In this document: piece after piece, positions 1-64,000 of the stretch
Numbering within the stretch: the stretch's first letter is position 1
How the letters are laid out: the number at the start of each line of letters is the position of its first letter
NCBI RefSeq assembly: GCF_900890705.1
Contig: NZ_CAAHFH010000001.1
Span: 1,550,001-1,614,000, forward strand
Source: Pontiella sulfatireligans
GTDB taxonomy: Bacteria > Verrucomicrobiota > Kiritimatiellia > Kiritimatiellales > Pontiellaceae
DNA length: 64,000 bases
Reading direction: 5' to 3'
Made by a program: the position numbers and the translations under genes
Notes under the pieces: model-generated
Seen by the model: only the letters and a program-made list of their open reading frames with translations
What the model was told of the DNA's origin: nothing
The model's database searches: none

Positions 1-501
1 CTGCGCCAACGGGCCGATTTCCAATCTCACTTCCGGTCTAAGATATTCGCTCGAAAAACTGGAGGGATACCGGATATTAATCACATCCGGCGCATGCTCC
101 TCGATCGTTGCGACGCAGACTCCGCCCACAAGACGAATCACCTCTGGCAAAAACGTGTGCACAATATATTCACGGCACAGCACCGGAACCAATTTGTTAA
201 ACTCATCCTGCTTCGTTTTGGAACGGTCGGCCATAGGATCCTCTGAAACCACTTCCTCCCAATCTAAAATCAGATCGATATCCTCCGAAAAGCGATCGAT
301 CAGCCCAAATACTTTCGAGAGCGATGTGCCGCCTTTAAACAGGATTTTTGGAGCCAGAAGCTCAGAAGAAAAAAGACGACCCAACACCCAGACCACCCAG
401 AAGTCCTTTTCGATGGCTTCCGCCGAAAGACTCATCCGTTCGGATGCCTGCCTGAAATACAGGGCCTGCTCAGACAGGGGTAGCTTCACAAACCGATTCA
501 T
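1..501 (-). CDS. abiEii: AbiEii/AbiGii-type nucleotidyltransferase toxin, partial at window edge
   Basis: This is the N-terminal 167 residues of an AbiEii-family toxin; the rest lies left of the window. Reading leftward from an ATG at 501, the protein shows KDFWVVWVL, then KGGTSLSKVFG and SEDIDL. That is the G[GS]TSL...D-x-D core of nucleotidyltransferase-fold toxins. In the family the protein is a cytoplasmic bacteriostatic toxin that modifies tRNA or other targets with nucleotides. The start codon overlaps the stop of the upstream antitoxin gene (ATGA, 498-501), so the two are translationally coupled in the order antitoxin then toxin, as usual for AbiE. No defect is visible in the part present. 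The family call is firm; the biochemical target is unknown. Confidence 0.85.
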   Translation of the reverse strand, partial: MNRFVKLPLSEQALYFRQASERMSLSAEAIEKDFWVVWVLGRLFSSELLAPKILFKGGTSLSKVFGLIDRFSEDIDLILDWEEVVSEDPMADRSKTKQDEFNKLVPVLCREYIVHTFLPEVIRLVGGVCVATIEEHAPDVINIRYPSSFSSEYLRPEVRLEIGPLAQ

Positions 502-1124
502 GCGCCACCCGCCTTTCCATTCGCCAGCTTGCGAAAAATTTCCGCAATCCAGCCCGGGGCATAGCAGATATCCTTCATCAGCTGGTCACAGGCCGCCCTA
601 TCCAAACGGCGGTTCAGCTGCGCAATAATTTCGTCATCCACATGCTCTTTCCCGAGATGGCGCAGAGCCTGAATGACCAGCCCGCTGATTCTTCCGGCGG
701 GGGCCATGTTGCGCGGGGTTGTGCGTTTCAAAATGATTTGACGGTTGCCAACCTGAACGATGCGCGATGCTCCATCCGTCAGATAGACCATCCTTGCGGG
801 AACCTGTGTCGACAATCCCAGCAAATTAGCGGCATACGCCCCAGACGGCTGAAGCCGAATCGCCTCCCGTCCCGCCAAAGCCTTTGCAATGGCATCCGCA
901 GAAGGGGCAAGAACCCCAAGTTTGGAATGAGTCTCCGGATAGTCGTAAAGCCCCCGGGCCAACTGCCGGATTTGGCCCGCTTCGCGCAACCGCTGAAGAT
1001 TGGTTGAGACGGTTGAGCGCCCACACATATCCTCGAAATTGGACGGTGTAAAAACCCACCCCCTTCCACGGGACTTTATCCGCGCAAGAATCCTTTTACC
1101 AATCTGTTGGGCCTTTTTACTCAT
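498..1124 (-). CDS. abiEi: AbiEi-type antitoxin / transcriptional regulator (type IV TA)
   Basis: This 208-residue protein has a winged-helix-like N-terminus (residues about 10-65, with RGWVFTPSNF and STVSTNLQRLREAGQI followed by ARGLYDYP). Its C-terminal half resembles the AbiEi antitoxin domain (DUF6088-like). Known AbiEi proteins counteract the AbiEii nucleotidyltransferase without binding it and repress the operon through inverted repeats upstream. Here a strong inverted repeat lies only 12 bp upstream of the start codon (1136-1159), which fits autoregulation. The stop overlaps the toxin start by 4 nt. There is no clear Shine-Dalgarno, so the start is chosen from the match to the family N-terminus. 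Confidence 0.82.
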   Translation of the reverse strand: MSKKAQQIGKRILARIKSRGRGWVFTPSNFEDMCGRSTVSTNLQRLREAGQIRQLARGLYDYPETHSKLGVLAPSADAIAKALAGREAIRLQPSGAYAANLLGLSTQVPARMVYLTDGASRIVQVGNRQIILKRTTPRNMAPAGRISGLVIQALRHLGKEHVDDEIIAQLNRRLDRAACDQLMKDICYAPGWIAEIFRKLANGKAGGA

Positions 1125-1131
1125 ACATATA

Positions 1132-1163
1132 TTGAGACAAATAATGATCTTTATTTGTCACAA
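1132..1163. promoter_or_regulatory. inverted-repeat operator upstream of abiE
   Basis: GACAAATAA (1136-1144) and TTATTTGTC (1151-1159) are perfect reverse complements separated by 6 bp. TTG at 1132-1134 and CAA at 1161-1163 extend the symmetry to 13 bp per arm with one mismatch. The site is immediately upstream of the AbiEi start at 1124. AbiEi antitoxins are known to bind inverted repeats in their own promoters, so this is a likely autorepressor operator. Confidence 0.7.
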
Positions 1164-1224
1164 ACTACACCCTTTTACTGACAAAGCAAGCCCGTTTATT
1201 CTGACGCGGCACCCCTCGTTGCAC

Positions 1225-1455
1225 TAAACGGCATTTCATAGGATCGACCCCTTAATTTCAGATCCCCGAGGAATTCGACGTCCCCGCCGAGGCCTCAGCC
1301 CGTTAAAATGTGTCGCAGGCGTCCCGCCTGCTCCCTGCAATGTTATAATTGTCTTTTTGGAGGGACGACCTCCGTGTCGTCCTAACGGCGGAGAAGCCGT
1401 ACCGGAATATTCCTCCGACTTGACAAAGCCATACTTTTAGCCCATATGAATATGC
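1225..1455. repeat. intergenic palindromic cluster and promoter region upstream of vapBC
   Basis: Three hairpins follow one another: GCAGGCG-TCC-CGCCTGC (1315-1331), GGACGAC-N6-GTCGTCC (1363-1382) and ACGGC-N6-GCCGT (1385-1400). They encode nothing and resemble dispersed intergenic palindromic repeats. A TTGACA box at 1420-1425 followed by an AT-rich stretch around 1443-1450 could be a promoter whose start site would fall close to the vapB ATG at 1456. No other gene is seen here. Confidence 0.5.
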
Positions 1456-1650
1456 ATGAAAACGACATTAAACATTGATGATGACATTCTGGCCGAGGCG
1501 GGGCGTTTAACAGGCATCAAGGAAAAGACGACGTTGGTTCGGCGTGGACTTGAGGCGCTCATCGCTATGGAAAGCAGCCGGAGGCTCGCCAGCCTTGGCG
1601 GAACGGAAAAGGAGCTGAAACCTGTTCCGCGCCGACGGAGCGCCGCCTAA
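1456..1650 (+). CDS. vapB: VapB-type antitoxin
   Basis: This is a 64-residue protein with a ribbon-helix-helix N-terminus (MKTTLNIDDDILAEAGRLTG, residues 1-20) and a short basic C-terminal tail. That is the typical size and order of VapB antitoxins of the DUF2191 group. In this family the N-terminus dimerises and binds the operon promoter, and the C-terminus wraps around the PIN toxin to block its active site. The stop codon overlaps the toxin start (TAATG at 1648-1652). A TTGACA box lies about 30 bp upstream and no Shine-Dalgarno is visible, so the mRNA may be leaderless. Confidence 0.85.
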   Translation: MKTTLNIDDDILAEAGRLTGIKEKTTLVRRGLEALIAMESSRRLASLGGTEKELKPVPRRRSAA

Positions 1651-2009
1651 TGGTGTTGGTCGATACTTCCGTTTGGATCGACCACCTGCGATCCAGCAAC
1701 ACAACACTCACCACATTGCTTAACGACGGTGAAGCAGCGATCCACCCCTTCATCATCGGTGAACTGGCGTGTGGAAACCTTAAAAACCGTAAAGAGATCT
1801 TATCGCTCCTACACGCCTTGCCACATATTGATAAAGCCGATGACGATGAAATCCTGTTTTTCATTGAGAAACATAAACTGATGGGTCTTGGGATCGGCTT
1901 GATCGACATCCACCTGCTGGCATCGTGTAAACTTGGCAATGCACAGCTTTTCACCCGCGACAAACGCCTGCGCCAAGCGGCCGAGCACCTCGAAGTCTCA
2001 ATCTCATAA
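1650..2009 (+). CDS. vapC: VapC-type PIN-domain ribonuclease toxin
   Basis: This is a 119-residue PIN-domain protein. Acidic metal-binding residues are visible in LVDTSVWID (D5), in GELACG (E near residue 43), in GIGLIDIHLLAS (D near 91) and in FTRDKRL (D near 109), the standard PIN quartet. VapC toxins cleave tRNA or rRNA and are neutralised by the partner VapB encoded just upstream with an overlapping start. Length and motifs are complete, so the toxin looks functional. The specific RNA target cannot be told from the sequence. Confidence 0.9.
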   Translation: MVLVDTSVWIDHLRSSNTTLTTLLNDGEAAIHPFIIGELACGNLKNRKEILSLLHALPHIDKADDDEILFFIEKHKLMGLGIGLIDIHLLASCKLGNAQLFTRDKRLRQAAEHLEVSIS

Positions 2010-2074
2010 CAACGATTATCCTGCCTCTTCTTCCTTGAACTGCCCTGCCCCCTGTGTCCTTATGTCCGGCTCTT

Positions 2075-5000
2075 ATGGATCAGTCGGAAACAAAGAAAGT
2101 TCTCAATACGGTGAAACAGTCGCTCGACGGCTTGCTGCTGCGCGACCGCGGGCACCTGAATGCGCTGATGCGGCGGGTGCGCCAGTGCATCCACGATAGC
2201 AAGCCGGCCGACAAGCTGGTGGCCAAACTGCAGGAGGTGCATGTCCAATCCTTGGAACGCGCGCAAAAGCGGGCGGCGGTGCAGCTTAAACTGGACTATC
2301 CTGAAAATCTTCCCATCTCCGGAAAACGCGCGGACATCCAAAAGCTGATCGAAGACCACCAGGTCGTGATTGTCTGCGGGACGACGGGATCGGGCAAGAC
2401 GACCCAGCTTCCGAAGATTGTGCTCGAAGCCGGTGCCGGCAAGACCGGACGCATCGGCGTCACCCAACCGCGCCGTTTGGCGGCAACGGGCATGGCGCGG
2501 CGCGTGGCCGAAGAGATGGACACCAACTACGGCAAAGGCGTCGGCTGCCAAGTGCGCTTCGACGACCAGACCTGCGACGAGACGATCATCAAATTCATGA
2601 CCGACGGCATCCTGCTGGCCGAAACCCAGCGCGACCGCCATCTGCAGCAATACGACTGCATCATTATCGACGAGGCTCACGAGCGCAGCCTCAACATTGA
2701 CTTCCTGCTCGGCTACATTAAAAACCTGCTCAAGGTCCGGCCGGATCTGAAAGTGGTGATCAGCTCGGCCACGCTCGACGCCAAAAGCTTTTCGGCCTTT
2801 TTCAACAACGCGCCGGTCATCGAAGTGGAAGGCCGCACCTATCCGGTAGAAGACTTTTTCCTCCCGCCGGGCAAGGACGAGGAGCTTTCGAACCATATTC
2901 TGCGCGCCATGCGTTGGATCTCGGATGTGGACGACGAAGGCGACGTGCTGATCTTCCTGCCGGGCGAGCGCGAAATCAAAGACGCCACCAAAAAGCTCGA
3001 CGGCCAGCATTTTAAAAACACGGAAGTGCTCCCCCTTTTCGGACGGCTGAGCATGGGCGAACAGCAGCGCGTTTTTAAGACCGGCGGACGGCGGCGCATT
3101 ATTCTGGCGACCAACGTGGCCGAAACCTCCATCACCATTCCGGGCATCCATTATGTGATCGATTCCGGGCAGGTGCGGCTGAGCCGCTACAATCCGCGCA
3201 CGCAGGTGCAGGGCCTGCAGGTCGAACAGGTGTCGCAGGCCAGCGCCCGCCAGCGGCGCGGCCGGTGCGGCCGCGTGACCGACGGCATCTGCATTTATCT
3301 CTACGACAAGGACACGCTCGAAGACTGCGCACAATACACCGACCCCGAAATCCGGCGCACGTCGCTCGCGGGCGTGATCCTGCAAATGAACCTGCTCGCC
3401 CTGCCCCCCATCGAACAGTTTCCGCTGATCGATCCACCCTCGCCTGCGCTGGTGCGAGAGGGCTACAAGGCGTTGCAGGACATCGGCGCAATCGACGAGG
3501 ACCGCAAGCTCACCAAGCTCGGGCGCGACATCTCGGCCTTCCCGACCGACCCGCATCTGGCCCGCATGATTGTGCAGGCGCACAACGAAGGCGCACTGCC
3601 GGAAACCCTCGTGCTCGTCGCGTTCCTCTCCATTCAGGATGTGCGCGAGCGCCCGACGGAAAAGGCCGATGCCGCCGACTTGGCGCACAAGCAGTGGGTT
3701 GAGCCGAAATCCGACTTCATTACGATCCTCAACCTCTGGAACGCCATCGAGGACGAGCGGGGCGCAGGCGGCTCGCACGGCAAGCTGCGCAAATACTGCA
3801 AGAAGAACTTCATCAACTATCGCCGCATCATGGAGTGGACCAACCTCTGGCGCGACTTGAAACAGACCGTGCGGGACCTAGGCTGGAAATGTGGGGAAGG
3901 CATCTCTGCCTGCCCTGAGCAGGCTGGGAAGCCTGCTCCACAAACTTACGACCTCGTCCACCGCAGCCTGCTGGCAGGCTTGCCGGCCAATATTGGATTG
4001 AAGGGCGAAGGCAGCGAGTTTACCGCCGCGCGCAACCGCAAGTTTTTTATCTTTCCCGGCTCCGGCCTGTTTAAAAAACCGCCTGAATGGGTGATGACCT
4101 TTGCGCTGGTGGAAACCACTCGGCTCTATGCGCGCGTCGTGGCGGAAGTCCAACCGGAATGGCTGGAGTCCGTTGCGCCGCACCTCTGCAAAGCGGTCTA
4201 CAAAAATCCTGCATGGGATGCAGACAAGGGCTTTGTCTATGCGAAAGAATCCATTGTTTCGGGCGGCCTCACCCTGCTATCCGGACGCAACGTACACTTT
4301 GGCCCGATCAACCCCGAAGAAGCGCGGAAGATGTTCATCCGCGAAGGCATGGTTCCCGGCAACCTGAGCACGCACGGCGGATGGCTTAAGCTGCACCAAC
4401 GCATGCTCGACGACATCCACGGGCTGGAGGAAAAGATTCGCCGCCCCGGCGCCCTGCTTGACTTCGACGCAATCTCCGAGCATTTCGACGCCTTGCTTCC
4501 GCCGGACGTCTATTCCGTTCAAACCCTGGAACAGTGGATTCGCAAATCAAAGGCCCGGATTGCGATGCGCCTACAGGATGCGATGTATCCGCAAGCCACA
4601 CCGATCACGCTGGAAAACTTTCCCGACAAGCTGACGTTCCATCACGAGGAATTCCACCTCATCTACACCTTCGATCCCGGCACAGAGCTCGACGGCATGG
4701 CGATCGTCTGCCCGACGGACAAGCTGGCCTTCCTGCCCGACTGGGCGCCCGACTGGCTCGTTCCGGGCTGGCTGGAGGAAAAGGTCAACCGCCTGCTGCG
4801 CACCCTGCCGAGAAACCTGCGGACCACCATTGCCCCGATCGACCAGACGGCACGCGCTTTTTGTCACACCTGCGCAGGTGTGACAGACCGCCCGCTGCTC
4901 ACCGCGCTTTCGAATTTCCTTCAGAGCGAATTCAAGCTGCCGGTCGATGCATCCGACTTTGATGAATCGGGTTTCCCTGAATTCCTGCGCATGAAGGTGA

Positions 5001-5950
5001 TTGAAACGCAGAACGACGAGATTGTCCGGGTGCATACCTCCATCTCCGCCGACCACCGCCTGAATGCGTACCGCAGCAGCACCGAGCTGACGTTCGCCAA
5101 GTGGACGCTCCCCCCGCAAAAATCATGGCCGGGCGATGCGCTGCCGGAATTCATTACCAGCGACGACAGCAAAAAAACACGCGGCTATCCGGCTCTGACT
5201 GCCGAAGCCGCCGGTGTTGGGCGCTGCGTTTTCTTGAGCCCGATCGATGCGGACCATTCGCACCGGGCCGGACTGGCCCAGCTGTTCCGCATCCAGCAGG
5301 CCGACCAAGTGAAGTATGTGGAAAAGCGTCCCCCGCTCACCCCGATGATGCAGCTGACCCTGTCGTCCATCGACAGCGATTTCCTGACCGATCTTTTTGA
5401 TGTCGCGATTGTCGATGCGCTAACAAAGGATGGGCGAATTGAAATACGGGATGCAACCCTCTTCAAAGAACGGTCGCTGGCTGCCCGCTCTACACTCTAC
5501 GAAACCGCGGCAGAGGCGGCGGCAATTCTCGAAAACATGCTCGAACAACGAGAAACAATTGTGGTGGCGATCGGAAGCCTCAGCGCCGAATTTGACACGA
5601 TGCATGATCTGAAAATGCAGCTGGAGTTTTTATTCCGCCCCGGCTTCCTGAAGACCCTCGATGTATTCAGTCGCTACCCGCGCTATCTGAAAGCCATGCA
5701 GATCCGCATCCAGCGCATCCGCAACAACGCCCAGACCGACACCCGCAAACTGGCTGAAGTGGAGCCGTTCCAGAACCGACTCAACGAAACGCTGCTCAAA
5801 AACGACAACATTGCCGAGGCGCACGGTCTGATCGAATTTGCAATGATGCTCGAAGAGTTCCGCGTCAACCGCTTCGCTCCGGAAATCAAGACCCCTCAGA
5901 AAGTTTCCGCCCAGAGGCTGGAAGAAGCTTGGTCAAACCTGGTTCAATAG
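2075..5950 (+). CDS. hrpA: ATP-dependent RNA helicase HrpA
   Basis: This DEAH-box helicase is about 1291 residues, close to the 1300 of E. coli HrpA. It has Walker A GTTGSGKT (about residues 102-109), DEAH (about 199-202), the SAT motif, the RQRRGRCGR motif VI, an OB-fold region (FIFPGSGLFKKPPEWV) and the long HrpA-specific C-terminal domain (DUF3418-like). HrpA is linked to resolution of stalled ribosomes. ATG 2075 is preferred because MDQSETKK matches the family N-terminus; an in-frame GTG at 2054 is the alternative, and neither has a clear ribosome binding site. Two palindromic segments sit inside the frame: a 9-bp stem at 3917-3938 encoding PEQAGKPA, and a perfect 24-bp palindrome at 4862-4885 encoding CHTCAGVT. 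By comparison with E. coli HrpA both fall in variable loops. Confidence 0.93.
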   Translation: MDQSETKKVLNTVKQSLDGLLLRDRGHLNALMRRVRQCIHDSKPADKLVAKLQEVHVQSLERAQKRAAVQLKLDYPENLPISGKRADIQKLIEDHQVVIVCGTTGSGKTTQLPKIVLEAGAGKTGRIGVTQPRRLAATGMARRVAEEMDTNYGKGVGCQVRFDDQTCDETIIKFMTDGILLAETQRDRHLQQYDCIIIDEAHERSLNIDFLLGYIKNLLKVRPDLKVVISSATLDAKSFSAFFNNAPVIEVEGRTYPVEDFFLPPGKDEELSNHILRAMRWISDVDDEGDVLIFLPGEREIKDATKKLDGQHFKNTEVLPLFGRLSMGEQQRVFKTGGRRRIILATNVAETSITIPGIHYVIDSGQVRLSRYNPRTQVQGLQVEQVSQASARQRRGRCGRVTDGICIYLYDKDTLEDCAQYTDPEIRRTSLAGVILQMNLLALPPIEQFPLIDPPSPALVREGYKALQDIGAIDEDRKLTKLGRDISAFPTDPHLARMIVQAHNEGALPETLVLVAFLSIQDVRERPTEKADAADLAHKQWVEPKSDFITILNLWNAIEDERGAGGSHGKLRKYCKKNFINYRRIMEWTNLWRDLKQTVRDLGWKCGEGISACPEQAGKPAPQTYDLVHRSLLAGLPANIGLKGEGSEFTAARNRKFFIFPGSGLFKKPPEWVMTFALVETTRLYARVVAEVQPEWLESVAPHLCKAVYKNPAWDADKGFVYAKESIVSGGLTLLSGRNVHFGPINPEEARKMFIREGMVPGNLSTHGGWLKLHQRMLDDIHGLEEKIRRPGALLDFDAISEHFDALLPPDVYSVQTLEQWIRKSKARIAMRLQDAMYPQATPITLENFPDKLTFHHEEFHLIYTFDPGTELDGMAIVCPTDKLAFLPDWAPDWLVPGWLEEKVNRLLRTLPRNLRTTIAPIDQTARAFCHTCAGVTDRPLLTALSNFLQSEFKLPVDASDFDESGFPEFLRMKVIETQNDEIVRVHTSISADHRLNAYRSSTELTFAKWTLPPQKSWPGDALPEFITSDDSKKTRGYPALTAEAAGVGRCVFLSPIDADHSHRAGLAQLFRIQQADQVKYVEKRPPLTPMMQLTLSSIDSDFLTDLFDVAIVDALTKDGRIEIRDATLFKERSLAARSTLYETAAEAAAILENMLEQRETIVVAIGSLSAEFDTMHDLKMQLEFLFRPGFLKTLDVFSRYPRYLKAMQIRIQRIRNNAQTDTRKLAEVEPFQNRLNETLLKNDNIAEAHGLIEFAMMLEEFRVNRFAPEIKTPQKVSAQRLEEAWSNLVQ
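3917..3938. repeat. palindromic insertion within hrpA (stem-loop 1)
   Basis: GAGCAGGCT and AGCCTGCTC form a 9-bp stem with a GGGA loop inside the hrpA reading frame. The surrounding peptide (about CPEQAGKPAPQT) falls where E. coli HrpA has a shorter linker before its YREIHIALLTGL segment. The CAGGC/GCCTG stem resembles the intergenic hairpin at 1315-1331. Confidence 0.55.
4862..4885. repeat. perfect 24-bp palindrome within hrpA
   Basis: TGTCACACCTGC is followed directly by its reverse complement GCAGGTGTGACA, with no spacer, inside the coding frame. It encodes a CHTCAGVT segment at a variable loop between the conserved ARAF and PLL positions of HrpA. Such symmetry is not expected from codon constraints and suggests insertion of a palindromic element. 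Confidence 0.6.
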
Positions 5951-5974
5951 CCTCGACTTGCTAGCACGTTAATG

Positions 5975-6038
5975 GTGGGGCCGGATTCCGATCCGGCGTC
6001 TCCCGAACGACGGGCGCCGGATCGGAATCCGGCCCCAC
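5975..6038. terminator. long inverted repeat between convergent genes
   Basis: Two perfect 24-bp arms (5975-5998 and 6015-6038) flank a 16-bp loop, with GTGGGGCCGGATTCCG at the left end. It lies 24 bp after the hrpA stop and 31 bp before the end of the convergent lipoprotein gene, so it could stop transcription from both sides. It lacks a T-run and may equally be a dispersed palindromic repeat. Confidence 0.6.
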
Positions 6039-6069
6039 ATCGGAACAGCCGAGATCGAGTGAAGCTTCC

Positions 6070-6435
6070 CTAGCGCGGCACGAAATACAGCTTGAACTGC
6101 GCCTTTTGGGGATCAATGCCTATCGCATCCAGATTTGCCGACAGCTTTTCGTCTTGGATATCAAACTCCATTTCATGCTCTTCACCTGCTTGAAGGGAAA
6201 CAGTCGCTAAAAGCCGTTCGCTGCTCTCATCGGCAAGGTACAGGTCGCCTTCAACCGGAGCTCTGTAGATAATCGTATATCCACCGCCTACCAGATATTC
6301 GCGTCCGGGGATGCCGTCAAAATCAAAGTTGTTTTTCCGAACTTCAACCTCATCCGTTCTCCATGATTGACAACCGGATCCCGCTAGGAACAAGCCGCCG
6401 AGCAGGATTGCAAGCACATGCCTGTTAGCCCTCAT
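6070..6435 (-). CDS. small lipoprotein of unknown function
   Basis: This is a 121-residue protein with a lipoprotein signal: a basic N-terminus (MRANRH), a hydrophobic stretch, and the lipobox LAGSGC with the lipidated Cys at about residue 22. The mature part is about 100 residues, with FDFDGIPGREYLVGGGYTIIY and no recognised domain. ATG 6435 is chosen over an upstream GTG (6444) because AAGGAG lies 8 nt in front of it. It should be anchored to the inner or outer membrane facing the periplasm. It is monocistronic, converging with hrpA across a strong inverted repeat. No function can be assigned. Confidence 0.7.
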   Translation of the reverse strand: MRANRHVLAILLGGLFLAGSGCQSWRTDEVEVRKNNFDFDGIPGREYLVGGGYTIIYRAPVEGDLYLADESSERLLATVSLQAGEEHEMEFDIQDEKLSANLDAIGIDPQKAQFKLYFVPR

Positions 6436-6551
6436 CTTGAACACTCCTTTCCACTATTAACCGCATTCCGGTCGGGAACGTTTCCCTCCCATGCAATGCG
6501 TTCAGTTAGACAGTGAAACCGGCGTTCCGCTCAATTTTATAAGGAACTGAA

Positions 6552-7358
6552 CTACAGTTTTTCGCCGCAGCTTTTGCAGAACTTTGCATCGATGTCGTGC
6601 TCGGCGTGGCCGCATGCTCCGCATTTCCGGCCGTTTTTATGCTGTGCGGCGGAAAGCCCGAGTTCGGCGGTGATGATGCCCGACGGGACGGCGATAATAC
6701 TGTAGCCGATGATCATGATGCACGCCGCCAAGGTCTGCCCCAGCGGGGTGTGCGGCGAGACGTCGCCATACCCCACCGTGGTGAGCGTAACAATGGCCCA
6801 ATAGACCGATTGCGGAATGCTGGAGAAGCCGTTGGCTTCGCCCTCAATAACATACATCAAGGAGCCGATGATCACAACGATGGTCATTACAACCACCAAA
6901 AAGATGCCGATTTTGCGACGGCTCGACACCAGTGCATTTTTAAGCAGATCCGCCTCGCCCACATACTGCGCCATCTTAAGCACCCGGAAAATGCGCAGCA
7001 TCCGCAGCACCTTGACGACATCGAGAAAACGCGTCCCCGGGATAAAAATGCCGATGTAGAACGGAAGAATCGCCAAGAGGTCGACCACGCCGAAAAAACT
7101 GCGGGCATAGCGCAACGGCTTGCGGGTGCAATACAGGCGCAGGGCATACTCAACCGTGAACAATCCTGTAAACAGTGCATTCAGCGGAAACAGCCAAACC
7201 CCGTGCGCGGCGCGGATCTCCGAAACGCTGCTCAGCATGGTGAGGACAACGCTGGCCATGATGGCAACAAACAGCAGTACGTCGAACAGCTTGCCGGCCG
7301 GTGTGTCGGCCTCGAAAATAATGGTGTAGAGCCGCTCTTTAAGGGATTGGTCACTCAT
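6552..7358 (-). CDS. voltage-gated-type potassium channel with C-terminal zinc ribbon
   Basis: This 268-residue protein has six predicted membrane segments. S4 carries regularly spaced arginines (R110 onward, VLRMLRIFRVLK), a pore loop holds the K+ filter TTVGYGD (193-199), and S6 follows (about 207-232). The soluble tail ends in a zinc ribbon with Cys at 246, 249, 261 and 264. It is an ion-transport-family K+ channel of the inner membrane. Its start overlaps the end of the upstream GHMP kinase gene by 8 bp, so it is probably the last gene of the mevalonate operon. That pairing has no obvious metabolic logic. The role of the zinc ribbon is unknown. Confidence 0.88.
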   Translation of the reverse strand: MSDQSLKERLYTIIFEADTPAGKLFDVLLFVAIMASVVLTMLSSVSEIRAAHGVWLFPLNALFTGLFTVEYALRLYCTRKPLRYARSFFGVVDLLAILPFYIGIFIPGTRFLDVVKVLRMLRIFRVLKMAQYVGEADLLKNALVSSRRKIGIFLVVVMTIVVIIGSLMYVIEGEANGFSSIPQSVYWAIVTLTTVGYGDVSPHTPLGQTLAACIMIIGYSIIAVPSGIITAELGLSAAQHKNGRKCGACGHAEHDIDAKFCKSCGEKL

Positions 7359-8283
7359 GGCATTCGCATCCGACAGGGGTGATTTCCAAATGGTGGACGG
7401 GATAGTTTAAGCCCGGCAGCTCCGCATTGCCGATTCCGATGGCACAGTCGCCCAGACCCGAGCCCGAAATCTTGGCGCCAAACACTTCGGGATCGCTTTG
7501 CAGTGTCCAGACAATCTCCTGCAGCTCCGGCGTGTTGACGCCCATCTCGGCCATCAGCTGCTGGTTGCGGTTGAGGATTTTTCCGAAGGCGGCGAGGTCG
7601 CGGCGCTGAAGGCAGGCCACCGCCTCTTGCACGCCGGCGTCGATCTCGGAATAGATGCGCTCATATTTTATGAGGTTCACGGCGCGCAGCTGTTCGACCT
7701 TCAGAATCACTTCCGGCGTCGGGGTCTTGTAGCCGCAATAGACCGCCGTCAGCGGCACCGAAACCGCCACGGGCAGGAACTCCGGTGCGGTGGTATAGCC
7801 GACCATGCCGCCATACACGCTCGCCGCTACATCAGCACCGGATCCCCGCCCCTGAACGGCATGAACCGTCTTCAACGATTCGGAAAACAACAACTCCTTT
7901 TCCGGTGGCTCGCCGAGGAGCCAATTCAGTATGGCGACGTGCGTTGCAACCGTTACCGCGGCCGACGAACCGAAGCCAATGTCGGCGGAGAATTCGGAGT
8001 CGATACGCAACTCAAAACCGGATGGGAATTGCCCGAAGTGCTGCCGGATCGCCTGCAGCACAAAGCGGAACGAGGGGTGGTCGGCAAGGTCCTCGAGCGG
8101 GCTTTCATACTCCCCTAGGCTGGACATAATGCGGAAGGAATCGTCCTTGCTCGGAAGCAACCGAACGGTGATACGCCGATTGATGGCGCCAACCAAAGCA
8201 TGGCGCCCGTGAAGCACGGCATGTTCGCCCAGCAGCATCAGGCTGCCGGGCGCTGAAGTTGTAATGGTGGGCGCATCGGCCAT
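7351..8283 (-). CDS. GHMP kinase, mevalonate or phosphomevalonate kinase-like
   Basis: This 310-residue GHMP-superfamily kinase has motif 1 APGSLMLLGEHAVLHG (residues about 11-26), the ATP-binding loop DIGFGSSAAVT (about 100-110) and the C-terminal glycine-rich motif AKISGSGLGDCA (about 275-286). The N-terminal motif resembles the mevalonate-kinase-like proteins of Coxiella-type mevalonate clusters. It sits 3 bp downstream of a second GHMP kinase and after HMG-CoA synthase, so a role in phosphorylating mevalonate or mevalonate 5-phosphate is likely. Which step it catalyses cannot be decided from motifs alone. The gene's end overlaps the K+ channel start by 8 bp. Confidence 0.82.
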   Translation of the reverse strand: MADAPTITTSAPGSLMLLGEHAVLHGRHALVGAINRRITVRLLPSKDDSFRIMSSLGEYESPLEDLADHPSFRFVLQAIRQHFGQFPSGFELRIDSEFSADIGFGSSAAVTVATHVAILNWLLGEPPEKELLFSESLKTVHAVQGRGSGADVAASVYGGMVGYTTAPEFLPVAVSVPLTAVYCGYKTPTPEVILKVEQLRAVNLIKYERIYSEIDAGVQEAVACLQRRDLAAFGKILNRNQQLMAEMGVNTPELQEIVWTLQSDPEVFGAKISGSGLGDCAIGIGNAELPGLNYPVHHLEITPVGCECHE

Positions 8284-8286
8284 CGG

Positions 8287-9291
8287 CTAGACCATGCGGG
8301 TGCCAAGCGGGTCCCCACGAACGGGCGAAACCGTATAACCGTATTTTTGACAGAGCACAACAGGAGCAACATCGCCGAACACCAGAACGATGCCGCCTTG
8401 GTCTCCACTCACTGAACCCGCGCCACACACCTTGGCGGAACCGCCCCACGCCTCAATCTCGGCGATGAAGCACTGTACGCGCTGCGGCACCACGCCTATG
8501 GTGGCCAGCAAGCGGTTGTTTTCCCGAACAAGCCAATGGAGTTTCTGCTCGTCGTTATGGCGAAGCGCCTCCTCAAAGGCATTGGTGACGCTCTCGAACT
8601 CACTCCAGATTTCGCTGTTGCGGAAACGGCGCTCGACCTCCATCACGCACTCGCCTGTCGTCGATTCCGGAATACCGGTCTGCACCATGAACATCTTCAT
8701 GCGGGGAAGCGAAATAGAAACGGCCTCGCCTTGCTGAAACCGCGCGCAACCGCCGTATAGAGAAATGTAGGAATCGACGCCGCTCGGTTTTCCGTGCTGC
8801 ATCTTTTCGGCTTCCAGACTGTATTCATAATACCAGTCCGGCTTGAAATCCGTGCGCAAGTAGTGCCCGATCGCCCGAATTTCGCTCAGCACCGTGGCGG
8901 CGGATGAGCCCATCCCGCATCCCACCGGAATGCTGGAGCGCAGTTTGAGCACGAGCCCGGAATCGAGTTTGCGGTGCAGCCCGTCCAGCGTATGAATAAA
9001 GGCGAAGCGGAATAGATCGGCCGGTGCCGCCAGTACGTAGCCGATGCCGATTTCGCCGTTCAGGAATTCCCGGTATTTCCTTTCTGCGCGACGCTTGAAG
9101 TCGCGCAAGGCCAGCAGCGTGTGCGATCCATTGTCGGTGTCGCCGGGCAGATCAAACGAAATTTTGTCGCCGGTCTGGGGCGTCAGCTCAAAAACCGCGC
9201 TGCGGTCGATCGCCATGGCAATGGCCGGCTTGCCGTAGACCACGGCATGCTCGCCGCTCAAGATTATTTTGCCTGGCGCCACTGCTTTCAT
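8287..9291 (-). CDS. mevalonate kinase-like GHMP kinase
   Basis: This 334-residue GHMP kinase has motif 1 APGKIILSGEHAVVYGKPA (residues 5-23), motif 2 PVGCGMGSSAATV (about 122-134), GKPSGVDSYISLYGG (about 166-180, the region of the catalytic Asp), and a C-terminal CGAGSVSGDQGG in place of the usual glycine-rich loop. The N-terminal motifs match mevalonate kinases closely. It is encoded between HMG-CoA synthase (4-bp gap) and a second GHMP kinase (4-bp gap), as part of a cytoplasmic isoprenoid-precursor operon. The motif-3 glycines are less regular than usual, so phosphomevalonate kinase remains possible. Confidence 0.82.
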   Translation of the reverse strand: MKAVAPGKIILSGEHAVVYGKPAIAMAIDRSAVFELTPQTGDKISFDLPGDTDNGSHTLLALRDFKRRAERKYREFLNGEIGIGYVLAAPADLFRFAFIHTLDGLHRKLDSGLVLKLRSSIPVGCGMGSSAATVLSEIRAIGHYLRTDFKPDWYYEYSLEAEKMQHGKPSGVDSYISLYGGCARFQQGEAVSISLPRMKMFMVQTGIPESTTGECVMEVERRFRNSEIWSEFESVTNAFEEALRHNDEQKLHWLVRENNRLLATIGVVPQRVQCFIAEIEAWGGSAKVCGAGSVSGDQGGIVLVFGDVAPVVLCQKYGYTVSPVRGDPLGTRMV

Positions 9292-9294
9292 TCG

Positions 9295-10467
9295 CTAATC
9301 CACCAACGATTCATATTCACGCTTGTGCTGGCTGATGCCCGAGAACCGGAAGGGTCCGGTCTTGTATTGGGGGAACACATATTCCCCTCCGTCGGTCGGC
9401 ACGCCGTAATTAAAGATGTCTTCGTATTGTTGATACGTCAGCTCGGTGCGGTTCTCCAGCAAATTCCGATGCTGATCAGCAAAGAGGAAGTCGCCGTATC
9501 CGGGTTGAACCACGCCACTGAAAAATTCGCCCACGCAGCCGGAGCCGTAGCTGTAGAATCCGACACGCTTGCCGGAAAGATCCTCCGCCGCCGTCTCAAG
9601 CAGCGAAGCTAGGCCAACATACATCGAACCGGAATAGCAGTTTCCCGTGACCCGGCTGTAGCGCAGCGACTCGTCGAGCAAGGTGTACATCGTCGCGTTG
9701 TCAGCTTCGACCTTAAACTTGCGGCACAGCTTCTGGTGCGCCTTTTCAGCCATTTTTGTAAACGGGATATGGTAGCAGAAACGGTCGAAATCGCTGAGCA
9801 ACCGGCCGGTCAGTTCGGCATACTGTTTCCACGATTCGACCAGCGTATGGATATAGACCATCGTGGAATACTTGCCGTCGACGAAAGCTTCTGAACGGTA
9901 GTTCGGCCGCCAGAAATCCATCACGTCTTCCGTAACGTAGCCGCTCTCCGGCTCTATGGCCAGCAACCGCGGGTTAGCTGAAACCAGCATCGCGACCGAA
10001 CCGCAGCCCTGCGTGGCTTCGCCGGGGCTGCCCAGCTCGTAGCGGGCAATGTCGGAGGCAATCACCAGCGCTTTCTTGCCGGGGTTGCGGGCCACAAAGG
10101 CGATCGCCAGCTGCAGGCCGGCAGTACCGCTGTAACACGCCTGCTTCAACTCAACCGTCCGGCAGCGCGCAGGCATCTCCAACAGGCCGTGCACATAAAC
10201 TCCAGCCGACTTCGACTGATCGATCCCGCTTTCGGTGGCGAAGAGCAGCAGTTCAACTTCATCGAGTTCGCCGGCCTGCATCAAAGGATAAGCCGCGCTG
10301 GCAGCCAGCGTCACTACGTCTTCGTCGGGCGAAGGAATGCCCATTTTTTCCTGTCCGATCCCGACATAGTATTTGTTAACCTCGACCGAGCGTACTTCCG
10401 CAAGGGTCTTTAAATCCACATAATAGTGCGAAGTGTGGAAGCTGATTCTATCAATTCCAATATTCAT
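9295..10467 (-). CDS. mvaS: hydroxymethylglutaryl-CoA synthase
   Basis: This 390-residue protein condenses acetyl-CoA with acetoacetyl-CoA to HMG-CoA in the mevalonate pathway. The catalytic triad is complete and falls at exactly the residue numbers of the Enterococcus/Staphylococcus enzymes: Glu79 in FATESG, Cys111 in KQACYSGTAG and His233 in CYHIPFTKMA. The C-terminal GSGCVGEFFSG loop is also present. The gene overlaps the upstream idi-2 gene by 17 bp and is followed 3 bp later by a GHMP kinase, indicating a tight operon. No anomaly is seen. Confidence 0.95.
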   Translation of the reverse strand: MNIGIDRISFHTSHYYVDLKTLAEVRSVEVNKYYVGIGQEKMGIPSPDEDVVTLAASAAYPLMQAGELDEVELLLFATESGIDQSKSAGVYVHGLLEMPARCRTVELKQACYSGTAGLQLAIAFVARNPGKKALVIASDIARYELGSPGEATQGCGSVAMLVSANPRLLAIEPESGYVTEDVMDFWRPNYRSEAFVDGKYSTMVYIHTLVESWKQYAELTGRLLSDFDRFCYHIPFTKMAEKAHQKLCRKFKVEADNATMYTLLDESLRYSRVTGNCYSGSMYVGLASLLETAAEDLSGKRVGFYSYGSGCVGEFFSGVVQPGYGDFLFADQHRNLLENRTELTYQQYEDIFNYGVPTDGGEYVFPQYKTGPFRFSGISQHKREYESLVD

Positions 10468-11479
10468 TAAGAACTAGCTCCTCCCTGCCTTTAATATCGT
10501 TGATGCACCCTGCGCCCAGCAGGAACATGGCTGTTGTGAACTCGCGCTTCAGGCGACGGATCGCAACCTGAACGGCCTCGGCCGACTCGCGTGCCGGGTT
10601 CAGGAACGGCCGCGCCACACCGCACAGCGATGCGCCAAAAATAATGCTCTTGACCATGTCGATTCCATTGCGAATGCCGCCGGAGGCAATCAGTTCCACC
10701 TCATGGCGATAGGGCTTCATCTGCCGTAGCGCCACCGGTGTCGGGATGCCCCAGTCCTTGAACAGTTCGCCTAGCGATGGATTGTCGGAGCGCTTGCTTT
10801 CCACCATGCTCCACGACGTCCCGCCACTCCCCGCCACATCGATATACTTTATGCCCGCCGCCAACAGATGTTCGACATCCCGCGACGAAATGCCGGCGCC
10901 AACCTCTTTGATGATAACCGGTTTTTTCAAGGATCGCACAATCTCGGCAATCTTGTTCAGAAGGCTGGAAAAATCCGTATCGCCCTCGGGTTGCACCGCC
11001 TCCTGCAACGGATTCAGGTGCAGATACAGGCCGTCGGCGTCCAGCACCTTCACGGCCGCTTTGCAGTCGGCGAGGCCCAGATCATAGTTGAGCTGCACAG
11101 CGCCGAGGTTGCCCAGCAGCAACGCATTCGGCGCATGCTCCCGGAGCTCGAAGCTCGCCCGCGCCGCATCGTCGGACAGGAAGACGCGCTGCGAGCCGAT
11201 CGCCAGCGCGACGCCCTCCGCCTCGGCTGCGATGGCCAGGTTGCGGTTGATCTTCACCAGTTCCTTGTCCGCGCCACCGGTCATAGAGGAGATCAGCAAG
11301 GGGAACGACAAATCCTTGCCGAGGAATTGGCAGGACGAATCGACGTCGGCCAGATTGAGCTCGGGCAGCGCTCGATGGGTCAGGTGGATGCGGTCAAAAT
11401 AGGTTTGCCGACGATCAATCGCCCCGCCTTCCGAAACAATATTAATGTGGTCGAGCTTACGCTGGTTAATAGGTTCCAT
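10451..11479 (-). CDS. fni: type 2 isopentenyl-diphosphate delta-isomerase
   Basis: This 342-residue FMN-dependent TIM-barrel enzyme interconverts isopentenyl and dimethylallyl diphosphate. Hallmarks are the N-terminal RKLDHINI, PLLISSMTGGA (about 59-69), LYLHLNPLQEAVQPEG (about 151-166, with the family's NxxQ motif), VIIKEVGAGIS, and the phosphate-binding VAGSGGTSW and IASGGIRNG loops. It is the first gene of the mevalonate operon (idi-2, mvaS, two kinases, K+ channel) and overlaps mvaS. Its length and motifs are typical, so the call is firm. Confidence 0.94.
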   Translation of the reverse strand: MEPINQRKLDHINIVSEGGAIDRRQTYFDRIHLTHRALPELNLADVDSSCQFLGKDLSFPLLISSMTGGADKELVKINRNLAIAAEAEGVALAIGSQRVFLSDDAARASFELREHAPNALLLGNLGAVQLNYDLGLADCKAAVKVLDADGLYLHLNPLQEAVQPEGDTDFSSLLNKIAEIVRSLKKPVIIKEVGAGISSRDVEHLLAAGIKYIDVAGSGGTSWSMVESKRSDNPSLGELFKDWGIPTPVALRQMKPYRHEVELIASGGIRNGIDMVKSIIFGASLCGVARPFLNPARESAEAVQVAIRRLKREFTTAMFLLGAGCINDIKGREELVLNEYWN

Positions 11480-11541
11480 AATGCGGAGGACCTTATACCG
11501 TTTATCTAAGTGATGGAAACCCTAAAAGCAGAGCGTTGAAG

Positions 11542-12654
11542 TCAGAATTCATACGTAATGCTGACCACATACTGGAAGTCGTCTTTATCGGGAAGATCGC
11601 CGCCCGAGGAGCGCTGAGGACTCTCAACACGATCCCAAATATAAGACAGGTCAATATCAAAGTCGTTGATGAGATCAATCGAAAGCGTGGCAACCGTATG
11701 ATGGGTGTACCGTCCGTTTTCATCGTTGAGCCAGCGCATGCTGTAATCCACCAAAAAATCAACCCGGCTCGTGATGTCCTGGTCAAAGTACAGCCCAGAC
11801 GCAAAAAACGCAGAAGTGGACGAAGTGTCTTCCCCGGCCTCGACGGATTCAAACTCCTTTTTCTGGTAGCCCAATCCAGAGTAAATGGACCACTCCGTTC
11901 TCGAGGTTCGGATCAAATCATAGCCCGGCCCGCTGCCAATCGAATATTCATTGTCAATATTGGTAAACTCATCGCTATAGTATTCGCCCTGCAAAATCCG
12001 CCAGTAAAACCGGGAGGTCAAAAACCAGCTGTAGCTGCTCGTCAACCGCTGATTGTCGGTGGTCTTATCGCCGTTGCTCTCGCTGTAGTTTGCCAAATAG
12101 TCAATAAGCAGCTGGCTCCGAGCGGTACGCCGCTTCAAACCAACCATAACCGTCTGATCGGTGGTTTCCGTATTGCCGCTGCGCTTGTTGAGTCCATACG
12201 ACAACGAGCCCGACCACATGTCCCACCATCTCCGGCGTCCGGATGCAATGGCAACCACCCGCTTGCGCTCGACTTCGAATCTTTCCTCCGTGTCAAGAAC
12301 CACCACTTGGCCATCCGTGATTTCAAGCAACCCCCGCCTGACGATCGTTCCCTGACCGCCTTTCCGTTCAACCAATACGTTCTGCCGGTTTCTCGTACGC
12401 AGCCGCTTAACATCCTCGAAGTCGAAGGTCTGCAGATCCATCTCATCGCTGTCGAACTCCAACTCATGAGCATACATCACCTTAAAATCGCCCTTCAGCC
12501 ATTCCCCCGACGTTAGCTGCAGCCAATCGAATTTTTTGTCCGGCGGTGGCACAAACCGCTCCCAAGGATCATCCGGCTCACCGGACGCCTGCGAAATCAG
12601 AATGCCAAGGAGAACGCCGGCAACGCAGCCGGCCTGCTTAAATTGAAACATCAT
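11542..12654 (-). CDS. DUF481-type outer-membrane beta-barrel protein
   Basis: This 370-residue protein has an N-terminal signal peptide (VAGVLLGILISQASG, cleavage near residue 25). A small beta-rich domain (residues about 40-130, LTSGEWLKGDFKVMYAHELEF) is followed by a C-terminal DUF481 beta-barrel region with alternating hydrophobic strands from about residue 145 (WSGSLSYGLNKRSGNTETTD) to the terminal aromatic residue of YEF. DUF481/YdiY-like proteins are putative outer-membrane proteins. Two adjacent ATGs (12654 and 12651) are possible starts, with AGGACAT upstream. It lies between the mevalonate operon and a TA module with no evident functional link. Confidence 0.75.
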   Translation of the reverse strand: MMFQFKQAGCVAGVLLGILISQASGEPDDPWERFVPPPDKKFDWLQLTSGEWLKGDFKVMYAHELEFDSDEMDLQTFDFEDVKRLRTRNRQNVLVERKGGQGTIVRRGLLEITDGQVVVLDTEERFEVERKRVVAIASGRRRWWDMWSGSLSYGLNKRSGNTETTDQTVMVGLKRRTARSQLLIDYLANYSESNGDKTTDNQRLTSSYSWFLTSRFYWRILQGEYYSDEFTNIDNEYSIGSGPGYDLIRTSRTEWSIYSGLGYQKKEFESVEAGEDTSSTSAFFASGLYFDQDITSRVDFLVDYSMRWLNDENGRYTHHTVATLSIDLINDFDIDLSYIWDRVESPQRSSGGDLPDKDDFQYVVSITYEF

Positions 12655-12745
12655 TATATGTCCTGTTCATAAGGATTCGTTTGGACTAAAGCTGGATAAA
12701 TCATTGCGAAAAACCATGTAAAAACTCTTCCCAAGGCAATGGCCG

Positions 12746-13060
12746 CTACCTCAACAGGCGGTGCTGCAAAAAGGACTGCACGTCGCGGCGGCTGTCGACG
12801 ATGGCGAAAACATGCAGTTTTTTCTCTTCGGTGCGGCAGATGATTCGCCATGCTTTGAACCGTATTTCGCGATACTTCGCCTTGTAGCCTTCGAGTTCTG
12901 GAGAGACATGCCCTTGCTCAGGGAATTCCGCGAGTTTTTGACAAGCGCCCCGGATGCCGGCGAGAATCTCGGTCGCACGGCCCGGGCTTTCTGCAAAAGT
13001 CAAAAAACCATGCAAATCGACCAGATCGTCGATGGCCTCTTCTGTAAAGAGAGCCTTCAT
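12746..13060 (-). CDS. RelE/ParE-family toxin
   Basis: This 104-residue RelE/ParE-fold protein shows ALFTEEAIDDLVDLHGFL at the N-terminus, the central EFPEQGHVSPEL, and YREIRFKAWRIICRTEEKKLHVFAIVDSRRD near the C-terminus, the typical ParE strand pattern. It is the toxin of a type II module. Its ATG overlaps the stop of the Phd-like antitoxin gene (ATGA at 13057-13060). ParE-like members poison gyrase and RelE-like members cleave mRNA; which applies here is not clear. Confidence 0.85.
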   Translation of the reverse strand: MKALFTEEAIDDLVDLHGFLTFAESPGRATEILAGIRGACQKLAEFPEQGHVSPELEGYKAKYREIRFKAWRIICRTEEKKLHVFAIVDSRRDVQSFLQHRLLR

Positions 13061-13332
13061 TCCGCTCGGGTGCGTCGATGAATTTCCGCGAAGGCCTCGT
13101 CGAGAGGCTTAACCCGGCCTTCAGCCACCGCTTTTTCGCCGGCGGCAACAATTTTGAGCATCGCAAGCGTTTCCTGCGTCTGCTCATACGTTTTCAGATC
13201 CTGGATGATCGCCTTGGCGTGGCCGTTTTGGGTGATGATCACCGGATTGCGGGTTTTCGCGATGTCCGCCAGCATCTCTGATGCGTGCGCCTTGATGTAG
13301 CTGATGGGTTTGACCGACTCTGAAAGCAACAT
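13057..13332 (-). CDS. Phd/YefM-family antitoxin
   Basis: This 91-residue protein has the Phd/YefM N-terminal DNA-binding fold (VKPISYIKAHASEMLADIAK, followed by NPVIITQNGHAKAIIQDLKTYE) and a charged C-terminal tail that would bind the toxin. A strong GGAGGTT ribosome binding site precedes the ATG at 13332. It is encoded directly upstream of, and overlapping, the RelE/ParE toxin. The pair sits between HMG-CoA reductase and the rest of the mevalonate genes. Confidence 0.88.
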   Translation of the reverse strand: MLLSESVKPISYIKAHASEMLADIAKTRNPVIITQNGHAKAIIQDLKTYEQTQETLAMLKIVAAGEKAVAEGRVKPLDEAFAEIHRRTRAE

Positions 13333-13389
13333 AACAACCTCCGGTTTAATTCGGACTGAATTTAGCCCCGCAAGAGTTCGGAAACAAGC

Positions 13390-14427
13390 TCAATCCTTTT
13401 GCCCGCGCTCGATGCGGCGATGGGCGTCCATGAGTTCGCCGGAGTTGGTCTGGGCGGCGAGCAGGGAGAGTTCGCCGCAAAGGACCGTGGCGGCGCAGAG
13501 GCAGGCGAGGCGGCGAGAGTTTTCGCCGGGCTCGCGGTCTTCGGTCAATCCCATGCGCTTCATGTTTTCCAGAACAAAGTCCAGCCCCTTGCCATTGCCG
13601 ACAGTGCCAACAATGAGATTGGGCAGCGTGACGGAAAAGTAGAGATCGCCATCGCGCACCTCGGCCATGGTGAGGCCCTGCGAACCTTCGACAATGTTGG
13701 CGGCGTCTTGCCCGGTGGCAAGGTAGAAGCCAAGCAGCATGTTGGCAAAATGCGCGTTGGCGCTGCGCAAGCCGCCGGCGAGCATCGTGCCGATCAGGTT
13801 TTTGCGAATATTGAGTTGCACCAACTGGGCGGGTGTGGTCTTGAGGTAGCGTCGGCAGATTTTTTCGGGGATGGTCAGTTCTGCGATCACATATTTGCCG
13901 CGGCCGAGAATGCCGTTGACGGCGGTGGCCTTTTTGTCGGAGCAATAGTTGCCGGAGATCGAACCGTATTTTAGTTCGGGATGGAGTTCGAGGATCTGGT
14001 TCATCAACGCTTCAGCCGCCTGGGTGCACATGTTGTGGCCGGCGGCGTCGCCGGTGGTGAATTCAAAACGCAGAAAGAGCAGGTTCCCGGCAATCTGGGA
14101 ATTTAGGTTGATCAGCTTGGCAAAGCGGCTGGTGCCCTCGACTACCGTTTGAAGCGCCGGGAACACCGCCTTGATTTTTTCCAGGGCCTGAAAAGCGGCG
14201 GAGGCATCGGCAGCTTCGAACAGGACGGAGCGGGTCATGCGCTCATCGACAACGGTGCATTGGATGCCTTCCTCGCAGTTCATCGAAACGCGGGCACCGC
14301 GATTGACTGACGGCCACAACGGCGCCTCATAGGTCGCCAGCGGCACCTCGTACTCACCCTCCATCACGGGGCCGGAAAGACGAACCGGCCCGACCAGCTT
14401 CATTGGAATTTGCGCAAATTCACTCAT
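13390..14427 (-). CDS. mvaA: hydroxymethylglutaryl-CoA reductase
   Basis: This 345-residue enzyme reduces HMG-CoA to mevalonate. Motifs seen are PLATYEAPLWPSVNRGA (catalytic Glu), FTTGDAAGHNMCTQAAE (dinucleotide binding), SDKKATAVN (catalytic Lys), TGQDAANIVEGSQG (catalytic Asp), LIVGTVGNGKGL, and a C-terminal ELMDAHRRIER that may supply the catalytic His. The protein is shorter than most reductases and resembles the compact Coxiella/Flavobacteria-type enzymes. A CAGGAGTAG ribosome binding site precedes ATG 14427. It is separated from the other mevalonate genes by the TA pair and the DUF481 gene. No decarboxylase accompanies it. Confidence 0.92.
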   Translation of the reverse strand: MSEFAQIPMKLVGPVRLSGPVMEGEYEVPLATYEAPLWPSVNRGARVSMNCEEGIQCTVVDERMTRSVLFEAADASAAFQALEKIKAVFPALQTVVEGTSRFAKLINLNSQIAGNLLFLRFEFTTGDAAGHNMCTQAAEALMNQILELHPELKYGSISGNYCSDKKATAVNGILGRGKYVIAELTIPEKICRRYLKTTPAQLVQLNIRKNLIGTMLAGGLRSANAHFANMLLGFYLATGQDAANIVEGSQGLTMAEVRDGDLYFSVTLPNLIVGTVGNGKGLDFVLENMKRMGLTEDREPGENSRRLACLCAATVLCGELSLLAAQTNSGELMDAHRRIERGQKD

Positions 14428-14636
14428 TTACTACTCCTGATAAAGAAAAAGAGTATGTGGGTGAACTTGCCTCATTGTCAAATTCACTCTCCGCGTGGAT
14501 ATTCCCAACGCTTCACTTCGGGAACACTACAAAGGAATTCCCCTTCGTAGTTCCATCGCAGCGAAGCGGAGATGGCTCATAGGATTCTAACATTTAAAGG
14601 TTTGTTAGCCTTCGGTAAATAGGGAAGATTGGGCGC

Positions 14637-15332
14637 ATGGAAAAGATTAAAATTTTAGTGGTCGAGGACGAAGCCCCGATTCAGGAGCTGCTGCAGTTTA
14701 ATCTGGAACGGAAAAAGTACCGCGTCAAAGTGGTCGATTCCGGCGAGGAGGCGCTGTCGATGGCGAGCCAGTACCAGCCGGACCTGATCCTGCTCGACAT
14801 CATGCTTCCCGGCGCCGACGGGCTGGAGGTCTGCAAACGCATCAAAGCCGACCCCAAAACCGCGCGCATCCCAATCATCATGCTGACGGCCCTCTGCGAA
14901 GAAGCCGACATTGTTACGGGTCTGGAGCTTGGCGCTGACGACTATGTAACCAAGCCCTTCAGCCCCCGCGTACTCCTCGCCCGCGTAAAGGCGGCGCTGC
15001 GACGCATTGAGTCCTCTGCCCCAGCCGCCAACGACGACTTGATCCGCATGCATGACATTTCAATCGATGTCGCGAGGCATAAAGTGGCGGTCGGCGGAGC
15101 GGATGTGACCCTGACCTTCACCGAATTCAAGGTGCTACAGCTCATGGCCAGTCAGCCGGGTCGCGTATTCACCCGCTATCAAATCGTTGACGCTGTTCAC
15201 GGCGACGACTACCCCGTCACCGACCGCTCCGTCGATGTCCAGATCGTCGGACTGCGCAAGAAACTGGGCGAAGCCGGCACCTGCATTGAAACCGTCCGAG
15301 GCATAGGCTACCGTTTTAAGGAAGAGGAATGA
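14637..15332 (+). CDS. PhoB-like OmpR-family response regulator
   Basis: This 231-residue protein has a receiver domain (residues 1-120), with phosphoacceptor Asp54 in LLDIMLPG and conserved Lys106 in VTKPF, and a C-terminal winged helix (about 135-229) ending IETVRGIGYRF. Its stop overlaps the start of the histidine kinase gene by 4 bp, so the two form one operon. Similarity to PhoB/PhoR suggests control of phosphate starvation genes, but no pst or pho target is visible in the window, so other stimuli are possible. Confidence 0.9.
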   Translation: MEKIKILVVEDEAPIQELLQFNLERKKYRVKVVDSGEEALSMASQYQPDLILLDIMLPGADGLEVCKRIKADPKTARIPIIMLTALCEEADIVTGLELGADDYVTKPFSPRVLLARVKAALRRIESSAPAANDDLIRMHDISIDVARHKVAVGGADVTLTFTEFKVLQLMASQPGRVFTRYQIVDAVHGDDYPVTDRSVDVQIVGLRKKLGEAGTCIETVRGIGYRFKEEE

Positions 15333-17125
15333 AAAAGAAGCACCTCTTCTGGTTGCTGTTGCCCTCCTATTGGGTTCTGACTGCGTTGGCGATCCTCGTA
15401 GTGGCCTTTTATGCCTTCCACTCGATGTCGGAGCTGTATTTTCAAGCGCTCGAAAAAGACATCCACACCCGCACCGTCCTGTTTGCGGAACAAATAGCCC
15501 CCCTCGTTGAAACCTCCAACGAAGCCGCTATTCATGCGCTTTGTAAAAAACTCGGGCAGGTCGCCGAAACCCGATTCACCATCATCATGCCCGACGGAAA
15601 GGTCGTTGGCGACTCCGACGAAAACCCCGCCATGATGGAATATCATGGCGACCGGCCGGAAATCCGGCAAGCTCTCGGAGGAAGCGTTGGCCTCGATCGG
15701 CGCTACAGCCGAACGGTTAAACAGGAGATGATGTATATTGCGGCCCCGTTGCTCGACGCCAACCACGAAACGCTCTGCGCTGTTCGCGCCTCGCTTCCAA
15801 TGACAGCGATCAAAGCCGAACTCAACACGATGACGCAGCGGGTCATTGTGGCCTCGATTTTGACCGGCATTCTTTCAATGGCCGTTTGTATTGTCGTCGT
15901 CCGCCGCATCACCAATCCCTTACGCGGCATGGAACGCGCCGCCCGGCGATTTGCCGAAGGCGACTTCCACCACCGCATTCCTGCACAGCAGACCGTTGAA
16001 TTCAATCAGTTGGCGGAATCGCTCAACAGCATGTCGGAACAACTCAACAAGACCCTTTCCACCATCAGTGAGCAGCGCAACGAACAAAACGCCGTGCTCT
16101 CCAGCATGGACGAAGGCGTACTGGCCATCGACAAACGCGAGCGGATCATCCAGATGAACCGCGTGGCGGGTGAAATACTGGGCGTGAACCACAAAGAAAC
16201 CAACCGGGAATTGATTCAGCAGGCCGTTCGCTTTGCCAACCTTCAAGAATTCATCAAAGCCGTACTCGGTTCGCAAAAACCGCTTTCGCGCGACATGACT
16301 CTCATCGCCGACTCCGAAAAACAGATCCTCGCCAGCGGCCGCGTCCTGCTCAATGACGACGGCCACTCCATTGGCGCACTGATCGTCCTGCGGGACGTCA
16401 CCCAGCTGCGTCATCTCGAAACCGTCCGCTCCGACTTCGTGGCCAACGTTTCGCACGAACTAAAGACTCCCATCACGTCTATCAAAGGCTTTGTTGAAAC
16501 CCTTCTTTCCGACGAATGGAACCATCAGCCCGATATACTTCGCTTCCTCGAAATCATCAACCAGCAGTCCAGCCGTCTGAACGCCATCATCGACGACCTG
16601 CTCACCCTTTCCCGCCTAGAGCAGAAAGAAGGCCGCGTCATGAAAGAGGACAGCCAGCTTGCAGGGGTTTTAGAAAACGCCATTTACCTCTGCCAGCTGC
16701 AGGCCTCCAAGAAAAACATCTGCATCGAACTGACCTGCCCCGATGATCTGACCCTATCCATCAACGCGCCCCTGCTCGAGCAAGCCCTGGTGAACCTCAT
16801 CATTAACAGCATCAAATATTCCGACCCCGATAAAAAGGTGATGCTCTTCGCCGAAAAACAAAAAGAACTCGCCGTAATCTACGTCAAAGACGAAGGATTC
16901 GGCATCGAGCGCAAGCACCTTGACCGCCTGTTCGAACGCTTCTACCGCGTCGATACCGCCCGAAGCCGCAAGCTCGGGGGAACCGGGCTAGGCCTCTCCA
17001 TCGTCAAACACATCATCCAAGCCCACGACGGCTCCATCCGGGTTGAAAGCCAGGTAGGCGAAGGCAGCACATTCATTATTTCCCTGCCCCTCAACCCCCC
17101 GCCTAAAACAAACGAAAAAAAATAA
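15329..17125 (+). CDS. PhoR-like sensor histidine kinase
   Basis: This 598-residue membrane kinase has a first membrane helix (about 8-30), a periplasmic sensor region, a second helix (about 172-192, with VVVRRITNPL after it), a HAMP domain (about 190-245), a PAS-like segment (about 255-355), a HisKA domain with His376 in NVSHELKTPITS, and an HATPase domain ending GGTGLGLSIVKHII. It phosphorylates the response regulator encoded just upstream, with which it overlaps. The order TM-HAMP-PAS-HisKA-HATPase is that of PhoR/WalK-type kinases. The signal sensed is unknown. Confidence 0.9.
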   Translation: MKKKHLFWLLLPSYWVLTALAILVVAFYAFHSMSELYFQALEKDIHTRTVLFAEQIAPLVETSNEAAIHALCKKLGQVAETRFTIIMPDGKVVGDSDENPAMMEYHGDRPEIRQALGGSVGLDRRYSRTVKQEMMYIAAPLLDANHETLCAVRASLPMTAIKAELNTMTQRVIVASILTGILSMAVCIVVVRRITNPLRGMERAARRFAEGDFHHRIPAQQTVEFNQLAESLNSMSEQLNKTLSTISEQRNEQNAVLSSMDEGVLAIDKRERIIQMNRVAGEILGVNHKETNRELIQQAVRFANLQEFIKAVLGSQKPLSRDMTLIADSEKQILASGRVLLNDDGHSIGALIVLRDVTQLRHLETVRSDFVANVSHELKTPITSIKGFVETLLSDEWNHQPDILRFLEIINQQSSRLNAIIDDLLTLSRLEQKEGRVMKEDSQLAGVLENAIYLCQLQASKKNICIELTCPDDLTLSINAPLLEQALVNLIINSIKYSDPDKKVMLFAEKQKELAVIYVKDEGFGIERKHLDRLFERFYRVDTARSRKLGGTGLGLSIVKHIIQAHDGSIRVESQVGEGSTFIISLPLNPPPKTNEKK

Positions 17126-17186
17126 AAATACCCCTTGCATCAAAACGGAAATCCGATACTTTCACTCGCCTTGTAACACAAAAAAT

Positions 17187-17263
<77 letters not shown>

Positions 17264-17269
17264 ATTTGA

Positions 17270-17302
17270 ACGGGTCTGAAATTCATTTCAGGCCCGTTTT
17301 TG
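17270..17302 (+). terminator. rho-independent terminator after tRNA-fMet
   Basis: CGGG-t-CTGAAAT pairs with TTTCAG-g-CCCG (17271-17295) and is followed by TTTTTG. It lies 8 bp after the tRNA CCA end. Confidence 0.8.
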
Positions 17303-17418
17303 TTAGTCCTAACGCCTGATGCGCTACTCTCCCCGAAATATGACATCGATTGACATGACCTGCGATCATTTGCCTCGTCATGCAAACAATCAGGCAAACA
17401 TTTTGAGAGCGACCAGAT

Positions 17419-17455
17419 CGGTAGCTCGTCAGGATCTAAGCCTGAAGAGCTACCG
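17419..17455. repeat. tRNA-like hairpin downstream of tRNA-fMet
   Basis: CGGTAGCTC (17419-17427) pairs with GAGCTACCG (17447-17455), and CAGG pairs with CCTG inside it. The left arm, GGTAGCTCGTCAGG, is identical to 14 nt of the D arm and anticodon stem of the tRNA-fMet gene 215 bp upstream. It may be a partial tRNA duplicate turned into a palindrome. Confidence 0.5.
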
Positions 17456-17553
17456 GATCGTGAAAGGCAGGCATTTGATTTCCGGCAAACACGCGAATGG
17501 TGGTAAGCGCCCGAGATTCTGGCTCTCGGCTCTCCCCCCTAGCCGAAATTCTG

Positions 17554-18273
17554 GGCTCTCCACCAAAGACGGGGGCGAGGGCGGATTTTCTTTAACCACA
17601 CATTACGATTACTCTCAACCGGTAATTCGTAAAATTCTTAAATCCATACGCACGACGCTGGATCACTTCCATCTTCGTATGGAACCCTTCTGTGATGCCG
17701 TTGTTTTTCGTGAACCGCCACATGCAGGCGATCTCTGAACTCCAGTTGTCGAGGGTCTCAGCCAACGTCTCCATGGCCGGAAGGCCGGAGTAGCGCAATT
17801 TCCATATCCAGTCCATTAAGCGCTGGATCAGCGGCTGGCATTGCTTCTTGGTTCGATGCTTTATATTCAACAGCGCACAGAGCGATTCTTTGGCCTCGTA
17901 GAGGATCCGGACGGCTGGGTGGGCATCGAGGTAGCGGTCGAGCCGGAGCTTCTGATCAGGACGAAGCTTCGAGGCATGCCGCCGCATCAGCGAGAGCAGG
18001 CCGCGGTTCGCACGGCCGTCGGGGTCAAGCTGCTTCCATGTCGCCAGAAAGTGGCGAAGCACGGTGCGCACTACATGGAAGCGGTCCGCCACGATGCGGG
18101 CATTGGGGAAGTATTTACGGACGATGGCGCGGTAGGAGCCCGACAGATCGATGCAGACCACCTTGACGCGCTCTCGGCCTTTAAGCCCTTTAAGAAAGGG
18201 CTCCAACGCCTTTTCCGACCGTCCTAAGGCGAGCTCGAACACCCGATGCTTCTTAAGGTCGCAGAAGGTGGTG
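17554..18273 (-). pseudogene. 5'-truncated ISL3 insertion sequence remnant
   Basis: This is the 3' part of an ISL3 element. It keeps the terminal inverted repeat (GGCTCTCCACCAAAGACGGG from 17554) and the last 216 residues of the transposase (17592-18242), including LSGSYRAIVRKYFPNARIVADRFHV and the C-terminal GFHTKMEVIQRRAYGF. The protein differs from the full copy at 27200-28375 at only a few positions (for example LDRYL/LNRYL and QRLMD/RRLVN). Homology stops sharply at 18273, where the first 145 or so transposase residues and the other end are missing. It is therefore inactive, and it lies in opposite orientation to the full copy. Confidence 0.88.
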
Positions 18274-18496
18274 CTCCATTATACCCTGATTTCAAATCTT
18301 CGACTGTTATTCGGGGCTCCATCGTTCATTTCTATCACTTTGCTCACGCTATCCGGATATCTTTTCCACCGAATTCACTCACTTCGTCCTTTATTTTCAG
18401 ACCTATTCGCCCCGGACGACTTTCCGTACAGGTGGACCACCTTATTCGGTTTTCCGGTCAAAGAATCATTTCCTTTCATTTGAAACAGCATTTCTG

Positions 18497-18525
18497 TTGG
18501 CAAATAACGTATTTTGACCTAATTT
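18497..18525 (+). promoter_or_regulatory. candidate promoter of the MNT/HEPN module
   Basis: TTGGCA (18497-18502), a 17-bp spacer and TAATTT (18520-18525) precede ATG 18533 by only 7 bp. The start site would be at or next to the start codon, and no Shine-Dalgarno is present, suggesting a leaderless mRNA. Confidence 0.45.
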
Positions 18526-18532
18526 GAACCGC

Positions 18533-18826
18533 ATGATTAGTAAGAAACAGGCACTGATCCGACTTCAGGGATTTAAAGAGACCAACGGTTCCAAATACGG
18601 AATTGTCTCGCTCGGTGTATTTGGTTCCTTAGCCCGAAATCAGGCATCAGAAAACAGCGATGTGGATGTGGTGGTTGAAACGCTGAATGTAGATGCATTT
18701 CAAATGGTCCATTTAAAGGACGAGCTGAAAAACCTGTTGAATACCGAGATAGATATCGTCAGAAAAAGACCAACCATGAACCCCTTCCTGAAAAAACGAA
18801 TTGAACAGGATGCGGTGTATGTTTGA
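18533..18826 (+). CDS. MNT-type nucleotidyltransferase antitoxin
   Basis: This 97-residue minimal nucleotidyltransferase has the signature LGVFGSLARNQASENSDVDVVV (GS followed by D-x-D) in residues about 28-50. In HEPN/MNT (type VII) modules this protein neutralises the HEPN toxin, in known cases by AMPylating a tyrosine of it. The start ATG 18533 is preferred over an in-frame TTG nine bases earlier. The gene overlaps the HEPN gene by 8 bp, the usual arrangement. It lies in the mobile-element region after the tRNA. Confidence 0.88.
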   Translation: MISKKQALIRLQGFKETNGSKYGIVSLGVFGSLARNQASENSDVDVVVETLNVDAFQMVHLKDELKNLLNTEIDIVRKRPTMNPFLKKRIEQDAVYV

Positions 18827-19190
18827 TCAGGAACTGGTTATTGAAATCCTGTCCCAAATCGATGATGCGATTGAAGTCGTTCGCACCCGCTTTTCTGTCA
18901 TTCACTCCATCGATGACTTTTTGAGTACCCCCGAGGGATTGGAAAAGCTGGACAGCATCTGCATGAAGCTGATCGCAATCGGGGAAAGCGTTAAAAACAT
19001 CGATAAGCACACCGACAACCGATTACTTGCCGACTATCCGGATATCGACTGGAAAGGTGTCAAAGGAGTAAGAGACATCATTTCTCACCACTACTTTGAT
19101 CTGGATGCAGAAGAAATTTTCGATATCTGCGAAACTCATCTTCCGCCACTGCACGCGACCATTAAACAGATGATCCTCGACCTGCAATGA
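18819..19190 (+). CDS. HEPN-domain toxin (DUF86-like)
   Basis: This is an all-helical protein of about 123 residues with the HEPN ribonuclease motif R-x4-H in VRDIISHHYF, near residues 84-93. The tyrosine in that motif corresponds to the residue modified by partner MNT proteins in characterised pairs. It is read as the RNase toxin of the type VII module with the MNT gene overlapping upstream. Start ATG 18819 (MFDQELVIE) is chosen; ATG 18810 is an alternative. Confidence 0.87.
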   Translation: MFDQELVIEILSQIDDAIEVVRTRFSVIHSIDDFLSTPEGLEKLDSICMKLIAIGESVKNIDKHTDNRLLADYPDIDWKGVKGVRDIISHHYFDLDAEEIFDICETHLPPLHATIKQMILDLQ

Positions 19191-19365
19191 GACACACGTA
19201 CCGCTCTCGGCAAGCATCCTGCCTTCCACATTTCACGTCCCACAGAGAAACCACCCTTTATTAGCTGTTTACCCGCTCCTAACGGATATCTTTCTAGCCC
19301 AATCCTCCGGTTTCATTCAATGTTTGCAGGCATTTTCGCTACGGATTAGTTTTCGTAGGGACCAG

Positions 19366-19494
19366 GTAATAGATGTCGACATAGTCCAGCCCCATGCGCT
19401 GCAGCGACTGATCGAGGGAGGCGATCAGATATTTCCGGCTGCCGAAGTCGCCATAGGGGCCCTCCCACATATCCCAACCGTGGTCGACCTGGCT
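19366..19494 (-). pseudogene. aldo/keto reductase fragment
   Basis: Read leftward from about 19494 the frame gives QVDHGWDMWEGPYGDFGSRK, then YLIASLDQSLQRMGLDYVDI and YYL. This is the conserved segment of YghZ/YajO-type aldo/keto reductases just before their YxHR motif. Only about 43 residues remain, with no start codon or catalytic tetrad, so it is a relic. The flanking 19191-19365 and 19495-19563 hold nothing recognisable apart from a short inverted structure (CCACAC/GTGTGG) at about 19511-19540. Confidence 0.7.
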
Positions 19495-19563
19495 GGATAA
19501 CGAACTGCAACCTCCACACCCCGATTGCTGTGTGGTGCGATATTCAGTTCTTCACGTAGCATG

Positions 19564-20040
19564 CTACAGCAATGGCAATGCTTCCACGGCATAAAGAGGA
19601 AGTGACAACAGTTCGAACCTGACATCCTCTACCGAGTCTCCAGATCGCGCTTTGACATCAACCATCATTTTCGATGGAGGATTCAAGTCAAAGCGGATGG
19701 CCTGAGCACTCCCTTTCTCCAACACAAACTGCTGAAGCGACTTCAGCGATCCGCTGGCCCCAGCCTTCACTTCTATAGGAAGAATCTGCGTTCCCCTCGA
19801 GATAACATAGTCAACCTCGGCATTGTTGGCTCGCCCTTCCCTCAACCAGTAACTGAGCTGCGGCTTCCCGCGATCCAAATAGGCCAGATGCTGGCCCACA
19901 AACTGTTCCGCCAACGGACCTTCATTGACCAAAACCTGCGCAGTCGCCTCGGATATGTCGTTCCACCTTCCGCCGCATAGGTAATTGACAATACCGACAT
20001 TGGAGAATCCGAAAATACCGCATTTACTGGCGAAAACACG
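19564..20040 (-). pseudogene. 3' fragment of an AAA ATPase with DUF4143
   Basis: The open frame entering from about 20040 reads VFASKCGIFGFSNVGIVNYL, CGGRWNDISEATAQ and GPLAEQFVGQHLAYL, continuing through AEVDYVISRGTQILPIEVKAG. This is the C-terminal DUF4143 (PD-(D/E)xK-like) region found in large AAA+ ATPases. The whole ATPase domain with Walker A is absent and the first in-frame ATG is internal (19932). It is interpreted as a truncated gene. Confidence 0.72.
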
Positions 20041-20103
20041 CGTAGAAATGAAAAAGGCTAACCCGAGTAGAGTTCGCCGTTAGAAAGATTGGTCGGCCCG
20101 GTT

Positions 20104-20312
20104 GGACAGCAATGCGAACCTTCTAAAAACGACTCTCCATCCGGGTCGCTACGATGTGGATGGCAATGCGAACCTGTTCTCCGAACAGTTAAGCTTCGTG
20201 ATGGCAACACGTTGCAATAAAAAAGCGCAAAACCGGGTCAGATCGACCCAGTTTTCGCTTTTTGAAAGACCATCCATGCCGGTACTCCTGACTGGATAAC
20301 AATGCGAACTTA
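20104..20312. repeat. three short direct repeats
   Basis: A motif of the form GGAYRRCAATGCGAACYT occurs at 20104-20122, 20158-20176 and 20294-20312. The region has no gene and lies between the ATPase fragment and the DUF2442/DUF4160 pair. A related, shortened copy (GGATAACGAACTGC) occurs near 19494. Origin unknown. Confidence 0.5.
20221..20265 (+). terminator. rho-independent terminator-like hairpin
   Basis: AAAAGCGCAAAACCGGGTC pairs with GACCCAGTTTTCGCTTTT with one bulge and one mismatch around an AGATC loop, and a T-run follows. It lies between the DUF2442 gene and the ATPase fragment. Because the hairpin is symmetrical with A- and T-runs, it could act in both directions. Confidence 0.65.
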
Positions 20313-20356
20313 GGCCCTTCCGAAACCCCAGTTTCCCGAACAGCATTTCGAACCAT

Positions 20357-20587
20357 TCACGACCATTTCATTTTGGCCTCAAGTGTGTCGGCAGACAGAT
20401 CTGCCCCACAGGTCCATTCAACGTAATACTTCCCATTCCTAATCTGAACAAAGGCATCCCAGTTCTTCAAAGGAGCAAACGCAGGAGAATCAAGATACGG
20501 GCTGACATCGACTGTTCCCGAACGGCCATCTTCAGCTACGACTTGGAGCACTCCAGCCTCCAGAGGTTTTACTTCCTGAATAATCAT
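20357..20587 (-). CDS. DUF2442 domain protein, putative antitoxin
   Basis: This 76-residue protein matches the DUF2442 pattern, with VKPLEAGVLQVVAEDGRSGT at the start and YLDSPAFAPLKNWDAFVQI followed by VEWTCGADLSADTLE. DUF2442 proteins are often encoded with DUF4160 partners and are thought to form a toxin-antitoxin-like pair. The partner gene lies immediately upstream and overlaps this start by 4 bp (20584-20587). The roles of the two proteins are inferred from context only. Confidence 0.8.
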   Translation of the reverse strand: MIIQEVKPLEAGVLQVVAEDGRSGTVDVSPYLDSPAFAPLKNWDAFVQIRNGKYYVEWTCGADLSADTLEAKMKWS

Positions 20588-20856
20588 TGATCCAACCCCC
20601 GGATTGGTAAAGGATTTTGGCCATTAACAGCAAGTTCCCAATCGGCCATAAGATCTTCTTCATGAATTTCGATCCACGCGACAACCAGTTTGTTCTTTTT
20701 AGGCGGAAGTTTTCCGGCCAGCACGTCTCCGTTCTCGATGGAATACACGGCCATATCACCTTGGTACTCTGCATGAATATGCGGCATATGATGTTTTTCC
20801 GTGTCATAGAAAAACATCTTAATCAGAATCCCGTAAAATATGGAAATTGTCGGCAT
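20584..20856 (-). CDS. DUF4160 domain protein, putative toxin
   Basis: This 90-residue DUF4160 protein reads MPTISIFYGILIKMFFYDTE then HHMPHIHAEYQGDMAVYSIE, the conserved PHIHA motif of the family. AGGTTAGGAT precedes the ATG. The stop overlaps the DUF2442 start (ATGA), showing coupled translation. The activity of DUF4160 is not established; the pair is best described as a candidate type II toxin-antitoxin module. Confidence 0.8.
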   Translation of the reverse strand: MPTISIFYGILIKMFFYDTEKHHMPHIHAEYQGDMAVYSIENGDVLAGKLPPKKNKLVVAWIEIHEEDLMADWELAVNGQNPLPIRGLDQ

Positions 20857-21043
20857 AATCCTAACCTCTCAAATAAATCAACGATCCGGAGAATCCCACA
20901 AACCCACCGACAAATCCAGCTTTTCGATGGCTCGATTCATTCCTTGTCAGTATACTTTTGCACTTTGTTGATTTCATAGGGGTGCGGAAAGGTATCACCT
21001 CCCGCAAATAATTGACTGATAGAGGTTTTAGGGGATTTACGAT

Positions 21044-21880
21044 TTGGATAATTTGAAAGAGAATTCTTGGTTTCTGCAGGTGGTTTTCATTCTCATATCG
21101 CGATTTTTCATGCCGAGATATGATGCGCGAATTCAGATACTGAAACATCAGGTAAAAATGCTTCGTGATCGAATTGATGATCCGCGAATAATCACAACGT
21201 CCGAAGAACGTACAGAGTTGATGCGGCTGGGTGGGCTGATCGACCATCAAATCTCCGATGTCATACTGGTGGTTAAGCCGGGTACCTATCGCAGTTGGCT
21301 GCGGAAGAAGGCGGGCAAGAAACCTAAGCGAAAAGGTGGCCGCCCGGAAACGAATGAGGGAATCATCCAATTGATCCTTCGATTCGCTAAAGAAAACCTT
21401 GGATGGGGATACAAAAGAATTCACGGGGAGCTTAAAAAGCTGGGTATTAAAATCGGACGAACAACGATTAGGGATATCATGAAGCGCAACGGCATAAATC
21501 CGGTGCCGGATAAGGCGTACAAGAATCCCGACAGTACTTGGTCGAAGTTCATTTCTTCTCACATTGAAACTTTGGTCGCGATTGATTTTTTCACCAAGCC
21601 GGTTTATACGCTGAAAGGGAAATTCGACGCATACGTGCTGGTGTTTATTCACCTTGGAAGTCGTCGCGTTTTTATGAGTCCAGCCACGTTCCATCCCGAT
21701 GAAAAATGGGTACTTCAACAAGCTCGGAACGCATCCATATGGATGGGTGAGATCGGGGTGGAAGCGAAGCATTTGATCAGGGATCGGGACGGAAAGTTCG
21801 CTGCGAGCTTCGATGCCTTCTGGGAATGTTCGGGTACGGAGATCGTGAAAACTCCGCCACGCACCCCCCAAGCGAACGAT
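21044..21880 (+). pseudogene. integrase-core transposase, truncated before the last catalytic residue
   Basis: The frame encodes a rve/DDE transposase. It has an N-terminal helical region (LISRFFMPRYDARIQILKHQ), a helix-turn-helix segment (GWGYKRIHGELKKLGIKIGR), and the first two catalytic acids, in AIDFF (about residue 180) and LIRDRDGKF (about 245). After KTPPRTPQAN the family would continue with the segment holding the catalytic Glu, but here the sequence changes abruptly at about 21877. The frame runs on into unrelated DNA to 22063. The protein lacks the third acid and is inactive. There is no ATG near the start; TTG 21044 is the annotated limit. Confidence 0.8.
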
Positions 21881-21960
21881 TATGCTTCATACTGCACCTC
21901 ATTGGAACATTGGAATCTACGGTTTTGTTTGGCGGCATTGTTTCGCATTGCTTCAACCTT

Positions 21961-23815
21961 TCATTTTTCTGGATGGTGGTCTTCCTTTAGTTTGTATAAA
22001 TACCTCTCTCCTCCGCACGCGCGTCTCTCAAATTGGTCTGAACATTTTCTAATTGTTGTTTGAGCGACCCGGTGCTCTATTGCAAGCTCTTTGGCGGTTT
22101 TCCACCCCTTGGCGAGGAGCCGGTCTTTGCGGTTGGCAAGTCCGTGGGTGTTGCATATCTTGAATATGATTCTGCGGTTAAACTCGCATCCCGCAGCGGA
22201 TTTCCGGCCGCGCTGGACGAAGATTTGAACGATTTCGGACTCGGTGTAATGATCCAGTAGGCGGTCGATTTCAGTGATCATCTCTGGCGGGGTCTTGCGC
22301 ATCTGCCATGCGGTCGGCGGGTGCGGGACGTCCAATGACCGGGTCTGCCCTCCCCTGAACCGTATCTGAACACGGGCATATTCGGGAAAACGCGTAAGTG
22401 TTACGTCTTCGATGAGCAGGCGGGCCATGCGCTTGCGCTGCTTGTCGGAGGTTGATGGATCGTTCCATATGCGTGGGAAGTCCTTGGCAAGCGCGCGTAT
22501 CTTCCGACGGGCTGCCTCATCCAGGTTCAGACGGTCCTTTTCCCGTTGCTCTTCGTAATCCTGTTGCATGCGGGTTGCCTCACGGAGCTTCTCGTTCCAG
22601 TCCGCTTCGAGCTGGTCGGCAACCAGGCGGTTGCGCGGATCGACATTCATGAAGCGTTCGCGGGCCAGGTCGGCCTGGTAACGGGCTCGATCGACACCTT
22701 GGCGGCGAATGGAGTCGGCCTCCTCAAGCCTGGCCTGCACTTCATGCTGTACGTGCATGGAGAGATCGAGCGTCATAGGCTCGACAAGTTCGAGCAGGAG
22801 TTCGCCGACGGCGCGGTCGATCCCGCCCCCGTTCATGGCCTGGCATTTATCGGCTCCGTATTGGGTGGATTTGCTCTGGCAAAGGTAGTCCGGGACGGTT
22901 TTCCCGTGCCCTGAGTGGTACTTGACAGTCATCCGTTTTCCACATACTCCGCAACCGACCATTCCCTGCAGAAGCGCAGGACCTTCTCCCGGCGGATGGT
23001 CGCGCCGGTCGCTGCCGTGGGCCTTGGCGCAGGCCTGCAGGGTTTTAAGGTTGTCGTTGTATTCCTGCCAAGTGATATAACCGGCATGGGCATCGGGGAT
23101 GACCACATCCCATTCCTCCATCGGCTTGGGTTTGGTTTGCGCAGGGCCGTTTATCTGCTTTCGTGTTTTGGTACGGCCAAACACATAGACTCCAGCATAA
23201 CGCGGATTGCGCAGGGTATGCACCGCCCGTGAATGCGAAAGGGGCGTCCAATCGATCTGGCCGCGGTTCGGCCCGTTTTTAAGGGCTCGGGGAAACAGAA
23301 TCTTTTGTTCGCGAAACCATTTCACCACCCCCATGGCTGATCCGGTGCGCCGATAGGTTTTGAAGAACACGCCAATCACCTCCTGTACCTGCCGATCCGG
23401 ATGCAGGACGACCTGGTCGCGCGCGTCGCAACAAAAACCGACAGGCAGGGGCATGCGCAGCTCTCCGCGTCGCGCTTTGTTCATAAGCCCTCCCTGCAAA
23501 CGCGCACGCAGCACATGCAGCTCCGCCTCGCTCATCGTGCCCTTCATGCCCAACAGCAGGCGGTCGTTGAAATCGGCGGGGTTGTACAGGCCGTCTTCGT
23601 CAAGGATCAGCGTATCGGTGAGCGCGCAGATTTCCAGCAGGCGGTGCCAATCGCTGGAGTTACGCGCCAGACGCGACACCTCAAGCCCCAGTACAATTCC
23701 CGCCTTGCCCATCCCCACATCACCTACCAGACGCTGAAACCCTTCGCGGTCGGTGGACGCGCCGGACTTACCGAGATCGGTATCGATGACGACGACGCGG
23801 TCGTCCGGCCAACTG
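21961..23815 (-). pseudogene. large serine recombinase, N-terminus missing
   Basis: The frame carries most of a large serine recombinase. It has resolvase-domain segments (RVVVIDTDLGKSGASTDREG, then LEVSRLARNSSDWHRLLE), a recombinase domain (about 170-280), a zinc-ribbon pattern (GCGVCGKRM ... YLCQSK ... DKCQ), a coiled-coil and a C-terminal helix-turn-helix. Homology begins only at about 23815 (SWPDDRVVV). The first 50-60 residues with the catalytic serine motif are absent, replaced by unrelated sequence in the open frame up to 23898. The element is therefore dead. It abuts the broken transposase, implying nested rearrangements. Confidence 0.82.
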
Positions 23816-23829
23816 CACTTTTTAATGTG

Positions 23830-24648
23830 TGTGTATTCGCGGGAGGAGTACAGACTGCCTTTCCTAACTTGGTTACCGGAACGCAGATCAATAAGCAAAA
23901 GATAAAAGCCTGGTTAGAGCCGTTGAACACCTCGGATGATTGGTCAAAATCGAATGCTTATGGGATTAAAACCTTGGGTGCCGGAGGAGCTAATCATAGT
24001 GAAGATATGCGCATTGGTAAATTTGCCGAACCGATTAAGAAGGGCGGAAATATTTACGGCAACCACTACAAACAAGGTGAAAAATGGTTCCGGTCAACCA
24101 TGATTGCCATGCAGCAGCAGGCGGACACGATCTTTCTATTGACTAACGACTGGCGTTATCAGCGTGTTGCTCTGTCGAAGACAATGGATTCCGAGGATTG
24201 GATTAAAAACACATCCGCTGGACGGAAATGGGCTGAAAATCTGGTTAAAGCAAAAAAACTGTATGCTGAAGAAAATAAAAAACGTATTGCGGCAGGGCAA
24301 CCGCCCAAAGTGCTTACCGGTCGTTGGTCATTAGTTCACACCTATTTCCCGAATACCCCAGGTATGCCGGGTCCGGAATGGCACTATTTTGAACCGAAGG
24401 ATTTTGTGGAAGCATTCCTTTTGACTCGGGGAAAACATGAACCTTCCAGTATCCAGCTCCAAAGCGGTCTGAAGAAAAAAAAGGGTAAAGTTGATTTTTC
24501 ATTTAATGTGATTCAGTTCGTGAAGTCCAACGGACAGCCCAGTGGACGGTCTTCGGAGAATTTCGGTAAGTTGACGAGTTTGTGTAAAGGAGATTATCAG
24601 ACCATCGCCGGCCTTGAAGAAATTCAGGACTACACCGGGAAGGACTAG
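23830..24648 (+). pseudogene. 3' fragment of an unidentified gene (possibly VWA-like)
   Basis: From about 23830 a coding-like frame runs to the stop at 24648, giving about 270 residues. It includes KAWLEPLNTSDDWSKSNAYG, GGNIYGNHYKQGEKWFRSTM and QADTIFLLTNDWRYQRVALS. The IFLLT segment after a helix recalls the fourth strand of von Willebrand A domains, but the match is weak. The frame upstream of 23830 is the antisense of the recombinase, so the 5' part was lost when the recombinase element arrived or was deleted. Function unknown. Confidence 0.5.
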
Positions 24649-25213
24649 TTTCCACCATGAAAAAGAGATTGGGGGAAGATGGCGTGGTCAAGGAAGCGCC
24701 ACCCTGCTCCAGCATGCTGGCCTCCTCCGCCAACCGAGCTCTGCGCGGAAGACCGCCTTTCACCGCCTAAGTTTGATTTCGATTTCGCGAAGAAAACCTT
24801 CACACGCCCCCCGATTGATCCAGAAACCCCCAATGCCTGCACATATCATATCCCTGCTTGGTCGAGAATGTTAAATAACTGACGCAAATCGGACCCCTGA
24901 ACTCTCGCATCATACAGCCTATTCACGGTTGGTATATGAGATAGAGTTACTGTCATTATTCGTGTGATTTGAAAAATAGAGCGGTCTTTGATGTTATCAG
25001 GATGGGATTACGGGCTAATTGGTTTTTATGACGGGGCAGACTGTAAACTCTATGCATCGATTGCTGTTCAGTGAGGAGGCGACTCTCTCCACAGATGAAC
25101 GGGCTCAGCGGGTTTCGAATATGAAACCACGGAGCGTCGCAGGACGTTTGGATGCTGTTGGCGAACAGCAAAGCGAATTTAACATAACGTAAGAGAAAAG
25201 GCAGGCGAATGTC
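24649..25213. other. intergenic region upstream of the symporter, no gene seen
   Basis: No convincing coding sequence is visible in these 565 bp. The only ORFs are short and unsupported. A GACGCAAATCGGACCC motif at 24881-24896 recurs with one mismatch at 51480-51495 upstream of another gene of the polysaccharide region. AAGGCAGG at the right end is the symporter's ribosome binding site. Confidence 0.5.
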
Positions 25214-27010
25214 ATGTTAGGAAATTGGGATTATTTAGTGATAGGATTGTATCTTCTCTTTACCATGTCGATCGGGATGGTGTGCCGCAAGGTAGCGAAA
25301 AACTCGTCCGACTTTTTCCGTGGCGGCGGAAATATGATGTGGTGGATGACAGGGATGTCCGGGCTGGCTTCGGGGCTTTCGGCGTGGACCTTCACGGCGG
25401 CGGCCACGCGGGTCTACGACATGGGCTTTTTCATGATCTATCTCTATTGGTTGTGGGTGCCTGCTTATCTGATCATCTTCTTCTATCTGGCCCAGCGCTA
25501 CCGCCAGATGCGAATCATTACCGTAGCCGATGGCATCAAACGCCGTTACGGCCGCTTTACGGAGCAGTTCTGGATCTGGGTGCAGATTCCCGCCAACATG
25601 ATGATTGGTGCGATGTGGCTAATGACGGTTTCCATTTTCATGAGCGCCGCCGTCGGTGTTCCGCTCAACTGGTGTATTCTGATCCTCGGCATCGTGGTCA
25701 CGTGCGTTTCGCTCGGGGCCGGGGCCTGGTCGGTCATTGCCAGCGACTTTGTGCAGATGACCATTATTATTGTCGGGGCAACCACGGTGTTGATCCGCGC
25801 CGTCACCCTGCCGGCCGTGGGCGGCGTGGATGGTTTCATGGAACAGATCCCTGAAGGATTCACCAACTTCTCGGTGGTCGAATCGCCCAGCATCTGGATC
25901 GCGTTCTTATTGTTGAGCATGATCATGCGCATTATGCAGGCTTCCGACCTTTCACAGGAAGGGGCCAAGTTTCTTTCAGTCAAAGACGGGCGGGAGGCCA
26001 AAAAGTCGGCGGCCATGCTCACCCTGGGCTATTTACTCGTTCCCATCATTGCGTTTGTTCCGGTCATGATCTGCTCCTTCATCTACCCGGATTTATCGGA
26101 GATCTTTCCCAATATGGAGAACCCGACCGAGGGCGCCTATATGGCGATTGCGGCGCACGTCCTGCCGACCGGGATGGTGGGCCTGATCGTCTGCGCCATG
26201 TTTGCCGCGTCAATTTCGAGCATGGATACCGCCCTGAATCGCAACGCCGGTTTCTGCGTGAAAAATTTCTATAAGGAATTTATCCGGCCCGAAGCCGATG
26301 AAAAGGAACAGCTGCTGATGGGACGAGTCTTTACCGTGATTCTGGCGGTTGCGCTCATTACGCTTGCAACCACACTCGCGAACAATCGCACGATTGGGCT
26401 GTTCGAGTTTTCCAACCTGGTCTTCTCGCTGGTCATTCCCCCAATGGTGGTGCCCGCCGTGTTTGGTTTTGTTTATAAGAAGACCCCTGTCTGGACGGGA
26501 TGGAGTACCGTCATCGTTGGTTTCTCGGCCGCGTTTTTCACCAAGACGTTTATTTCGACCGATGCCGCCGGAAAATATATTTTCGGATTCGGCGACCAAC
26601 CGATGAATTCGCTCGAGAGCGGGGACGTCACCTTCATGGTCATTACAGCTGTAACGCTCGTTTGCAGCATCTCGTGGTTCTTCTTCACGTCGCTCTTCTA
26701 CAAACGTGTAACGCCCGAGCACAAGGAATCGATCGACGCCCTGTTCAAGGATATGCGCACGCCCATCGACCATGTGGCCGAGCACTCCGAAAACAATGAT
26801 GCCACTCAGTATCACATCGTCGGAATGTTAAACTTGATCCTCGGATGTCTTTTGATGGTCGGATGCCTGATCCCCAATAGCTTTAGCGAGCGCATGGTCT
26901 TCATCTATTGCGGCGGAGTCGTGACCAGCATCGGCGGAATCCTGCTCTCCATCTACCGCAAGAAAAGTAAAGCGGATAGTTTGGTGCACGGCACTTACAG
27001 CAGGAGCTGA
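25214..27010 (+). CDS. sodium/solute symporter (SSS family)
   Basis: This 598-residue inner-membrane transporter has about 13-14 hydrophobic helices. The N-terminal YLVIGLYLLFTMSIGMVCRK, the FFRGGGNMMWWMTGMSGLAS segment and the FAASISSMDTALNRNAGF stretch are typical of the sodium:solute symporter family. The substrate is probably a sugar or sugar acid released by the nearby glycan-degrading enzymes, but the family also moves amino acids and vitamins. AAGGCAGG lies upstream of the ATG. An ISL3 element now separates it from the following LamG/DUF1961 gene, with which it may once have been co-transcribed. Confidence 0.9.
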   Translation: MLGNWDYLVIGLYLLFTMSIGMVCRKVAKNSSDFFRGGGNMMWWMTGMSGLASGLSAWTFTAAATRVYDMGFFMIYLYWLWVPAYLIIFFYLAQRYRQMRIITVADGIKRRYGRFTEQFWIWVQIPANMMIGAMWLMTVSIFMSAAVGVPLNWCILILGIVVTCVSLGAGAWSVIASDFVQMTIIIVGATTVLIRAVTLPAVGGVDGFMEQIPEGFTNFSVVESPSIWIAFLLLSMIMRIMQASDLSQEGAKFLSVKDGREAKKSAAMLTLGYLLVPIIAFVPVMICSFIYPDLSEIFPNMENPTEGAYMAIAAHVLPTGMVGLIVCAMFAASISSMDTALNRNAGFCVKNFYKEFIRPEADEKEQLLMGRVFTVILAVALITLATTLANNRTIGLFEFSNLVFSLVIPPMVVPAVFGFVYKKTPVWTGWSTVIVGFSAAFFTKTFISTDAAGKYIFGFGDQPMNSLESGDVTFMVITAVTLVCSISWFFFTSLFYKRVTPEHKESIDALFKDMRTPIDHVAEHSENNDATQYHIVGMLNLILGCLLMVGCLIPNSFSERMVFIYCGGVVTSIGGILLSIYRKKSKADSLVHGTYSRS

Positions 27011-27115
27011 ATTTATGGGTAGTCTATGGGATTTTCAGAAAAGACATCCAAATTGCCGTTGCTAATGGGATAACCCCTTTTTCCACAGCCGAAATACTCA
27101 TTATCAAATTAAGAT

Positions 27116-28421
27116 ATTAACTTGGCTCTCCATCAAAGACGGGGGCGAGGGCGATCCCTGACTGCTATCATAGCAGTTGGATAAACAAAGGAGATCGCCA
27201 TGCCCGAAAGAAAGATAGAGCTCATTGGTCCGGGGTTCAAGATTCATTCCGTGACCGGCAGCAACCCGAAGATCATTGAGGCCGAATATGTCGGCCCGGT
27301 GGCCTGTCCCGGCTGTGAGGGGACTGAACTCAGAACGAAGGACCGCATCCTCCGACGGCTGCATCATGCCAGCCTGGGACGTTCCGCAACCCGACTGCAC
27401 CTGACCGTGCGCAAGTACCATTGCCGGCGTTGCGGTCGCTACTTCCGTCCCAGGATGCCCGGCATCCTGCCGTACCGCCGAAGCACGGAACAGTTCCGCC
27501 GACAGGTCTATCTGGATCACCGCGACGGCATATCCAGGGAGCAGCTGCGCCGCAACTGCAGGATTGGAACGGCCACGGTTGAACGCTGGTTCCACGACCA
27601 CCTTGAGCTCAAGGAGCGTATGTTCTCCGGCCGGGAATGCCCGGAGGTGCTGGGCATCGACGAACACTTCTTTTCGAAGAAGAACGGCTATGTCACCACC
27701 TTCTGCGACCTTAAGAAGCATCGGGTGTTCGAGCTCGCCTTAGGACGGTCGGAAAAGGCGTTGGAGCCCTTTCTTAAAGGGCTTAAAGGCCGAGAGCGCG
27801 TCAAGGTGGTCTGCATCGATCTGTCGGGCTCCTACCGCGCCATCGTCCGTAAATACTTCCCCAATGCCCGCATCGTGGCGGACCGCTTCCATGTAGTGCG
27901 CACCGTGCTTCGCCACTTTCTGGCGACATGGAAGCAGCTTGACCCCGACGGCCGTGCGAACCGCGGCCTGCTCTCGCTGATGCGCCGGCATGCCTCGAAG
28001 CTTCGTCCTGACCAGAAGCTCCGGCTCAACCGCTACCTCGATGCCCATCCAGCCGTCCGGATCCTCTACGAGGCCAAGGAATCGCTCTGCGCATTGCTGA
28101 ACATCAAGCATCGCACAAAGAAACAATGCCAACCGCTGATCAGGCGGCTGGTCAACTGGATATGGAAGCTACGCTACTCCGGCTTCCCGGCCATGGAGAC
28201 GTTGGCTGAGACCCTCGACAACTGGAGTTCAGAAATCGCCTGCATGTGGCGGTTCACGAAAAACAATGGAATCACGGAAGGGTTCCATACGAAGATGGAA
28301 GTGATCCAGCGCCGGGCGTATGGGTTCAAGAATTTTACGAATTACCGGTTGAGAGTAATCGTAATGTGTGGTTAAAGAAAATCCGCCCTCGCCCCCGTCT
28401 TTGGTGGAGAGCCATTAACTT
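27116..28421 (+). mobile_element. complete ISL3-family insertion sequence with 8-bp target duplication
   Basis: The element proper spans 27124-28413 (1290 bp). Its ends are inverted repeats: the left begins GGCTCTCCATCAAAGACGGG and the right is the reverse complement with a single T/C difference in that stretch, and the match extends over about 30 bp. The 8-bp sequence ATTAACTT flanks it on both sides (27116-27123 and 28414-28421), the target duplication size known for ISL3. It contains one intact transposase gene. Confidence 0.95.
27200..28375 (+). CDS. ISL3-family transposase
   Basis: This 391-residue transposase has an N-terminal zinc-finger pattern (ACPGCEG ... YHCRRCGRYFRP), a helix-turn-helix (about 105-135), and the DDE_Tnp_ISL3 domain with Asp in CIDLSGSYR, Asp in IVADRFHVVR and Glu near GITEGFHTKMEV. 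A good AAAGGAG site precedes the ATG. It appears intact inside an element with perfect target duplications, so the insertion is probably recent. A 98%-similar C-terminal half lies at 17592-18242 in inverse orientation. Confidence 0.95.
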   Translation: MPERKIELIGPGFKIHSVTGSNPKIIEAEYVGPVACPGCEGTELRTKDRILRRLHHASLGRSATRLHLTVRKYHCRRCGRYFRPRMPGILPYRRSTEQFRRQVYLDHRDGISREQLRRNCRIGTATVERWFHDHLELKERMFSGRECPEVLGIDEHFFSKKNGYVTTFCDLKKHRVFELALGRSEKALEPFLKGLKGRERVKVVCIDLSGSYRAIVRKYFPNARIVADRFHVVRTVLRHFLATWKQLDPDGRANRGLLSLMRRHASKLRPDQKLRLNRYLDAHPAVRILYEAKESLCALLNIKHRTKKQCQPLIRRLVNWIWKLRYSGFPAMETLAETLDNWSSEIACMWRFTKNNGITEGFHTKMEVIQRRAYGFKNFTNYRLRVIVMCG

Positions 28422-28446
28422 CCAACAAAAACAACCGAAGGAGAAA

Positions 28447-29907
28447 ATGAAAACACCCATAATAAACTACCTGAAAGATCCGAGCCAACCCGAGAAGAAC
28501 CTGGGCATGAATGGCCCTTGGCGCACCCTCTCCCTGAGCGGAAGACAAGGCCTAAACCCTACCAGCATTCACTCCCGGCTCGTGTTGCCGAAGCACAACC
28601 TCAACGACAAACGTGGAACACTCTCCATGTGGGTCCTGTCGCTGGAAGACCTGAGCTATTATAACTCCCGGGAATGCATGTCGATTGATAATCCGGATTT
28701 CGATGTCTATCCCTTTCTGAGCGACAACCCCAATCCCGCCGACTACGAAAAAGCCAACTTTTCACTACACTATCGACTCCAATGGAGCGTCCAACTCTAT
28801 GCCAAATTCTACAAGGGAAACTTCTGGCCGGATCTGGTGGAATCCCCTCAGAAAGCACTGGTGGGCGTCGGAGACTTCATCTTCAAAAAAAATCAATGGC
28901 ACATGCTTACTTTGGCATGGGATTTTGATCAAGAGCAGGCCTTCCTCTATATCAACGGGGTTCTTGCCGCCCGGGAAGATGTATACCACGATGCATTCCA
29001 CAGAGATCCTTGCGGAGAATCTTTATATACCGGAAACCCAACCCTGTGCTACTCGGGCATCGAATTCTACGACCATGTTCTTTCGCCGGCCGAAACCGAG
29101 AAACTCTATCGGGATCAGGCGACGGATTGCGACGAAGAATTTCAAAAGGAATTGCGTTTGGAGCATGCCGGAGAGGGGCGAAAAACACTGGACTGGAAGC
29201 CCGACGAAACATGGGTAACACGCGAAGATCTCAGCCTGACCAAACCGAAAGATCTCGACTCCTTCTACATCCAGGGATTCACCGACGCCCCGAGCATCAC
29301 CGAAGATGGCCTGCTGGTTGAAACCCCAAACCTCCCCCAGCAATCGGCAACGCTTGAAAAACAGGTCTATCTCTGGACCCGTCAGTTTTTTGAAGGGGAC
29401 CTCTATGTATCATATGAATTCAACCCCTTGAAAGAAAGCGGACTCAGTCTCCTCGTGACCCAGGCTAGCGGAATGAACCGCGAACGATTCATGGATGACT
29501 ATGAACCCAAAACAACCGGCAGCATGGACTCGGTACACTCCGACGCCATTCGGGACTACCACTGGGAGTATTACCGAGAAATGAATGACACACGAAACGA
29601 CGTTGCCTCCCATGCCATGCTGAAAAATCCGTTTTGGCGCGGAGTCGCCTACGGATGTACGCAGAAACCCATTGAGAAGAATCAATGGCATCGACTGGAA
29701 TACTTGCAGATAGGCGGAAAAATCACAGGCGCCATCGACGGGGAAATTGTGATCGAAGCAACCGATAGTCCCACAGCCGGGACCGGAGGCATTCTGCAAG
29801 CGGGTTACATTGCCATACGATGCATGATTCGCACGAGTATGCTGTTCCGCAATCTAAAGGTAATGACTTCAAACTTCCCGGAGTCGAGTCCGGTATTAAG
29901 CAAGTAA
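28447..29907 (+). CDS. LamG-like and DUF1961 (YesU-like) two-domain protein
   Basis: This 486-residue cytoplasmic protein has no signal peptide. The N-terminal half (about 1-230) is a concanavalin/LamG-type jelly roll with the typical FKKNQWHMLTLAWDFDQEQA, FLYINGVLAARED and IEFYDHVLSPAE segments. The C-terminal half (about 270-480) resembles DUF1961/YesU proteins, with FFEGDLYVSYEFNPLKESGL, RDYHWEYYREMNDTRND and NQWHRLEYLQIGGKITG. YesU lies in the B. subtilis rhamnogalacturonan locus, so a sugar-related role is likely, though catalysis is unproven. AAGGAGAAA sits directly before ATG 28447. The gene follows the ISL3 copy by 33 bp, so its promoter may lie in or before the IS. Confidence 0.75.
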   Translation: MKTPIINYLKDPSQPEKNLGMNGPWRTLSLSGRQGLNPTSIHSRLVLPKHNLNDKRGTLSMWVLSLEDLSYYNSRECMSIDNPDFDVYPFLSDNPNPADYEKANFSLHYRLQWSVQLYAKFYKGNFWPDLVESPQKALVGVGDFIFKKNQWHMLTLAWDFDQEQAFLYINGVLAAREDVYHDAFHRDPCGESLYTGNPTLCYSGIEFYDHVLSPAETEKLYRDQATDCDEEFQKELRLEHAGEGRKTLDWKPDETWVTREDLSLTKPKDLDSFYIQGFTDAPSITEDGLLVETPNLPQQSATLEKQVYLWTRQFFEGDLYVSYEFNPLKESGLSLLVTQASGMNRERFMDDYEPKTTGSMDSVHSDAIRDYHWEYYREMNDTRNDVASHAMLKNPFWRGVAYGCTQKPIEKNQWHRLEYLQIGGKITGAIDGEIVIEATDSPTAGTGGILQAGYIAIRCMIRTSMLFRNLKVMTSNFPESSPVLSK

Positions 29908-30221
29908 TTACATCAGGGCTCTTCCGCTTAACCCCGATTTTAGGACCATCGGCTTAAGTGGAATCCTTTGGCGAGAAACGCCACGTGAACATTACCGAAC
30001 GGCGCACCCGCGATGCCGGGCTGGATATGCGACGGGGCGGCCTGCTGAAAAAAACACCTGGGAGTGTCCCTTCCCCCAGGTGATCATTTTGCACTGCTTG
30101 AGTCTGTACGAAACGATGATCCCGTACAGTTTCTGCAAGATGCAAAAACCCTCAAAGCCTGGGTTCAGGAGATTCAAAATAAAGACGAATGCCACCAGTA
30201 CCCATAGAGTCGCGCAAATGG
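29908..30221. other. intergenic region between convergent genes, with hairpin
   Basis: No gene is seen. CACCTGGG (30055-30062) pairs with CCCAGGTG (30075-30082), a candidate terminator followed by ATCATTTTG on the + strand and by an A-rich run on the other side. It lies between the LamG/DUF1961 gene and the convergent AraC-type regulator. Confidence 0.5.
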
Positions 30222-30995
30222 CTAAATCTGACGACTCTTGCGATAACACATAGGGGACACGCCCACGAAGCTTGAAAACTGCCGGGAGAAATAATAAACA
30301 TCCTGATATCCCAATTTATCGGCAATTTCCTGGATCCGCAATTCCGTTTCCACCAGCAACCGGCGAGCTTCCGCGATTCGACACTCGAGCCGGTATTGAT
30401 GCGGAGAAACCCCGGTTTCACTGCGAAAGTGGCGGCGCAAAGTGGCCATCGACATATGATATTTCAGCGCCAGCACGGCATAATCTATCTTATTATTCAG
30501 CGCCCCAAGCTCCTCCATTACCGACTCTAGCCACGGGGGATCTTGTTTGCCTGCCGTAACTGTTCGCTCGCCCAAATAAAGCATTATGGCTTCCAGATGG
30601 TGCACGGCCCACGCCTGTCCCCAGCGGCCCGGACGCTCCAGTTCCACAAACAACTGGTCGAAGCGATGCGCCAGCCACTGGGCATCCTTTTGTTCCAGGG
30701 TTACGGGTAGGCGCGGAATAATGCCCTCTGCCGCCCATTGCATTGAAAGCGGCCCCGTAAAGGCAATGTAGCGGTGATCCCAGGAATCGCTGGATGCTCG
30801 CGGGTGAAAGCGCATGCGTGGCCCAGGAAATCCTGGCCAGATTGAGGGGGAATTCAGCTCATAGCGGTCATTATCGTAAAACAGCTCCACTCCTCCGCCG
30901 AGCATCAACTGCAGCGAGTAGTAGTCCAATGCCTTGTCCACGGTCGCATGACAATGCGGAACATGAGCCCCATGGAGAAACAACAATGATTTCAT
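30222..30995 (-). CDS. AraC-family transcriptional regulator
   Basis: This 257-residue regulator has an N-terminal cupin-like sensing domain (about 1-140, with QLMLGGGVELFYDNDRYEL) and a C-terminal AraC pair of helix-turn-helices (about 160-255). The latter includes MSMATLRRHFRSETGVSPHQ, then IQEIADKLGYQDVYYFSRQF and FVGVSPMCYRK. Such regulators usually activate nearby sugar-catabolism genes in response to a sugar. It diverges from the URO-D-like gene across a 533-bp region. The inducer cannot be read from the sequence. Confidence 0.9.
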   Translation of the reverse strand: MKSLLFLHGAHVPHCHATVDKALDYYSLQLMLGGGVELFYDNDRYELNSPSIWPGFPGPRMRFHPRASSDSWDHRYIAFTGPLSMQWAAEGIIPRLPVTLEQKDAQWLAHRFDQLFVELERPGRWGQAWAVHHLEAIMLYLGERTVTAGKQDPPWLESVMEELGALNNKIDYAVLALKYHMSMATLRRHFRSETGVSPHQYRLECRIAEARRLLVETELRIQEIADKLGYQDVYYFSRQFSSFVGVSPMCYRKSRQI

Positions 30996-31528
30996 TTGGT
31001 AAATTTATAATGCAAACCATTGATTGGCAAATCCATTTACTACGCATGACCAAGTGGGGGCTCTTCGTCACTTTGAATGGATAGAAATAGGCCGGAACAA
31101 TTTTTTGACCGGATAACTGGATATTAAGGATCTAGATCTTGTTAATCACATTTCAAGAAAACACCGGTCGCCAAAGTAATGCTGAAACCGGGCGGGGTGG
31201 AGACGATTAATCTAAGAGAAGGCTCTATTATTAACTAAAGCGAATCCCATTTAGTGTACCGAAGCAAGGATTCCAGATGGAGAAAGAGAGATTTTGAATA
31301 AGGGGAATATGCCGATCAACCGGATGAACCGCCCACTCAAAGACATCCTCTCAATCCTGTTATCCGATCGGAAACTCTCCATTGATCCACGCAAAGTAGA
31401 AAAGAGCCAATTTAACAACTTGATTGTATAGTGCAAAAATATGCTCTTCGACTCCATTCACACTCCGCGCATAACATGCAATAATTTGTTCATAACTGTC
31501 GAAAAATGACACCTACAGGGGTAATAGA
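30996..31528. other. divergent intergenic region (AraC / URO-D-like), no gene seen
   Basis: These AT-rich 533 bp separate the divergently transcribed regulator and the URO-D-like gene and must hold both promoters and any regulator binding sites. No reading frame with coding character and no convincing -35/-10 pair could be picked out. AGGGG at about 31516 is a weak ribosome binding site for ATG 31529. Confidence 0.45.
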
Positions 31529-32635
31529 ATGGATATCGAAACAGAACAAATCAATGGATGTAAAAAGCTCTACGCCGAAGTGTTTCAAGGCATAACCGGC
31601 CGTATTCCTCTCATTATCACACCGCCTTGCGGGGCGGAGCCCGACAAGAAAGAGTTGGTACTCCATACGGAAGCCGCGATGGCGCAGGTTGCCGCAGCAC
31701 GTCAGCCCAAGGTGGAGGCGAAATCCGACTGGATTCCAACCGTGAATTTTGGATGGTATCAATGTATTGCCGTCCCGAGCCTTTTTGGAGCCGAACCATT
31801 CTATCCCGCAGGTTCGGAGCCGATCATCGAACCCATCTTCTCCAGCATGGAAGGCGCCGTCGCGGCGGGAACCCCGGAACTCGCCGGGCCGATCATCGAC
31901 CAAATGTTTAACTCGCTGCAAACCGCACTGAAGCATCTTCCCGCAGGATTTGCCCTCTCCTTCCCGCCCTCCGCGTCGCCGTTCGACCTCGCCCAGCTGC
32001 TGCTCCCTGCCGACGAATTCATGGTGTCCCTCATCTATGAGCCCGATGCCACCATGCAGTTTCTCAACAACCTGACCGACCTTTGCCTGGAACTGACCGA
32101 TCAGGTTCGCAGTCAACTTGCGGGAACCACAAGCGAACACATCACCAACCGCGGTACCTCCTTTCATGGCCATCGTTTGCCGAGCGATTCAATCGTCAAC
32201 CTATCGCCCGACCTCATTCGCGCCTTCGTGCTGCCGATTCTCAACCGTTATTCCGACCGCTACGGCAACCTGATGATTCACTACTGTTCCAAGCCCGCGC
32301 CTTCCGGACATATCCTGCCCGTCTTGTGTGAATGCGCCGCGGTTAAAGCCGTTGACACCTGGCAAGGGCCCGATGCCTTTATTGGGGATGACATCAACGT
32401 GAGATTACAATCAAAAACCGCGTTGCTCTTTGATGTTGACCTAACCACCGAAGAAAAAATGGACAACTTCCTGACGTGGGAGCCCATTCGCAATGTGGCG
32501 CGTAAAAATGGACGCGGGTTGGTTATTGAAACTACGGCCCCCTCCATCGAGGCCGCTCACGAAATCTATTCAATGTGGCAGAAAAAAACGGCGGCTATTA
32601 AAATGATCAGAGGGCTTTTAAAATGCACGTCGTGA
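31529..32635 (+). CDS. uroporphyrinogen decarboxylase (URO-D) superfamily protein
   Basis: This 368-residue cytoplasmic protein has URO-D/methyltransferase-barrel features: GYWHG-like positions are replaced, but PFDLAQLLLPADEFMVSLIY, PDATMQFLNNLTDLCLELTD and the C-terminal GRGLVIETTAPSIEAAHEIY segments follow the family. Such proteins outside haem operons are usually corrinoid-linked methyltransferases or uncharacterised enzymes in PVC-group polysaccharide loci. The haem-specific arginine-rich N-terminal motif is not seen, so it is unlikely to be HemE. It stands alone, divergent from the AraC regulator. Confidence 0.7.
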   Translation: MDIETEQINGCKKLYAEVFQGITGRIPLIITPPCGAEPDKKELVLHTEAAMAQVAAARQPKVEAKSDWIPTVNFGWYQCIAVPSLFGAEPFYPAGSEPIIEPIFSSMEGAVAAGTPELAGPIIDQMFNSLQTALKHLPAGFALSFPPSASPFDLAQLLLPADEFMVSLIYEPDATMQFLNNLTDLCLELTDQVRSQLAGTTSEHITNRGTSFHGHRLPSDSIVNLSPDLIRAFVLPILNRYSDRYGNLMIHYCSKPAPSGHILPVLCECAAVKAVDTWQGPDAFIGDDINVRLQSKTALLFDVDLTTEEKMDNFLTWEPIRNVARKNGRGLVIETTAPSIEAAHEIYSMWQKKTAAIKMIRGLLKCTS

Positions 32636-32643
32636 AAAACCAC

Positions 32644-32822
32644 TCAGTTGGTAAAAACAGGTTGTCCCCAGGCATAGAACTCCTCATATCCATAACCTTG
32701 GCCCTCTCTGGCAAACGTTATTTTTGCGCGAACCTGTCCGTCTGAGCTCGTTGGCTTATACATTCCTTCAGGTAGAGCAGTTAACCATACAATCATTCTC
32801 GGTAAAGATGTCAGGCAGGCCT
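32644..32822 (-). pseudogene. orphan C-terminal coding fragment
   Basis: Downstream of the esterase gene another frame reads LTSLPRMIVWLTALPEGMYK, then PTSSDGQVRAKITFAREGQG and YEEFYAWGQPVFTN before a stop. It has coding-like composition but no start codon. It looks like the last 55 or so residues of a secreted protein whose 5' part was lost; a sulfatase or hydrolase C-terminal domain is one possibility. It is not the continuation of the esterase, whose own C-terminus is complete. Confidence 0.4.
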
Positions 32823-34415
32823 TCACTCCGTTGTAAACATCGATGCAGGCAGACCTTCCTTGTTGTAAAGGTTGGCGCCTTCGGGATTCGATGACCATGC
32901 ATAACGCACCACCATCGGATTCCCAATCTCGGGATGCGATACTTCGATGGCATCCTTGGAAATAATTTTGACATCGGCCCATTTCCAAACCCGATCCTTT
33001 CCGCAAACCTGAAAACGCTTGAGCGGCGCGTCGACTTCGATGGGGTCTTCCAACAGATTTTTATGCCCCGCCATCAGGCCCGAACCGACATGACTGAATT
33101 TGATCAACACGTTACGTCCACTAATCTCATATCCTTGGTAAAGCGGTCCGCTATAGGCAGGGACCTTCACATCATAATCTTTTGCCAAAGCCCAAAGAGC
33201 GAGGCGTTTGCCGATATCGATCTTATTGCGTGGATGAACATCCTTTGCCTCACCAATATCGATAGCCACCGCCATTCCCGTGTTTGGCAGCTTAAGGCAG
33301 CGCCGCTGCTGATCGCATATGCTCGCCCATTCATCGTTTTCGATCGGCCCAGGCTTCGGATTACGGTATGAGGCAAGCTGCACCCAGTAAAACGGCACAT
33401 CACCGCGATTCCACTCCGAGCGCCAGCTGCGGATCAACGTGCTGAAGTAGTCCTCGTAGCATTCGGTCATGTAGCCCGCATTCGATTCACCCTGATACCA
33501 AATGACCCCCTTGATGGCGTAGGGCACAACGACGGAAACCATTCCATTGTGCAACGAGGCAGGACACTTCTTATCCTCGACCGGATCACCTTGCATCTTT
33601 GGACGATACCCCTTCTTTCCATTGGCGTTCCATTTTTCGAGCGCGACTTGATGGTTTGCTTTGGCATCTTCCAGGGTCCAGACCGAGGAACGTTTCTTCA
33701 GATCCGCCATTTCTCGTTTATAGTACGCGGCCGTTTCTGGGTTGGATAGATAGGTTCCCGTTGAAATCCACGGTTGTATGCGGGTGCCGCTCCATGCACA
33801 TTCCAGCAACCCGATGGGCACATCTTTCAGGTGTTTACGAAGTTCCCGACCAAAGAAATATCCGGTGGCAGTCATGTCCGATGTATTCGCCGGAGCAACC
33901 GCCTTCCATGATCCTTTAAAATTATACTTTTTTTCGTAGGGCGAAGGCATGTTTGGCACTTCTATATGTCGAAGCAGCGGATCATTGGCCGTGGCAATTT
34001 CTTTTTTGGTGTACTCAGAAATCGGTTGATATTTTTCCTCCTTGGCATTCGCGGCGAAGCCCTTCATGGGCGCATCCATGTTCGACTGCCCGCCACAGAA
34101 CCACACCTCGCCCGACGCCACATCCTTGATAACCACCTTGTTATCTCCAACCACCGAGATGACATGTCCAACGCCAGCCTTCGGCGTTTTTAGAACCACC
34201 TGCCAGGAACCATCCTTCCCCGCCTTGGTCATCGCCTTCGCGCCCCAGGTCGCGGATACCTCTATTTTTTCGCCCGGATCCGCCCACCCCCATATGGGCG
34301 CTAAAGTTTCACGCTGAATCACCATGCCATCAGAAAAAAGCGACCCGAGCCGAACATCGGCCAACGCCGAAAACGAAACCAATAAACATCCGATAAACAA
34401 CCCTTCTTTACGCAT
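32823..34415 (-). CDS. sialate O-acetylesterase-type esterase (SGNH/SASA domain)
   Basis: This 530-residue secreted esterase has a signal peptide (LFIGCLLVSFSALA). An N-terminal beta-domain (about 21-100, LGSLFSDGMVIQRETLAPIW) is followed by the SGNH block with nucleophile Ser111 in CGGQSNMD, a central WYQGESNAGY motif, and the Asp/His pair in AKDVHPRNKID. The C-terminus (PEGANLYNKEGLPASMF) is typical of the family. It should remove O-acetyl groups from glycans in the periplasm, exposing them to the lyases and fucosidases. AGGAGAAGG precedes the ATG. Confidence 0.88.
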   Translation of the reverse strand: MRKEGLFIGCLLVSFSALADVRLGSLFSDGMVIQRETLAPIWGWADPGEKIEVSATWGAKAMTKAGKDGSWQVVLKTPKAGVGHVISVVGDNKVVIKDVASGEVWFCGGQSNMDAPMKGFAANAKEEKYQPISEYTKKEIATANDPLLRHIEVPNMPSPYEKKYNFKGSWKAVAPANTSDMTATGYFFGRELRKHLKDVPIGLLECAWSGTRIQPWISTGTYLSNPETAAYYKREMADLKKRSSVWTLEDAKANHQVALEKWNANGKKGYRPKMQGDPVEDKKCPASLHNGMVSVVVPYAIKGVIWYQGESNAGYMTECYEDYFSTLIRSWRSEWNRGDVPFYWVQLASYRNPKPGPIENDEWASICDQQRRCLKLPNTGMAVAIDIGEAKDVHPRNKIDIGKRLALWALAKDYDVKVPAYSGPLYQGYEISGRNVLIKFSHVGSGLMAGHKNLLEDPIEVDAPLKRFQVCGKDRVWKWADVKIISKDAIEVSHPEIGNPMVVRYAWSSNPEGANLYNKEGLPASMFTTE

Positions 34416-34499
34416 GACCTTCTCCTAATTCGCCGGGATGAATTCGAAGCCCGTACTCATCAGGCCAACCAAATATTCATTCCTTTTTAATTCCCAATC

Positions 34500-34639
34500 T
34501 CTTTAATGCCAACGACGGCCTGCACCGGGTGCACTTCATATTTAGCCGTGATCTCGCTGACCGTATTGATCCCTCTCAAGGCTTCAAGTGCGACCTAGGC
34601 ATTGAACTCTGCCGTATGTTTTCGTCTTTGATTCGTCAT
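34500..34639 (-). pseudogene. IS3-type transposase OrfA fragment with in-frame stop
   Basis: Reading leftward from ATG 34639 gives TNQRRKHTAEFNA, a TAG stop, then VALEALRGINTVSEITAKYE and VHPVQ. This is the N-terminal helix-turn-helix of IS3-family OrfA proteins, in which the stop replaces a Lys/Arg codon. Homology ends after VHPVQ. The remaining bases between 34430 and 34717 hold no gene. Confidence 0.72.
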
Positions 34640-34717
34640 AGCTCCTATCCTTCTCATTTATGGCGCCATGCGCCAAAACCTAACTTAACCGGTGGTCCAG
34701 ATTCTCAAGTCCGCCTC

Positions 34718-35398
34718 TCAACTCCTCGAAAAATAAAGAGACGCATACTCATTCGTTAGATGAAAATTTGTCTTTGAGAGCGATGGCAGCATACTCAGTT
34801 CGGGATCAGTCAGCGCTTCATTGCTATAGTTGTAGCGGCCACATAAAATCGACCAGTTGGAGGTTTCGCCCCAAGGTTCACCGTAATGTGAAAGCTGACT
34901 CGCCGGAATCCACATTTCAGCACTCCACCCCTGCTCACTCGACCCGCTTTCATGCTCTGATCGGTGGATGATTGCAGCCGTTTCCAAGCCATGAAAGTCA
35001 TGATCGTTCAGACATCTATCGAGGGTGACGCCGGATCGCTCTGCGGGAAAAAACAAGGTCGTCTTGTTTCCTCGTGGAGTGGCATACATTTCCCAGTAAT
35101 ACTCATCATTACGAGGTTTCAAAAAAAGCTCGAATACATCTCCGAACATATAATGAAACTGCTCATCTCGTTTGTTTTTCGCCACCACACAAGAGTCTTC
35201 CAACTTGGCAGCCACATACAATCCATGCTGGTTCCACGCAAACTTCACCAGGCCCCCCTCCTGAGGACAACCGGCTTTATCTTTACTGTTAGACAGCGGA
35301 TAGCCGGTTGCGGAGCTCCAGATGCCTTCATCGGGGCTTCCGGTGATCTCGGGACACTCAGGCACATAAACCGCCTTAATAATCGGATGGTCATTCAT
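34718..35398 (-). CDS. carbohydrate-binding family 9-like protein
   Basis: This 226-residue protein resembles the CBM9-like domain family, with EGIWSSATGYPLSNSKDKAG, LVKFAWNQHGLYVAAKLEDS, GDVFELFLKPRNDEYYWEMY and a WSAEMWIPASQL strand. No signal peptide is visible, so it may be cytoplasmic, unlike the neighbouring enzymes. Such stand-alone proteins are common in glycan loci of PVC bacteria and may bind sugars. It follows the GH29/PL8 array on the same strand after about 180 bp that contains a sulfatase 3' fragment. Confidence 0.75.
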   Translation of the reverse strand: MNDHPIIKAVYVPECPEITGSPDEGIWSSATGYPLSNSKDKAGCPQEGGLVKFAWNQHGLYVAAKLEDSCVVAKNKRDEQFHYMFGDVFELFLKPRNDEYYWEMYATPRGNKTTLFFPAERSGVTLDRCLNDHDFHGLETAAIIHRSEHESGSSEQGWSAEMWIPASQLSHYGEPWGETSNWSILCGRYNYSNEALTDPELSMLPSLSKTNFHLTNEYASLYFSRS

Positions 35399-35430
35399 CG
35401 TTCAATACTTTGATTTCATTTTTAGCGTCT

Positions 35431-35562
35431 CACCATTTCAGTATTCTTGAATTAATTTCCACAATTCCCACCTACCGTTTTGTTACATCCACATAATAAG
35501 CGCCGCAGAGTTCTTCCCCGGCCTCATCCATGAACCAGGTTTTAAGGGAGGTTTCTCCGGAA
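35431..35562 (-). pseudogene. duplicated 3' end of the sulfatase gene
   Basis: This 130-bp stretch is nearly identical to 40582-40706, the end of the intact sulfatase gene and its downstream flank. Translated leftward it gives SGETSLKTWFMDEAGEEL then CGAYYVDVTKR and a stop, the exact C-terminus of the sulfatase. It has no start and no other sulfatase sequence. It marks the edge of the duplication that produced the two PL8-GH29 pairs. Confidence 0.85.
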
Positions 35563-35579
35563 GTGTCCTCCCCATTATT

Positions 35580-37400
35580 TTATTTAACGGGATCCAGTTT
35601 GATTCCTTGAAATCCAAAGTTTTTCCACATACCATTTTCTTTGGACTTAACTTCTATGTGATATTTTCCAGCCTTATCAAAGACAACCTCTCCGAGCTCA
35701 AAAGGTGTATATTTTTTGAATCCGTCTGTACTCTCAACCGTTCCCGCAAAGGTCTGTCCTGCGGTAGAGACAACAAATTCGCTACCTTCTCCAATAATAT
35801 GGGAATCCTTAAGCAGGTCTGTTCTTATCCCGCATGCGTAAATGATGCTGATCTTATATTTACCAGGTTGGGTTATCCTATACTCCCCCGAGACAAACTC
35901 CGTGGAATCGTGCCAGTCCTGAATGCCCAGTTCCTTTTTGTATCGACGATTTCTGATATAGGCTTTTTCTCCATGTATCTGCATGGCGAGGCAATTGAAT
36001 TCAAGCTGGCCGTTTTCATACTGAAGGGGAATCGTCTCCCGAGCCATTTTGCCTTGCACATCAAGAGCAATGATGGTCACCGCAGTGTCATTTAAATAAT
36101 TAGGCCAGCTTAATGAGAGTTGCTCCCCCTTTTTTTCAAATTCAACAGGAATTCTTCCTTTTTTATGCAACAACTCGGCCTTTTTGATTTTTCCGCCAAA
36201 GTCGCGAAGGGTTAACTGACTCACATCATCGTCGTGGATATGAAGGTATAATTTACCCTCTTTTTTAGACATCGTTCCCCATTCGTATGTCCGGGGCCAA
36301 AATGGGTTGGCTGTTGTGCCATAGATCGCCTCGCCGTTTATCTTCAACCAATCGCCAATTTGCAGCAAACGCTCCTGCATTAAGGACGGGATAATTCCGT
36401 CTGCCCTCGGTCCGACACACAGCAGAAAATTTCCACCCCCGCCGACAACACTACTGAAGGTTCCCAGTAGTTCATCCCGCGACGCATAATCATAGACAGT
36501 CTCAGTCCGATTATATCCATAGCTTTTTCCCATGCCACGATCTTCCTGCCATGGGTGCTCTGGCGACATATATTTTGTTTGACCATATTCACTCTCAAAC
36601 ACATCGCCAAAATGTTCCCGGCTATCTTCTCCGGCCCAGCGATCATTGACGACGACCGTATCTTTCACCGACGATTCCGAGTACAGCCATTGAGCAAGAT
36701 CCTCGGTCTGCCAAACGTCTTTCCCCTTCTCCCAGTCTCCATCCAGAAAAATATGCCAGGGCTTGTAGCGGGAAACGACTTCCTTGAATTTTGGATGGAA
36801 CCAATTCGTGGCAAAACCTGCGGGATCGGACATCCATTCGGGGTGATACCATTCGTACAAGGAATAATAGATCCCCATCTTCAATCCTTGTTTTTCCCCG
36901 GCCACATTCATTTCGCCAATGATGTCCCGTTTGGGACCCACTTCCATACTATTCCAAGCGCCTGCGTTTTGTGTTTTTGAATAGGCGGTCGGATACATGG
37001 CAAAGCCATCGTGGTAGTTCGCGGTCGTAACCACATATTTTGCTCCAGAGTCCTTAAAGAGCTTGCACCAAAAATCGGGATCCCACAATTCCGCCTTAAA
37101 TTGAGGGGCAAATTGTTCATACTGAAAGTCCGCACCATAAACTCTATCATGAAAATCTTTAAGCTCGGGTTTCAGTCCAAGCTTATACCAGTACCATTCC
37201 GCGTATCCATCTAGATAAAAAGACGGAATGGAATAGAGACCCCACACCACGAAAATCCCAAACTTATCCTCATTGAACCACGAAGGAATCTCCCGGTTTT
37301 CATAGATCGTCTCGAATGTGGGAGCGGGAGACTCAGTAGCCGAAGCCTTCAGTCCCAGCATGGTCAATAGTACAATTATTAATATACATTTTCTCTTCAT
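35580..37400 (-). CDS. GH29 alpha-L-fucosidase (copy A)
   Basis: This 606-residue secreted fucosidase has a signal peptide ([15 protein letters not shown]) and a GH29 catalytic barrel (about 35-370) with the nucleophile Asp220 in HIFLDGDWE. Further family segments are [16 protein letters not shown] and [16 protein letters not shown], and a beta-sandwich and C-terminal domain follow (about 380-606). The FGIFIHWG motif usual in GH29, whose His contacts fucose, reads FGIFVVWG here (Val52). The gene starts 11 bp after the PL8 gene (AGGAGG site) and forms an operon with it. It should release fucose from a side branch in the periplasm. Copy B (45008-46828) is closely similar throughout. Confidence 0.88.
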   Translation of the reverse strand: MKRKCILIIVLLTMLGLKASATESPAPTFETIYENREIPSWFNEDKFGIFVVWGLYSIPSFYLDGYAEWYWYKLGLKPELKDFHDRVYGADFQYEQFAPQFKAELWDPDFWCKLFKDSGAKYVVTTANYHDGFAMYPTAYSKTQNAGAWNSMEVGPKRDIIGEMNVAGEKQGLKMGIYYSLYEWYHPEWMSDPAGFATNWFHPKFKEVVSRYKPWHIFLDGDWEKGKDVWQTEDLAQWLYSESSVKDTVVVNDRWAGEDSREHFGDVFESEYGQTKYMSPEHPWQEDRGMGKSYGYNRTETVYDYASRDELLGTFSSVVGGGGNFLLCVGPRADGIIPSLMQERLLQIGDWLKINGEAIYGTTANPFWPRTYEWGTMSKKEGKLYLHIHDDDVSQLTLRDFGGKIKKAELLHKKGRIPVEFEKKGEQLSLSWPNYLNDTAVTIIALDVQGKMARETIPLQYENGQLEFNCLAMQIHGEKAYIRNRRYKKELGIQDWHDSTEFVSGEYRITQPGKYKISIIYACGIRTDLLKDSHIIGEGSEFVVSTAGQTFAGTVESTDGFKKYTPFELGEVVFDKAGKYHIEVKSKENGMWKNFGFQGIKLDPVK

Positions 37401-37411
37401 ATGTTCCTCCT

Positions 37412-40400
37412 CTACTTCTTGTTGTTAATTTCATGCCTTGCAAGCGCAACCGTGGTTGGTAGGCCGTGCATGCAATCCACCGTGAGTTCCGTTTGGGTTC
37501 CTTGCTGAACGAATTTTACTTTATCACTCGCCAGCCCTCCCCATGAACCTTCCAGAACCAACACGACGGTTGACATTTCTAGATCGCCCGAAAACCACCC
37601 CGTCTTGTCACCTAACGGTGCATTCAGGTCGGGATTGCTCACCGCGAGACTCAGCTGATTGCCGTCTTCTTTCGCCATGACAAAGCAAGGGATGGAAACC
37701 GATTTCAGTAGTGCATCATCCAGAATTCCACCCTCGAAACAGGCATAGCTTGTAAGCTTCAAGGCCGGATCGGAAACAATGTGACCCCGATCATCCTTCC
37801 GTTCAATCTGCAACGCCGCATCGGAACCAAAGCGCTCTTCCAAGGTCTCGATATTCACCGACCCGACTTGTGGATAAACCAGATACGCATATCCCTCTCC
37901 TTGCGGAGCAACTCCGTGATCAATCCACGCTATAGCGAAATCACCCGACTGTATCCGATCGCCCTTCAGGTTATTGTCCTTTCCCGTCCATATTGAATAC
38001 CGGTTATGTGGCGCAGTCTGTTCTCGCTTCGCCACCAACAACCTGGACGGTTCCAACATCCGATAGGCGTTGCCGATCGGATCGATAATCCATGTACTCT
38101 TGCCGTTCTTAATTTCCGTACGATACGGAAACTCGCTAATCGAAGGTTCGCCACTGATTTGGAGTTCATTCGCAGGGCTTTCCAAAAAGGCCTGAAATAA
38201 TGTGGTATGTACCGGATGTTCACGATCCACGCTTTCAATATTGGATCCAAGACAGAGCAGTCGATCCCTAAAGCAATGCACCGACTTCCGGGCCTTTAAC
38301 TTTCCGGGAAAACTCATCTCTTCCTTGACCGGATCAACCGTAAACCCATCGGCTTCATTCAGCTTCATGGCCCACACGCCGTCTCCATCCAGTGCGCATC
38401 CTCCCGCAAAAGTTTCGGCGGATTTAAACATTACCAAATCTTTTTTCGGCTCTAATTCTTCATACGGCAATTCAATAGTAGTGGCTCCGGGCGGATGATT
38501 CCAATCCCAGCCTTGTTCCACATAGCCACTTTCGCGCTTGCTCTTATTCGGCATGATCTGCACCAGGCCATTGGATTGGTAGCGCCCGTAGCGGTTGTTC
38601 AAGACATAAATTTCAGATGCCCAGACATATTGATTGTAGCCCTTTAAGTTGACCGACCAATCCGCGCGCCGATGCACGGACATGGCGGCATACGGGAACG
38701 TCCAGTGCCCCGAAGGCGCATCGACTTTGGTGATCGCCTGTTGCGCAAACAACTGCCGGGTTTTGGCATCTTTGGGTTCCCCCCAGATTCGAAGATAAGC
38801 AGCGGCAACTTCCCGATCCAACCTTTCCGTTCCATCCGGCGAACCACTCCGCGCCAGCTGAAGGTAGGCTTTACTTAAACCATCAATATTTCCGCCTAAC
38901 GGATGACGCCCTGCCTGACCCAATCCCCAGCAGGTTGGATTGCTGTAAATTGTGGCCGCCATCATGGCTTTCTTTAAATTGGCATGTCCCGCCGTGCCGA
39001 TTCTGAACGACGTCCCCGAGAAGGCCTGCAGAATATCCGGCAATTTCGCGAAGGCCCCATTGCCATAGGCGGGATAATGTCCTTTATGATGCCAGACCGT
39101 ACCATCCTCCTTAAACATGCCGGATTCGCCAGTCATGGCCAACGTGGAAGTCAAACTTCTGGCATAGGCCTCTAATAGCGTTGCTTGGCGACCTGTATCG
39201 CTTTCCATAAATACAGACATAAGACAAAACGTAGCCTGAGTATTGTAGTAGTCAATGTTTGCCCGAAGTTTCTCCGCAGACACAAAAACCTCTCCCAGAT
39301 TCAGGCGCCACTGCATGGCATCGCCCACCGACTCTAAAAGGTTGTTTTCCATCAGGACATCGCGCATCAAAAAGAGGGCGGTATCAAAATTCTTCATCCA
39401 GTATCCAATATGATGAAAGGTTCCGTGAACACTGCCGGTCTGCCATCCCTGCTCCAGACTGTACTGCATCGCTGTGATGAATAGTTTTTCCAGCAAAGCC
39501 TTATCCGCGGATTGATCACAGGAATGATAACTTCGCGCTAGTTCAAGAAGAAGCGTGCCAAAGGAGCGCATATCCAAATACTCCGGCGTACCGTCAAAGA
39601 TCAGGTCATAGCAAACATCGGAGACCTGTTTAACGTAGCGCAAAGGCATTCCACGATCACCAATCCCCAGATCAGAAAACTTTTCCTGGAAATAACTCGG
39701 CGACCGTGATTTTACTTTTCCACCCATCGAATTGTTGAACAATCTGTCGTAGATCAGATCCATTTCCGCCTGGATTTCCGGAGCAACTCTTTTCGAGGCA
39801 GCTTGCGCCAGCAAGTCCAAGTTCACCTGTTTTGGGACCCACATTCCGCCACTTAGTTTTGTAATCCGATTCTTTTTGATGAACGGGACCTGAAAATCTG
39901 GATAGGCAAGTCGGTTATCCAAATAGCTAGCAAAGATAATATCGTCTAAGAACAATTTGGAGGTCGAGGCCGGTGCGATGAACCGCATGGTGCTGAACTG
40001 AACTCCAGCCCCCGCTTCCGGAACCGCACCTTCCATTTCATAAAAAGGAACCCAGGCCGTCCTCCATCCAGTGAAATTGAGTTGGAAATCAAAATGTATG
40101 GGGAATCCATCGCCATCACCAAACTCAACCCGCAACGGTTCTACCTGCGCCTCTGGATTATAAATCGAAAAAACAAACGTGGGACTGGATAAAAAATGAC
40201 TCTTGGCCTCCCCGGCCTGGCCATCACTCCCGGACAAGGGTCGTATATTCTTTGCAACCAACACGTTTGCTGAATCGCACTTCCAACAAAGCGACTGCAT
40301 ACCGAATTGCGAATGCAGGCGGCTCATCTCAACCGCTGAAGGCTCCTCCGCTTGGAAGTGATCAAGATCGGCCGCTCGCTCGAACGAGGTTGCCCGCAAG

Positions 40401-40489
40401 AGATCCATTGGACGCGACGACGCCCCCGCATCCTGACGGCCCAAAAGGCCGATCAGTACGGCAAGATAAAGGGTGTTCGTTAGTTTCAT
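37412..40489 (-). CDS. PL8 chondroitin sulfate ABC lyase-like polysaccharide lyase (copy A)
   Basis: This 1025-residue secreted lyase is similar in length and order to Proteus vulgaris chondroitinase ABC I (1021 residues). A signal peptide is followed by an N-terminal beta-domain (about 25-230, with LNFTGWRTAWVPFYEMEG), an alpha/alpha toroid (about 240-600) and C-terminal beta-sandwiches. Catalytic residues are in place: His468 and Tyr475 (WHHKGHYPAY), Arg528 (AGRHPLGG) and Glu626 ([16 protein letters not shown]). The enzyme should cleave uronic-acid-containing glycosaminoglycan by elimination. An AAGGA site precedes the ATG. The C-terminal half is about 90% identical to copy B but the N-terminal half much less. 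Confidence 0.9.
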   Translation of the reverse strand: MKLTNTLYLAVLIGLLGRQDAGASSRPMDLLRATSFERAADLDHFQAEEPSAVEMSRLHSQFGMQSLCWKCDSANVLVAKNIRPLSGSDGQAGEAKSHFLSSPTFVFSIYNPEAQVEPLRVEFGDGDGFPIHFDFQLNFTGWRTAWVPFYEMEGAVPEAGAGVQFSTMRFIAPASTSKLFLDDIIFASYLDNRLAYPDFQVPFIKKNRITKLSGGMWVPKQVNLDLLAQAASKRVAPEIQAEMDLIYDRLFNNSMGGKVKSRSPSYFQEKFSDLGIGDRGMPLRYVKQVSDVCYDLIFDGTPEYLDMRSFGTLLLELARSYHSCDQSADKALLEKLFITAMQYSLEQGWQTGSVHGTFHHIGYWMKNFDTALFLMRDVLMENNLLESVGDAMQWRLNLGEVFVSAEKLRANIDYYNTQATFCLMSVFMESDTGRQATLLEAYARSLTSTLAMTGESGMFKEDGTVWHHKGHYPAYGNGAFAKLPDILQAFSGTSFRIGTAGHANLKKAMMAATIYSNPTCWGLGQAGRHPLGGNIDGLSKAYLQLARSGSPDGTERLDREVAAAYLRIWGEPKDAKTRQLFAQQAITKVDAPSGHWTFPYAAMSVHRRADWSVNLKGYNQYVWASEIYVLNNRYGRYQSNGLVQIMPNKSKRESGYVEQGWDWNHPPGATTIELPYEELEPKKDLVMFKSAETFAGGCALDGDGVWAMKLNEADGFTVDPVKEEMSFPGKLKARKSVHCFRDRLLCLGSNIESVDREHPVHTTLFQAFLESPANELQISGEPSISEFPYRTEIKNGKSTWIIDPIGNAYRMLEPSRLLVAKREQTAPHNRYSIWTGKDNNLKGDRIQSGDFAIAWIDHGVAPQGEGYAYLVYPQVGSVNIETLEERFGSDAALQIERKDDRGHIVSDPALKLTSYACFEGGILDDALLKSVSIPCFVMAKEDGNQLSLAVSNPDLNAPLGDKTGWFSGDLEMSTVVLVLEGSWGGLASDKVKFVQQGTQTELTVDCMHGLPTTVALARHEINNKK

Positions 40490-40621
40490 ATTGATTTTCC
40501 TTTTGGCGGGGAGCTGTTCCCGTGCCGATTATTTTTACTTCATCAACAGGTCGTATTATTCACGGCTCCAAACAAGCGGCTTACCATTCCGTGTTCTTGA
40601 ATTAATTTCCGCAATTCCCGC

Positions 40622-42442
40622 CTAACGCTTTGTTACATCCACATAATAAGCGCCGCAGAGTTCTTCCCCGGTCTCATCCATGAACCAGGTTTTAAGGGGA
40701 ATCTCCCCGGCAGGAAGATTGACCTCAAAAGGCACCGCTTTATCTGTCGGCTTAACCGCAAGCGTCTGGTCGAAATCCCCGATGCGTAGTCGCGCGGATA
40801 GAATGGGCAACGCCTTGCACTCGTTAAAGTGAACGAACTCGCGCTGTCTAGCTGGATACGCAGCGCAGATGGCGGCATTTGCTTCCAGCGGATAGCGTCG
40901 TAACTCAATCCGGTATTTTCCCGGGGTCTCTACTTCAAGCATCCACTCGCCATTTGCCTTGAGCCCGTCCCACACAGAATACTGAACCGTCACATTAGCT
41001 TTAGTGGTTTTTTTCCGCCATTCAAAACACGTGAGGCGAACGGGATTTTCCGCACCCCCTAGTATGGGGCGTCCGTAGTCCGCCACCAGCGGTTCAACCC
41101 CTTTCCACCAATCGGCATAATGGGCTTTGAGGGTCTCAACTATTTCCGGGTGCTGACTGGCCACATCGTTTTGCTGCCCCGGATCAGACGCGATGTTGTA
41201 GAGTTCTCGGTCATGGACCAGCCGCCATTCTTTCCATATCACAGCGGCATCGCCATAGGCGGGGAAATCAAGCTTCGACCATTGCACAACCAACTTGCGA
41301 TCCGATAAGTGTTCCGTTTCTCCGCACAGTAAATCCGCAAGGCTTATGCCATCAAACTGCTGACGTGCAGCGTTCCCAACTTTTAAGTCGCATAGGTCGA
41401 TAAGTGTCGGCAACAAATCCTGCATTTGTGCTGGATCCTCAGCATCACGCGGCGATCCAAACGCCCCCCGGGGCCAACGGATAAAACACGGAACGCGATG
41501 ACCGCCTTCGTAATACTGTTGCTTTCTGCCGCGCATTCCGGCCGTAAAGACTTTGGTTCCAGTCGTTCCCCCGTTATCCGTCATGAAGATCACAATCGTA
41601 TTATCGGCTAGATCATTCGCATCAAGAAAGGCGTTGAGCCGCCCCATGTTTTCATCCAAGTTGACCACCATTCCTAAATACTTAGCGACTTCCTCGTCCA
41701 TCCCTGCAGCCAGAAAAGGCTTGCTGTATTTCTTTTCAACATAATACGGGGTGTGCGGCGCATTGGTCGGCAGGTAGCAGAAAAAAGGCGTCCCTGCTTT
41801 TTGGCAGCGCTTCATAAAATCCATGCTCAGATCAAACCAGACATCGGTGCAGTAGCCTTTATGCTGCTGGAACGACCCGTCGTTATGACGATAGAAATCA
41901 TCGAAATTATCATTTTGCCAATAATCAGGGGTCTGGTGCGTGGCGGCGCCTCCATGGGTAATGGACTCATCAAAACCCTTCTCCTTCGGGCGGTATGGAT
42001 AGTTATCGCCCAAATGCCACTTCCCAAAATGTCCGGTGCGATATCCGTTCTTCTTAAATACCTGCGGCATGGTTACCACATCCCTCCGAATCATTTCATG
42101 CCCGAAGGCCCACGCCCAGGCCCCGTTTCGCATCGCGTCCATTCCGGTCAATAACTGCCCTCTGGAAGGCGTGCAGACTGGCGCACTGTGAAAATCTGTA
42201 AAGCGGATCGACTGCTCATGGAGTCGATCCAGATGTGGCGTCTTCAATACGGGATTCCCGTGGCAGGACATATCGCCATATCCTTGGTCATCGGTCATCA
42301 CAATCAAGACATTCGGCCTATCCATCGCATTCCCCGAAAGCTTATTAGCACCCCCGTGGGATGTAGCAGCCAAAGCCCCTATCACAACCACCAAAGCGGA
42401 TTTACTGATGGTTTTAATTGTTAACCTAAAATTATTTTTCAT
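40622..42442 (-). CDS. family S1 (arylsulfatase-type) sulfatase
   Basis: This secreted sulfatase is about 606 residues, with a signal peptide (ALVVVIGALAATSHG). The S1 signature CTPSRGQLLTG puts the formylglycine-forming Cys at residue 90. Metal ligands are DD in IVMTDDQGYGD and DN in FMTDNGGT; GHFGKWHLGD and the C-terminal MDETGEELCGAYYVDVTKR are also seen. It should remove sulfate esters from fucose or N-acetylgalactosamine before further cleavage; the exact position is unknown. ATG 42442 is preferred over an in-frame TTG at 42451. An anaerobic or aerobic formylglycine-generating enzyme is required and is not in the window. Confidence 0.92.
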   Translation of the reverse strand: MKNNFRLTIKTISKSALVVVIGALAATSHGGANKLSGNAMDRPNVLIVMTDDQGYGDMSCHGNPVLKTPHLDRLHEQSIRFTDFHSAPVCTPSRGQLLTGMDAMRNGAWAWAFGHEMIRRDVVTMPQVFKKNGYRTGHFGKWHLGDNYPYRPKEKGFDESITHGGAATHQTPDYWQNDNFDDFYRHNDGSFQQHKGYCTDVWFDLSMDFMKRCQKAGTPFFCYLPTNAPHTPYYVEKKYSKPFLAAGMDEEVAKYLGMVVNLDENMGRLNAFLDANDLADNTIVIFMTDNGGTTGTKVFTAGMRGRKQQYYEGGHRVPCFIRWPRGAFGSPRDAEDPAQMQDLLPTLIDLCDLKVGNAARQQFDGISLADLLCGETEHLSDRKLVVQWSKLDFPAYGDAAVIWKEWRLVHDRELYNIASDPGQQNDVASQHPEIVETLKAHYADWWKGVEPLVADYGRPILGGAENPVRLTCFEWRKKTTKANVTVQYSVWDGLKANGEWMLEVETPGKYRIELRRYPLEANAAICAAYPARQREFVHFNECKALPILSARLRIGDFDQTLAVKPTDKAVPFEVNLPAGEIPLKTWFMDETGEELCGAYYVDVTKR

Positions 42443-42451
42443 ATTCTTCAA

Positions 42452-42658
42452 TCTCGTTGACGTGCTTCGTGCTCAGCCCCCGACCTGTAGGTCGGGGTGC
42501 ATTATTTTTTCCGTGGATTAGTTTTCGGAGCGTTCAGTTTTAACAATCTATTTTAACTTTACTCTCCGTTGTTCTCTATAGACTTTCCATAACGTACTTG
42601 CTCCGGACGATTATCTTTCCAATCCATTCCCGCTAGGATTTATTTCTGTACCCTGCTG
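42452..42658. repeat. intergenic region with GC-rich hairpin
   Basis: CCCCGACCT (42478-42486) pairs with AGGTCGGGG (42489-42497), followed on the + strand by a run of T. It lies between the GH29/tectonin gene and the sulfatase, both transcribed leftward. The T-run is on the wrong side for termination of these genes, so it is more likely a dispersed palindromic repeat. Confidence 0.5.
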
Positions 42659-44911
42659 CTATTCGGGATTGATCCATCCGATAATTTCATCGTCGTTGAC
42701 TTGTCCGCAGGAAACGTCTGTAGCTTGCTCTTGAATACGTTGCCATTTTCTAATCGGCAAATCTTTCCATGTGCCGTCGGCATTACCAATTCTATTAACA
42801 AATACCTTCCCTGAAACATCAACCATTACCATGTGACCCGTCTTCGGAGAAACGTCTATTCGGGCGAATTTCCCCCCTTGGTGCTTCGTCCACACTCCTT
42901 CAGCGTAGGTATGAATACGACCGTTGCCAGCGACAATTGCGATCAGGCCGTCCGGGCCACACCCGATATCTTTTCCGGTGCCAGTAATCGTATGCCAACT
43001 GCCGTCGTAATAGGCAATTTTGCCCTCACGGTGTAATACCCAAATCTTTCCTTTTTTATCCACATCAATACGTGTTGCCCCCGTAATACCTTCAACCCGT
43101 TGCCACCCATCATGGCTAAGCGAGTAGACCAATCCATCGATTCCAACTGCTGCGACAGTGCCGTCCAAGCCCGCGCCAATATCGATGCCGCGTTGTTTAC
43201 TGATCTCGATTGAGTCGCCCATCTTAGTGAAGATAAACCCCTCGGCATTGATGCCCCAGAGGGCGTCATCTTTCCCAAAACTTACCGCCTTATTTCCAGG
43301 TTTGACCGTCTGTTTTTTAGAAACCTGAAACCAGATTTTAGTCTTATCGGCTTTATTGACATGGGTTTTATTAAATTCTGTCAGATCCATTTCGTCAAAT
43401 CGTTCCCCACTGATTTTAAAGACCCACGCATGGTCACATGGTTTGCACTCGGGAAGCCTTATGACGAGCCCCTTCTCTTGATTTTCAAAACGTAAGGCCC
43501 CGTTATGCCCGAGCAACTCAACCTTAGCTATTTTTGCCGGGCTATCGTGAAGAGCCAGAAAAGGAACCGTCAAAGAACGACTCGTTGGCCAATCAAATGT
43601 AGTGACATAAAGCGCGCCTTCTTTTTGCACGATACGAAAATCGTCGATTCCCCAAATTTTCCAATAGCGACTTTCATAGATCGATTCGCTGTTCACCGCC
43701 ATCCAGTCGCCAATGTCTTCTAGGAGTTGCACGGCATCGGCGTCGAGAGAACCATCATCGCGAGGCGAAACGTTGAGCAAGAGGTTCCCGTTTTTGGAGA
43801 CGATATCGACGAGCTCGTGAATGATCTCACGAGCCGAGCGGTAGGTGGTATTCCGGTTCCAGGTCCAGTCGCCGATCGACGTGTCTGTTTGCCACGGATC
43901 CGGATTGATCTTCTCCAGGCGACCCCGTTCAACGTCCAGCGTTGCAATGCCGGGCCAGTAGTAGCCCCATCTTCCTTTTTTGGCCGCCCAGTTCTTGATA
44001 CACATAACCGCTTCGTTTTTGCCCTCATTCGTGCGTAGGCTGTTGTTGTATAGATAAGCGATCATTTCGAGACCCGTACGGCCTTCGTCGTCTCCATAGA
44101 AGGGTACCCCCCCATCGACATAAAACATATCCGGATCGTGCTGCTGGATCACATCCTGGCAGCGTTCGAGCCAGTGTTCCCGCCACTCGACGGGGGCATT
44201 GACAGGGTGCGCTGCGTTATCATCACCATTCAGATCCGGCTTCAGGTACAAATCCTGGTATTTCGGATCGTTACCATCGTAGGGAATCCCAGCGTAAGGG
44301 CCGTTTTTATCCGCTCCTTTATTCGTCTGAAACCAGCTCCACGTGCGTTCCAGATGGCTCGTGAGTCCAAATCGAAGTCCTGATCTGAGAGTTGCTTTCC
44401 GCCATGCACCGATAATATCGATCTTGGGTCCATAATTTACGCTATTCCACTTCTGATGCTTGGAGTCCCATAAATCAAAATTGTCATGGTGATTCGCCAT
44501 CGCCACGAAATATTTTGCACCGGCTTTTTTGAAGAGCTCGATTTGTTCTTCGGGGTTGAACTTTTCCCCCTTCCACAGAGGGATGATGTCTTTGTAGCCA
44601 AATTCGGAGGGATGGCCATAGTTAGCTACATGATATTTGTAATGAGAGGAGCCTTCTATATACATGAGACGCGCATACCAGTCCCCAACGCCCGGAACCG
44701 TGTAGGCATTCCAACAGGACCAAATACCGAATTTGGCATCGCCAAACCACTCCGGGCATTCATAGCGTTCGAGAGATTCCACCGTGCCAACAAACGGCTC
44801 CGATGCTTGCTCTGCAGTTGCTGAGATGGTTATCGTCGTGCAGCAAATAAGCAAAAAACTCAAAAAACTGAGCTTCATTTTAGCATGCCGCATAGTTCTA
44901 CTTTCAAACAT
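42659..44911 (-). CDS. GH29 fucosidase fused to a tectonin-type beta-propeller
   Basis: This secreted protein of about 750 residues starts at ATG 44911 with GAAGGGG 9 nt upstream; a longer frame to 44986 exists without a site. A signal peptide (LSFLSFLLICCTTITISATA) is followed by a GH29 barrel (about 45-400) with nucleophile Asp266 (MFYVDGGVPF) and GNLLLNVSPRDDG. The sugar-binding HWG motif is replaced (FGIWSCWN). The last 220 residues hold about five repeats of the pattern RIDVDKKGKIWVLHREGKI and DIGCGPDGLIAIVAGNGRIH, as in tectonin/tachylectin propellers that bind carbohydrate. The gene is far less similar to copies A and B than they are to each other. Confidence 0.82.
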   Translation of the reverse strand: MFESRTMRHAKMKLSFLSFLLICCTTITISATAEQASEPFVGTVESLERYECPEWFGDAKFGIWSCWNAYTVPGVGDWYARLMYIEGSSHYKYHVANYGHPSEFGYKDIIPLWKGEKFNPEEQIELFKKAGAKYFVAMANHHDNFDLWDSKHQKWNSVNYGPKIDIIGAWRKATLRSGLRFGLTSHLERTWSWFQTNKGADKNGPYAGIPYDGNDPKYQDLYLKPDLNGDDNAAHPVNAPVEWREHWLERCQDVIQQHDPDMFYVDGGVPFYGDDEGRTGLEMIAYLYNNSLRTNEGKNEAVMCIKNWAAKKGRWGYYWPGIATLDVERGRLEKINPDPWQTDTSIGDWTWNRNTTYRSAREIIHELVDIVSKNGNLLLNVSPRDDGSLDADAVQLLEDIGDWMAVNSESIYESRYWKIWGIDDFRIVQKEGALYVTTFDWPTSRSLTVPFLALHDSPAKIAKVELLGHNGALRFENQEKGLVIRLPECKPCDHAWVFKISGERFDEMDLTEFNKTHVNKADKTKIWFQVSKKQTVKPGNKAVSFGKDDALWGINAEGFIFTKMGDSIEISKQRGIDIGAGLDGTVAAVGIDGLVYSLSHDGWQRVEGITGATRIDVDKKGKIWVLHREGKIAYYDGSWHTITGTGKDIGCGPDGLIAIVAGNGRIHTYAEGVWTKHQGGKFARIDVSPKTGHMVMVDVSGKVFVNRIGNADGTWKDLPIRKWQRIQEQATDVSCGQVNDDEIIGWINPE

Positions 44912-45007
44912 AACATATACCCCTTCTATTGGATTATGTCTTAACAACGCGAAAGACTTCACTGCCCCGATCATTCCCCGCGCCACACTTCTGTCCTTCC
45001 CATTATT

Positions 45008-46828
45008 TTATTTAATGGGATCCAGTTTGATTCCTTGGAATGCAAAATTCTTCCATACGCCATTTTCTTTAGGCTTAACTTCCAAGTGATATTTTCCAGC
45101 AGCTGTAAACTCAACCTCTCCAAGTTCAAAAAGCTGATAGTCATTGGAGTATTTTGTACCCACAACGGTTTCTGTAAAGGTCGATCCTGCCGTAGAAAGA
45201 ACATACTCGCTACCAGCCCCATTAATATGCGCAGCGCCAGAATCTCGTCTTTTGTCCCCGCATGCATAGATGATGCTGAGCTTATATTTTCCGGGTTTTG
45301 TTATTATGTATTCAGCGGTGACAAACTCCATGGAGTCGTTCCAATCCTGAATTCCCAGTTGGTTTCTGTATCCCCGATAATTTACATAGGCTTTTTCCCC
45401 ATGTATTTGCATCGCTTGGCAATTAAATTCAAGTTGCCCATTTTCATGCTGTACCGGAATTGTATTCCGAGCGATTTCGCCTTGCACATCAAGAGCGATG
45501 ATGGTCACCCCGCTGTCATTTAAATAATTCGGCCAGCTTAATGAGAGCTGCTCCCCATTTTTTTCAAATTCAACAGGAACTCTTCCTTTTTTATGCAGCA
45601 ACTCCGCCTTTTTTACTGTTCCGCCAAAGTCGTGGAGAAGGAGTTGACCTAAGTCATCCTTATAAATGTGCAGATAAAGTTTTCCGGGTTTCTGCGACAT
45701 GGTTCCCCATCCGTATGTCCGGGGCCAAAACGGGCTCGCGGTTGTGCCATAGATGGCCTCGCCGTTTATCTTCAGCCAGGCACCAATTTGCAGCAAGCGT
45801 TCCTGCATTAACGAGGGGATGATTCCATCCGCTCGCGGGCCGATGCTTAACAAGAAATTCCCGCCACCGCCCACGATACTGCTAAAGGTCTGCAACAGTT
45901 CATCCCGCGATTCATAGTCATAGACACTTTCCGCCCGGTTATACGCATAGCTCTTTCCGATGCCCCGGTCCTCCTGCCATGGGTGTGCTGGAGTCGTGTA
46001 TTTCCCATTACCATATTCACTTTCAAATACATCGCCAAAATAGCCGCGGCTATCGCCACCGGCCCACCGATCATTAACGACGACCGTATCTTTCACCGGC
46101 GATTCATCATACAGCCACCGGGCGAGCTCCTCCGTCTGCCAAACTTCCTTCCCTTTCTCCCAGTCTCCATCCAGAAAAATATGCCAGGGCTTGTAGCGGG
46201 AAACGACTTCCTTGAATTTTGGGTGGAACCAATTCGTAGCAAAATCAGCGGGATCACTTAACCACTTTGGGTGATACCATTCATACAGGGAGTAATAGAG
46301 ACCCATCTTTAATCCCAGTTTTTCGCCCGCAACATTCAGTTCACCAATAAGGTCCCGTTTGGGCCCCACTTCCATACTATTCCAAGCCCCTGCATTTTGT
46401 GTTTTAGAATAGGCGGTCGGATACATGGCAAATCCATCGTGGTAGTTCGCGGTCGTAACCACATATTTGGCTCCGGATTCCTTAAAGAGCTTGCACCAGA
46501 AATCGGGATCCCATAATTCCGCCTTAAATTGAGGGGCAAATTGCTCGTATGTAAAGTCCGGGCCATACACGCGTTCGTGAAACTCCCGATTCGCGGGAGA
46601 GGTTCCAAGCAAATGCCAGTACCATTCGGAATAACCCCCTTCATAAAAAGAGGGAACGGAATAGACGCCCCAGACCACGAAGATTCCAAACTTATCCTCA
46701 TTGAACCACGAAGGAATTTCCCGGTTTTCATAGATCCTCTCGAATGAGGGAGCGGGAGACTCAGCAGCCGAAGCCTTCAGTCCCAGCATGGTCAATAGTA
46801 CAATTACAAATATAAATTTATTTTTCAT
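45008..46828 (-). CDS. GH29 alpha-L-fucosidase (copy B)
   Basis: This 606-residue secreted fucosidase is collinear with copy A (35580-37400). It has the same signal peptide type, nucleophile Asp220 in HIFLDGDWE and the same FGIFVVWG replacement of the usual HWG motif. Differences are concentrated in the loop after EWYW ([18 protein letters not shown] against YKLGLKPELKDFHDRVYG) and in the C-terminal domain. The gene starts 11 bp after PL8 copy B with a GAGGA site, the same spacing as in copy A, as expected for duplicates. It is followed 97 bp later by the GH29/tectonin gene. Confidence 0.88.
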
Positions 46829-46839
46829 CTGTTCCTCGT

Positions 46840-49800
46840 CTACTTCTTGTTGTTAATTTCATGCCTTGCAAGCGTAACCGTGGTTGGCAGGCCATGCGTG
46901 CAATCTAACGTGACTTCCGTTTGGGTTCCTCGCTGAACGGATTTTATTCCATCCCCCGCCAGCCCCCCCCATGCACCTTCCAGAACCAACACGACGGTTG
47001 ACATTTCAGCATCGCCCGCGAAGCGTCCTGTCTTTTTACTCAACGGCGCATTCAGGTCGGGATTGCTCACCGCAAGACTCAGCTGACTGCCGTCTTCTTT
47101 CGCCATGATAAAGCAGGGGGTGGAAACCGATTTCACCAGAGAATCCCCCACCGTTCCGGCCTCGAAGCAGGCATAGCTTGTCAGTTTCAGCGCCGGATCG
47201 GAAACAATGTGAGCCCGATCATCCTTCCGTTCAATCTGCAGCCTCGGATCGGAAGCAAAGCGCTCTTCCAAGGTCTCGATATCCACCGACCCAACCTGTG
47301 GATAAACCAAATACGCGTATCCGGCTCCTTTCGGAGCCACTCCGTGATCGATCCACGCTACAGCGAAATCACCAGACTGTATCCGATCGCCGTTCAGGTT
47401 TTTGTCCTTTCCCGTCCAAATTGAATACCGGTTATGTGGTGCCGTCTGTTCTCGCTTCGCCACCAACAACCTGGACGGTTCCAACATCCGATAGGCGTTG
47501 CCGATCGGATCGATGATCCATGTACTCTTGCCGTTCTTGATTTCCGTACGATACGGGAACTCGCTAATCGTAGGTGCGCCACTGATTTGGATTTCATTCG
47601 CAGGGCTTTCCAAAAAGGCTTGAAATAGCGTGGTATGCACCGGATGTTCACGATCCACACTTTCAATGCCGGATCCGAGACAGAGCAGGCGACCCCCAAA
47701 GCAATGGACTGATTTACGGGCCTTGAGCTTTCCAGGAAAACTCATCTCTTCCTTGACCGGATCCACCGTAAATCCATCGGCTTCGTTTATCTTCATCGCC
47801 CACACCCCGTTGCCATCCAGCGAGCTGCCACCAGCAAACGTTTCGTACGAATTGAACATTACCAACTCTTTTTTCGGTTCCAACTCTTCATACGGCAACT
47901 CAATAGTGGTGGCTCCCGGCGGATGATTCCAATCCCAGCCTTGTTCCTCATAGCCGCTATCGCGTTTGCTCTTATTCGGCAAGATCTGCACCAGTCCATT
48001 GGATTGGTAGCGCCCGTAGCGGTTGTTCAAGACATAGATTTCAGATGCCCATACATAGCGGTTGTAGCCCTTTAAGTTGACCGACCAATCATCGCGCCGA
48101 TGCACGGACATGGCGGCATACGGAAACGTCCAATGCCCCGATGGAGCCGCGGGTTTAGCGATTGCCTGCTGCGCAAACAACTGCCGTATTTCGGAATCTT
48201 TTGGTTCCCCCCAGATTCGAAGATAAGCAGCGGCAACGTCCCGATCCAACCTTTCCGTTCCATCCGGCGAACCACTCCGCGCCAGCTGAAGGTAGGCTCT
48301 ACTTAACCCATCCATATTCCCGCCCAACGGATGACGCCCTGCCTGACCCAATCCCCAGTAGGTTGGATTGCTGTAAATCGTGGCCGCCATCATGGCGCGC
48401 TTCAAATTGGCATGCCCGGCTTCTCCAATGCGGAACGAGGTGCCACTGAGTAACTGCAGAATATTCGGCAATCTATTAAAGGCCCCTACGGCGTAGGCTG
48501 GATAATGCCCATGATGATGCCAGGCGGTGCCATCCGCCTTCAACCGCCCCGACTCGCCGGTCATCGCCAATGTCGTGGTGAGATTTCTTGAAAACGCCTC
48601 CAACAGCATCGCTCTGCGTTCAGCATCCTTCGTCATAAATACAGACATGAGACGATAGGTCGCCTCAGTCATGTAATAATCAATATCGGCATGGAGTTCT
48701 TCCGCTGGCAAAAACACCTCGCCCAAATTCAGGCGCCATTGCATCGAATCCGCCACTGCGGTCAAAAGCTGATTTCTTTCCAATACATCGCGCATCAGAA
48801 ACAGCGACGTATTGAAGTCCCGCATCCAATACCCGATGTGATGAAGGGTTCCCATTGAACTCCCGCTCTGCCACCCCTGATCCAGACTATACTGTACGGC
48901 ATCGACAAACAGCTTTTCCAGCAACGCCTTCTGATCGGCTGTCTCACAGGCATGATGGGCTTGAACCAATTTCATAAGTTCCGAACCCAGCTCCTTGATG
49001 CTCAGATACACCGGTTCATCCACCACTCCCAAATCATACCGAATGGGATCAACCTGAAAACCGAATCGCAACGGCTTGCCCTTGTCGCCCACACCCAATT
49101 CCGCAAACTTCTTCTGAAAATAGGCAGGTGACAGCTTCCCGGAGGCTCGCCCGAAAAATTGACTGCGCAGCTGATTATAGATTCGGCTCATCTCATCGTG
49201 CGCTTCTGGGGCAAACGAACTTGAGCGGGGTTCTTTCAGCAATCGCCAGTTCTTCAACTTGGGCATCCAGTGATCCGTCGACCCCTCCCCCCCCTTCTTA
49301 ATGAAGGGAACCTGCAGGTCCGTGTACACATGACGGTCATCTACATATTGCGAAAATACAATGTCGTCCAAAAACAACTCTTTCGCTGAAGCGGGTGCGA
49401 CAAACCGCACGGCATCAAACTGAACCGCAGCTTTCGGCTCCGGGGCTAGGCCCTGCATCTCGAAAAACGGAACCCAAAAAGTACGCCAGCCGACAAAGTC
49501 CAAACTCAAATCGAAATGCAGGTTAAATGTATTTCCCGCACCAAATTCAATCCGCAACGGCTCGTCCTGTTTCGATGGATTATAGATCGATAAGATAAAG
49601 GTAGGACTGGCCGAAAAGTGCCCCCCATATGCGGTGCCGCTTTCATCAATCCCCACCGTCTGCAATCGCTCGGCAACGAGCACTTTTTCAACATCGCACC
49701 TCCAATGAAGAGATTGCTGTCCAAACTGACAACGCTTGGCGCTCATTTCAATCGCGTCCGGAACCGCCGACCGAAAATGATCGAGATCGGCAGCGCGCTC

Positions 49801-49908
49801 GAACGAAGTTGCCCGTAAAAAATCCACTGGGGACGACGATGATCTCGCCTCCAGACTTCCTAGCAAACAAAATATAATTCCCCAAGCAAGGCCGTGTGTG
49901 TTCTGCAT
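46840..49908 (-). CDS. PL8 chondroitin sulfate ABC lyase-like polysaccharide lyase (copy B)
   Basis: This 1022-residue secreted PL8 lyase heads the long leftward array. The catalytic motifs [20 protein letters not shown] and [18 protein letters not shown] are intact. The N-terminal half (signal peptide, beta-domain, first part of the toroid) has diverged from copy A to about half identity, while from about residue 480 onward the two are about 90% identical. A GAGGTGAT site precedes the ATG. The gene diverges from the XylR-type regulator across a 343-bp region, so its promoter is a likely target of that regulator. Confidence 0.9.
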
Positions 49909-50251
49909 TATATCACCTCTAGTTCTCTTTTGCTGAGCGGGCTTCTGCGTTCATCAACAGTGAGAACAACCATGACATTTGGTTTTTTACTCACGCTCAC
50001 GGCCCTCTTCTGTTTCATCGTTTCCATAACTGCCAAACATGTTGTCAAAAATCACCGCGCCGGAACAGTGCTCGAAACACGACCTAAACTGGTCCCTATT
50101 TGCGACGGAAGCTAAATTCACTCTCCCAGACCCAAAGCCGTCCATTCCACTCACGCCAAAAAATGCACGCCGGCCCCATCATCCACTTCAAACATGCGAT
50201 TGACAATATCGACTGCTGTGCTAAATATTTAAGAAATATGAGAGGTTTGGC
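49909..50251. promoter_or_regulatory. divergent control region of the PL8/GH29 array and the XylR-type regulator
   Basis: These 343 bp lie between divergent genes. TTGACA (50200-50205), a 16-bp spacer and TAAATA (50222-50227) form a good promoter for the regulator, with its ATG at 50252 and a GAGAGG site between. A 47-codon frame from ATG 49972 could encode one membrane helix but has no supporting site. No promoter for the leftward array could be fixed. Confidence 0.55.
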
Positions 50252-51427
50252 ATGTTAGAAGTAAAAAAGGTGGCGTTACGGTTCTCCCTAAGTTCCGAGA
50301 TTATGCGGGATATCATTGATGGGGTTATTTTGTATACGGAAAAACATGGGCCATGGGAGATTGATATTCATTGCGAGGAACCCATTTCCCTCACCTCTTG
50401 GGCAGAGCTAAAACAGTGGGACGGAGACGGCATTATGGCTCCCGTCTACAACAAAGAGCAGGTTCGCATGCTGCAGGAAAAGGGAATCCCCGTCGTTAAT
50501 GTTGCAGCCGCATTGCAAGAAATGCCCTTCCCGACCATCTCGTTCGACAATGCAGCCATCGGCAGAATGGCGGCAGAACATCTGTTGCACCACAATCTGG
50601 ATCGTTTCGCCTTTATCGGGCCGAAGGATTGGCATTACAGCGTTCTGCGTTGCAATAGTTTTGCCGACACCCTTGCCCAGAATAATGCACCCTGCACAAA
50701 GCTATGGATCCGCCCATTATCCCCCTCCAAACAACTCGACGACAGCTGGATAGAGACCAACTACTATCTTGATGCCGTACGCCAGCTACAGCCCCCCATT
50801 GGAGTCTTTGCATCCAACGACCGGGTGGGGTACGGGATTATACGCGCCTGCCGACGCTTGGGGCTCAGGATTCCCGAAGATATCTGCCTCATCGGCGCAG
50901 ATAATGACCATATTCTTTGCAAGTTCGCCTACCCCAACCTGTCCAGCATTGCTCTGTCGGGGAAAAAATTTGGATATAAAGCCGCCCAAATGCTGGATGC
51001 CCAAATGCGGGGGAAACAACCGAAAGAGAGTGTGATTATAATTCCACCGGAAGGCATTATTTTACGAAACTCTTCAGACTTCCTCAATATTGAAGACACA
51101 AATGTCGCCGATGCGCTGCGATATATCCGTAATCATGCCGGGGGCTTTATTGACGTATCGAACGTGGTGAACGCTGTGCCTCCTTCCCGGCGAGTCCTAG
51201 AACGGCGTTTTCAGGATATCGTCGGACACGGCATCTATCAGGAAATTGGTCGTTGCCATGTCGAGCGGGCCAAGGAACTACTCAAGCAGACCAATTGGCC
51301 TATTTCGCGGATTGCGCAGGAGTCTGGATTTAACACCATCAACCGATTTAAAGATATGTTTCGAAAAATAACAGGCCTTTCCGCGACGGCATATCGAAAG
51401 GGTGGCGCAGTCCGCCCCAAAGAGTAA
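50252..51427 (+). CDS. XylR-type regulator (LacI-like sensor with AraC DNA-binding domain)
   Basis: This 391-residue regulator has an N-terminal periplasmic-binding-protein fold (about 5-275, with WDGDGIMAPVYNKEQVRML, PFPTISFDNAAIGRMAAEHL and FASNDRVGYGIIRACRRLGL) and two C-terminal AraC-type helix-turn-helices (about 285-385, ending GLSATAYRKG). This is the domain order of E. coli XylR. Ligand binding by the sensor domain would control nearby glycan genes, most likely the divergent PL8/GH29 array and the downstream hydrolase-like gene. The ligand is probably a mono- or disaccharide released by those enzymes. Confidence 0.9.
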   Translation: MLEVKKVALRFSLSSEIMRDIIDGVILYTEKHGPWEIDIHCEEPISLTSWAELKQWDGDGIMAPVYNKEQVRMLQEKGIPVVNVAAALQEMPFPTISFDNAAIGRMAAEHLLHHNLDRFAFIGPKDWHYSVLRCNSFADTLAQNNAPCTKLWIRPLSPSKQLDDSWIETNYYLDAVRQLQPPIGVFASNDRVGYGIIRACRRLGLRIPEDICLIGADNDHILCKFAYPNLSSIALSGKKFGYKAAQMLDAQMRGKQPKESVIIIPPEGIILRNSSDFLNIEDTNVADALRYIRNHAGGFIDVSNVVNAVPPSRRVLERRFQDIVGHGIYQEIGRCHVERAKELLKQTNWPISRIAQESGFNTINRFKDMFRKITGLSATAYRKGGAVRPKE

Positions 51428-51588
51428 AACGTCCCCCATCAATACGGATCAATAAGCAGTATAACCAGAATAGGAACCCGACGCAATTCGGACCCATATA
51501 AGTACGCAAAATCCCCGTTGCGCTTCCCGGTTGACCATATACTATCTATCTCTCAACTTTAATATAGATATCGATATGGAGATTTAGA

Positions 51589-53739
51589 ATGAGTGCGATT
51601 AGCCGGGACGAGAATAGAACTACAAAACCTTTTAAAATTATCCTGCGCTACGGACTCGACCCGTTCAATGTGCTGGAACAAAACCTCAAGCAGCTAACAA
51701 ACTTTGTGGAAGAATCCACCACCAACGAAGTTATGTTCCTGCTCATGCCGGAAGAACGCAGTTCAGGACACCCAACCATCGAACTGATCAAACCCTGGGT
51801 CGAGGCCATCAAACGGGCCAAAGTTCTGCTCAACGAACGCGGCGTGGAAGTGAGCCTGAACCCCTGGACCACCACTTACCACTGCTCTCGCGGCCGGACG
51901 CTTCACAAAGGACAGGACTTCCGTCCAATGGTCGGCGAAACCGGTGTGGCAAACGGCATGACCGCTTGCCCGCTCTGCGAGAACTGGCAGACCTATCTGA
52001 ACGAATACTTCGTCTACCTGACCCAGGAAATCAATCCCGTGGCCATGTGGATCGAAGACGACTGGCGATTGCACAATCATGGCGGCGAAATGGGCTATGG
52101 AGGCTGCTTTTGCGATCACTGCCTTGACCGCTTTTCCAAGCGGGTCGGCGAAGACGTGACGCGCGAACAGGCCGTTGCCGCAATAACACAGCCGGGCAAA
52201 CCACACCCTTGGCGCGCCCAGTGGCTCGAGGTGGCGCGACAGGGCTTGAGCGAGCCGGCCGAAAAGCTGACTAAGGCCCTCAAAGCCGCTTCGCCCGAAA
52301 TGCGCATCGGCTTGATGTCGAGCATCCCGGATGTGCAGAGCATCGAAGGTCGCGACTGGAATGGCCTAATGGATATTTGGACCCAAGACGATGAACGCTA
52401 TCTCATCCGCCCGCACATGCCGCCCTACACCGAGGAGCTGCCCCTTATTACCACCCCGGGGTATTCACGGCACACCATTGCCAATCTGGATCGCGATGCC
52501 GACATCTATCCCGAACTGGAAAACTCCCCTCGCTGCGGTGCGTACAGCGGAACGCATGCCTATACCGCATGGGAAATGTTCAATGCCATCTGTTTCGGAT
52601 CACGAGGCATTACGATCAACCACTTTGATAACATGGGGATGAACACCTACTATGACCGCGGCATGGGCAAAGCCCTCGCCAAGCAACGCCCGCTGTTCGA
52701 TGCCCTCATGCCATTGAAACTGAACGATCGTAAAGCGCGCGGCGTAAAAATCCTCTTTTCCCCTGACATTGCTGCTCACAAACAGACCGGCAACGGAATT
52801 GCACAGGCTGCCGCAAAACTCAACACCGGCGAAGATCTTTCAGGATCCTCGTCGGCCTCGCTCAACGAACTCGAAGGACATTCGGTAGACTGGAGCAAAG
52901 TCTTCTACATCCTCGGCATCAGCCATGGATTCACAAAAAGCATCGATGCCGCCCCCGGAACCATCTTTGCCGTGTCCGACCAGACCCTGCGCTGCTTCAA
53001 TGATGAGGAAATCAAAAAGCTGCTCAGCTATCCGTTGATCCTGGACCTGCAAAGCATCGAGATTCTGGTGGAACGCGGTTTTGGTGCCCTGATCGGAGTA
53101 AAAGACATTGACCGGACAAAACTCGACGACTCGGCCTATTCCCTCGAAGAAATCGAGCCCGACTTCTTTGGCGAACTCGAAGGCGGAGTCAACGCACGTA
53201 TGTGTGCTCAGCGATGCACCGATCCGATCGGCGTTCTAGCCTACGCACCGGAAACCCGCGTGCTGTCGACCATCAAGAATGCCAGTCTCGAAGAACTCTT
53301 CCCCGCCTCCGGCCTGTTTAAAAACGAACTGGGCGGCAGCATCTACACCTGCTGCTATCCGTTAGGAACCGCTCAATTCTACATGGCCTATTTCAACCGC
53401 GTACGTCAGGAATACTGGACCAAATTGCTCTTCACCATGGGCAACGAGGATTCCGACCAAACAATTGCAACGGGACACCCGATGCACGTCCACGCCCTCG
53501 ACATCGAAGACGGAATCTTCTGTGCGGCCAGCAATGTGGTGTACGACACAGCGGAACAAATATGCCTAAAACTGCCTGAACGGGATATCGCGAATAAAAC
53601 CTTCCGCGTCCTGAATGAAAAGGCTGAATGGGAAACGACCACACCGAAAGTAACGGTGTCCGATGGCGTGGCGGAAATTCTATTCGACCTTCAGGTTCCA
53701 ACGCTGAAAAGCGCATTCATAACGATCCGGTCCAAGTAG
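51589..53739 (+). CDS. uncharacterised TIM-barrel glycoside-hydrolase-like protein
   Basis: This 716-residue protein without signal peptide is probably cytoplasmic. The N-terminal 350 residues look like a clan-A-type barrel: FKIILRYGLDPFNVLEQNLK, VSLNPWTTTYHCSRG, VAMWIEDDWRLHNHG (a candidate catalytic Glu) and GYGGCFCDHCLDRFSKRVGE, the last recalling the cysteine-bearing CxxC segment of GH42-like enzymes. A middle domain (about 385-600) resembles a beta-galactosidase trimerisation fold, followed by a small beta-domain. No CAZy family can be named with confidence. It directly follows the XylR-type regulator. A cytoplasmic role on imported oligosaccharides is inferred. Confidence 0.6.
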   Translation: MSAISRDENRTTKPFKIILRYGLDPFNVLEQNLKQLTNFVEESTTNEVMFLLMPEERSSGHPTIELIKPWVEAIKRAKVLLNERGVEVSLNPWTTTYHCSRGRTLHKGQDFRPMVGETGVANGMTACPLCENWQTYLNEYFVYLTQEINPVAMWIEDDWRLHNHGGEMGYGGCFCDHCLDRFSKRVGEDVTREQAVAAITQPGKPHPWRAQWLEVARQGLSEPAEKLTKALKAASPEMRIGLMSSIPDVQSIEGRDWNGLMDIWTQDDERYLIRPHMPPYTEELPLITTPGYSRHTIANLDRDADIYPELENSPRCGAYSGTHAYTAWEMFNAICFGSRGITINHFDNMGMNTYYDRGMGKALAKQRPLFDALMPLKLNDRKARGVKILFSPDIAAHKQTGNGIAQAAAKLNTGEDLSGSSSASLNELEGHSVDWSKVFYILGISHGFTKSIDAAPGTIFAVSDQTLRCFNDEEIKKLLSYPLILDLQSIEILVERGFGALIGVKDIDRTKLDDSAYSLEEIEPDFFGELEGGVNARMCAQRCTDPIGVLAYAPETRVLSTIKNASLEELFPASGLFKNELGGSIYTCCYPLGTAQFYMAYFNRVRQEYWTKLLFTMGNEDSDQTIATGHPMHVHALDIEDGIFCAASNVVYDTAEQICLKLPERDIANKTFRVLNEKAEWETTTPKVTVSDGVAEILFDLQVPTLKSAFITIRSK

Positions 53740-53750
53740 ACCGAACCAAT

Positions 53751-53777
53751 AAACCGTTCCAGCCAGAGGAGCGGTTT
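53751..53777 (+). terminator. candidate terminator hairpin
   Basis: AAACCGTTCC pairs with GGAGCGGTTT (one G:T pair) around a 7-nt loop, 12 bp after the stop of the preceding gene and before a convergent gene. No strong T-run follows. Confidence 0.5.
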
Positions 53778-53974
53778 GTTGGCAAAAGAGACTTCGGGAC
53801 GTGGCGCCGAATCAGAGCGAGTCAGATACCGGGCCGGTTAAACTAATATGCGATCCGTCGTATTCCAGATGCATGAATGAGTCCAGCGCCTCCAAAGAAT
53901 GAATACTCATCAAGTATGCCCTGGACATAATCCGAGAACCCCCTCTTAAACCTCGCGCTATTCACGTCGATTTT

Positions 53975-56386
53975 TTAACTTTCCCCGGGCGGAAGGTCGC
54001 ACGTGCCGAGGTGTCGAATGAAAAACTCTGCGCGCTGTTGCACTCCGTAGTTACTGCCGCCCGCCCCGTGGCCGCGGGAGGGGAAGGGAATGAACTCGAA
54101 CTCCTTGCCGGCCTTGATGAGCGCTTCGACCACTTGCATCGTTGAGGAAGGATCGACGTTGGTGTCCATCATGCCGACGGTCAGCAGGAGCTTGCCGCCG
54201 AGCTTATAGGCATCGGCGAGGTTCGAGCTTTTTTCGTAGCTCTCGTCGACCGGCCAGCCCATCCACGCCTCGTTCCACCAGATTTTGTCCATGCGGTTGT
54301 CGTGGCATCCGCAGTCGGCTGCGGCCGCCTTGTAGAAATCCGAATAGTCGAGCACGGCGCGCATGGCGCTCTGGCCGCCGGCGGAGCCGCCATAGATGCC
54401 GACGCGGGACAAATCCATATACGGATATTTCTTTGCGGCGGCTTTCAGCCAGGCGATCCGGTCGGGGAATCCGGAATCCTTCAGGTTTTTCCAGCAGACG
54501 TCGTGGAAGGTCCTGGAGCGCCAATTGGTGCCCATGCCATCGATCTTCACGACGATGAACCCCAGCTCAGCCATCTGCTGCGGGCCGTGGTAGGCGGAAA
54601 ACTTTTTGGGCACAAAAAAGCCGTGGGGTCCCGCGTAGATGGACTCTATGACGGGATATTTCTTTTTGGAATCGAAATGGGACGGGCGGAAAATAACGCC
54701 GTGGATGTCGGTTTTTCCGTCGCGGCCTTTGGTCACAAAGGGTTCCGGCAAGTGCGGGTGGATGGCGAGAAGTTTTGAGGTGTCGGCTGTTCCAAGGTCG
54801 GTAACTTTTTGTCCGTCAGCCGATCTCCGCAGTTCCTGGGCGGGCGGGTGATCGACGCGTGACCATGTATCGACCAGGAACTTCCGGTTGCCGGAGAACG
54901 CAACCTCGTGCTCACCGTTTCCTTCGGTGAGAATGGTAAAGTCCGATCCGTCGAAATTGACGCGGGCGAAGTGGGAATAGCAGGAATCCTGATCTTTATA
55001 AACCCCGAAAACCCTGAGCCAGAGCTGCCGTTTTTCCGGGTCGACATGTTCGACTTCGCGAACCACCCATTCGCCGGCGGTGATGGGCTTGGTCTTTCCG
55101 GTTTTGCGGTTAACCAGATAGAGATGGTTCCACCCGCTGCGCTCCGACATCCAGATGGCTTCGTCGGTTTCGTCGAGCTGATGAAGAAAAGTTTTCTGGG
55201 AATAATCGATGAAGGTGGGGCTTGTCTCTTCGATCAAAGTGGCAGTTTTTCCGGTCGCGGCCTGGACGGCGACCAGTCGCAGGGTCTGGTGCCCACGCTC
55301 GTTGTAGAGAAAGAAGAAACGATCGGGAGCCCAATGCAGGCGCGTAATGTTCCAGGGGTTGGAAAACAACGAATTATCCAACGTAATTTCAGTTCCGGTC
55401 CGGAGATCGAAAAGACAGGGCGTGGCCACGTCCAGCTCGTCGCCGGGTTTGAGGTAGCGGATGGATTTGGTCCTAGGCTGAAGCTGGCCTTTGGGTGCTG
55501 ATTCGATGATATCAATGTGCCGGTCGGTTCCCTTTTTTTCGCGAAAGACCACGACATATTTTCCATCCGGCGACCAATGTCCAGGACCTCGATATTTCCA
55601 ACCTTCGGAACCGTCGGACGTTAACTGCATGGTTTTGCCGGTTTTCCTATTGGTGACGTGCAGGTTGTAATCCTTGAACTCCGCCTTCCATTGACGGGGA
55701 TCCGTCGTGCTTCCGGTCTGTTTTTCCGGTTCCGAGCCCAGATAGGCGACGCCCGGTTTTTTTTCGGCGCGGAAGGCAACTTCTCCGCAGGAGAATAGAT
55801 GTCCTGCATGGGTATTCTGGACGTAGGTTTCCCCGGGTTCGAGCGTGACGTAGGTTTTGTGCTCCCCTGTTCCGGAAACCCAGACGATTTCCCCGGGTTC
55901 GCTGGAGTTGTTCACAAAATAGATTTTAGACGCGCCGCTGCCCTTGCCGCTCTTTAAATTTTTCGCCGACTTGTGTGCCAGGAGGGCGAACGGGTCTTTC
56001 TCCGGTGCGACGGGACGGATGCCGCCCTCCTCCACTCGGAGCACCCTGATCACGCCGCCGACATCGGCGAGACAGGTGATCGATCCGTCTTCGGTAATCT
56101 TGAAACGCTGAATTACCGGTTGTTTCCCGTCGAATCGGCCGTTGAGTTGCTTGGCATCCAGTACTGACTCTTTGGTTCCGGTTTGTGTATCGATCCGGAC
56201 AATACTGCCCTGCTGCTGGTAATAGAGAGCGGAGTCGTCCGGTGCCCATACCGGTTCAATTGTCGCGTCCTCCATCGATCCCTGCGTCCGTTTTTTCAAC
56301 GAACGGGCCGACTCGAAGTCGGCGAAGCCAAATCCGGTTCCTGCAACCAGTCCAAGAAAAACAAATGTGATAAATATCTGCTGCAT
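53975..56386 (-). CDS. S9-family prolyl oligopeptidase / dipeptidyl peptidase IV-like
   Basis: This 803-residue secreted serine peptidase has a signal peptide (FITFVFLGLVAGTGFGFA), an N-terminal beta-propeller (about 60-540) of the DPP IV type, and a C-terminal alpha/beta hydrolase. The catalytic triad is Ser668 in GIYGGSAGGQS, Asp in VGMMDTNVD and His in SRGHGAGG. It would remove dipeptides from peptides in the periplasm, perhaps from the protein part of proteoglycans that carry the locus's glycan substrate, but that link is speculative. It converges with the hydrolase-like gene and is followed upstream by the third PL8. Confidence 0.9.
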   Translation of the reverse strand: MQQIFITFVFLGLVAGTGFGFADFESARSLKKRTQGSMEDATIEPVWAPDDSALYYQQQGSIVRIDTQTGTKESVLDAKQLNGRFDGKQPVIQRFKITEDGSITCLADVGGVIRVLRVEEGGIRPVAPEKDPFALLAHKSAKNLKSGKGSGASKIYFVNNSSEPGEIVWVSGTGEHKTYVTLEPGETYVQNTHAGHLFSCGEVAFRAEKKPGVAYLGSEPEKQTGSTTDPRQWKAEFKDYNLHVTNRKTGKTMQLTSDGSEGWKYRGPGHWSPDGKYVVVFREKKGTDRHIDIIESAPKGQLQPRTKSIRYLKPGDELDVATPCLFDLRTGTEITLDNSLFSNPWNITRLHWAPDRFFFLYNERGHQTLRLVAVQAATGKTATLIEETSPTFIDYSQKTFLHQLDETDEAIWMSERSGWNHLYLVNRKTGKTKPITAGEWVVREVEHVDPEKRQLWLRVFGVYKDQDSCYSHFARVNFDGSDFTILTEGNGEHEVAFSGNRKFLVDTWSRVDHPPAQELRRSADGQKVTDLGTADTSKLLAIHPHLPEPFVTKGRDGKTDIHGVIFRPSHFDSKKKYPVIESIYAGPHGFFVPKKFSAYHGPQQMAELGFIVVKIDGMGTNWRSRTFHDVCWKNLKDSGFPDRIAWLKAAAKKYPYMDLSRVGIYGGSAGGQSAMRAVLDYSDFYKAAAADCGCHDNRMDKIWWNEAWMGWPVDESYEKSSNLADAYKLGGKLLLTVGMMDTNVDPSSTMQVVEALIKAGKEFEFIPFPSRGHGAGGSNYGVQQRAEFFIRHLGTCDLPPGES

Positions 56387-56598
56387 GTCGTAGATTAACC
56401 TTTGGTTTCAACGTTGTTTTCGCGAGATACTAGCATGCGGATAAAGATTGGATAATATCGCTGATTATAGGGACGTGATCAGAGGGTGCGATTCCGTTCT
56501 ACAGCAGCCGTTGGATGCTGATCTTCATCGAATCAGGGAAACATGCAGATCGGCGCCGGAGGCACCCATTTTTATGATGCCTGCGACTTCCGACCCAC

Positions 56599-59500
56599 CT
56601 ACATGGACTCAATCGTGAATGCGGTAGACTGGCCTTCGGCACAGCGAACGGTGAGCTCGGTATTCCCTGAAACCACCGTGGCAAGAACCCCTTCCTCCGA
56701 CCCTGTCAGCCTGTAGCGCCCTTTGATTCTGAGCACCACATCCACCGGCGCAGCGGTCGTTGTTTCGGTCAATTCGAGTCGGGGATCCGTAACGCTTAAG
56801 CGAATGGATTCATCCGGCAGCTGCTTCATTAAAACGAAGCAGGGCTGGCTTACCTCAAGAATCGGGCCGACCGGATCGGCCAGCGGCTCAAAGTTAACGA
56901 GCGCCCACACCTTGTGTTCCGGCACGTGGATCGCATGGGTGGCGGCGTTTTTACGTTTTACATAATAGAACGGTTTCGACGACGCCATCTGCTTGTCGAA
57001 CCGCTGCATCATTCCGACATCAGCATCAAGCAGGCTGACATATTCGTAGCTCGCATTTTTGGCAAAAATACCATGCTCTAGCCAAGCTAGGGAAAACTCG
57101 CCCTCGGTCAGTTTTCTCGTCTTGTTGTGCTTTGAAACCTGTTTACCGATCGTTAGCTTAAACTGGCTACCTGGAGCAATATAGTGGCCAGTGCCATAGG
57201 GATCAATGAGCCATGAGGGCAAGATTCCGCCCGTCTTCCAACCTTTCGAGATCGGTTGTTTCAGCGGCATTTTCGAGCCCTCAACGATCACGATATCGTT
57301 GCCCTTGCGCAAACCACTCTGGAAAAGTGTCGTGGCGAGTGGATATTTCGAACTACCGGAAAGGTCGCTTCCGAGGCAGATAAGCTTGCCGTCGATGGAC
57401 AGCACGGACTTGCGCATCTGGATGGATTGTTCGTGGGGCTTCCCATCAACTCGATCCAGCTGGAAGCCAAATAAGCCAATTTCGTTGTCGAGATGGGCAC
57501 TGCCCCCAAATGGGGTATTTTGCGGCACCCTCAATCCACTATTGCCTTTGTGCCCTTCAAGCTGATCGGGATTAAGCATGAGTGTGGTTGCTCCAGGCGG
57601 TTGCGACCAAGCCCAACCGGGTTGGAGAAACCCCGATGGGTGCTTGCGGGTGTTTTTAAACACCATAATGGTGCCGTGGCTTCCGTAGCGACCGTAGCGG
57701 TTATCGTCTTTGTAGGTTTCGTGGGAGCGCACGCCATTCCCATACCCTTTAAGTTGCACCGAGGAATTCCCATACTTGTAGATCCCTCCTCCGTGATAAT
57801 TCATACTCCAAGCTCCTAGGGGAAGGTCTTCTGCTTCTATCGTTTGCCCAAATATTTTCTGAGCCTCGCCCCCTTCCATGCTGAGATATGCCGCGGCAAG
57901 CTCGATGTCGCACCCGTCCGTTCCCGGCTTACTCAGAGCCAGCTGCTTCGTGATTGAACTGATTAGCTCATTTTCCGCTACCAAAGGATGACGGCCACAA
58001 GCATTTAAACCCGACCACGGGTACCCCCAAAGTTGTGCACGAAGAAAGGCCAGCTTGAGAACCCCATAGACTTCCGTTGAAAACTCGTAGGGCGTACCAT
58101 CGAAAATATCCACCAACTTGACTACTCCGCCCATCGCAGGCAATCCGTAACCCGTATAGTGCATATGATGGTGGAACAAACTTCCGTCGCTCTTAATCCC
58201 GCCTTGATTCCCTGGCGATGGCACGCAAAGGCCAGTACTCAACGATTTTGAAAATGTGCCCAAAAAGTGGGCTTTCCACGGGGAATCTGGCAGCGAGGCC
58301 AACGTCAGCAGATCGGAAAAGGCGAAGGTATTTAAATAATCCATGTTGTAAACCACTTTGGACGGTGGATCCAGAAAATGCCTCTTTGTGCTGAAATACC
58401 AGACCATAGAATCGGTCATGGATTCTAACAATCCAGCCTGTTCCAATTCGTTGCGCATCAGGAAAACAGCTGCAGACCAATTACGCGAGGCATAGCCGAA
58501 ATGGTGTGTGGTGCCCTGAGAACTACCCGCCTGCCAGCCTTGGTCGAGTAGGTGCTCGCTCATGAGCACAAACAGGGTCTTGAGCCGCTCTGCGTTGCGG
58601 TTGCCAGAGGGCTCGTCCTTCCAGTAAAGATAGTTTCGCGCGATGTCAAGCATGAGTGAGCTGTACCCGTACATATCGGATTTATTTTTTTTCATGGCAT
58701 TGAGTTGCGCTTTCAACCTCTTGGGGTAGCCAACGCTATGACAGGGAATGTACGGGAGGTATGCACCCCGAATTACGCCCGTGGCATCTTTGACGATTCC
58801 ATAGTTCAGAAATCTGCGTTCAAGGGCATCGACATCGCCTGCCTTCGGATCATAGAACGCGCTTAGTTTTTCTTCAATCAGGCTGAAAGCAGCACGGTCG
58901 GCAGCGCTCAGTTTCCCCTCGAAGGACGCTTTGTCGACCGATCGATCTAACATCAGGTTAACATCGCCTGCCCCGAACGCATACACGGACTGCTTGTGCT
59001 TGCTAAGGAAAGGTACTTGCCAATCGGCGGTCTGGTGGCGCTTGTCGATCAAGAGCGACGGGGAAATATCATCGATCCAGAAGGTCCCGGATTCCACATC
59101 TTCCGGCGCAATAAAACGGACATAGGCCAGGTCGCGGTCAGGCTTTCCCTGCATATCGCGCTGATAGGAAACCCACGCCGTTCGCCAACCGGAAAAGTCG
59201 AGATTAACAGGAAAAGAACAGGGCTCGCCCTGCTCATCGCCAAAAACAATTTTTAGTTGTTTTTCGGGCAACGGCTCTTCGTTGTAGATCCAGAACTTAA
59301 ACACACGGGTTGCGGGAAAATTATTTTGATCCCTGATATCCCATTTCGGGGCACAAGCAATAGGCAGCTGGAATTTTAGCTCCGCACCGGCGTTCCAATC
59401 CCAGCGCAACGCCTGATCGCCACGGATCCGGCGGGCGGTATCGATCGAGACCTTTGAATTACTGGCGTCCAATCCCTTGGGCAGTCCACTGCCTTCAAAT

Positions 59501-59805
59501 TCAAGCAGAAAAAGGCCATCGGAGTCGGGCTCAATCGGCAAAGGAGCACCGAGCTTAATGGGTGCAGGCGCCGCATGAACCCACGGAAGCACCTGAAGAA
59601 CGACGTTCTCTTTTTCGAAGGCATCATCCGTTTGCAGAGAGAATGCTGGATCAACTGCTTTCTTTCCCGCAGGAGTGCCCTCTGCTTGCGAAGAGTCTCC
59701 TTGAATTATATTTTCAGCAGGTTCGACCGGATTTTCAGGCACGCACCCTGTAAATAATGCCGCAACAAACCCCATCGTCAAAATAGCTCTCGTCCTCATA
59801 TGCAT
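56599..59805 (-). CDS. PL8 chondroitin lyase-like lipoprotein (copy C)
   Basis: This protein of about 1068 residues is related to PL8 copies A and B but much diverged. It starts MHMRTRAILTMGFVAALFTGC, a lipoprotein signal with the lipobox LFTGC (Cys21), so it should be membrane-anchored, whereas copies A and B carry ordinary signal peptides. An extra acidic linker (about 22-75) precedes the beta-domain. Active-site motifs are FHHHMHYTGY, NACGRHPLVAEN and RSHETYKDDNRYGRYGSHG. The LDFSGWRTAWVSYQRDMQG segment is also close to chondroitinase ABC. ATG 59805 is preferred to an in-frame TTG at 59814. It is separated from the main array by the S9 peptidase and may act first on long chains. Confidence 0.85.
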   Translation of the reverse strand: MHMRTRAILTMGFVAALFTGCVPENPVEPAENIIQGDSSQAEGTPAGKKAVDPAFSLQTDDAFEKENVVLQVLPWVHAAPAPIKLGAPLPIEPDSDGLFLLEFEGSGLPKGLDASNSKVSIDTARRIRGDQALRWDWNAGAELKFQLPIACAPKWDIRDQNNFPATRVFKFWIYNEEPLPEKQLKIVFGDEQGEPCSFPVNLDFSGWRTAWVSYQRDMQGKPDRDLAYVRFIAPEDVESGTFWIDDISPSLLIDKRHQTADWQVPFLSKHKQSVYAFGAGDVNLMLDRSVDKASFEGKLSAADRAAFSLIEEKLSAFYDPKAGDVDALERRFLNYGIVKDATGVIRGAYLPYIPCHSVGYPKRLKAQLNAMKKNKSDMYGYSSLMLDIARNYLYWKDEPSGNRNAERLKTLFVLMSEHLLDQGWQAGSSQGTTHHFGYASRNWSAAVFLMRNELEQAGLLESMTDSMVWYFSTKRHFLDPPSKVVYNMDYLNTFAFSDLLTLASLPDSPWKAHFLGTFSKSLSTGLCVPSPGNQGGIKSDGSLFHHHMHYTGYGLPAMGGVVKLVDIFDGTPYEFSTEVYGVLKLAFLRAQLWGYPWSGLNACGRHPLVAENELISSITKQLALSKPGTDGCDIELAAAYLSMEGGEAQKIFGQTIEAEDLPLGAWSMNYHGGGIYKYGNSSVQLKGYGNGVRSHETYKDDNRYGRYGSHGTIMVFKNTRKHPSGFLQPGWAWSQPPGATTLMLNPDQLEGHKGNSGLRVPQNTPFGGSAHLDNEIGLFGFQLDRVDGKPHEQSIQMRKSVLSIDGKLICLGSDLSGSSKYPLATTLFQSGLRKGNDIVIVEGSKMPLKQPISKGWKTGGILPSWLIDPYGTGHYIAPGSQFKLTIGKQVSKHNKTRKLTEGEFSLAWLEHGIFAKNASYEYVSLLDADVGMMQRFDKQMASSKPFYYVKRKNAATHAIHVPEHKVWALVNFEPLADPVGPILEVSQPCFVLMKQLPDESIRLSVTDPRLELTETTTAAPVDVVLRIKGRYRLTGSEEGVLATVVSGNTELTVRCAEGQSTAFTIESM

Positions 59806-59918
59806 TCTTTTCAATCGGTAAAATTTTGTATCACTCCCATCACATGGAATCGCTGAAATTTATCTCGAGTCATTCTCATGTGTACTGCATCAATACCCGC
59901 TTAAAAAGCCACGAGTCG

Positions 59919-62900
59919 TCAAGGGCGACTGACGCGAACGCGGTAGTATGCGGCAGGGAACTGGCGGGTGTCCTCAACCGACAGATCATCCCCGGTGCCC
60001 TGCTCGTTTCCAAGCATGGACAGCCAGTTGCCACCGATCAGATTCGTAGAGTAATCGACGTCGTAGAACCGATTGCTCGACGTAGAAAAAACAAGATCCA
60101 TTCCTGCACTTAAAGGTTCGATAGTGGCATGGAAATAGTCGTCTCCATTGTTCGGGTCGGTTCCGGCGTCGAACTCATCGCGATTGTCGTGACCGTCGCC
60201 ATCGGGGTCGGCTCCGGGGTCGGCCAGCCCCGCGCCGATCTCCGGCTGCGTAAAATGCTGATCGCGCCACGCCTCATAGCCATCGAACCGAAAGCCCGCA
60301 ACCTGCAAGGGAGCCAGGTCAATGGAGAACGACCCGCCGGAAGCGGCATACTCCATCTCCTCGAAAAGGTCAGTTCGAGGGGTATCGGGCACCCCGCTAA
60401 ACGTGACGGATACGTTCTGCGTGGCGGAGTTGACCATGAAGAGATATTGCTGGCCGAAATAGTCGCGCATGGTATAGGTGATCGACGGGTAGGTCATCCC
60501 TTGCTCCGGCTCATATAGCTCAGTGGGGCCGGACGTAACCGCCGAGGAAACCCCGGCTACCGTTACACCGTACAGAAAGACCGGTGCAAGATTGCGATCG
60601 TTATTCAGATCGTCCGCAACCGTGAGGTAGCCATCAAGGTAAGCCTGGAAATCATTTTGGAATCCGGTCCTATTTCTGAATCCCGACCAAATGCTGACCC
60701 CTTTTCCTCCCATAATGAGCCCCATGTAGGTATCATGCCGGCACCAGGTTTCAATCAGATGTTCCTCCCCGGGGAGTGCATCTGCGGCCATCCAAAGCAC
60801 TATCAATGGAACCGCATTCGTTTTTACTGCAGCAATGGCATTGATCTCCTGCTCCATCGACCACCGCACCCAGATACGGTTATACTTTCTATCGTTCCCA
60901 TCGGTCGGCAGGTAGGTTCCTTTACCGCAGAGATCCAAAAAGGGAAGCGTTTTCGATAAAGAGTCAACCGTGCGGTTACCGGGCTCATACATAAAGATCG
61001 GCCGGCCGTAGGGGTCGTTGGCCCGCAAGGCCGACGAGGCAACATTGAGGTAGTGCATTTCAGCCACTCTCCAGGGGCGCAGCTCCTCGGGGCCCAGGTC
61101 CCACATGACGACCTTCTTGCTGTATTTTACGTCTTTGATGGCTTCCAACGTATCCGCGACAATGGTGGCATCACTGGGTAAGACATAACCTGGCGTATCA
61201 AACACGGCAGCATTAACCCCCTGCATGCATTCGGGAGTCACCTTATAAAAATAGTTGGCATCCTTGCTCGCCGCCAGCGTCAAGCTAGCAGGCTGGGCAC
61301 TCCCATAGTAGGGGCCAAGCACGGTTGCCCCATGTGCAAGCACATAGTCCGAGTCGGCCTCCGAGGTAGAATAGAAGCCAAATGGAAACTGATCCCCCCA
61401 GGGAAAGGTGGCGCCGGGCGGCGCCGAAAGGTCGCTGGGGGTGGCGTCGAAGTTCCCGCCTGTCACGGAAAAATGGTCGAGGAAAATATCCCGTGAAGGT
61501 TGGTCGGCCATTTCAACAAGACGAACCTGCACCGCATCCCCAAGGTCGCGGTACCGGGCAACAAAACGCACATTAAAATCCACAGGCACATAGGCCACGT
61601 CATCAGAAGCCTTAATTATATATTCAGATTCCTCCAGCAGGGTATCTTCCGTCAGGTTCCATAGTTGAACGATATAGGAACCTTCGCGATCACCATCGTT
61701 GTAGACGCTGCCGGAAAAAACGATTTCCTCGCCGGGCACCATCGTGCCGACAAGCGTCAGGCCGATCGCTTCGTTCTGCGGGGTCGCATCCTGCGTGTTC
61801 AGCTTCAGCCCCCCGTCATATTGAACCCGGGTAACGACGGATCCCACGCTCACCCAGTTGGAATAGGTCTGGGCATCTGTATCGAAATCGTCACTTATGC
61901 CGAGGATTCCAGAAAGTTGATTATAGGGGATCACCGCTTCCATTGCGTCGCCGATACGAATTTCGTCTACATAACCAATATTCGCGCCCAGGCTGAACCC
62001 GAAATGCGTTATCGGCGAAAAGGTAGCCCCCGACGAGGCTACCGTATGGGAAGCACTCCCGGCCACGTCGGACAAATCGGTCGGATCGAAATAGGTCGTC
62101 ATCGTACCCGCATCTAGATTCACCTCGGAAACGACGAAATGAAGCCCGGCGGTCGTGGGGCCGCCCATGTCGTTAATACCGCTCGTGTTTCCATAGTTGC
62201 CCCATCCTGTGGACGTCGCACGAACCATAGCTTGCATAACCGAGCCCATGCTGCTGGAGACTCCCACCGCCCCGCTCAAAAGCCCTGCGTTGAAGCCGCC
62301 CGTGGCGTTATCGGCATCGAACAGGAAGCTCATATAAACGGTTCCACTACTGATCGCACCGCCGGTGAGTTCCAGTTGCAGGTTCTTGGTACCGCTCACC
62401 AACCCGTCCATCCCCCCGTACTGGCCCATCACATCCAAAGTGTTTCCCAGGCCGTCGGTGTAGGATAGCCCCGTGGAGTCGTAGGTTCTCATCCGATAGC
62501 TGGTGAGATCATAATTGTTCGTAAAGCCCTCGCCGCTGATCATATCCCGGATCCGGATATTCCCAACCGCGTCGAATCCTTCATAAGCATAAAGAACTGG
62601 GGCAACAGGCGCTACGTCCGCAAGTGTCGTACCGATCCGGACTTCGTCCACGTAGCCAATATTAGCGCCCAAGCTGAACCCGAAATGCGTGATTGGCGAA
62701 AAAGTGGCGCCCGCCGAGACTACTGTATGAGAGGCATTGCCGACCACATCGGTCAGATCGCTCGGATCAAAGTAAGTAGTCATCGTACCCGCATCCAGAT
62801 CGACCTCAGAAACGACGAAATGAAGCCCTGCATTCGTGGGGCCGCCAACATCGTCAATACCGCTCGGGACTCCAAAGTTGCCCCATCCTGTGGACGTCGC

Positions 62901-63353
62901 GCGAACCATAGCTTGCATAACCGAACCCATGCTGCTGGCGGTTCCCACCGCCCCGCTCAAAAGCCCTGCGTTGAAGCCGCCTGTGGCGTTATCGGCATCA
63001 AACAGGAAGCTCATATAAACGGTTCCACTACTAATCGCACCGCCGGTGAGTTCCATTTGCAGGTTTTTGGTGCCGCCCACCAGCGAATTCATCCCCCCGT
63101 ACTGGCCCATCACATCCAAGGTATTCCCATTGCCATCCTCATAAGAAAGACCGGCGGAGTTGTAGGTTCTCATCCTATAACTGGTCAGATCCGAATTGTT
63201 GGTGAAGCCCACACTACTTATCACATTCTGGACCTGGACATCTCCCGTGGAGTCGAACCCTTCATAGGCCAATAGCGCAGCCTGCGTACTCAGGCTGCCA
63301 ACCACTAAAACGGCCGCAATCAGACGGATCAATGTTAACTTTGTGTTTTCCAT
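59919..63353 (-). CDS. large secreted multi-domain protein with two tandem repeats
   Basis: This 1144-residue protein has a signal peptide (LIAAVLVVGSLSTQAA). It contains two tandem repeats of about 220 residues (about 27-245 and 253-475) that share YEGFDxxGxxxxxxxIS, LDVMGQYGGM, TVYMSFLFDADNATGGFNAG and ITHFGFSLGANIGYVDE. A jelly-roll-like domain (about 490-640) and a barrel-like region (about 650-1020, with VVMWDLGPEELRPWRVAEMH and MGLIMGGKGVSIWSGF) follow. The C-terminus has a thrombospondin type 3-like calcium segment (GADPDGDGHDNRDEFDAGTD, about 1065-1085). The barrel region resembles glycoside hydrolases but no family is recognised. It should be exported, perhaps to the surface, and stands beside the third PL8. 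Confidence 0.65.
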   Translation of the reverse strand: MENTKLTLIRLIAAVLVVGSLSTQAALLAYEGFDSTGDVQVQNVISSVGFTNNSDLTSYRMRTYNSAGLSYEDGNGNTLDVMGQYGGMNSLVGGTKNLQMELTGGAISSGTVYMSFLFDADNATGGFNAGLLSGAVGTASSMGSVMQAMVRATSTGWGNFGVPSGIDDVGGPTNAGLHFVVSEVDLDAGTMTTYFDPSDLTDVVGNASHTVVSAGATFSPITHFGFSLGANIGYVDEVRIGTTLADVAPVAPVLYAYEGFDAVGNIRIRDMISGEGFTNNYDLTSYRMRTYDSTGLSYTDGLGNTLDVMGQYGGMDGLVSGTKNLQLELTGGAISSGTVYMSFLFDADNATGGFNAGLLSGAVGVSSSMGSVMQAMVRATSTGWGNYGNTSGINDMGGPTTAGLHFVVSEVNLDAGTMTTYFDPTDLSDVAGSASHTVASSGATFSPITHFGFSLGANIGYVDEIRIGDAMEAVIPYNQLSGILGISDDFDTDAQTYSNWVSVGSVVTRVQYDGGLKLNTQDATPQNEAIGLTLVGTMVPGEEIVFSGSVYNDGDREGSYIVQLWNLTEDTLLEESEYIIKASDDVAYVPVDFNVRFVARYRDLGDAVQVRLVEMADQPSRDIFLDHFSVTGGNFDATPSDLSAPPGATFPWGDQFPFGFYSTSEADSDYVLAHGATVLGPYYGSAQPASLTLAASKDANYFYKVTPECMQGVNAAVFDTPGYVLPSDATIVADTLEAIKDVKYSKKVVMWDLGPEELRPWRVAEMHYLNVASSALRANDPYGRPIFMYEPGNRTVDSLSKTLPFLDLCGKGTYLPTDGNDRKYNRIWVRWSMEQEINAIAAVKTNAVPLIVLWMAADALPGEEHLIETWCRHDTYMGLIMGGKGVSIWSGFRNRTGFQNDFQAYLDGYLTVADDLNNDRNLAPVFLYGVTVAGVSSAVTSGPTELYEPEQGMTYPSITYTMRDYFGQQYLFMVNSATQNVSVTFSGVPDTPRTDLFEEMEYAASGGSFSIDLAPLQVAGFRFDGYEAWRDQHFTQPEIGAGLADPGADPDGDGHDNRDEFDAGTDPNNGDDYFHATIEPLSAGMDLVFSTSSNRFYDVDYSTNLIGGNWLSMLGNEQGTGDDLSVEDTRQFPAAYYRVRVSRP
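61950..63275 (-). repeat. intragenic tandem duplication
   Basis: Two segments of about 660 bp inside the 1144-residue gene (roughly 61950-62600 and 62610-63275) are highly similar. Long nearly identical stretches occur, for example around 62200-62340 and 62880-63030 (CCCCATCCTGTGGACGTCGC is common to both). They encode the two 220-residue repeats. Confidence 0.85.
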
Positions 63354-63557
63354 AGCTCTATTGCCTTCGGGTTGAATCTGTGCGGTGAAGAAATGACGAA
63401 TCAGTTTCCCACAATTTCGCTCATAACCACAGGGTCATAATGCGACATAACGTGCGCCCATTTTCCGTCCAAAATTCAAAAAAAGGCAACAATTCATCCG
63501 ATACCGCTACGTTTGTTTAAGATGAAACAACCAATCCATAGAGAGGATCAAAAAATA
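63354..63557. promoter_or_regulatory. divergent intergenic region, no gene seen
   Basis: These 204 bp separate the leftward 1144-residue gene from the rightward MBL-fold gene and must contain both promoters. No clear promoter pair or hairpin could be assigned. Confidence 0.4.
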
Positions 63558-64000
63558 ATGATAGCACGACTGTTCCGCCGAACCTTGTTAATGGCCGTGA
63601 CGATGTGGAGTCTATCCGCCACACCGAACACCATGGAACCCAAGATACTGGTAACCCTATTGGGCACCGCAGGCGGTGCTCATGGTGGACTTCAGGACAA
63701 TGCGCTGTACGGGCGTAAGCATGCAGTTACGCTGATAGAAGCTGGAGGGCAAAAATTGCTCTTTGATGCGGGCCGAGGCATGGTGGAACAATTGGTAAAA
63801 CTTGGTCCATCCTATATCAAAGAGACAACCAACGTATTTCTCACGCACCACCATTTTGACCATATCTGCGATCTCGACGTTCTTTTTTTAAGCGGAAGAA
63901 GCATGCAACGAAAGGGGGCGTTATATGTTTTTGGACCGGAGGGAACGGAAGAGCTAGTAGCGAATATTAAGGCGACCTATCGGTATGACATTGACTACAT
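63558..64000 (+). CDS. metallo-beta-lactamase-fold hydrolase, partial at window edge
   Basis: This is the N-terminal 147 residues of an MBL-fold metallohydrolase that continues past the window. A signal-like N-terminus (LFRRTLLMAVTMWSLSA) is followed by ILVTLLGTAGGAHGG, IEAGGQKLLFDAGRG and the zinc-binding THHHFDHICDLDVLFL. The GTAGG and LFDAGRG segments resemble RNase Z/arylsulfatase-type (AtsA-like) members of the superfamily, which include alkyl/aryl sulfatases. Given the sulfated-glycan context a sulfatase role is possible but unproven. The predicted export argues against RNase Z. Confidence 0.82.
   Translation, partial: MIARLFRRTLLMAVTMWSLSATPNTMEPKILVTLLGTAGGAHGGLQDNALYGRKHAVTLIEAGGQKLLFDAGRGMVEQLVKLGPSYIKETTNVFLTHHHFDHICDLDVLFLSGRSMQRKGALYVFGPEGTEELVANIKATYRYDIDY

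Follow-up and report, generated by a model that had tools for sequence, protein, structure and literature searches.

A chondroitinase-ABC-type gene cluster with adjoining putative alpha-L-fucosidases in Pontiella sulfatireligans: a candidate locus for the degradation of fucosylated chondroitin sulfate

The window analyzed here, a 64-kb stretch of the Pontiella sulfatireligans genome, harbors between positions 34718 and 59814 a cluster whose three PL8 lyase genes, three GH29 genes and single S1 sulfatase gene were all found, with strong family scores, where the original prediction had placed them. The lyases are of the chondroitinase ABC type and are all encoded on the minus strand: PL8 A (37412..40489; PF09093, 230 bits), PL8 B (46840..49908; 246 bits), which opens the main operon and carries a Sec-type N-terminus, and PL8 C (56599..59814; 198 bits), with a lipobox-like N-terminus. 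On the same strand, GH29 a (35580..37400) and GH29 c (45008..46828) lie 11 bp downstream of PL8 A and PL8 B, respectively, and GH29 b (42659..44986) displays tectonin repeats at its C-terminus; the three proteins exceed the curated Alpha_L_fucos cut-off (322, 329 and 293 bits for a, c and b). The S1 sulfatase (40622..42451, minus strand; 192 bits) contains a CTPSR formylglycine motif. Divergent from the main operon, the anticipated XylR-type regulator (50252..51427, plus strand) was recognized by its sugar-binding domain and AraC helix-turn-helix (PF13377, PF12833, PF22177), and it is followed by a cytoplasmic protein of 716 amino acids with a glycosidase fold (51589..53739, plus strand). An S9 family peptidase of the DPP-IV type (53975..56386, minus strand) sits between this core and PL8 C, beyond which lies a large exported protein (59919..63353, minus strand) whose family has several copies adjoining PL8 genes.

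The borders of the cluster differ in part from what had been proposed. An acetylesterase is indeed present, of the SASA type by Pfam (32823..34415, minus strand), but it maps just before the proposed start at 34718, and its inclusion in the same operon is uncertain given a gap of 302 bp. The CBM9-like protein (34718..35398, minus strand; no evident signal peptide) scores below the Pfam cut-off (21.6 versus 23.4 bits), although its homologues adjoin PL8 genes in P. desulfatans, in Tichowtungia aerotolerans and at a second site of the same genome (C2:61648). Likewise, the symporter exists as an SSF sodium/solute symporter gene (25214..27010, plus strand), but about 7.7 kb outside the proposed span and past an ISL3 transposase (27200-28375); in T. 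aerotolerans a symporter directly adjoins the CBM9 gene. No SusC/SusD pair of a Bacteroidetes-type PUL was detected among the window proteins scanned. Beyond the end of the window the array continues with PL8 genes at C1:1619756, 1623098 and 1656393 and a GH29 gene at C1:1618134, and the view of a single locus was dropped.

At the level of the lyases, PF09093, PF09092, PF02278 and PF02884 were all above cut-off in the three copies, giving each the architecture Lyase_N, Lyase_catalyt, Lyase_8 and Lyase_8_C. The catalytic residues previously named for PL8 A proved correct, with His468, Tyr475, Arg528 and Glu626 aligning to His501, Tyr508, Arg560 and Glu653 of 1HN0, and the same four are kept in PL8 B and PL8 C. 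A second histidine, His360 in PL8 A with an equivalent pair in the other two copies, is the counterpart of His345 in Bacteroides thetaiotaomicron 2Q1F, the extra histidine that this enzyme uses on iduronate. Full-length homology to 1HN0 (Proteus vulgaris chondroitin ABC lyase I) and to the chondroitinase 2Q1F amounts to 270-390 bits; domains and catalytic residues are the same in these enzymes, whereas the sequences are distant. To our knowledge, neither of these known PL8 enzymes has been reported beside GH29 fucosidases. By architecture and active site, PL8 A, B and C are not xanthan, hyaluronate or alginate lyases, and these features support their assignment as putative chondroitinase-ABC-like enzymes.

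The accessory enzymes give a more mixed picture. GH29 a and GH29 c are 80% identical, and the closest protein to the former is the fucosidase 7pls. The closest solved relatives of GH29 b include 7snk and the exo-alpha-L-galactosidase 7ljj, and those of the S1 sulfatase are carrageenan sulfatases plus one S1-19 sulfatase, so that both proteins have nearest solved relatives acting on red-algal galactans. Moreover, the nearest paralogues of GH29 a and c are co-located with relatives of the sulfatase at loci devoid of PL8, and these three proteins may therefore belong to a general fucan module. Such observations fit a target among the fucose-rich, glucuronate-containing sulfated polysaccharides of algae, such as a fuco-glucuronomannan or a diatom fucan, attacked by PL8 enzymes of shifted specificity. 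The high diversity of PL8 copies across this genome, several of them with altered residues, and the published growth of P. sulfatireligans on four brown-algal fucoidans would agree with it. Against this stand the retention of every chondroitinase ABC site residue in the three lyases and the fact that T. aerotolerans, with only two GH29 genes, keeps the PL8-GH29 association and is no obvious fucan specialist. Flavobacterium FdlA (PMC9410043), the one structurally studied fuco-glucuronomannan lyase, resembles the proposed system in that its substrate polymer carries both fucose and glucuronate, but its beta-helix fold is unrelated to PL8, and it was rejected as a PL8 precedent. An algal target of this kind is considered distinctly unlikely.

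The PL8-GH29 pair occurs twice in the cluster as a cassette with the same strand and the same 11-bp spacing, the copies sharing 78% DNA identity, and another PL8-GH29 pair is found 20-30 kb away. The tight spacing suggests that PL8 and GH29 are co-transcribed. That the pair is present twice had gone unmentioned in the original prediction. Within this genome alone the proximity of the two families is weak evidence because 91 GH29 genes are present, and a rotation test yielded a p of about 0.05 to 0.13; local proximity was consequently rejected as proof. The cross-genome evidence, computed as genome-wide adjacency from search coordinates, is strong. A GH29 lies within 8 kb of a PL8 in 10 of 16 Verrucomicrobiota genomes that hold both families (1.3 expected), and the association is maintained among genomes with 12 GH29 genes or fewer (7 of 13, against 0.47 expected). 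In T. aerotolerans, the only two GH29 genes and the single GH95 gene are all found no more than 7 kb from a PL8 gene. GH95, taken as a control for enzyme islands, was near PL8 in none of eight other genomes. PL8-GH29 proximity is a recurrent pattern across the phylum. The PL8 partners of GH29 nonetheless belong to very different clades, some without the second histidine pair, and the pairing therefore need not mean one substrate.

Comparison with relatives delimits a core formed by the XylR-type regulator, the glycosidase-fold protein and divergent PL8 genes, which is also present in P. desulfatans, T. aerotolerans and a relative genome (G017); in all three the XylR orthologue adjoins PL8 genes. 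In a further genome (G037), a chondroitinase-B-type lyase sits between PL8 and GH29. The P. desulfatans core comprises PL8, sulfatase, CBM9, GH154 and symporter genes without any GH29, which gives the core the appearance of a simple chondroitin-sulfate locus to which fucosidases have been added. As published growth on chondroitin sulfate extends to P. desulfatans, an unlikely competitor is that the P. sulfatireligans cluster remains a plain chondroitin/dermatan-sulfate locus, its GH29 enzymes being bystanders or serving another glycan in a fucosidase-rich genome. The modest local statistics favor it, whereas the two pairs 11 bp apart, the further pair nearby and the placement of the few GH29 genes of GH29-poor genomes beside PL8 argue against it. 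It has also been reported that P. sulfatireligans makes N-sulfated GAG-like exopolymers and encodes putative GAG sulfotransferases, which raises the idea that the cluster remodels or recycles its own sulfated exopolymer rather than food. N-sulfation, however, points to a backbone of the heparosan rather than the galactosaminoglycan kind, no biosynthesis genes were recognized in the locus, and the core also occurs in T. aerotolerans, a species for which the literature searched showed no such polymer, making this explanation very improbable.

The glycosidase-fold protein of the core (51589-53739), absent from the original prediction, matched no Pfam or NCBIfam family, and its orthologues, 70% identical, adjoin the XylR gene. 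Its structure was predicted with a pLDDT of 89.5 from 31 sequences, a 3-sequence version having given 35. The best PDB fold matches of this clan GH-A-like model are GH42 beta-galactosidases, together with the Paenibacillus thiaminolyticus alpha-L-fucosidase 6tvk and the GH164 enzyme 6t5o, and a viral-protein fold search returned weak matches only, mostly TIM-barrel. The predicted fold is compatible with a GH42-like galactosidase as well as with an alpha-L-fucosidase such as 6tvk, between which the fold search cannot decide.

Regarding the uronate step, the expectation that no GH88 would be found was borne out, with no match anywhere in the 64-kb window, and GH88 was rejected as the uronate step of the locus; the GH88 genes of this genome sit elsewhere. 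Presumed GH88 matches at the compared loci were disregarded, since those checked were sulfatases. The corollary that the whole step must lie elsewhere holds less well: a GH154-type glucuronate dehydratase gene is located 12.4 kb past the window end, genes of this type occur near PL8 in three species, and the encoded enzyme could supply the step in part. A similar logic of lyase plus glucuronate dehydratase is known for chondroitin in PUL25 of Bacteroides caccae (PL35, GH88, GH109 and GH154; PMC12269599). In contrast to PUL25, the Pontiella cluster employs PL8 as its lyase family, has its GH88 genes unclustered and shows no SusC/SusD-type genes among the proteins scanned; no fucosidase is among the listed PUL25 genes.

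Taken together, these data are best accounted for by a chondroitin/dermatan-sulfate locus extended with alpha-L-fucosidases, probably to debranch fucosylated chondroitin sulfate before cleaving it, a reading to which we assign a probability of roughly one half. The lyase type, the published growth of P. sulfatireligans on chondroitin sulfate and the phylum-wide PL8-GH29 pattern speak for the fucosylated substrate originally proposed, and the known block that fucose branches impose on chondroitinases offers a mechanistic rationale for a fucosidase at such a locus. The 91 GH29 genes, the GH29-free core of P. desulfatans and the galactan-type relatives of the sulfatase and GH29 b speak against it. 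Fucosylated chondroitin sulfate does not figure in the published substrate list of the species, and gene content alone cannot prove it as the substrate. We infer the fucosylated substrate, the order of steps, co-regulation and uptake as follows. Exported GH29 enzymes and sulfatases would take sulfated fucose branches off O-3 of glucuronate, after which beta-elimination by PL8 A, B and C would cleave the GalNAc-beta-1,4-uronate backbone thus laid bare. Leftover saturated uronate ends could be dehydrated by the GH154-type enzyme encoded just past the window, and the unsaturated uronate could be hydrolyzed by GH88 from elsewhere in the genome. Small products would be imported via a symporter, possibly that of the SSF gene, and finished in the cytoplasm, perhaps by the GH42-like protein, while the XylR-type regulator would sense a pathway product.

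In the literature, the part of PMC7356697 consulted describes a fucoidan repertoire of Pontiella rich in GH29, GH95 and GH141 and mentions abundant fucosidases and chondroitin lyases (PL8), and in that part no discussion of PL8-GH29 clustering or of fucosylated chondroitin sulfate was found. One paper citing Sichert et al. 2020 refers to "fucosylated chondroitin sulfate (FCSP)" PULs; this appears to be a mix-up with fucose-containing sulfated polysaccharides and was not taken as precedent. No characterized PL8-GH29 pathway for fucosylated chondroitin sulfate was found in the open-access literature searched, an incomplete collection. A broader proposal, with the odds leaning against it, is that of a dedicated fucosylated-chondroitin-sulfate locus based on a PL8-GH29 cassette found repeatedly in Verrucomicrobiota and maybe also present in Bacteroidota (Lutibacter), with the GH42-like family as a conserved partner in the Kiritimatiellae core.

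Fucosylated chondroitin sulfate is an anticoagulant of medical interest whose fucose branches block ordinary chondroitinases. Enzymes that remove the branches together with enzymes that cut the backbone would give access to defined fragments and reveal the route by which this polymer is recycled in the sea. Because the pair also recurs in genomes that encode just one or two fucosidases, what began as a guess about a single locus becomes a general pattern that can be tested.

The PL8, GH29 and accompanying genes lie where the original prediction had placed them when it read this region as a locus for degrading fucosylated chondroitin sulfate. From the promoter side, the minus strand carries PL8 B (46840-49908), GH29 c (45008-46828), GH29 b (42659-44986), an S1 sulfatase (40622-42451), PL8 A (37412-40489), GH29 a (35580-37400), a CBM9-like gene (34718-35398) and, set off from the latter by 302 bp, a SASA esterase (32823-34415). 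A XylR-type regulator (50252-51427) and a 716-aa protein (51589-53739) are encoded on the plus strand, divergent from the PL8 B operon, and beyond this core lie an S9 peptidase, PL8 C (56599-59814, minus strand) and a large exported protein. Since PL8 B/GH29 c and PL8 A/GH29 a are both spaced by 11 bp and the two cassettes share 78% DNA identity, their most likely origin is duplication of the PL8-GH29 pair as one unit. By eye, PL8 A and B, GH29 a and c and the SASA esterase have Sec-type N-termini, that of PL8 C is lipobox-like, and the CBM9-like protein and the 716-aa product show no evident signal peptide. The enzyme families are not new, and counts of them in P. sulfatireligans have been published; in the literature searched (subscription literature lay outside the search) we found no description of the clustered and duplicated cassette, of its recurrence in GH29-poor genomes, or of the conserved glycosidase candidate at 51589-53739. 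Paralogues of the gene at 59919-63353, of up to 1538 aa, are arrayed at C1:1661573-1678872 of the same genome (loci L035 and L036), beyond a PL8-sulfatase pair.

In keeping with the original prediction, similarity and active-site residues place none of PL8 A, B and C in a xanthan, hyaluronate or alginate clade. Alignments of the three to P. vulgaris chondroitin ABC lyase I score 380-388 bits, those to AC lyases far lower, and xanthan lyases are matched weakly and by PL8 B alone. None has lost the catalytic His/Tyr/Arg/Glu set or the extra His pair that serves on iduronate. Since that pair is missing from many other PL8 proteins, both here and in related genomes, A, B and C count as the conservative members. 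A PL8 in which Ile replaces the catalytic Arg is encoded at C1:293597-296656 (9597-12656 of locus L039), with orthologues in P. desulfatans (C1:3821718) and genome G017 (C22:100118), and each of these three Pontiella genomes has a GH29 directly next to it; in T. aerotolerans the variant occurs without GH29, a GH95 gene lying ~6 kb off. In genome G014 (locus L090), an orthologue of PL8 A (44% identity) retains few of the catalytic residues and is probably an inactive lyase.

The combination of PL8 and GH29, on which the original prediction leaned, is present, but by itself it is not compelling in this genome, as a rotation test gave p = 0.05 for a limit of 4 kb and 0.11-0.13 for wider ones. A plain chondroitin sulfate locus with fucosidases as bystanders is accordingly to be weighed, as a lesser possibility. 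In T. aerotolerans, both of the two GH29 genes lie <7 kb from PL8 (rotation test p 0.0002-0.0009) and the sole GH95 lies 1.9 kb from a PL8 gene. Among 16 genomes having both families, GH29 is found ≤8 kb from PL8 in 10 (expected 1.3), with a tail still at 5e-4 when sugar enzymes are taken to be five times as dense locally, in a statistic whose genomes are related to one another, whose genome sizes are rounded and which uses assumed lengths for several contigs (G087, G312 and two small ones of G277). The count leaves out G002, G014, G018 and G028, in which PL8 lies on short contigs where no GH29 was found. As a control, GH95 was near PL8 in 0 of 8 genomes (G013, G037, G071, G215, G232, G248, G398 and G406).

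The 716-aa protein matches no Pfam or NCBIfam family. Its predicted structure is confident (pLDDT 89.5), with GH42 beta-galactosidases as the best fold matches, and GH164 and the unusual alpha-L-fucosidase 6tvk near behind. The acidic residues Asp157, Asp158, Glu309 and Glu311 are invariant among 31 homologues and fit a glycosidase. A role as a GH42-like cytoplasmic finishing enzyme is plausible. Of 388 Verrucomicrobiota genomes, 93 have relatives of it, and a paralogue (68% identical, C3:30035-32224) lies with a XylR gene, GH29, GH154 and a symporter, PL8 being absent there. Regarding the uronate step, solved beta-D-glucuronic acid dehydratases are matched by a DUF2264 protein encoded 12.4 kb beyond the window (C1:1626409-1628421). 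For its family, GH154, priming of saturated glucuronate ends for GH88 has been demonstrated in a chondroitin PUL. P. desulfatans and T. aerotolerans both have homologues beside PL8 A', and in this genome they also accompany another PL8-GH29 pair (C1:290126-298269). All nine GH88 matches of this genome are outside the window.

The genome (7,395,795 bases, 5 contigs) holds 91 GH29 genes and at least 150 sulfatases; for strain F21, 7.40 Mb, 480 sulfatases and PL8 have been published. Growth of the species is reported on chondroitin sulfate and four fucoidans and not on xanthan or alginate. Turnover of the organism's own exopolymer is an unlikely role for the locus. At 17187-28375, a tRNA-Met gene precedes a stretch poor in genes that carries a serine recombinase (21961-23898) and an ISL3 transposase (27200-28375). 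GC is lower from there on (47-52% across 34-50 kb; published genome value 54.6%), which suggests an acquired island. Close together on the minus strand at 8287-14427, genes for HMG-CoA synthase, HMG-CoA reductase and a GHMP kinase suggest a mevalonate pathway.

Chondroitinases cannot act while glucuronate carries fucose branches, and full digestion also requires desulfation; exported fucosidases and sulfatases acting first, and lyases second, would solve exactly that. Against fucosylated chondroitin sulfate count the carrageenan-sulfatase-like S1 sulfatase and the L-galactosidase-like GH29 b. So does the grouping at C1:2421061-2428493 (L154) and P. desulfatans C3:889399-892813 (L155), where the nearest relatives of GH29 a/c adjoin relatives of the locus sulfatase and a beta-helix protein without PL8, possibly as a fucan module. 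A still closer sulfatase paralogue (675 bits) adjoins another PL8 (C1:1656393-1661316), which points back to chondroitin. A glucuronate-bearing algal fucan as target is a slightly smaller possibility than the bystander reading. Weighing the evidence for and against, we put the probability that the locus targets fucosylated chondroitin sulfate at about one half.

In T. aerotolerans, P. desulfatans and G017, too, the regulator and the 716-aa gene are transcribed away from neighbouring PL8 genes. The P. desulfatans core comprises PL8 C', a sulfatase, PL8 A', CBM9, a GH154-type dehydratase, a further sulfatase and a symporter, GH29 being absent; that of T. aerotolerans has two sulfatases, GH29, CBM9 and a symporter, and the G037 locus has PL8, sulfatases, GH29, a chondroitinase-B-type lyase and PL8 A'. 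As these gene sets differ in GH29, the core is best read as a putative chondroitin/dermatan-sulfate locus, to which the fucosidase would be an addition missing in some lineages and had by several.
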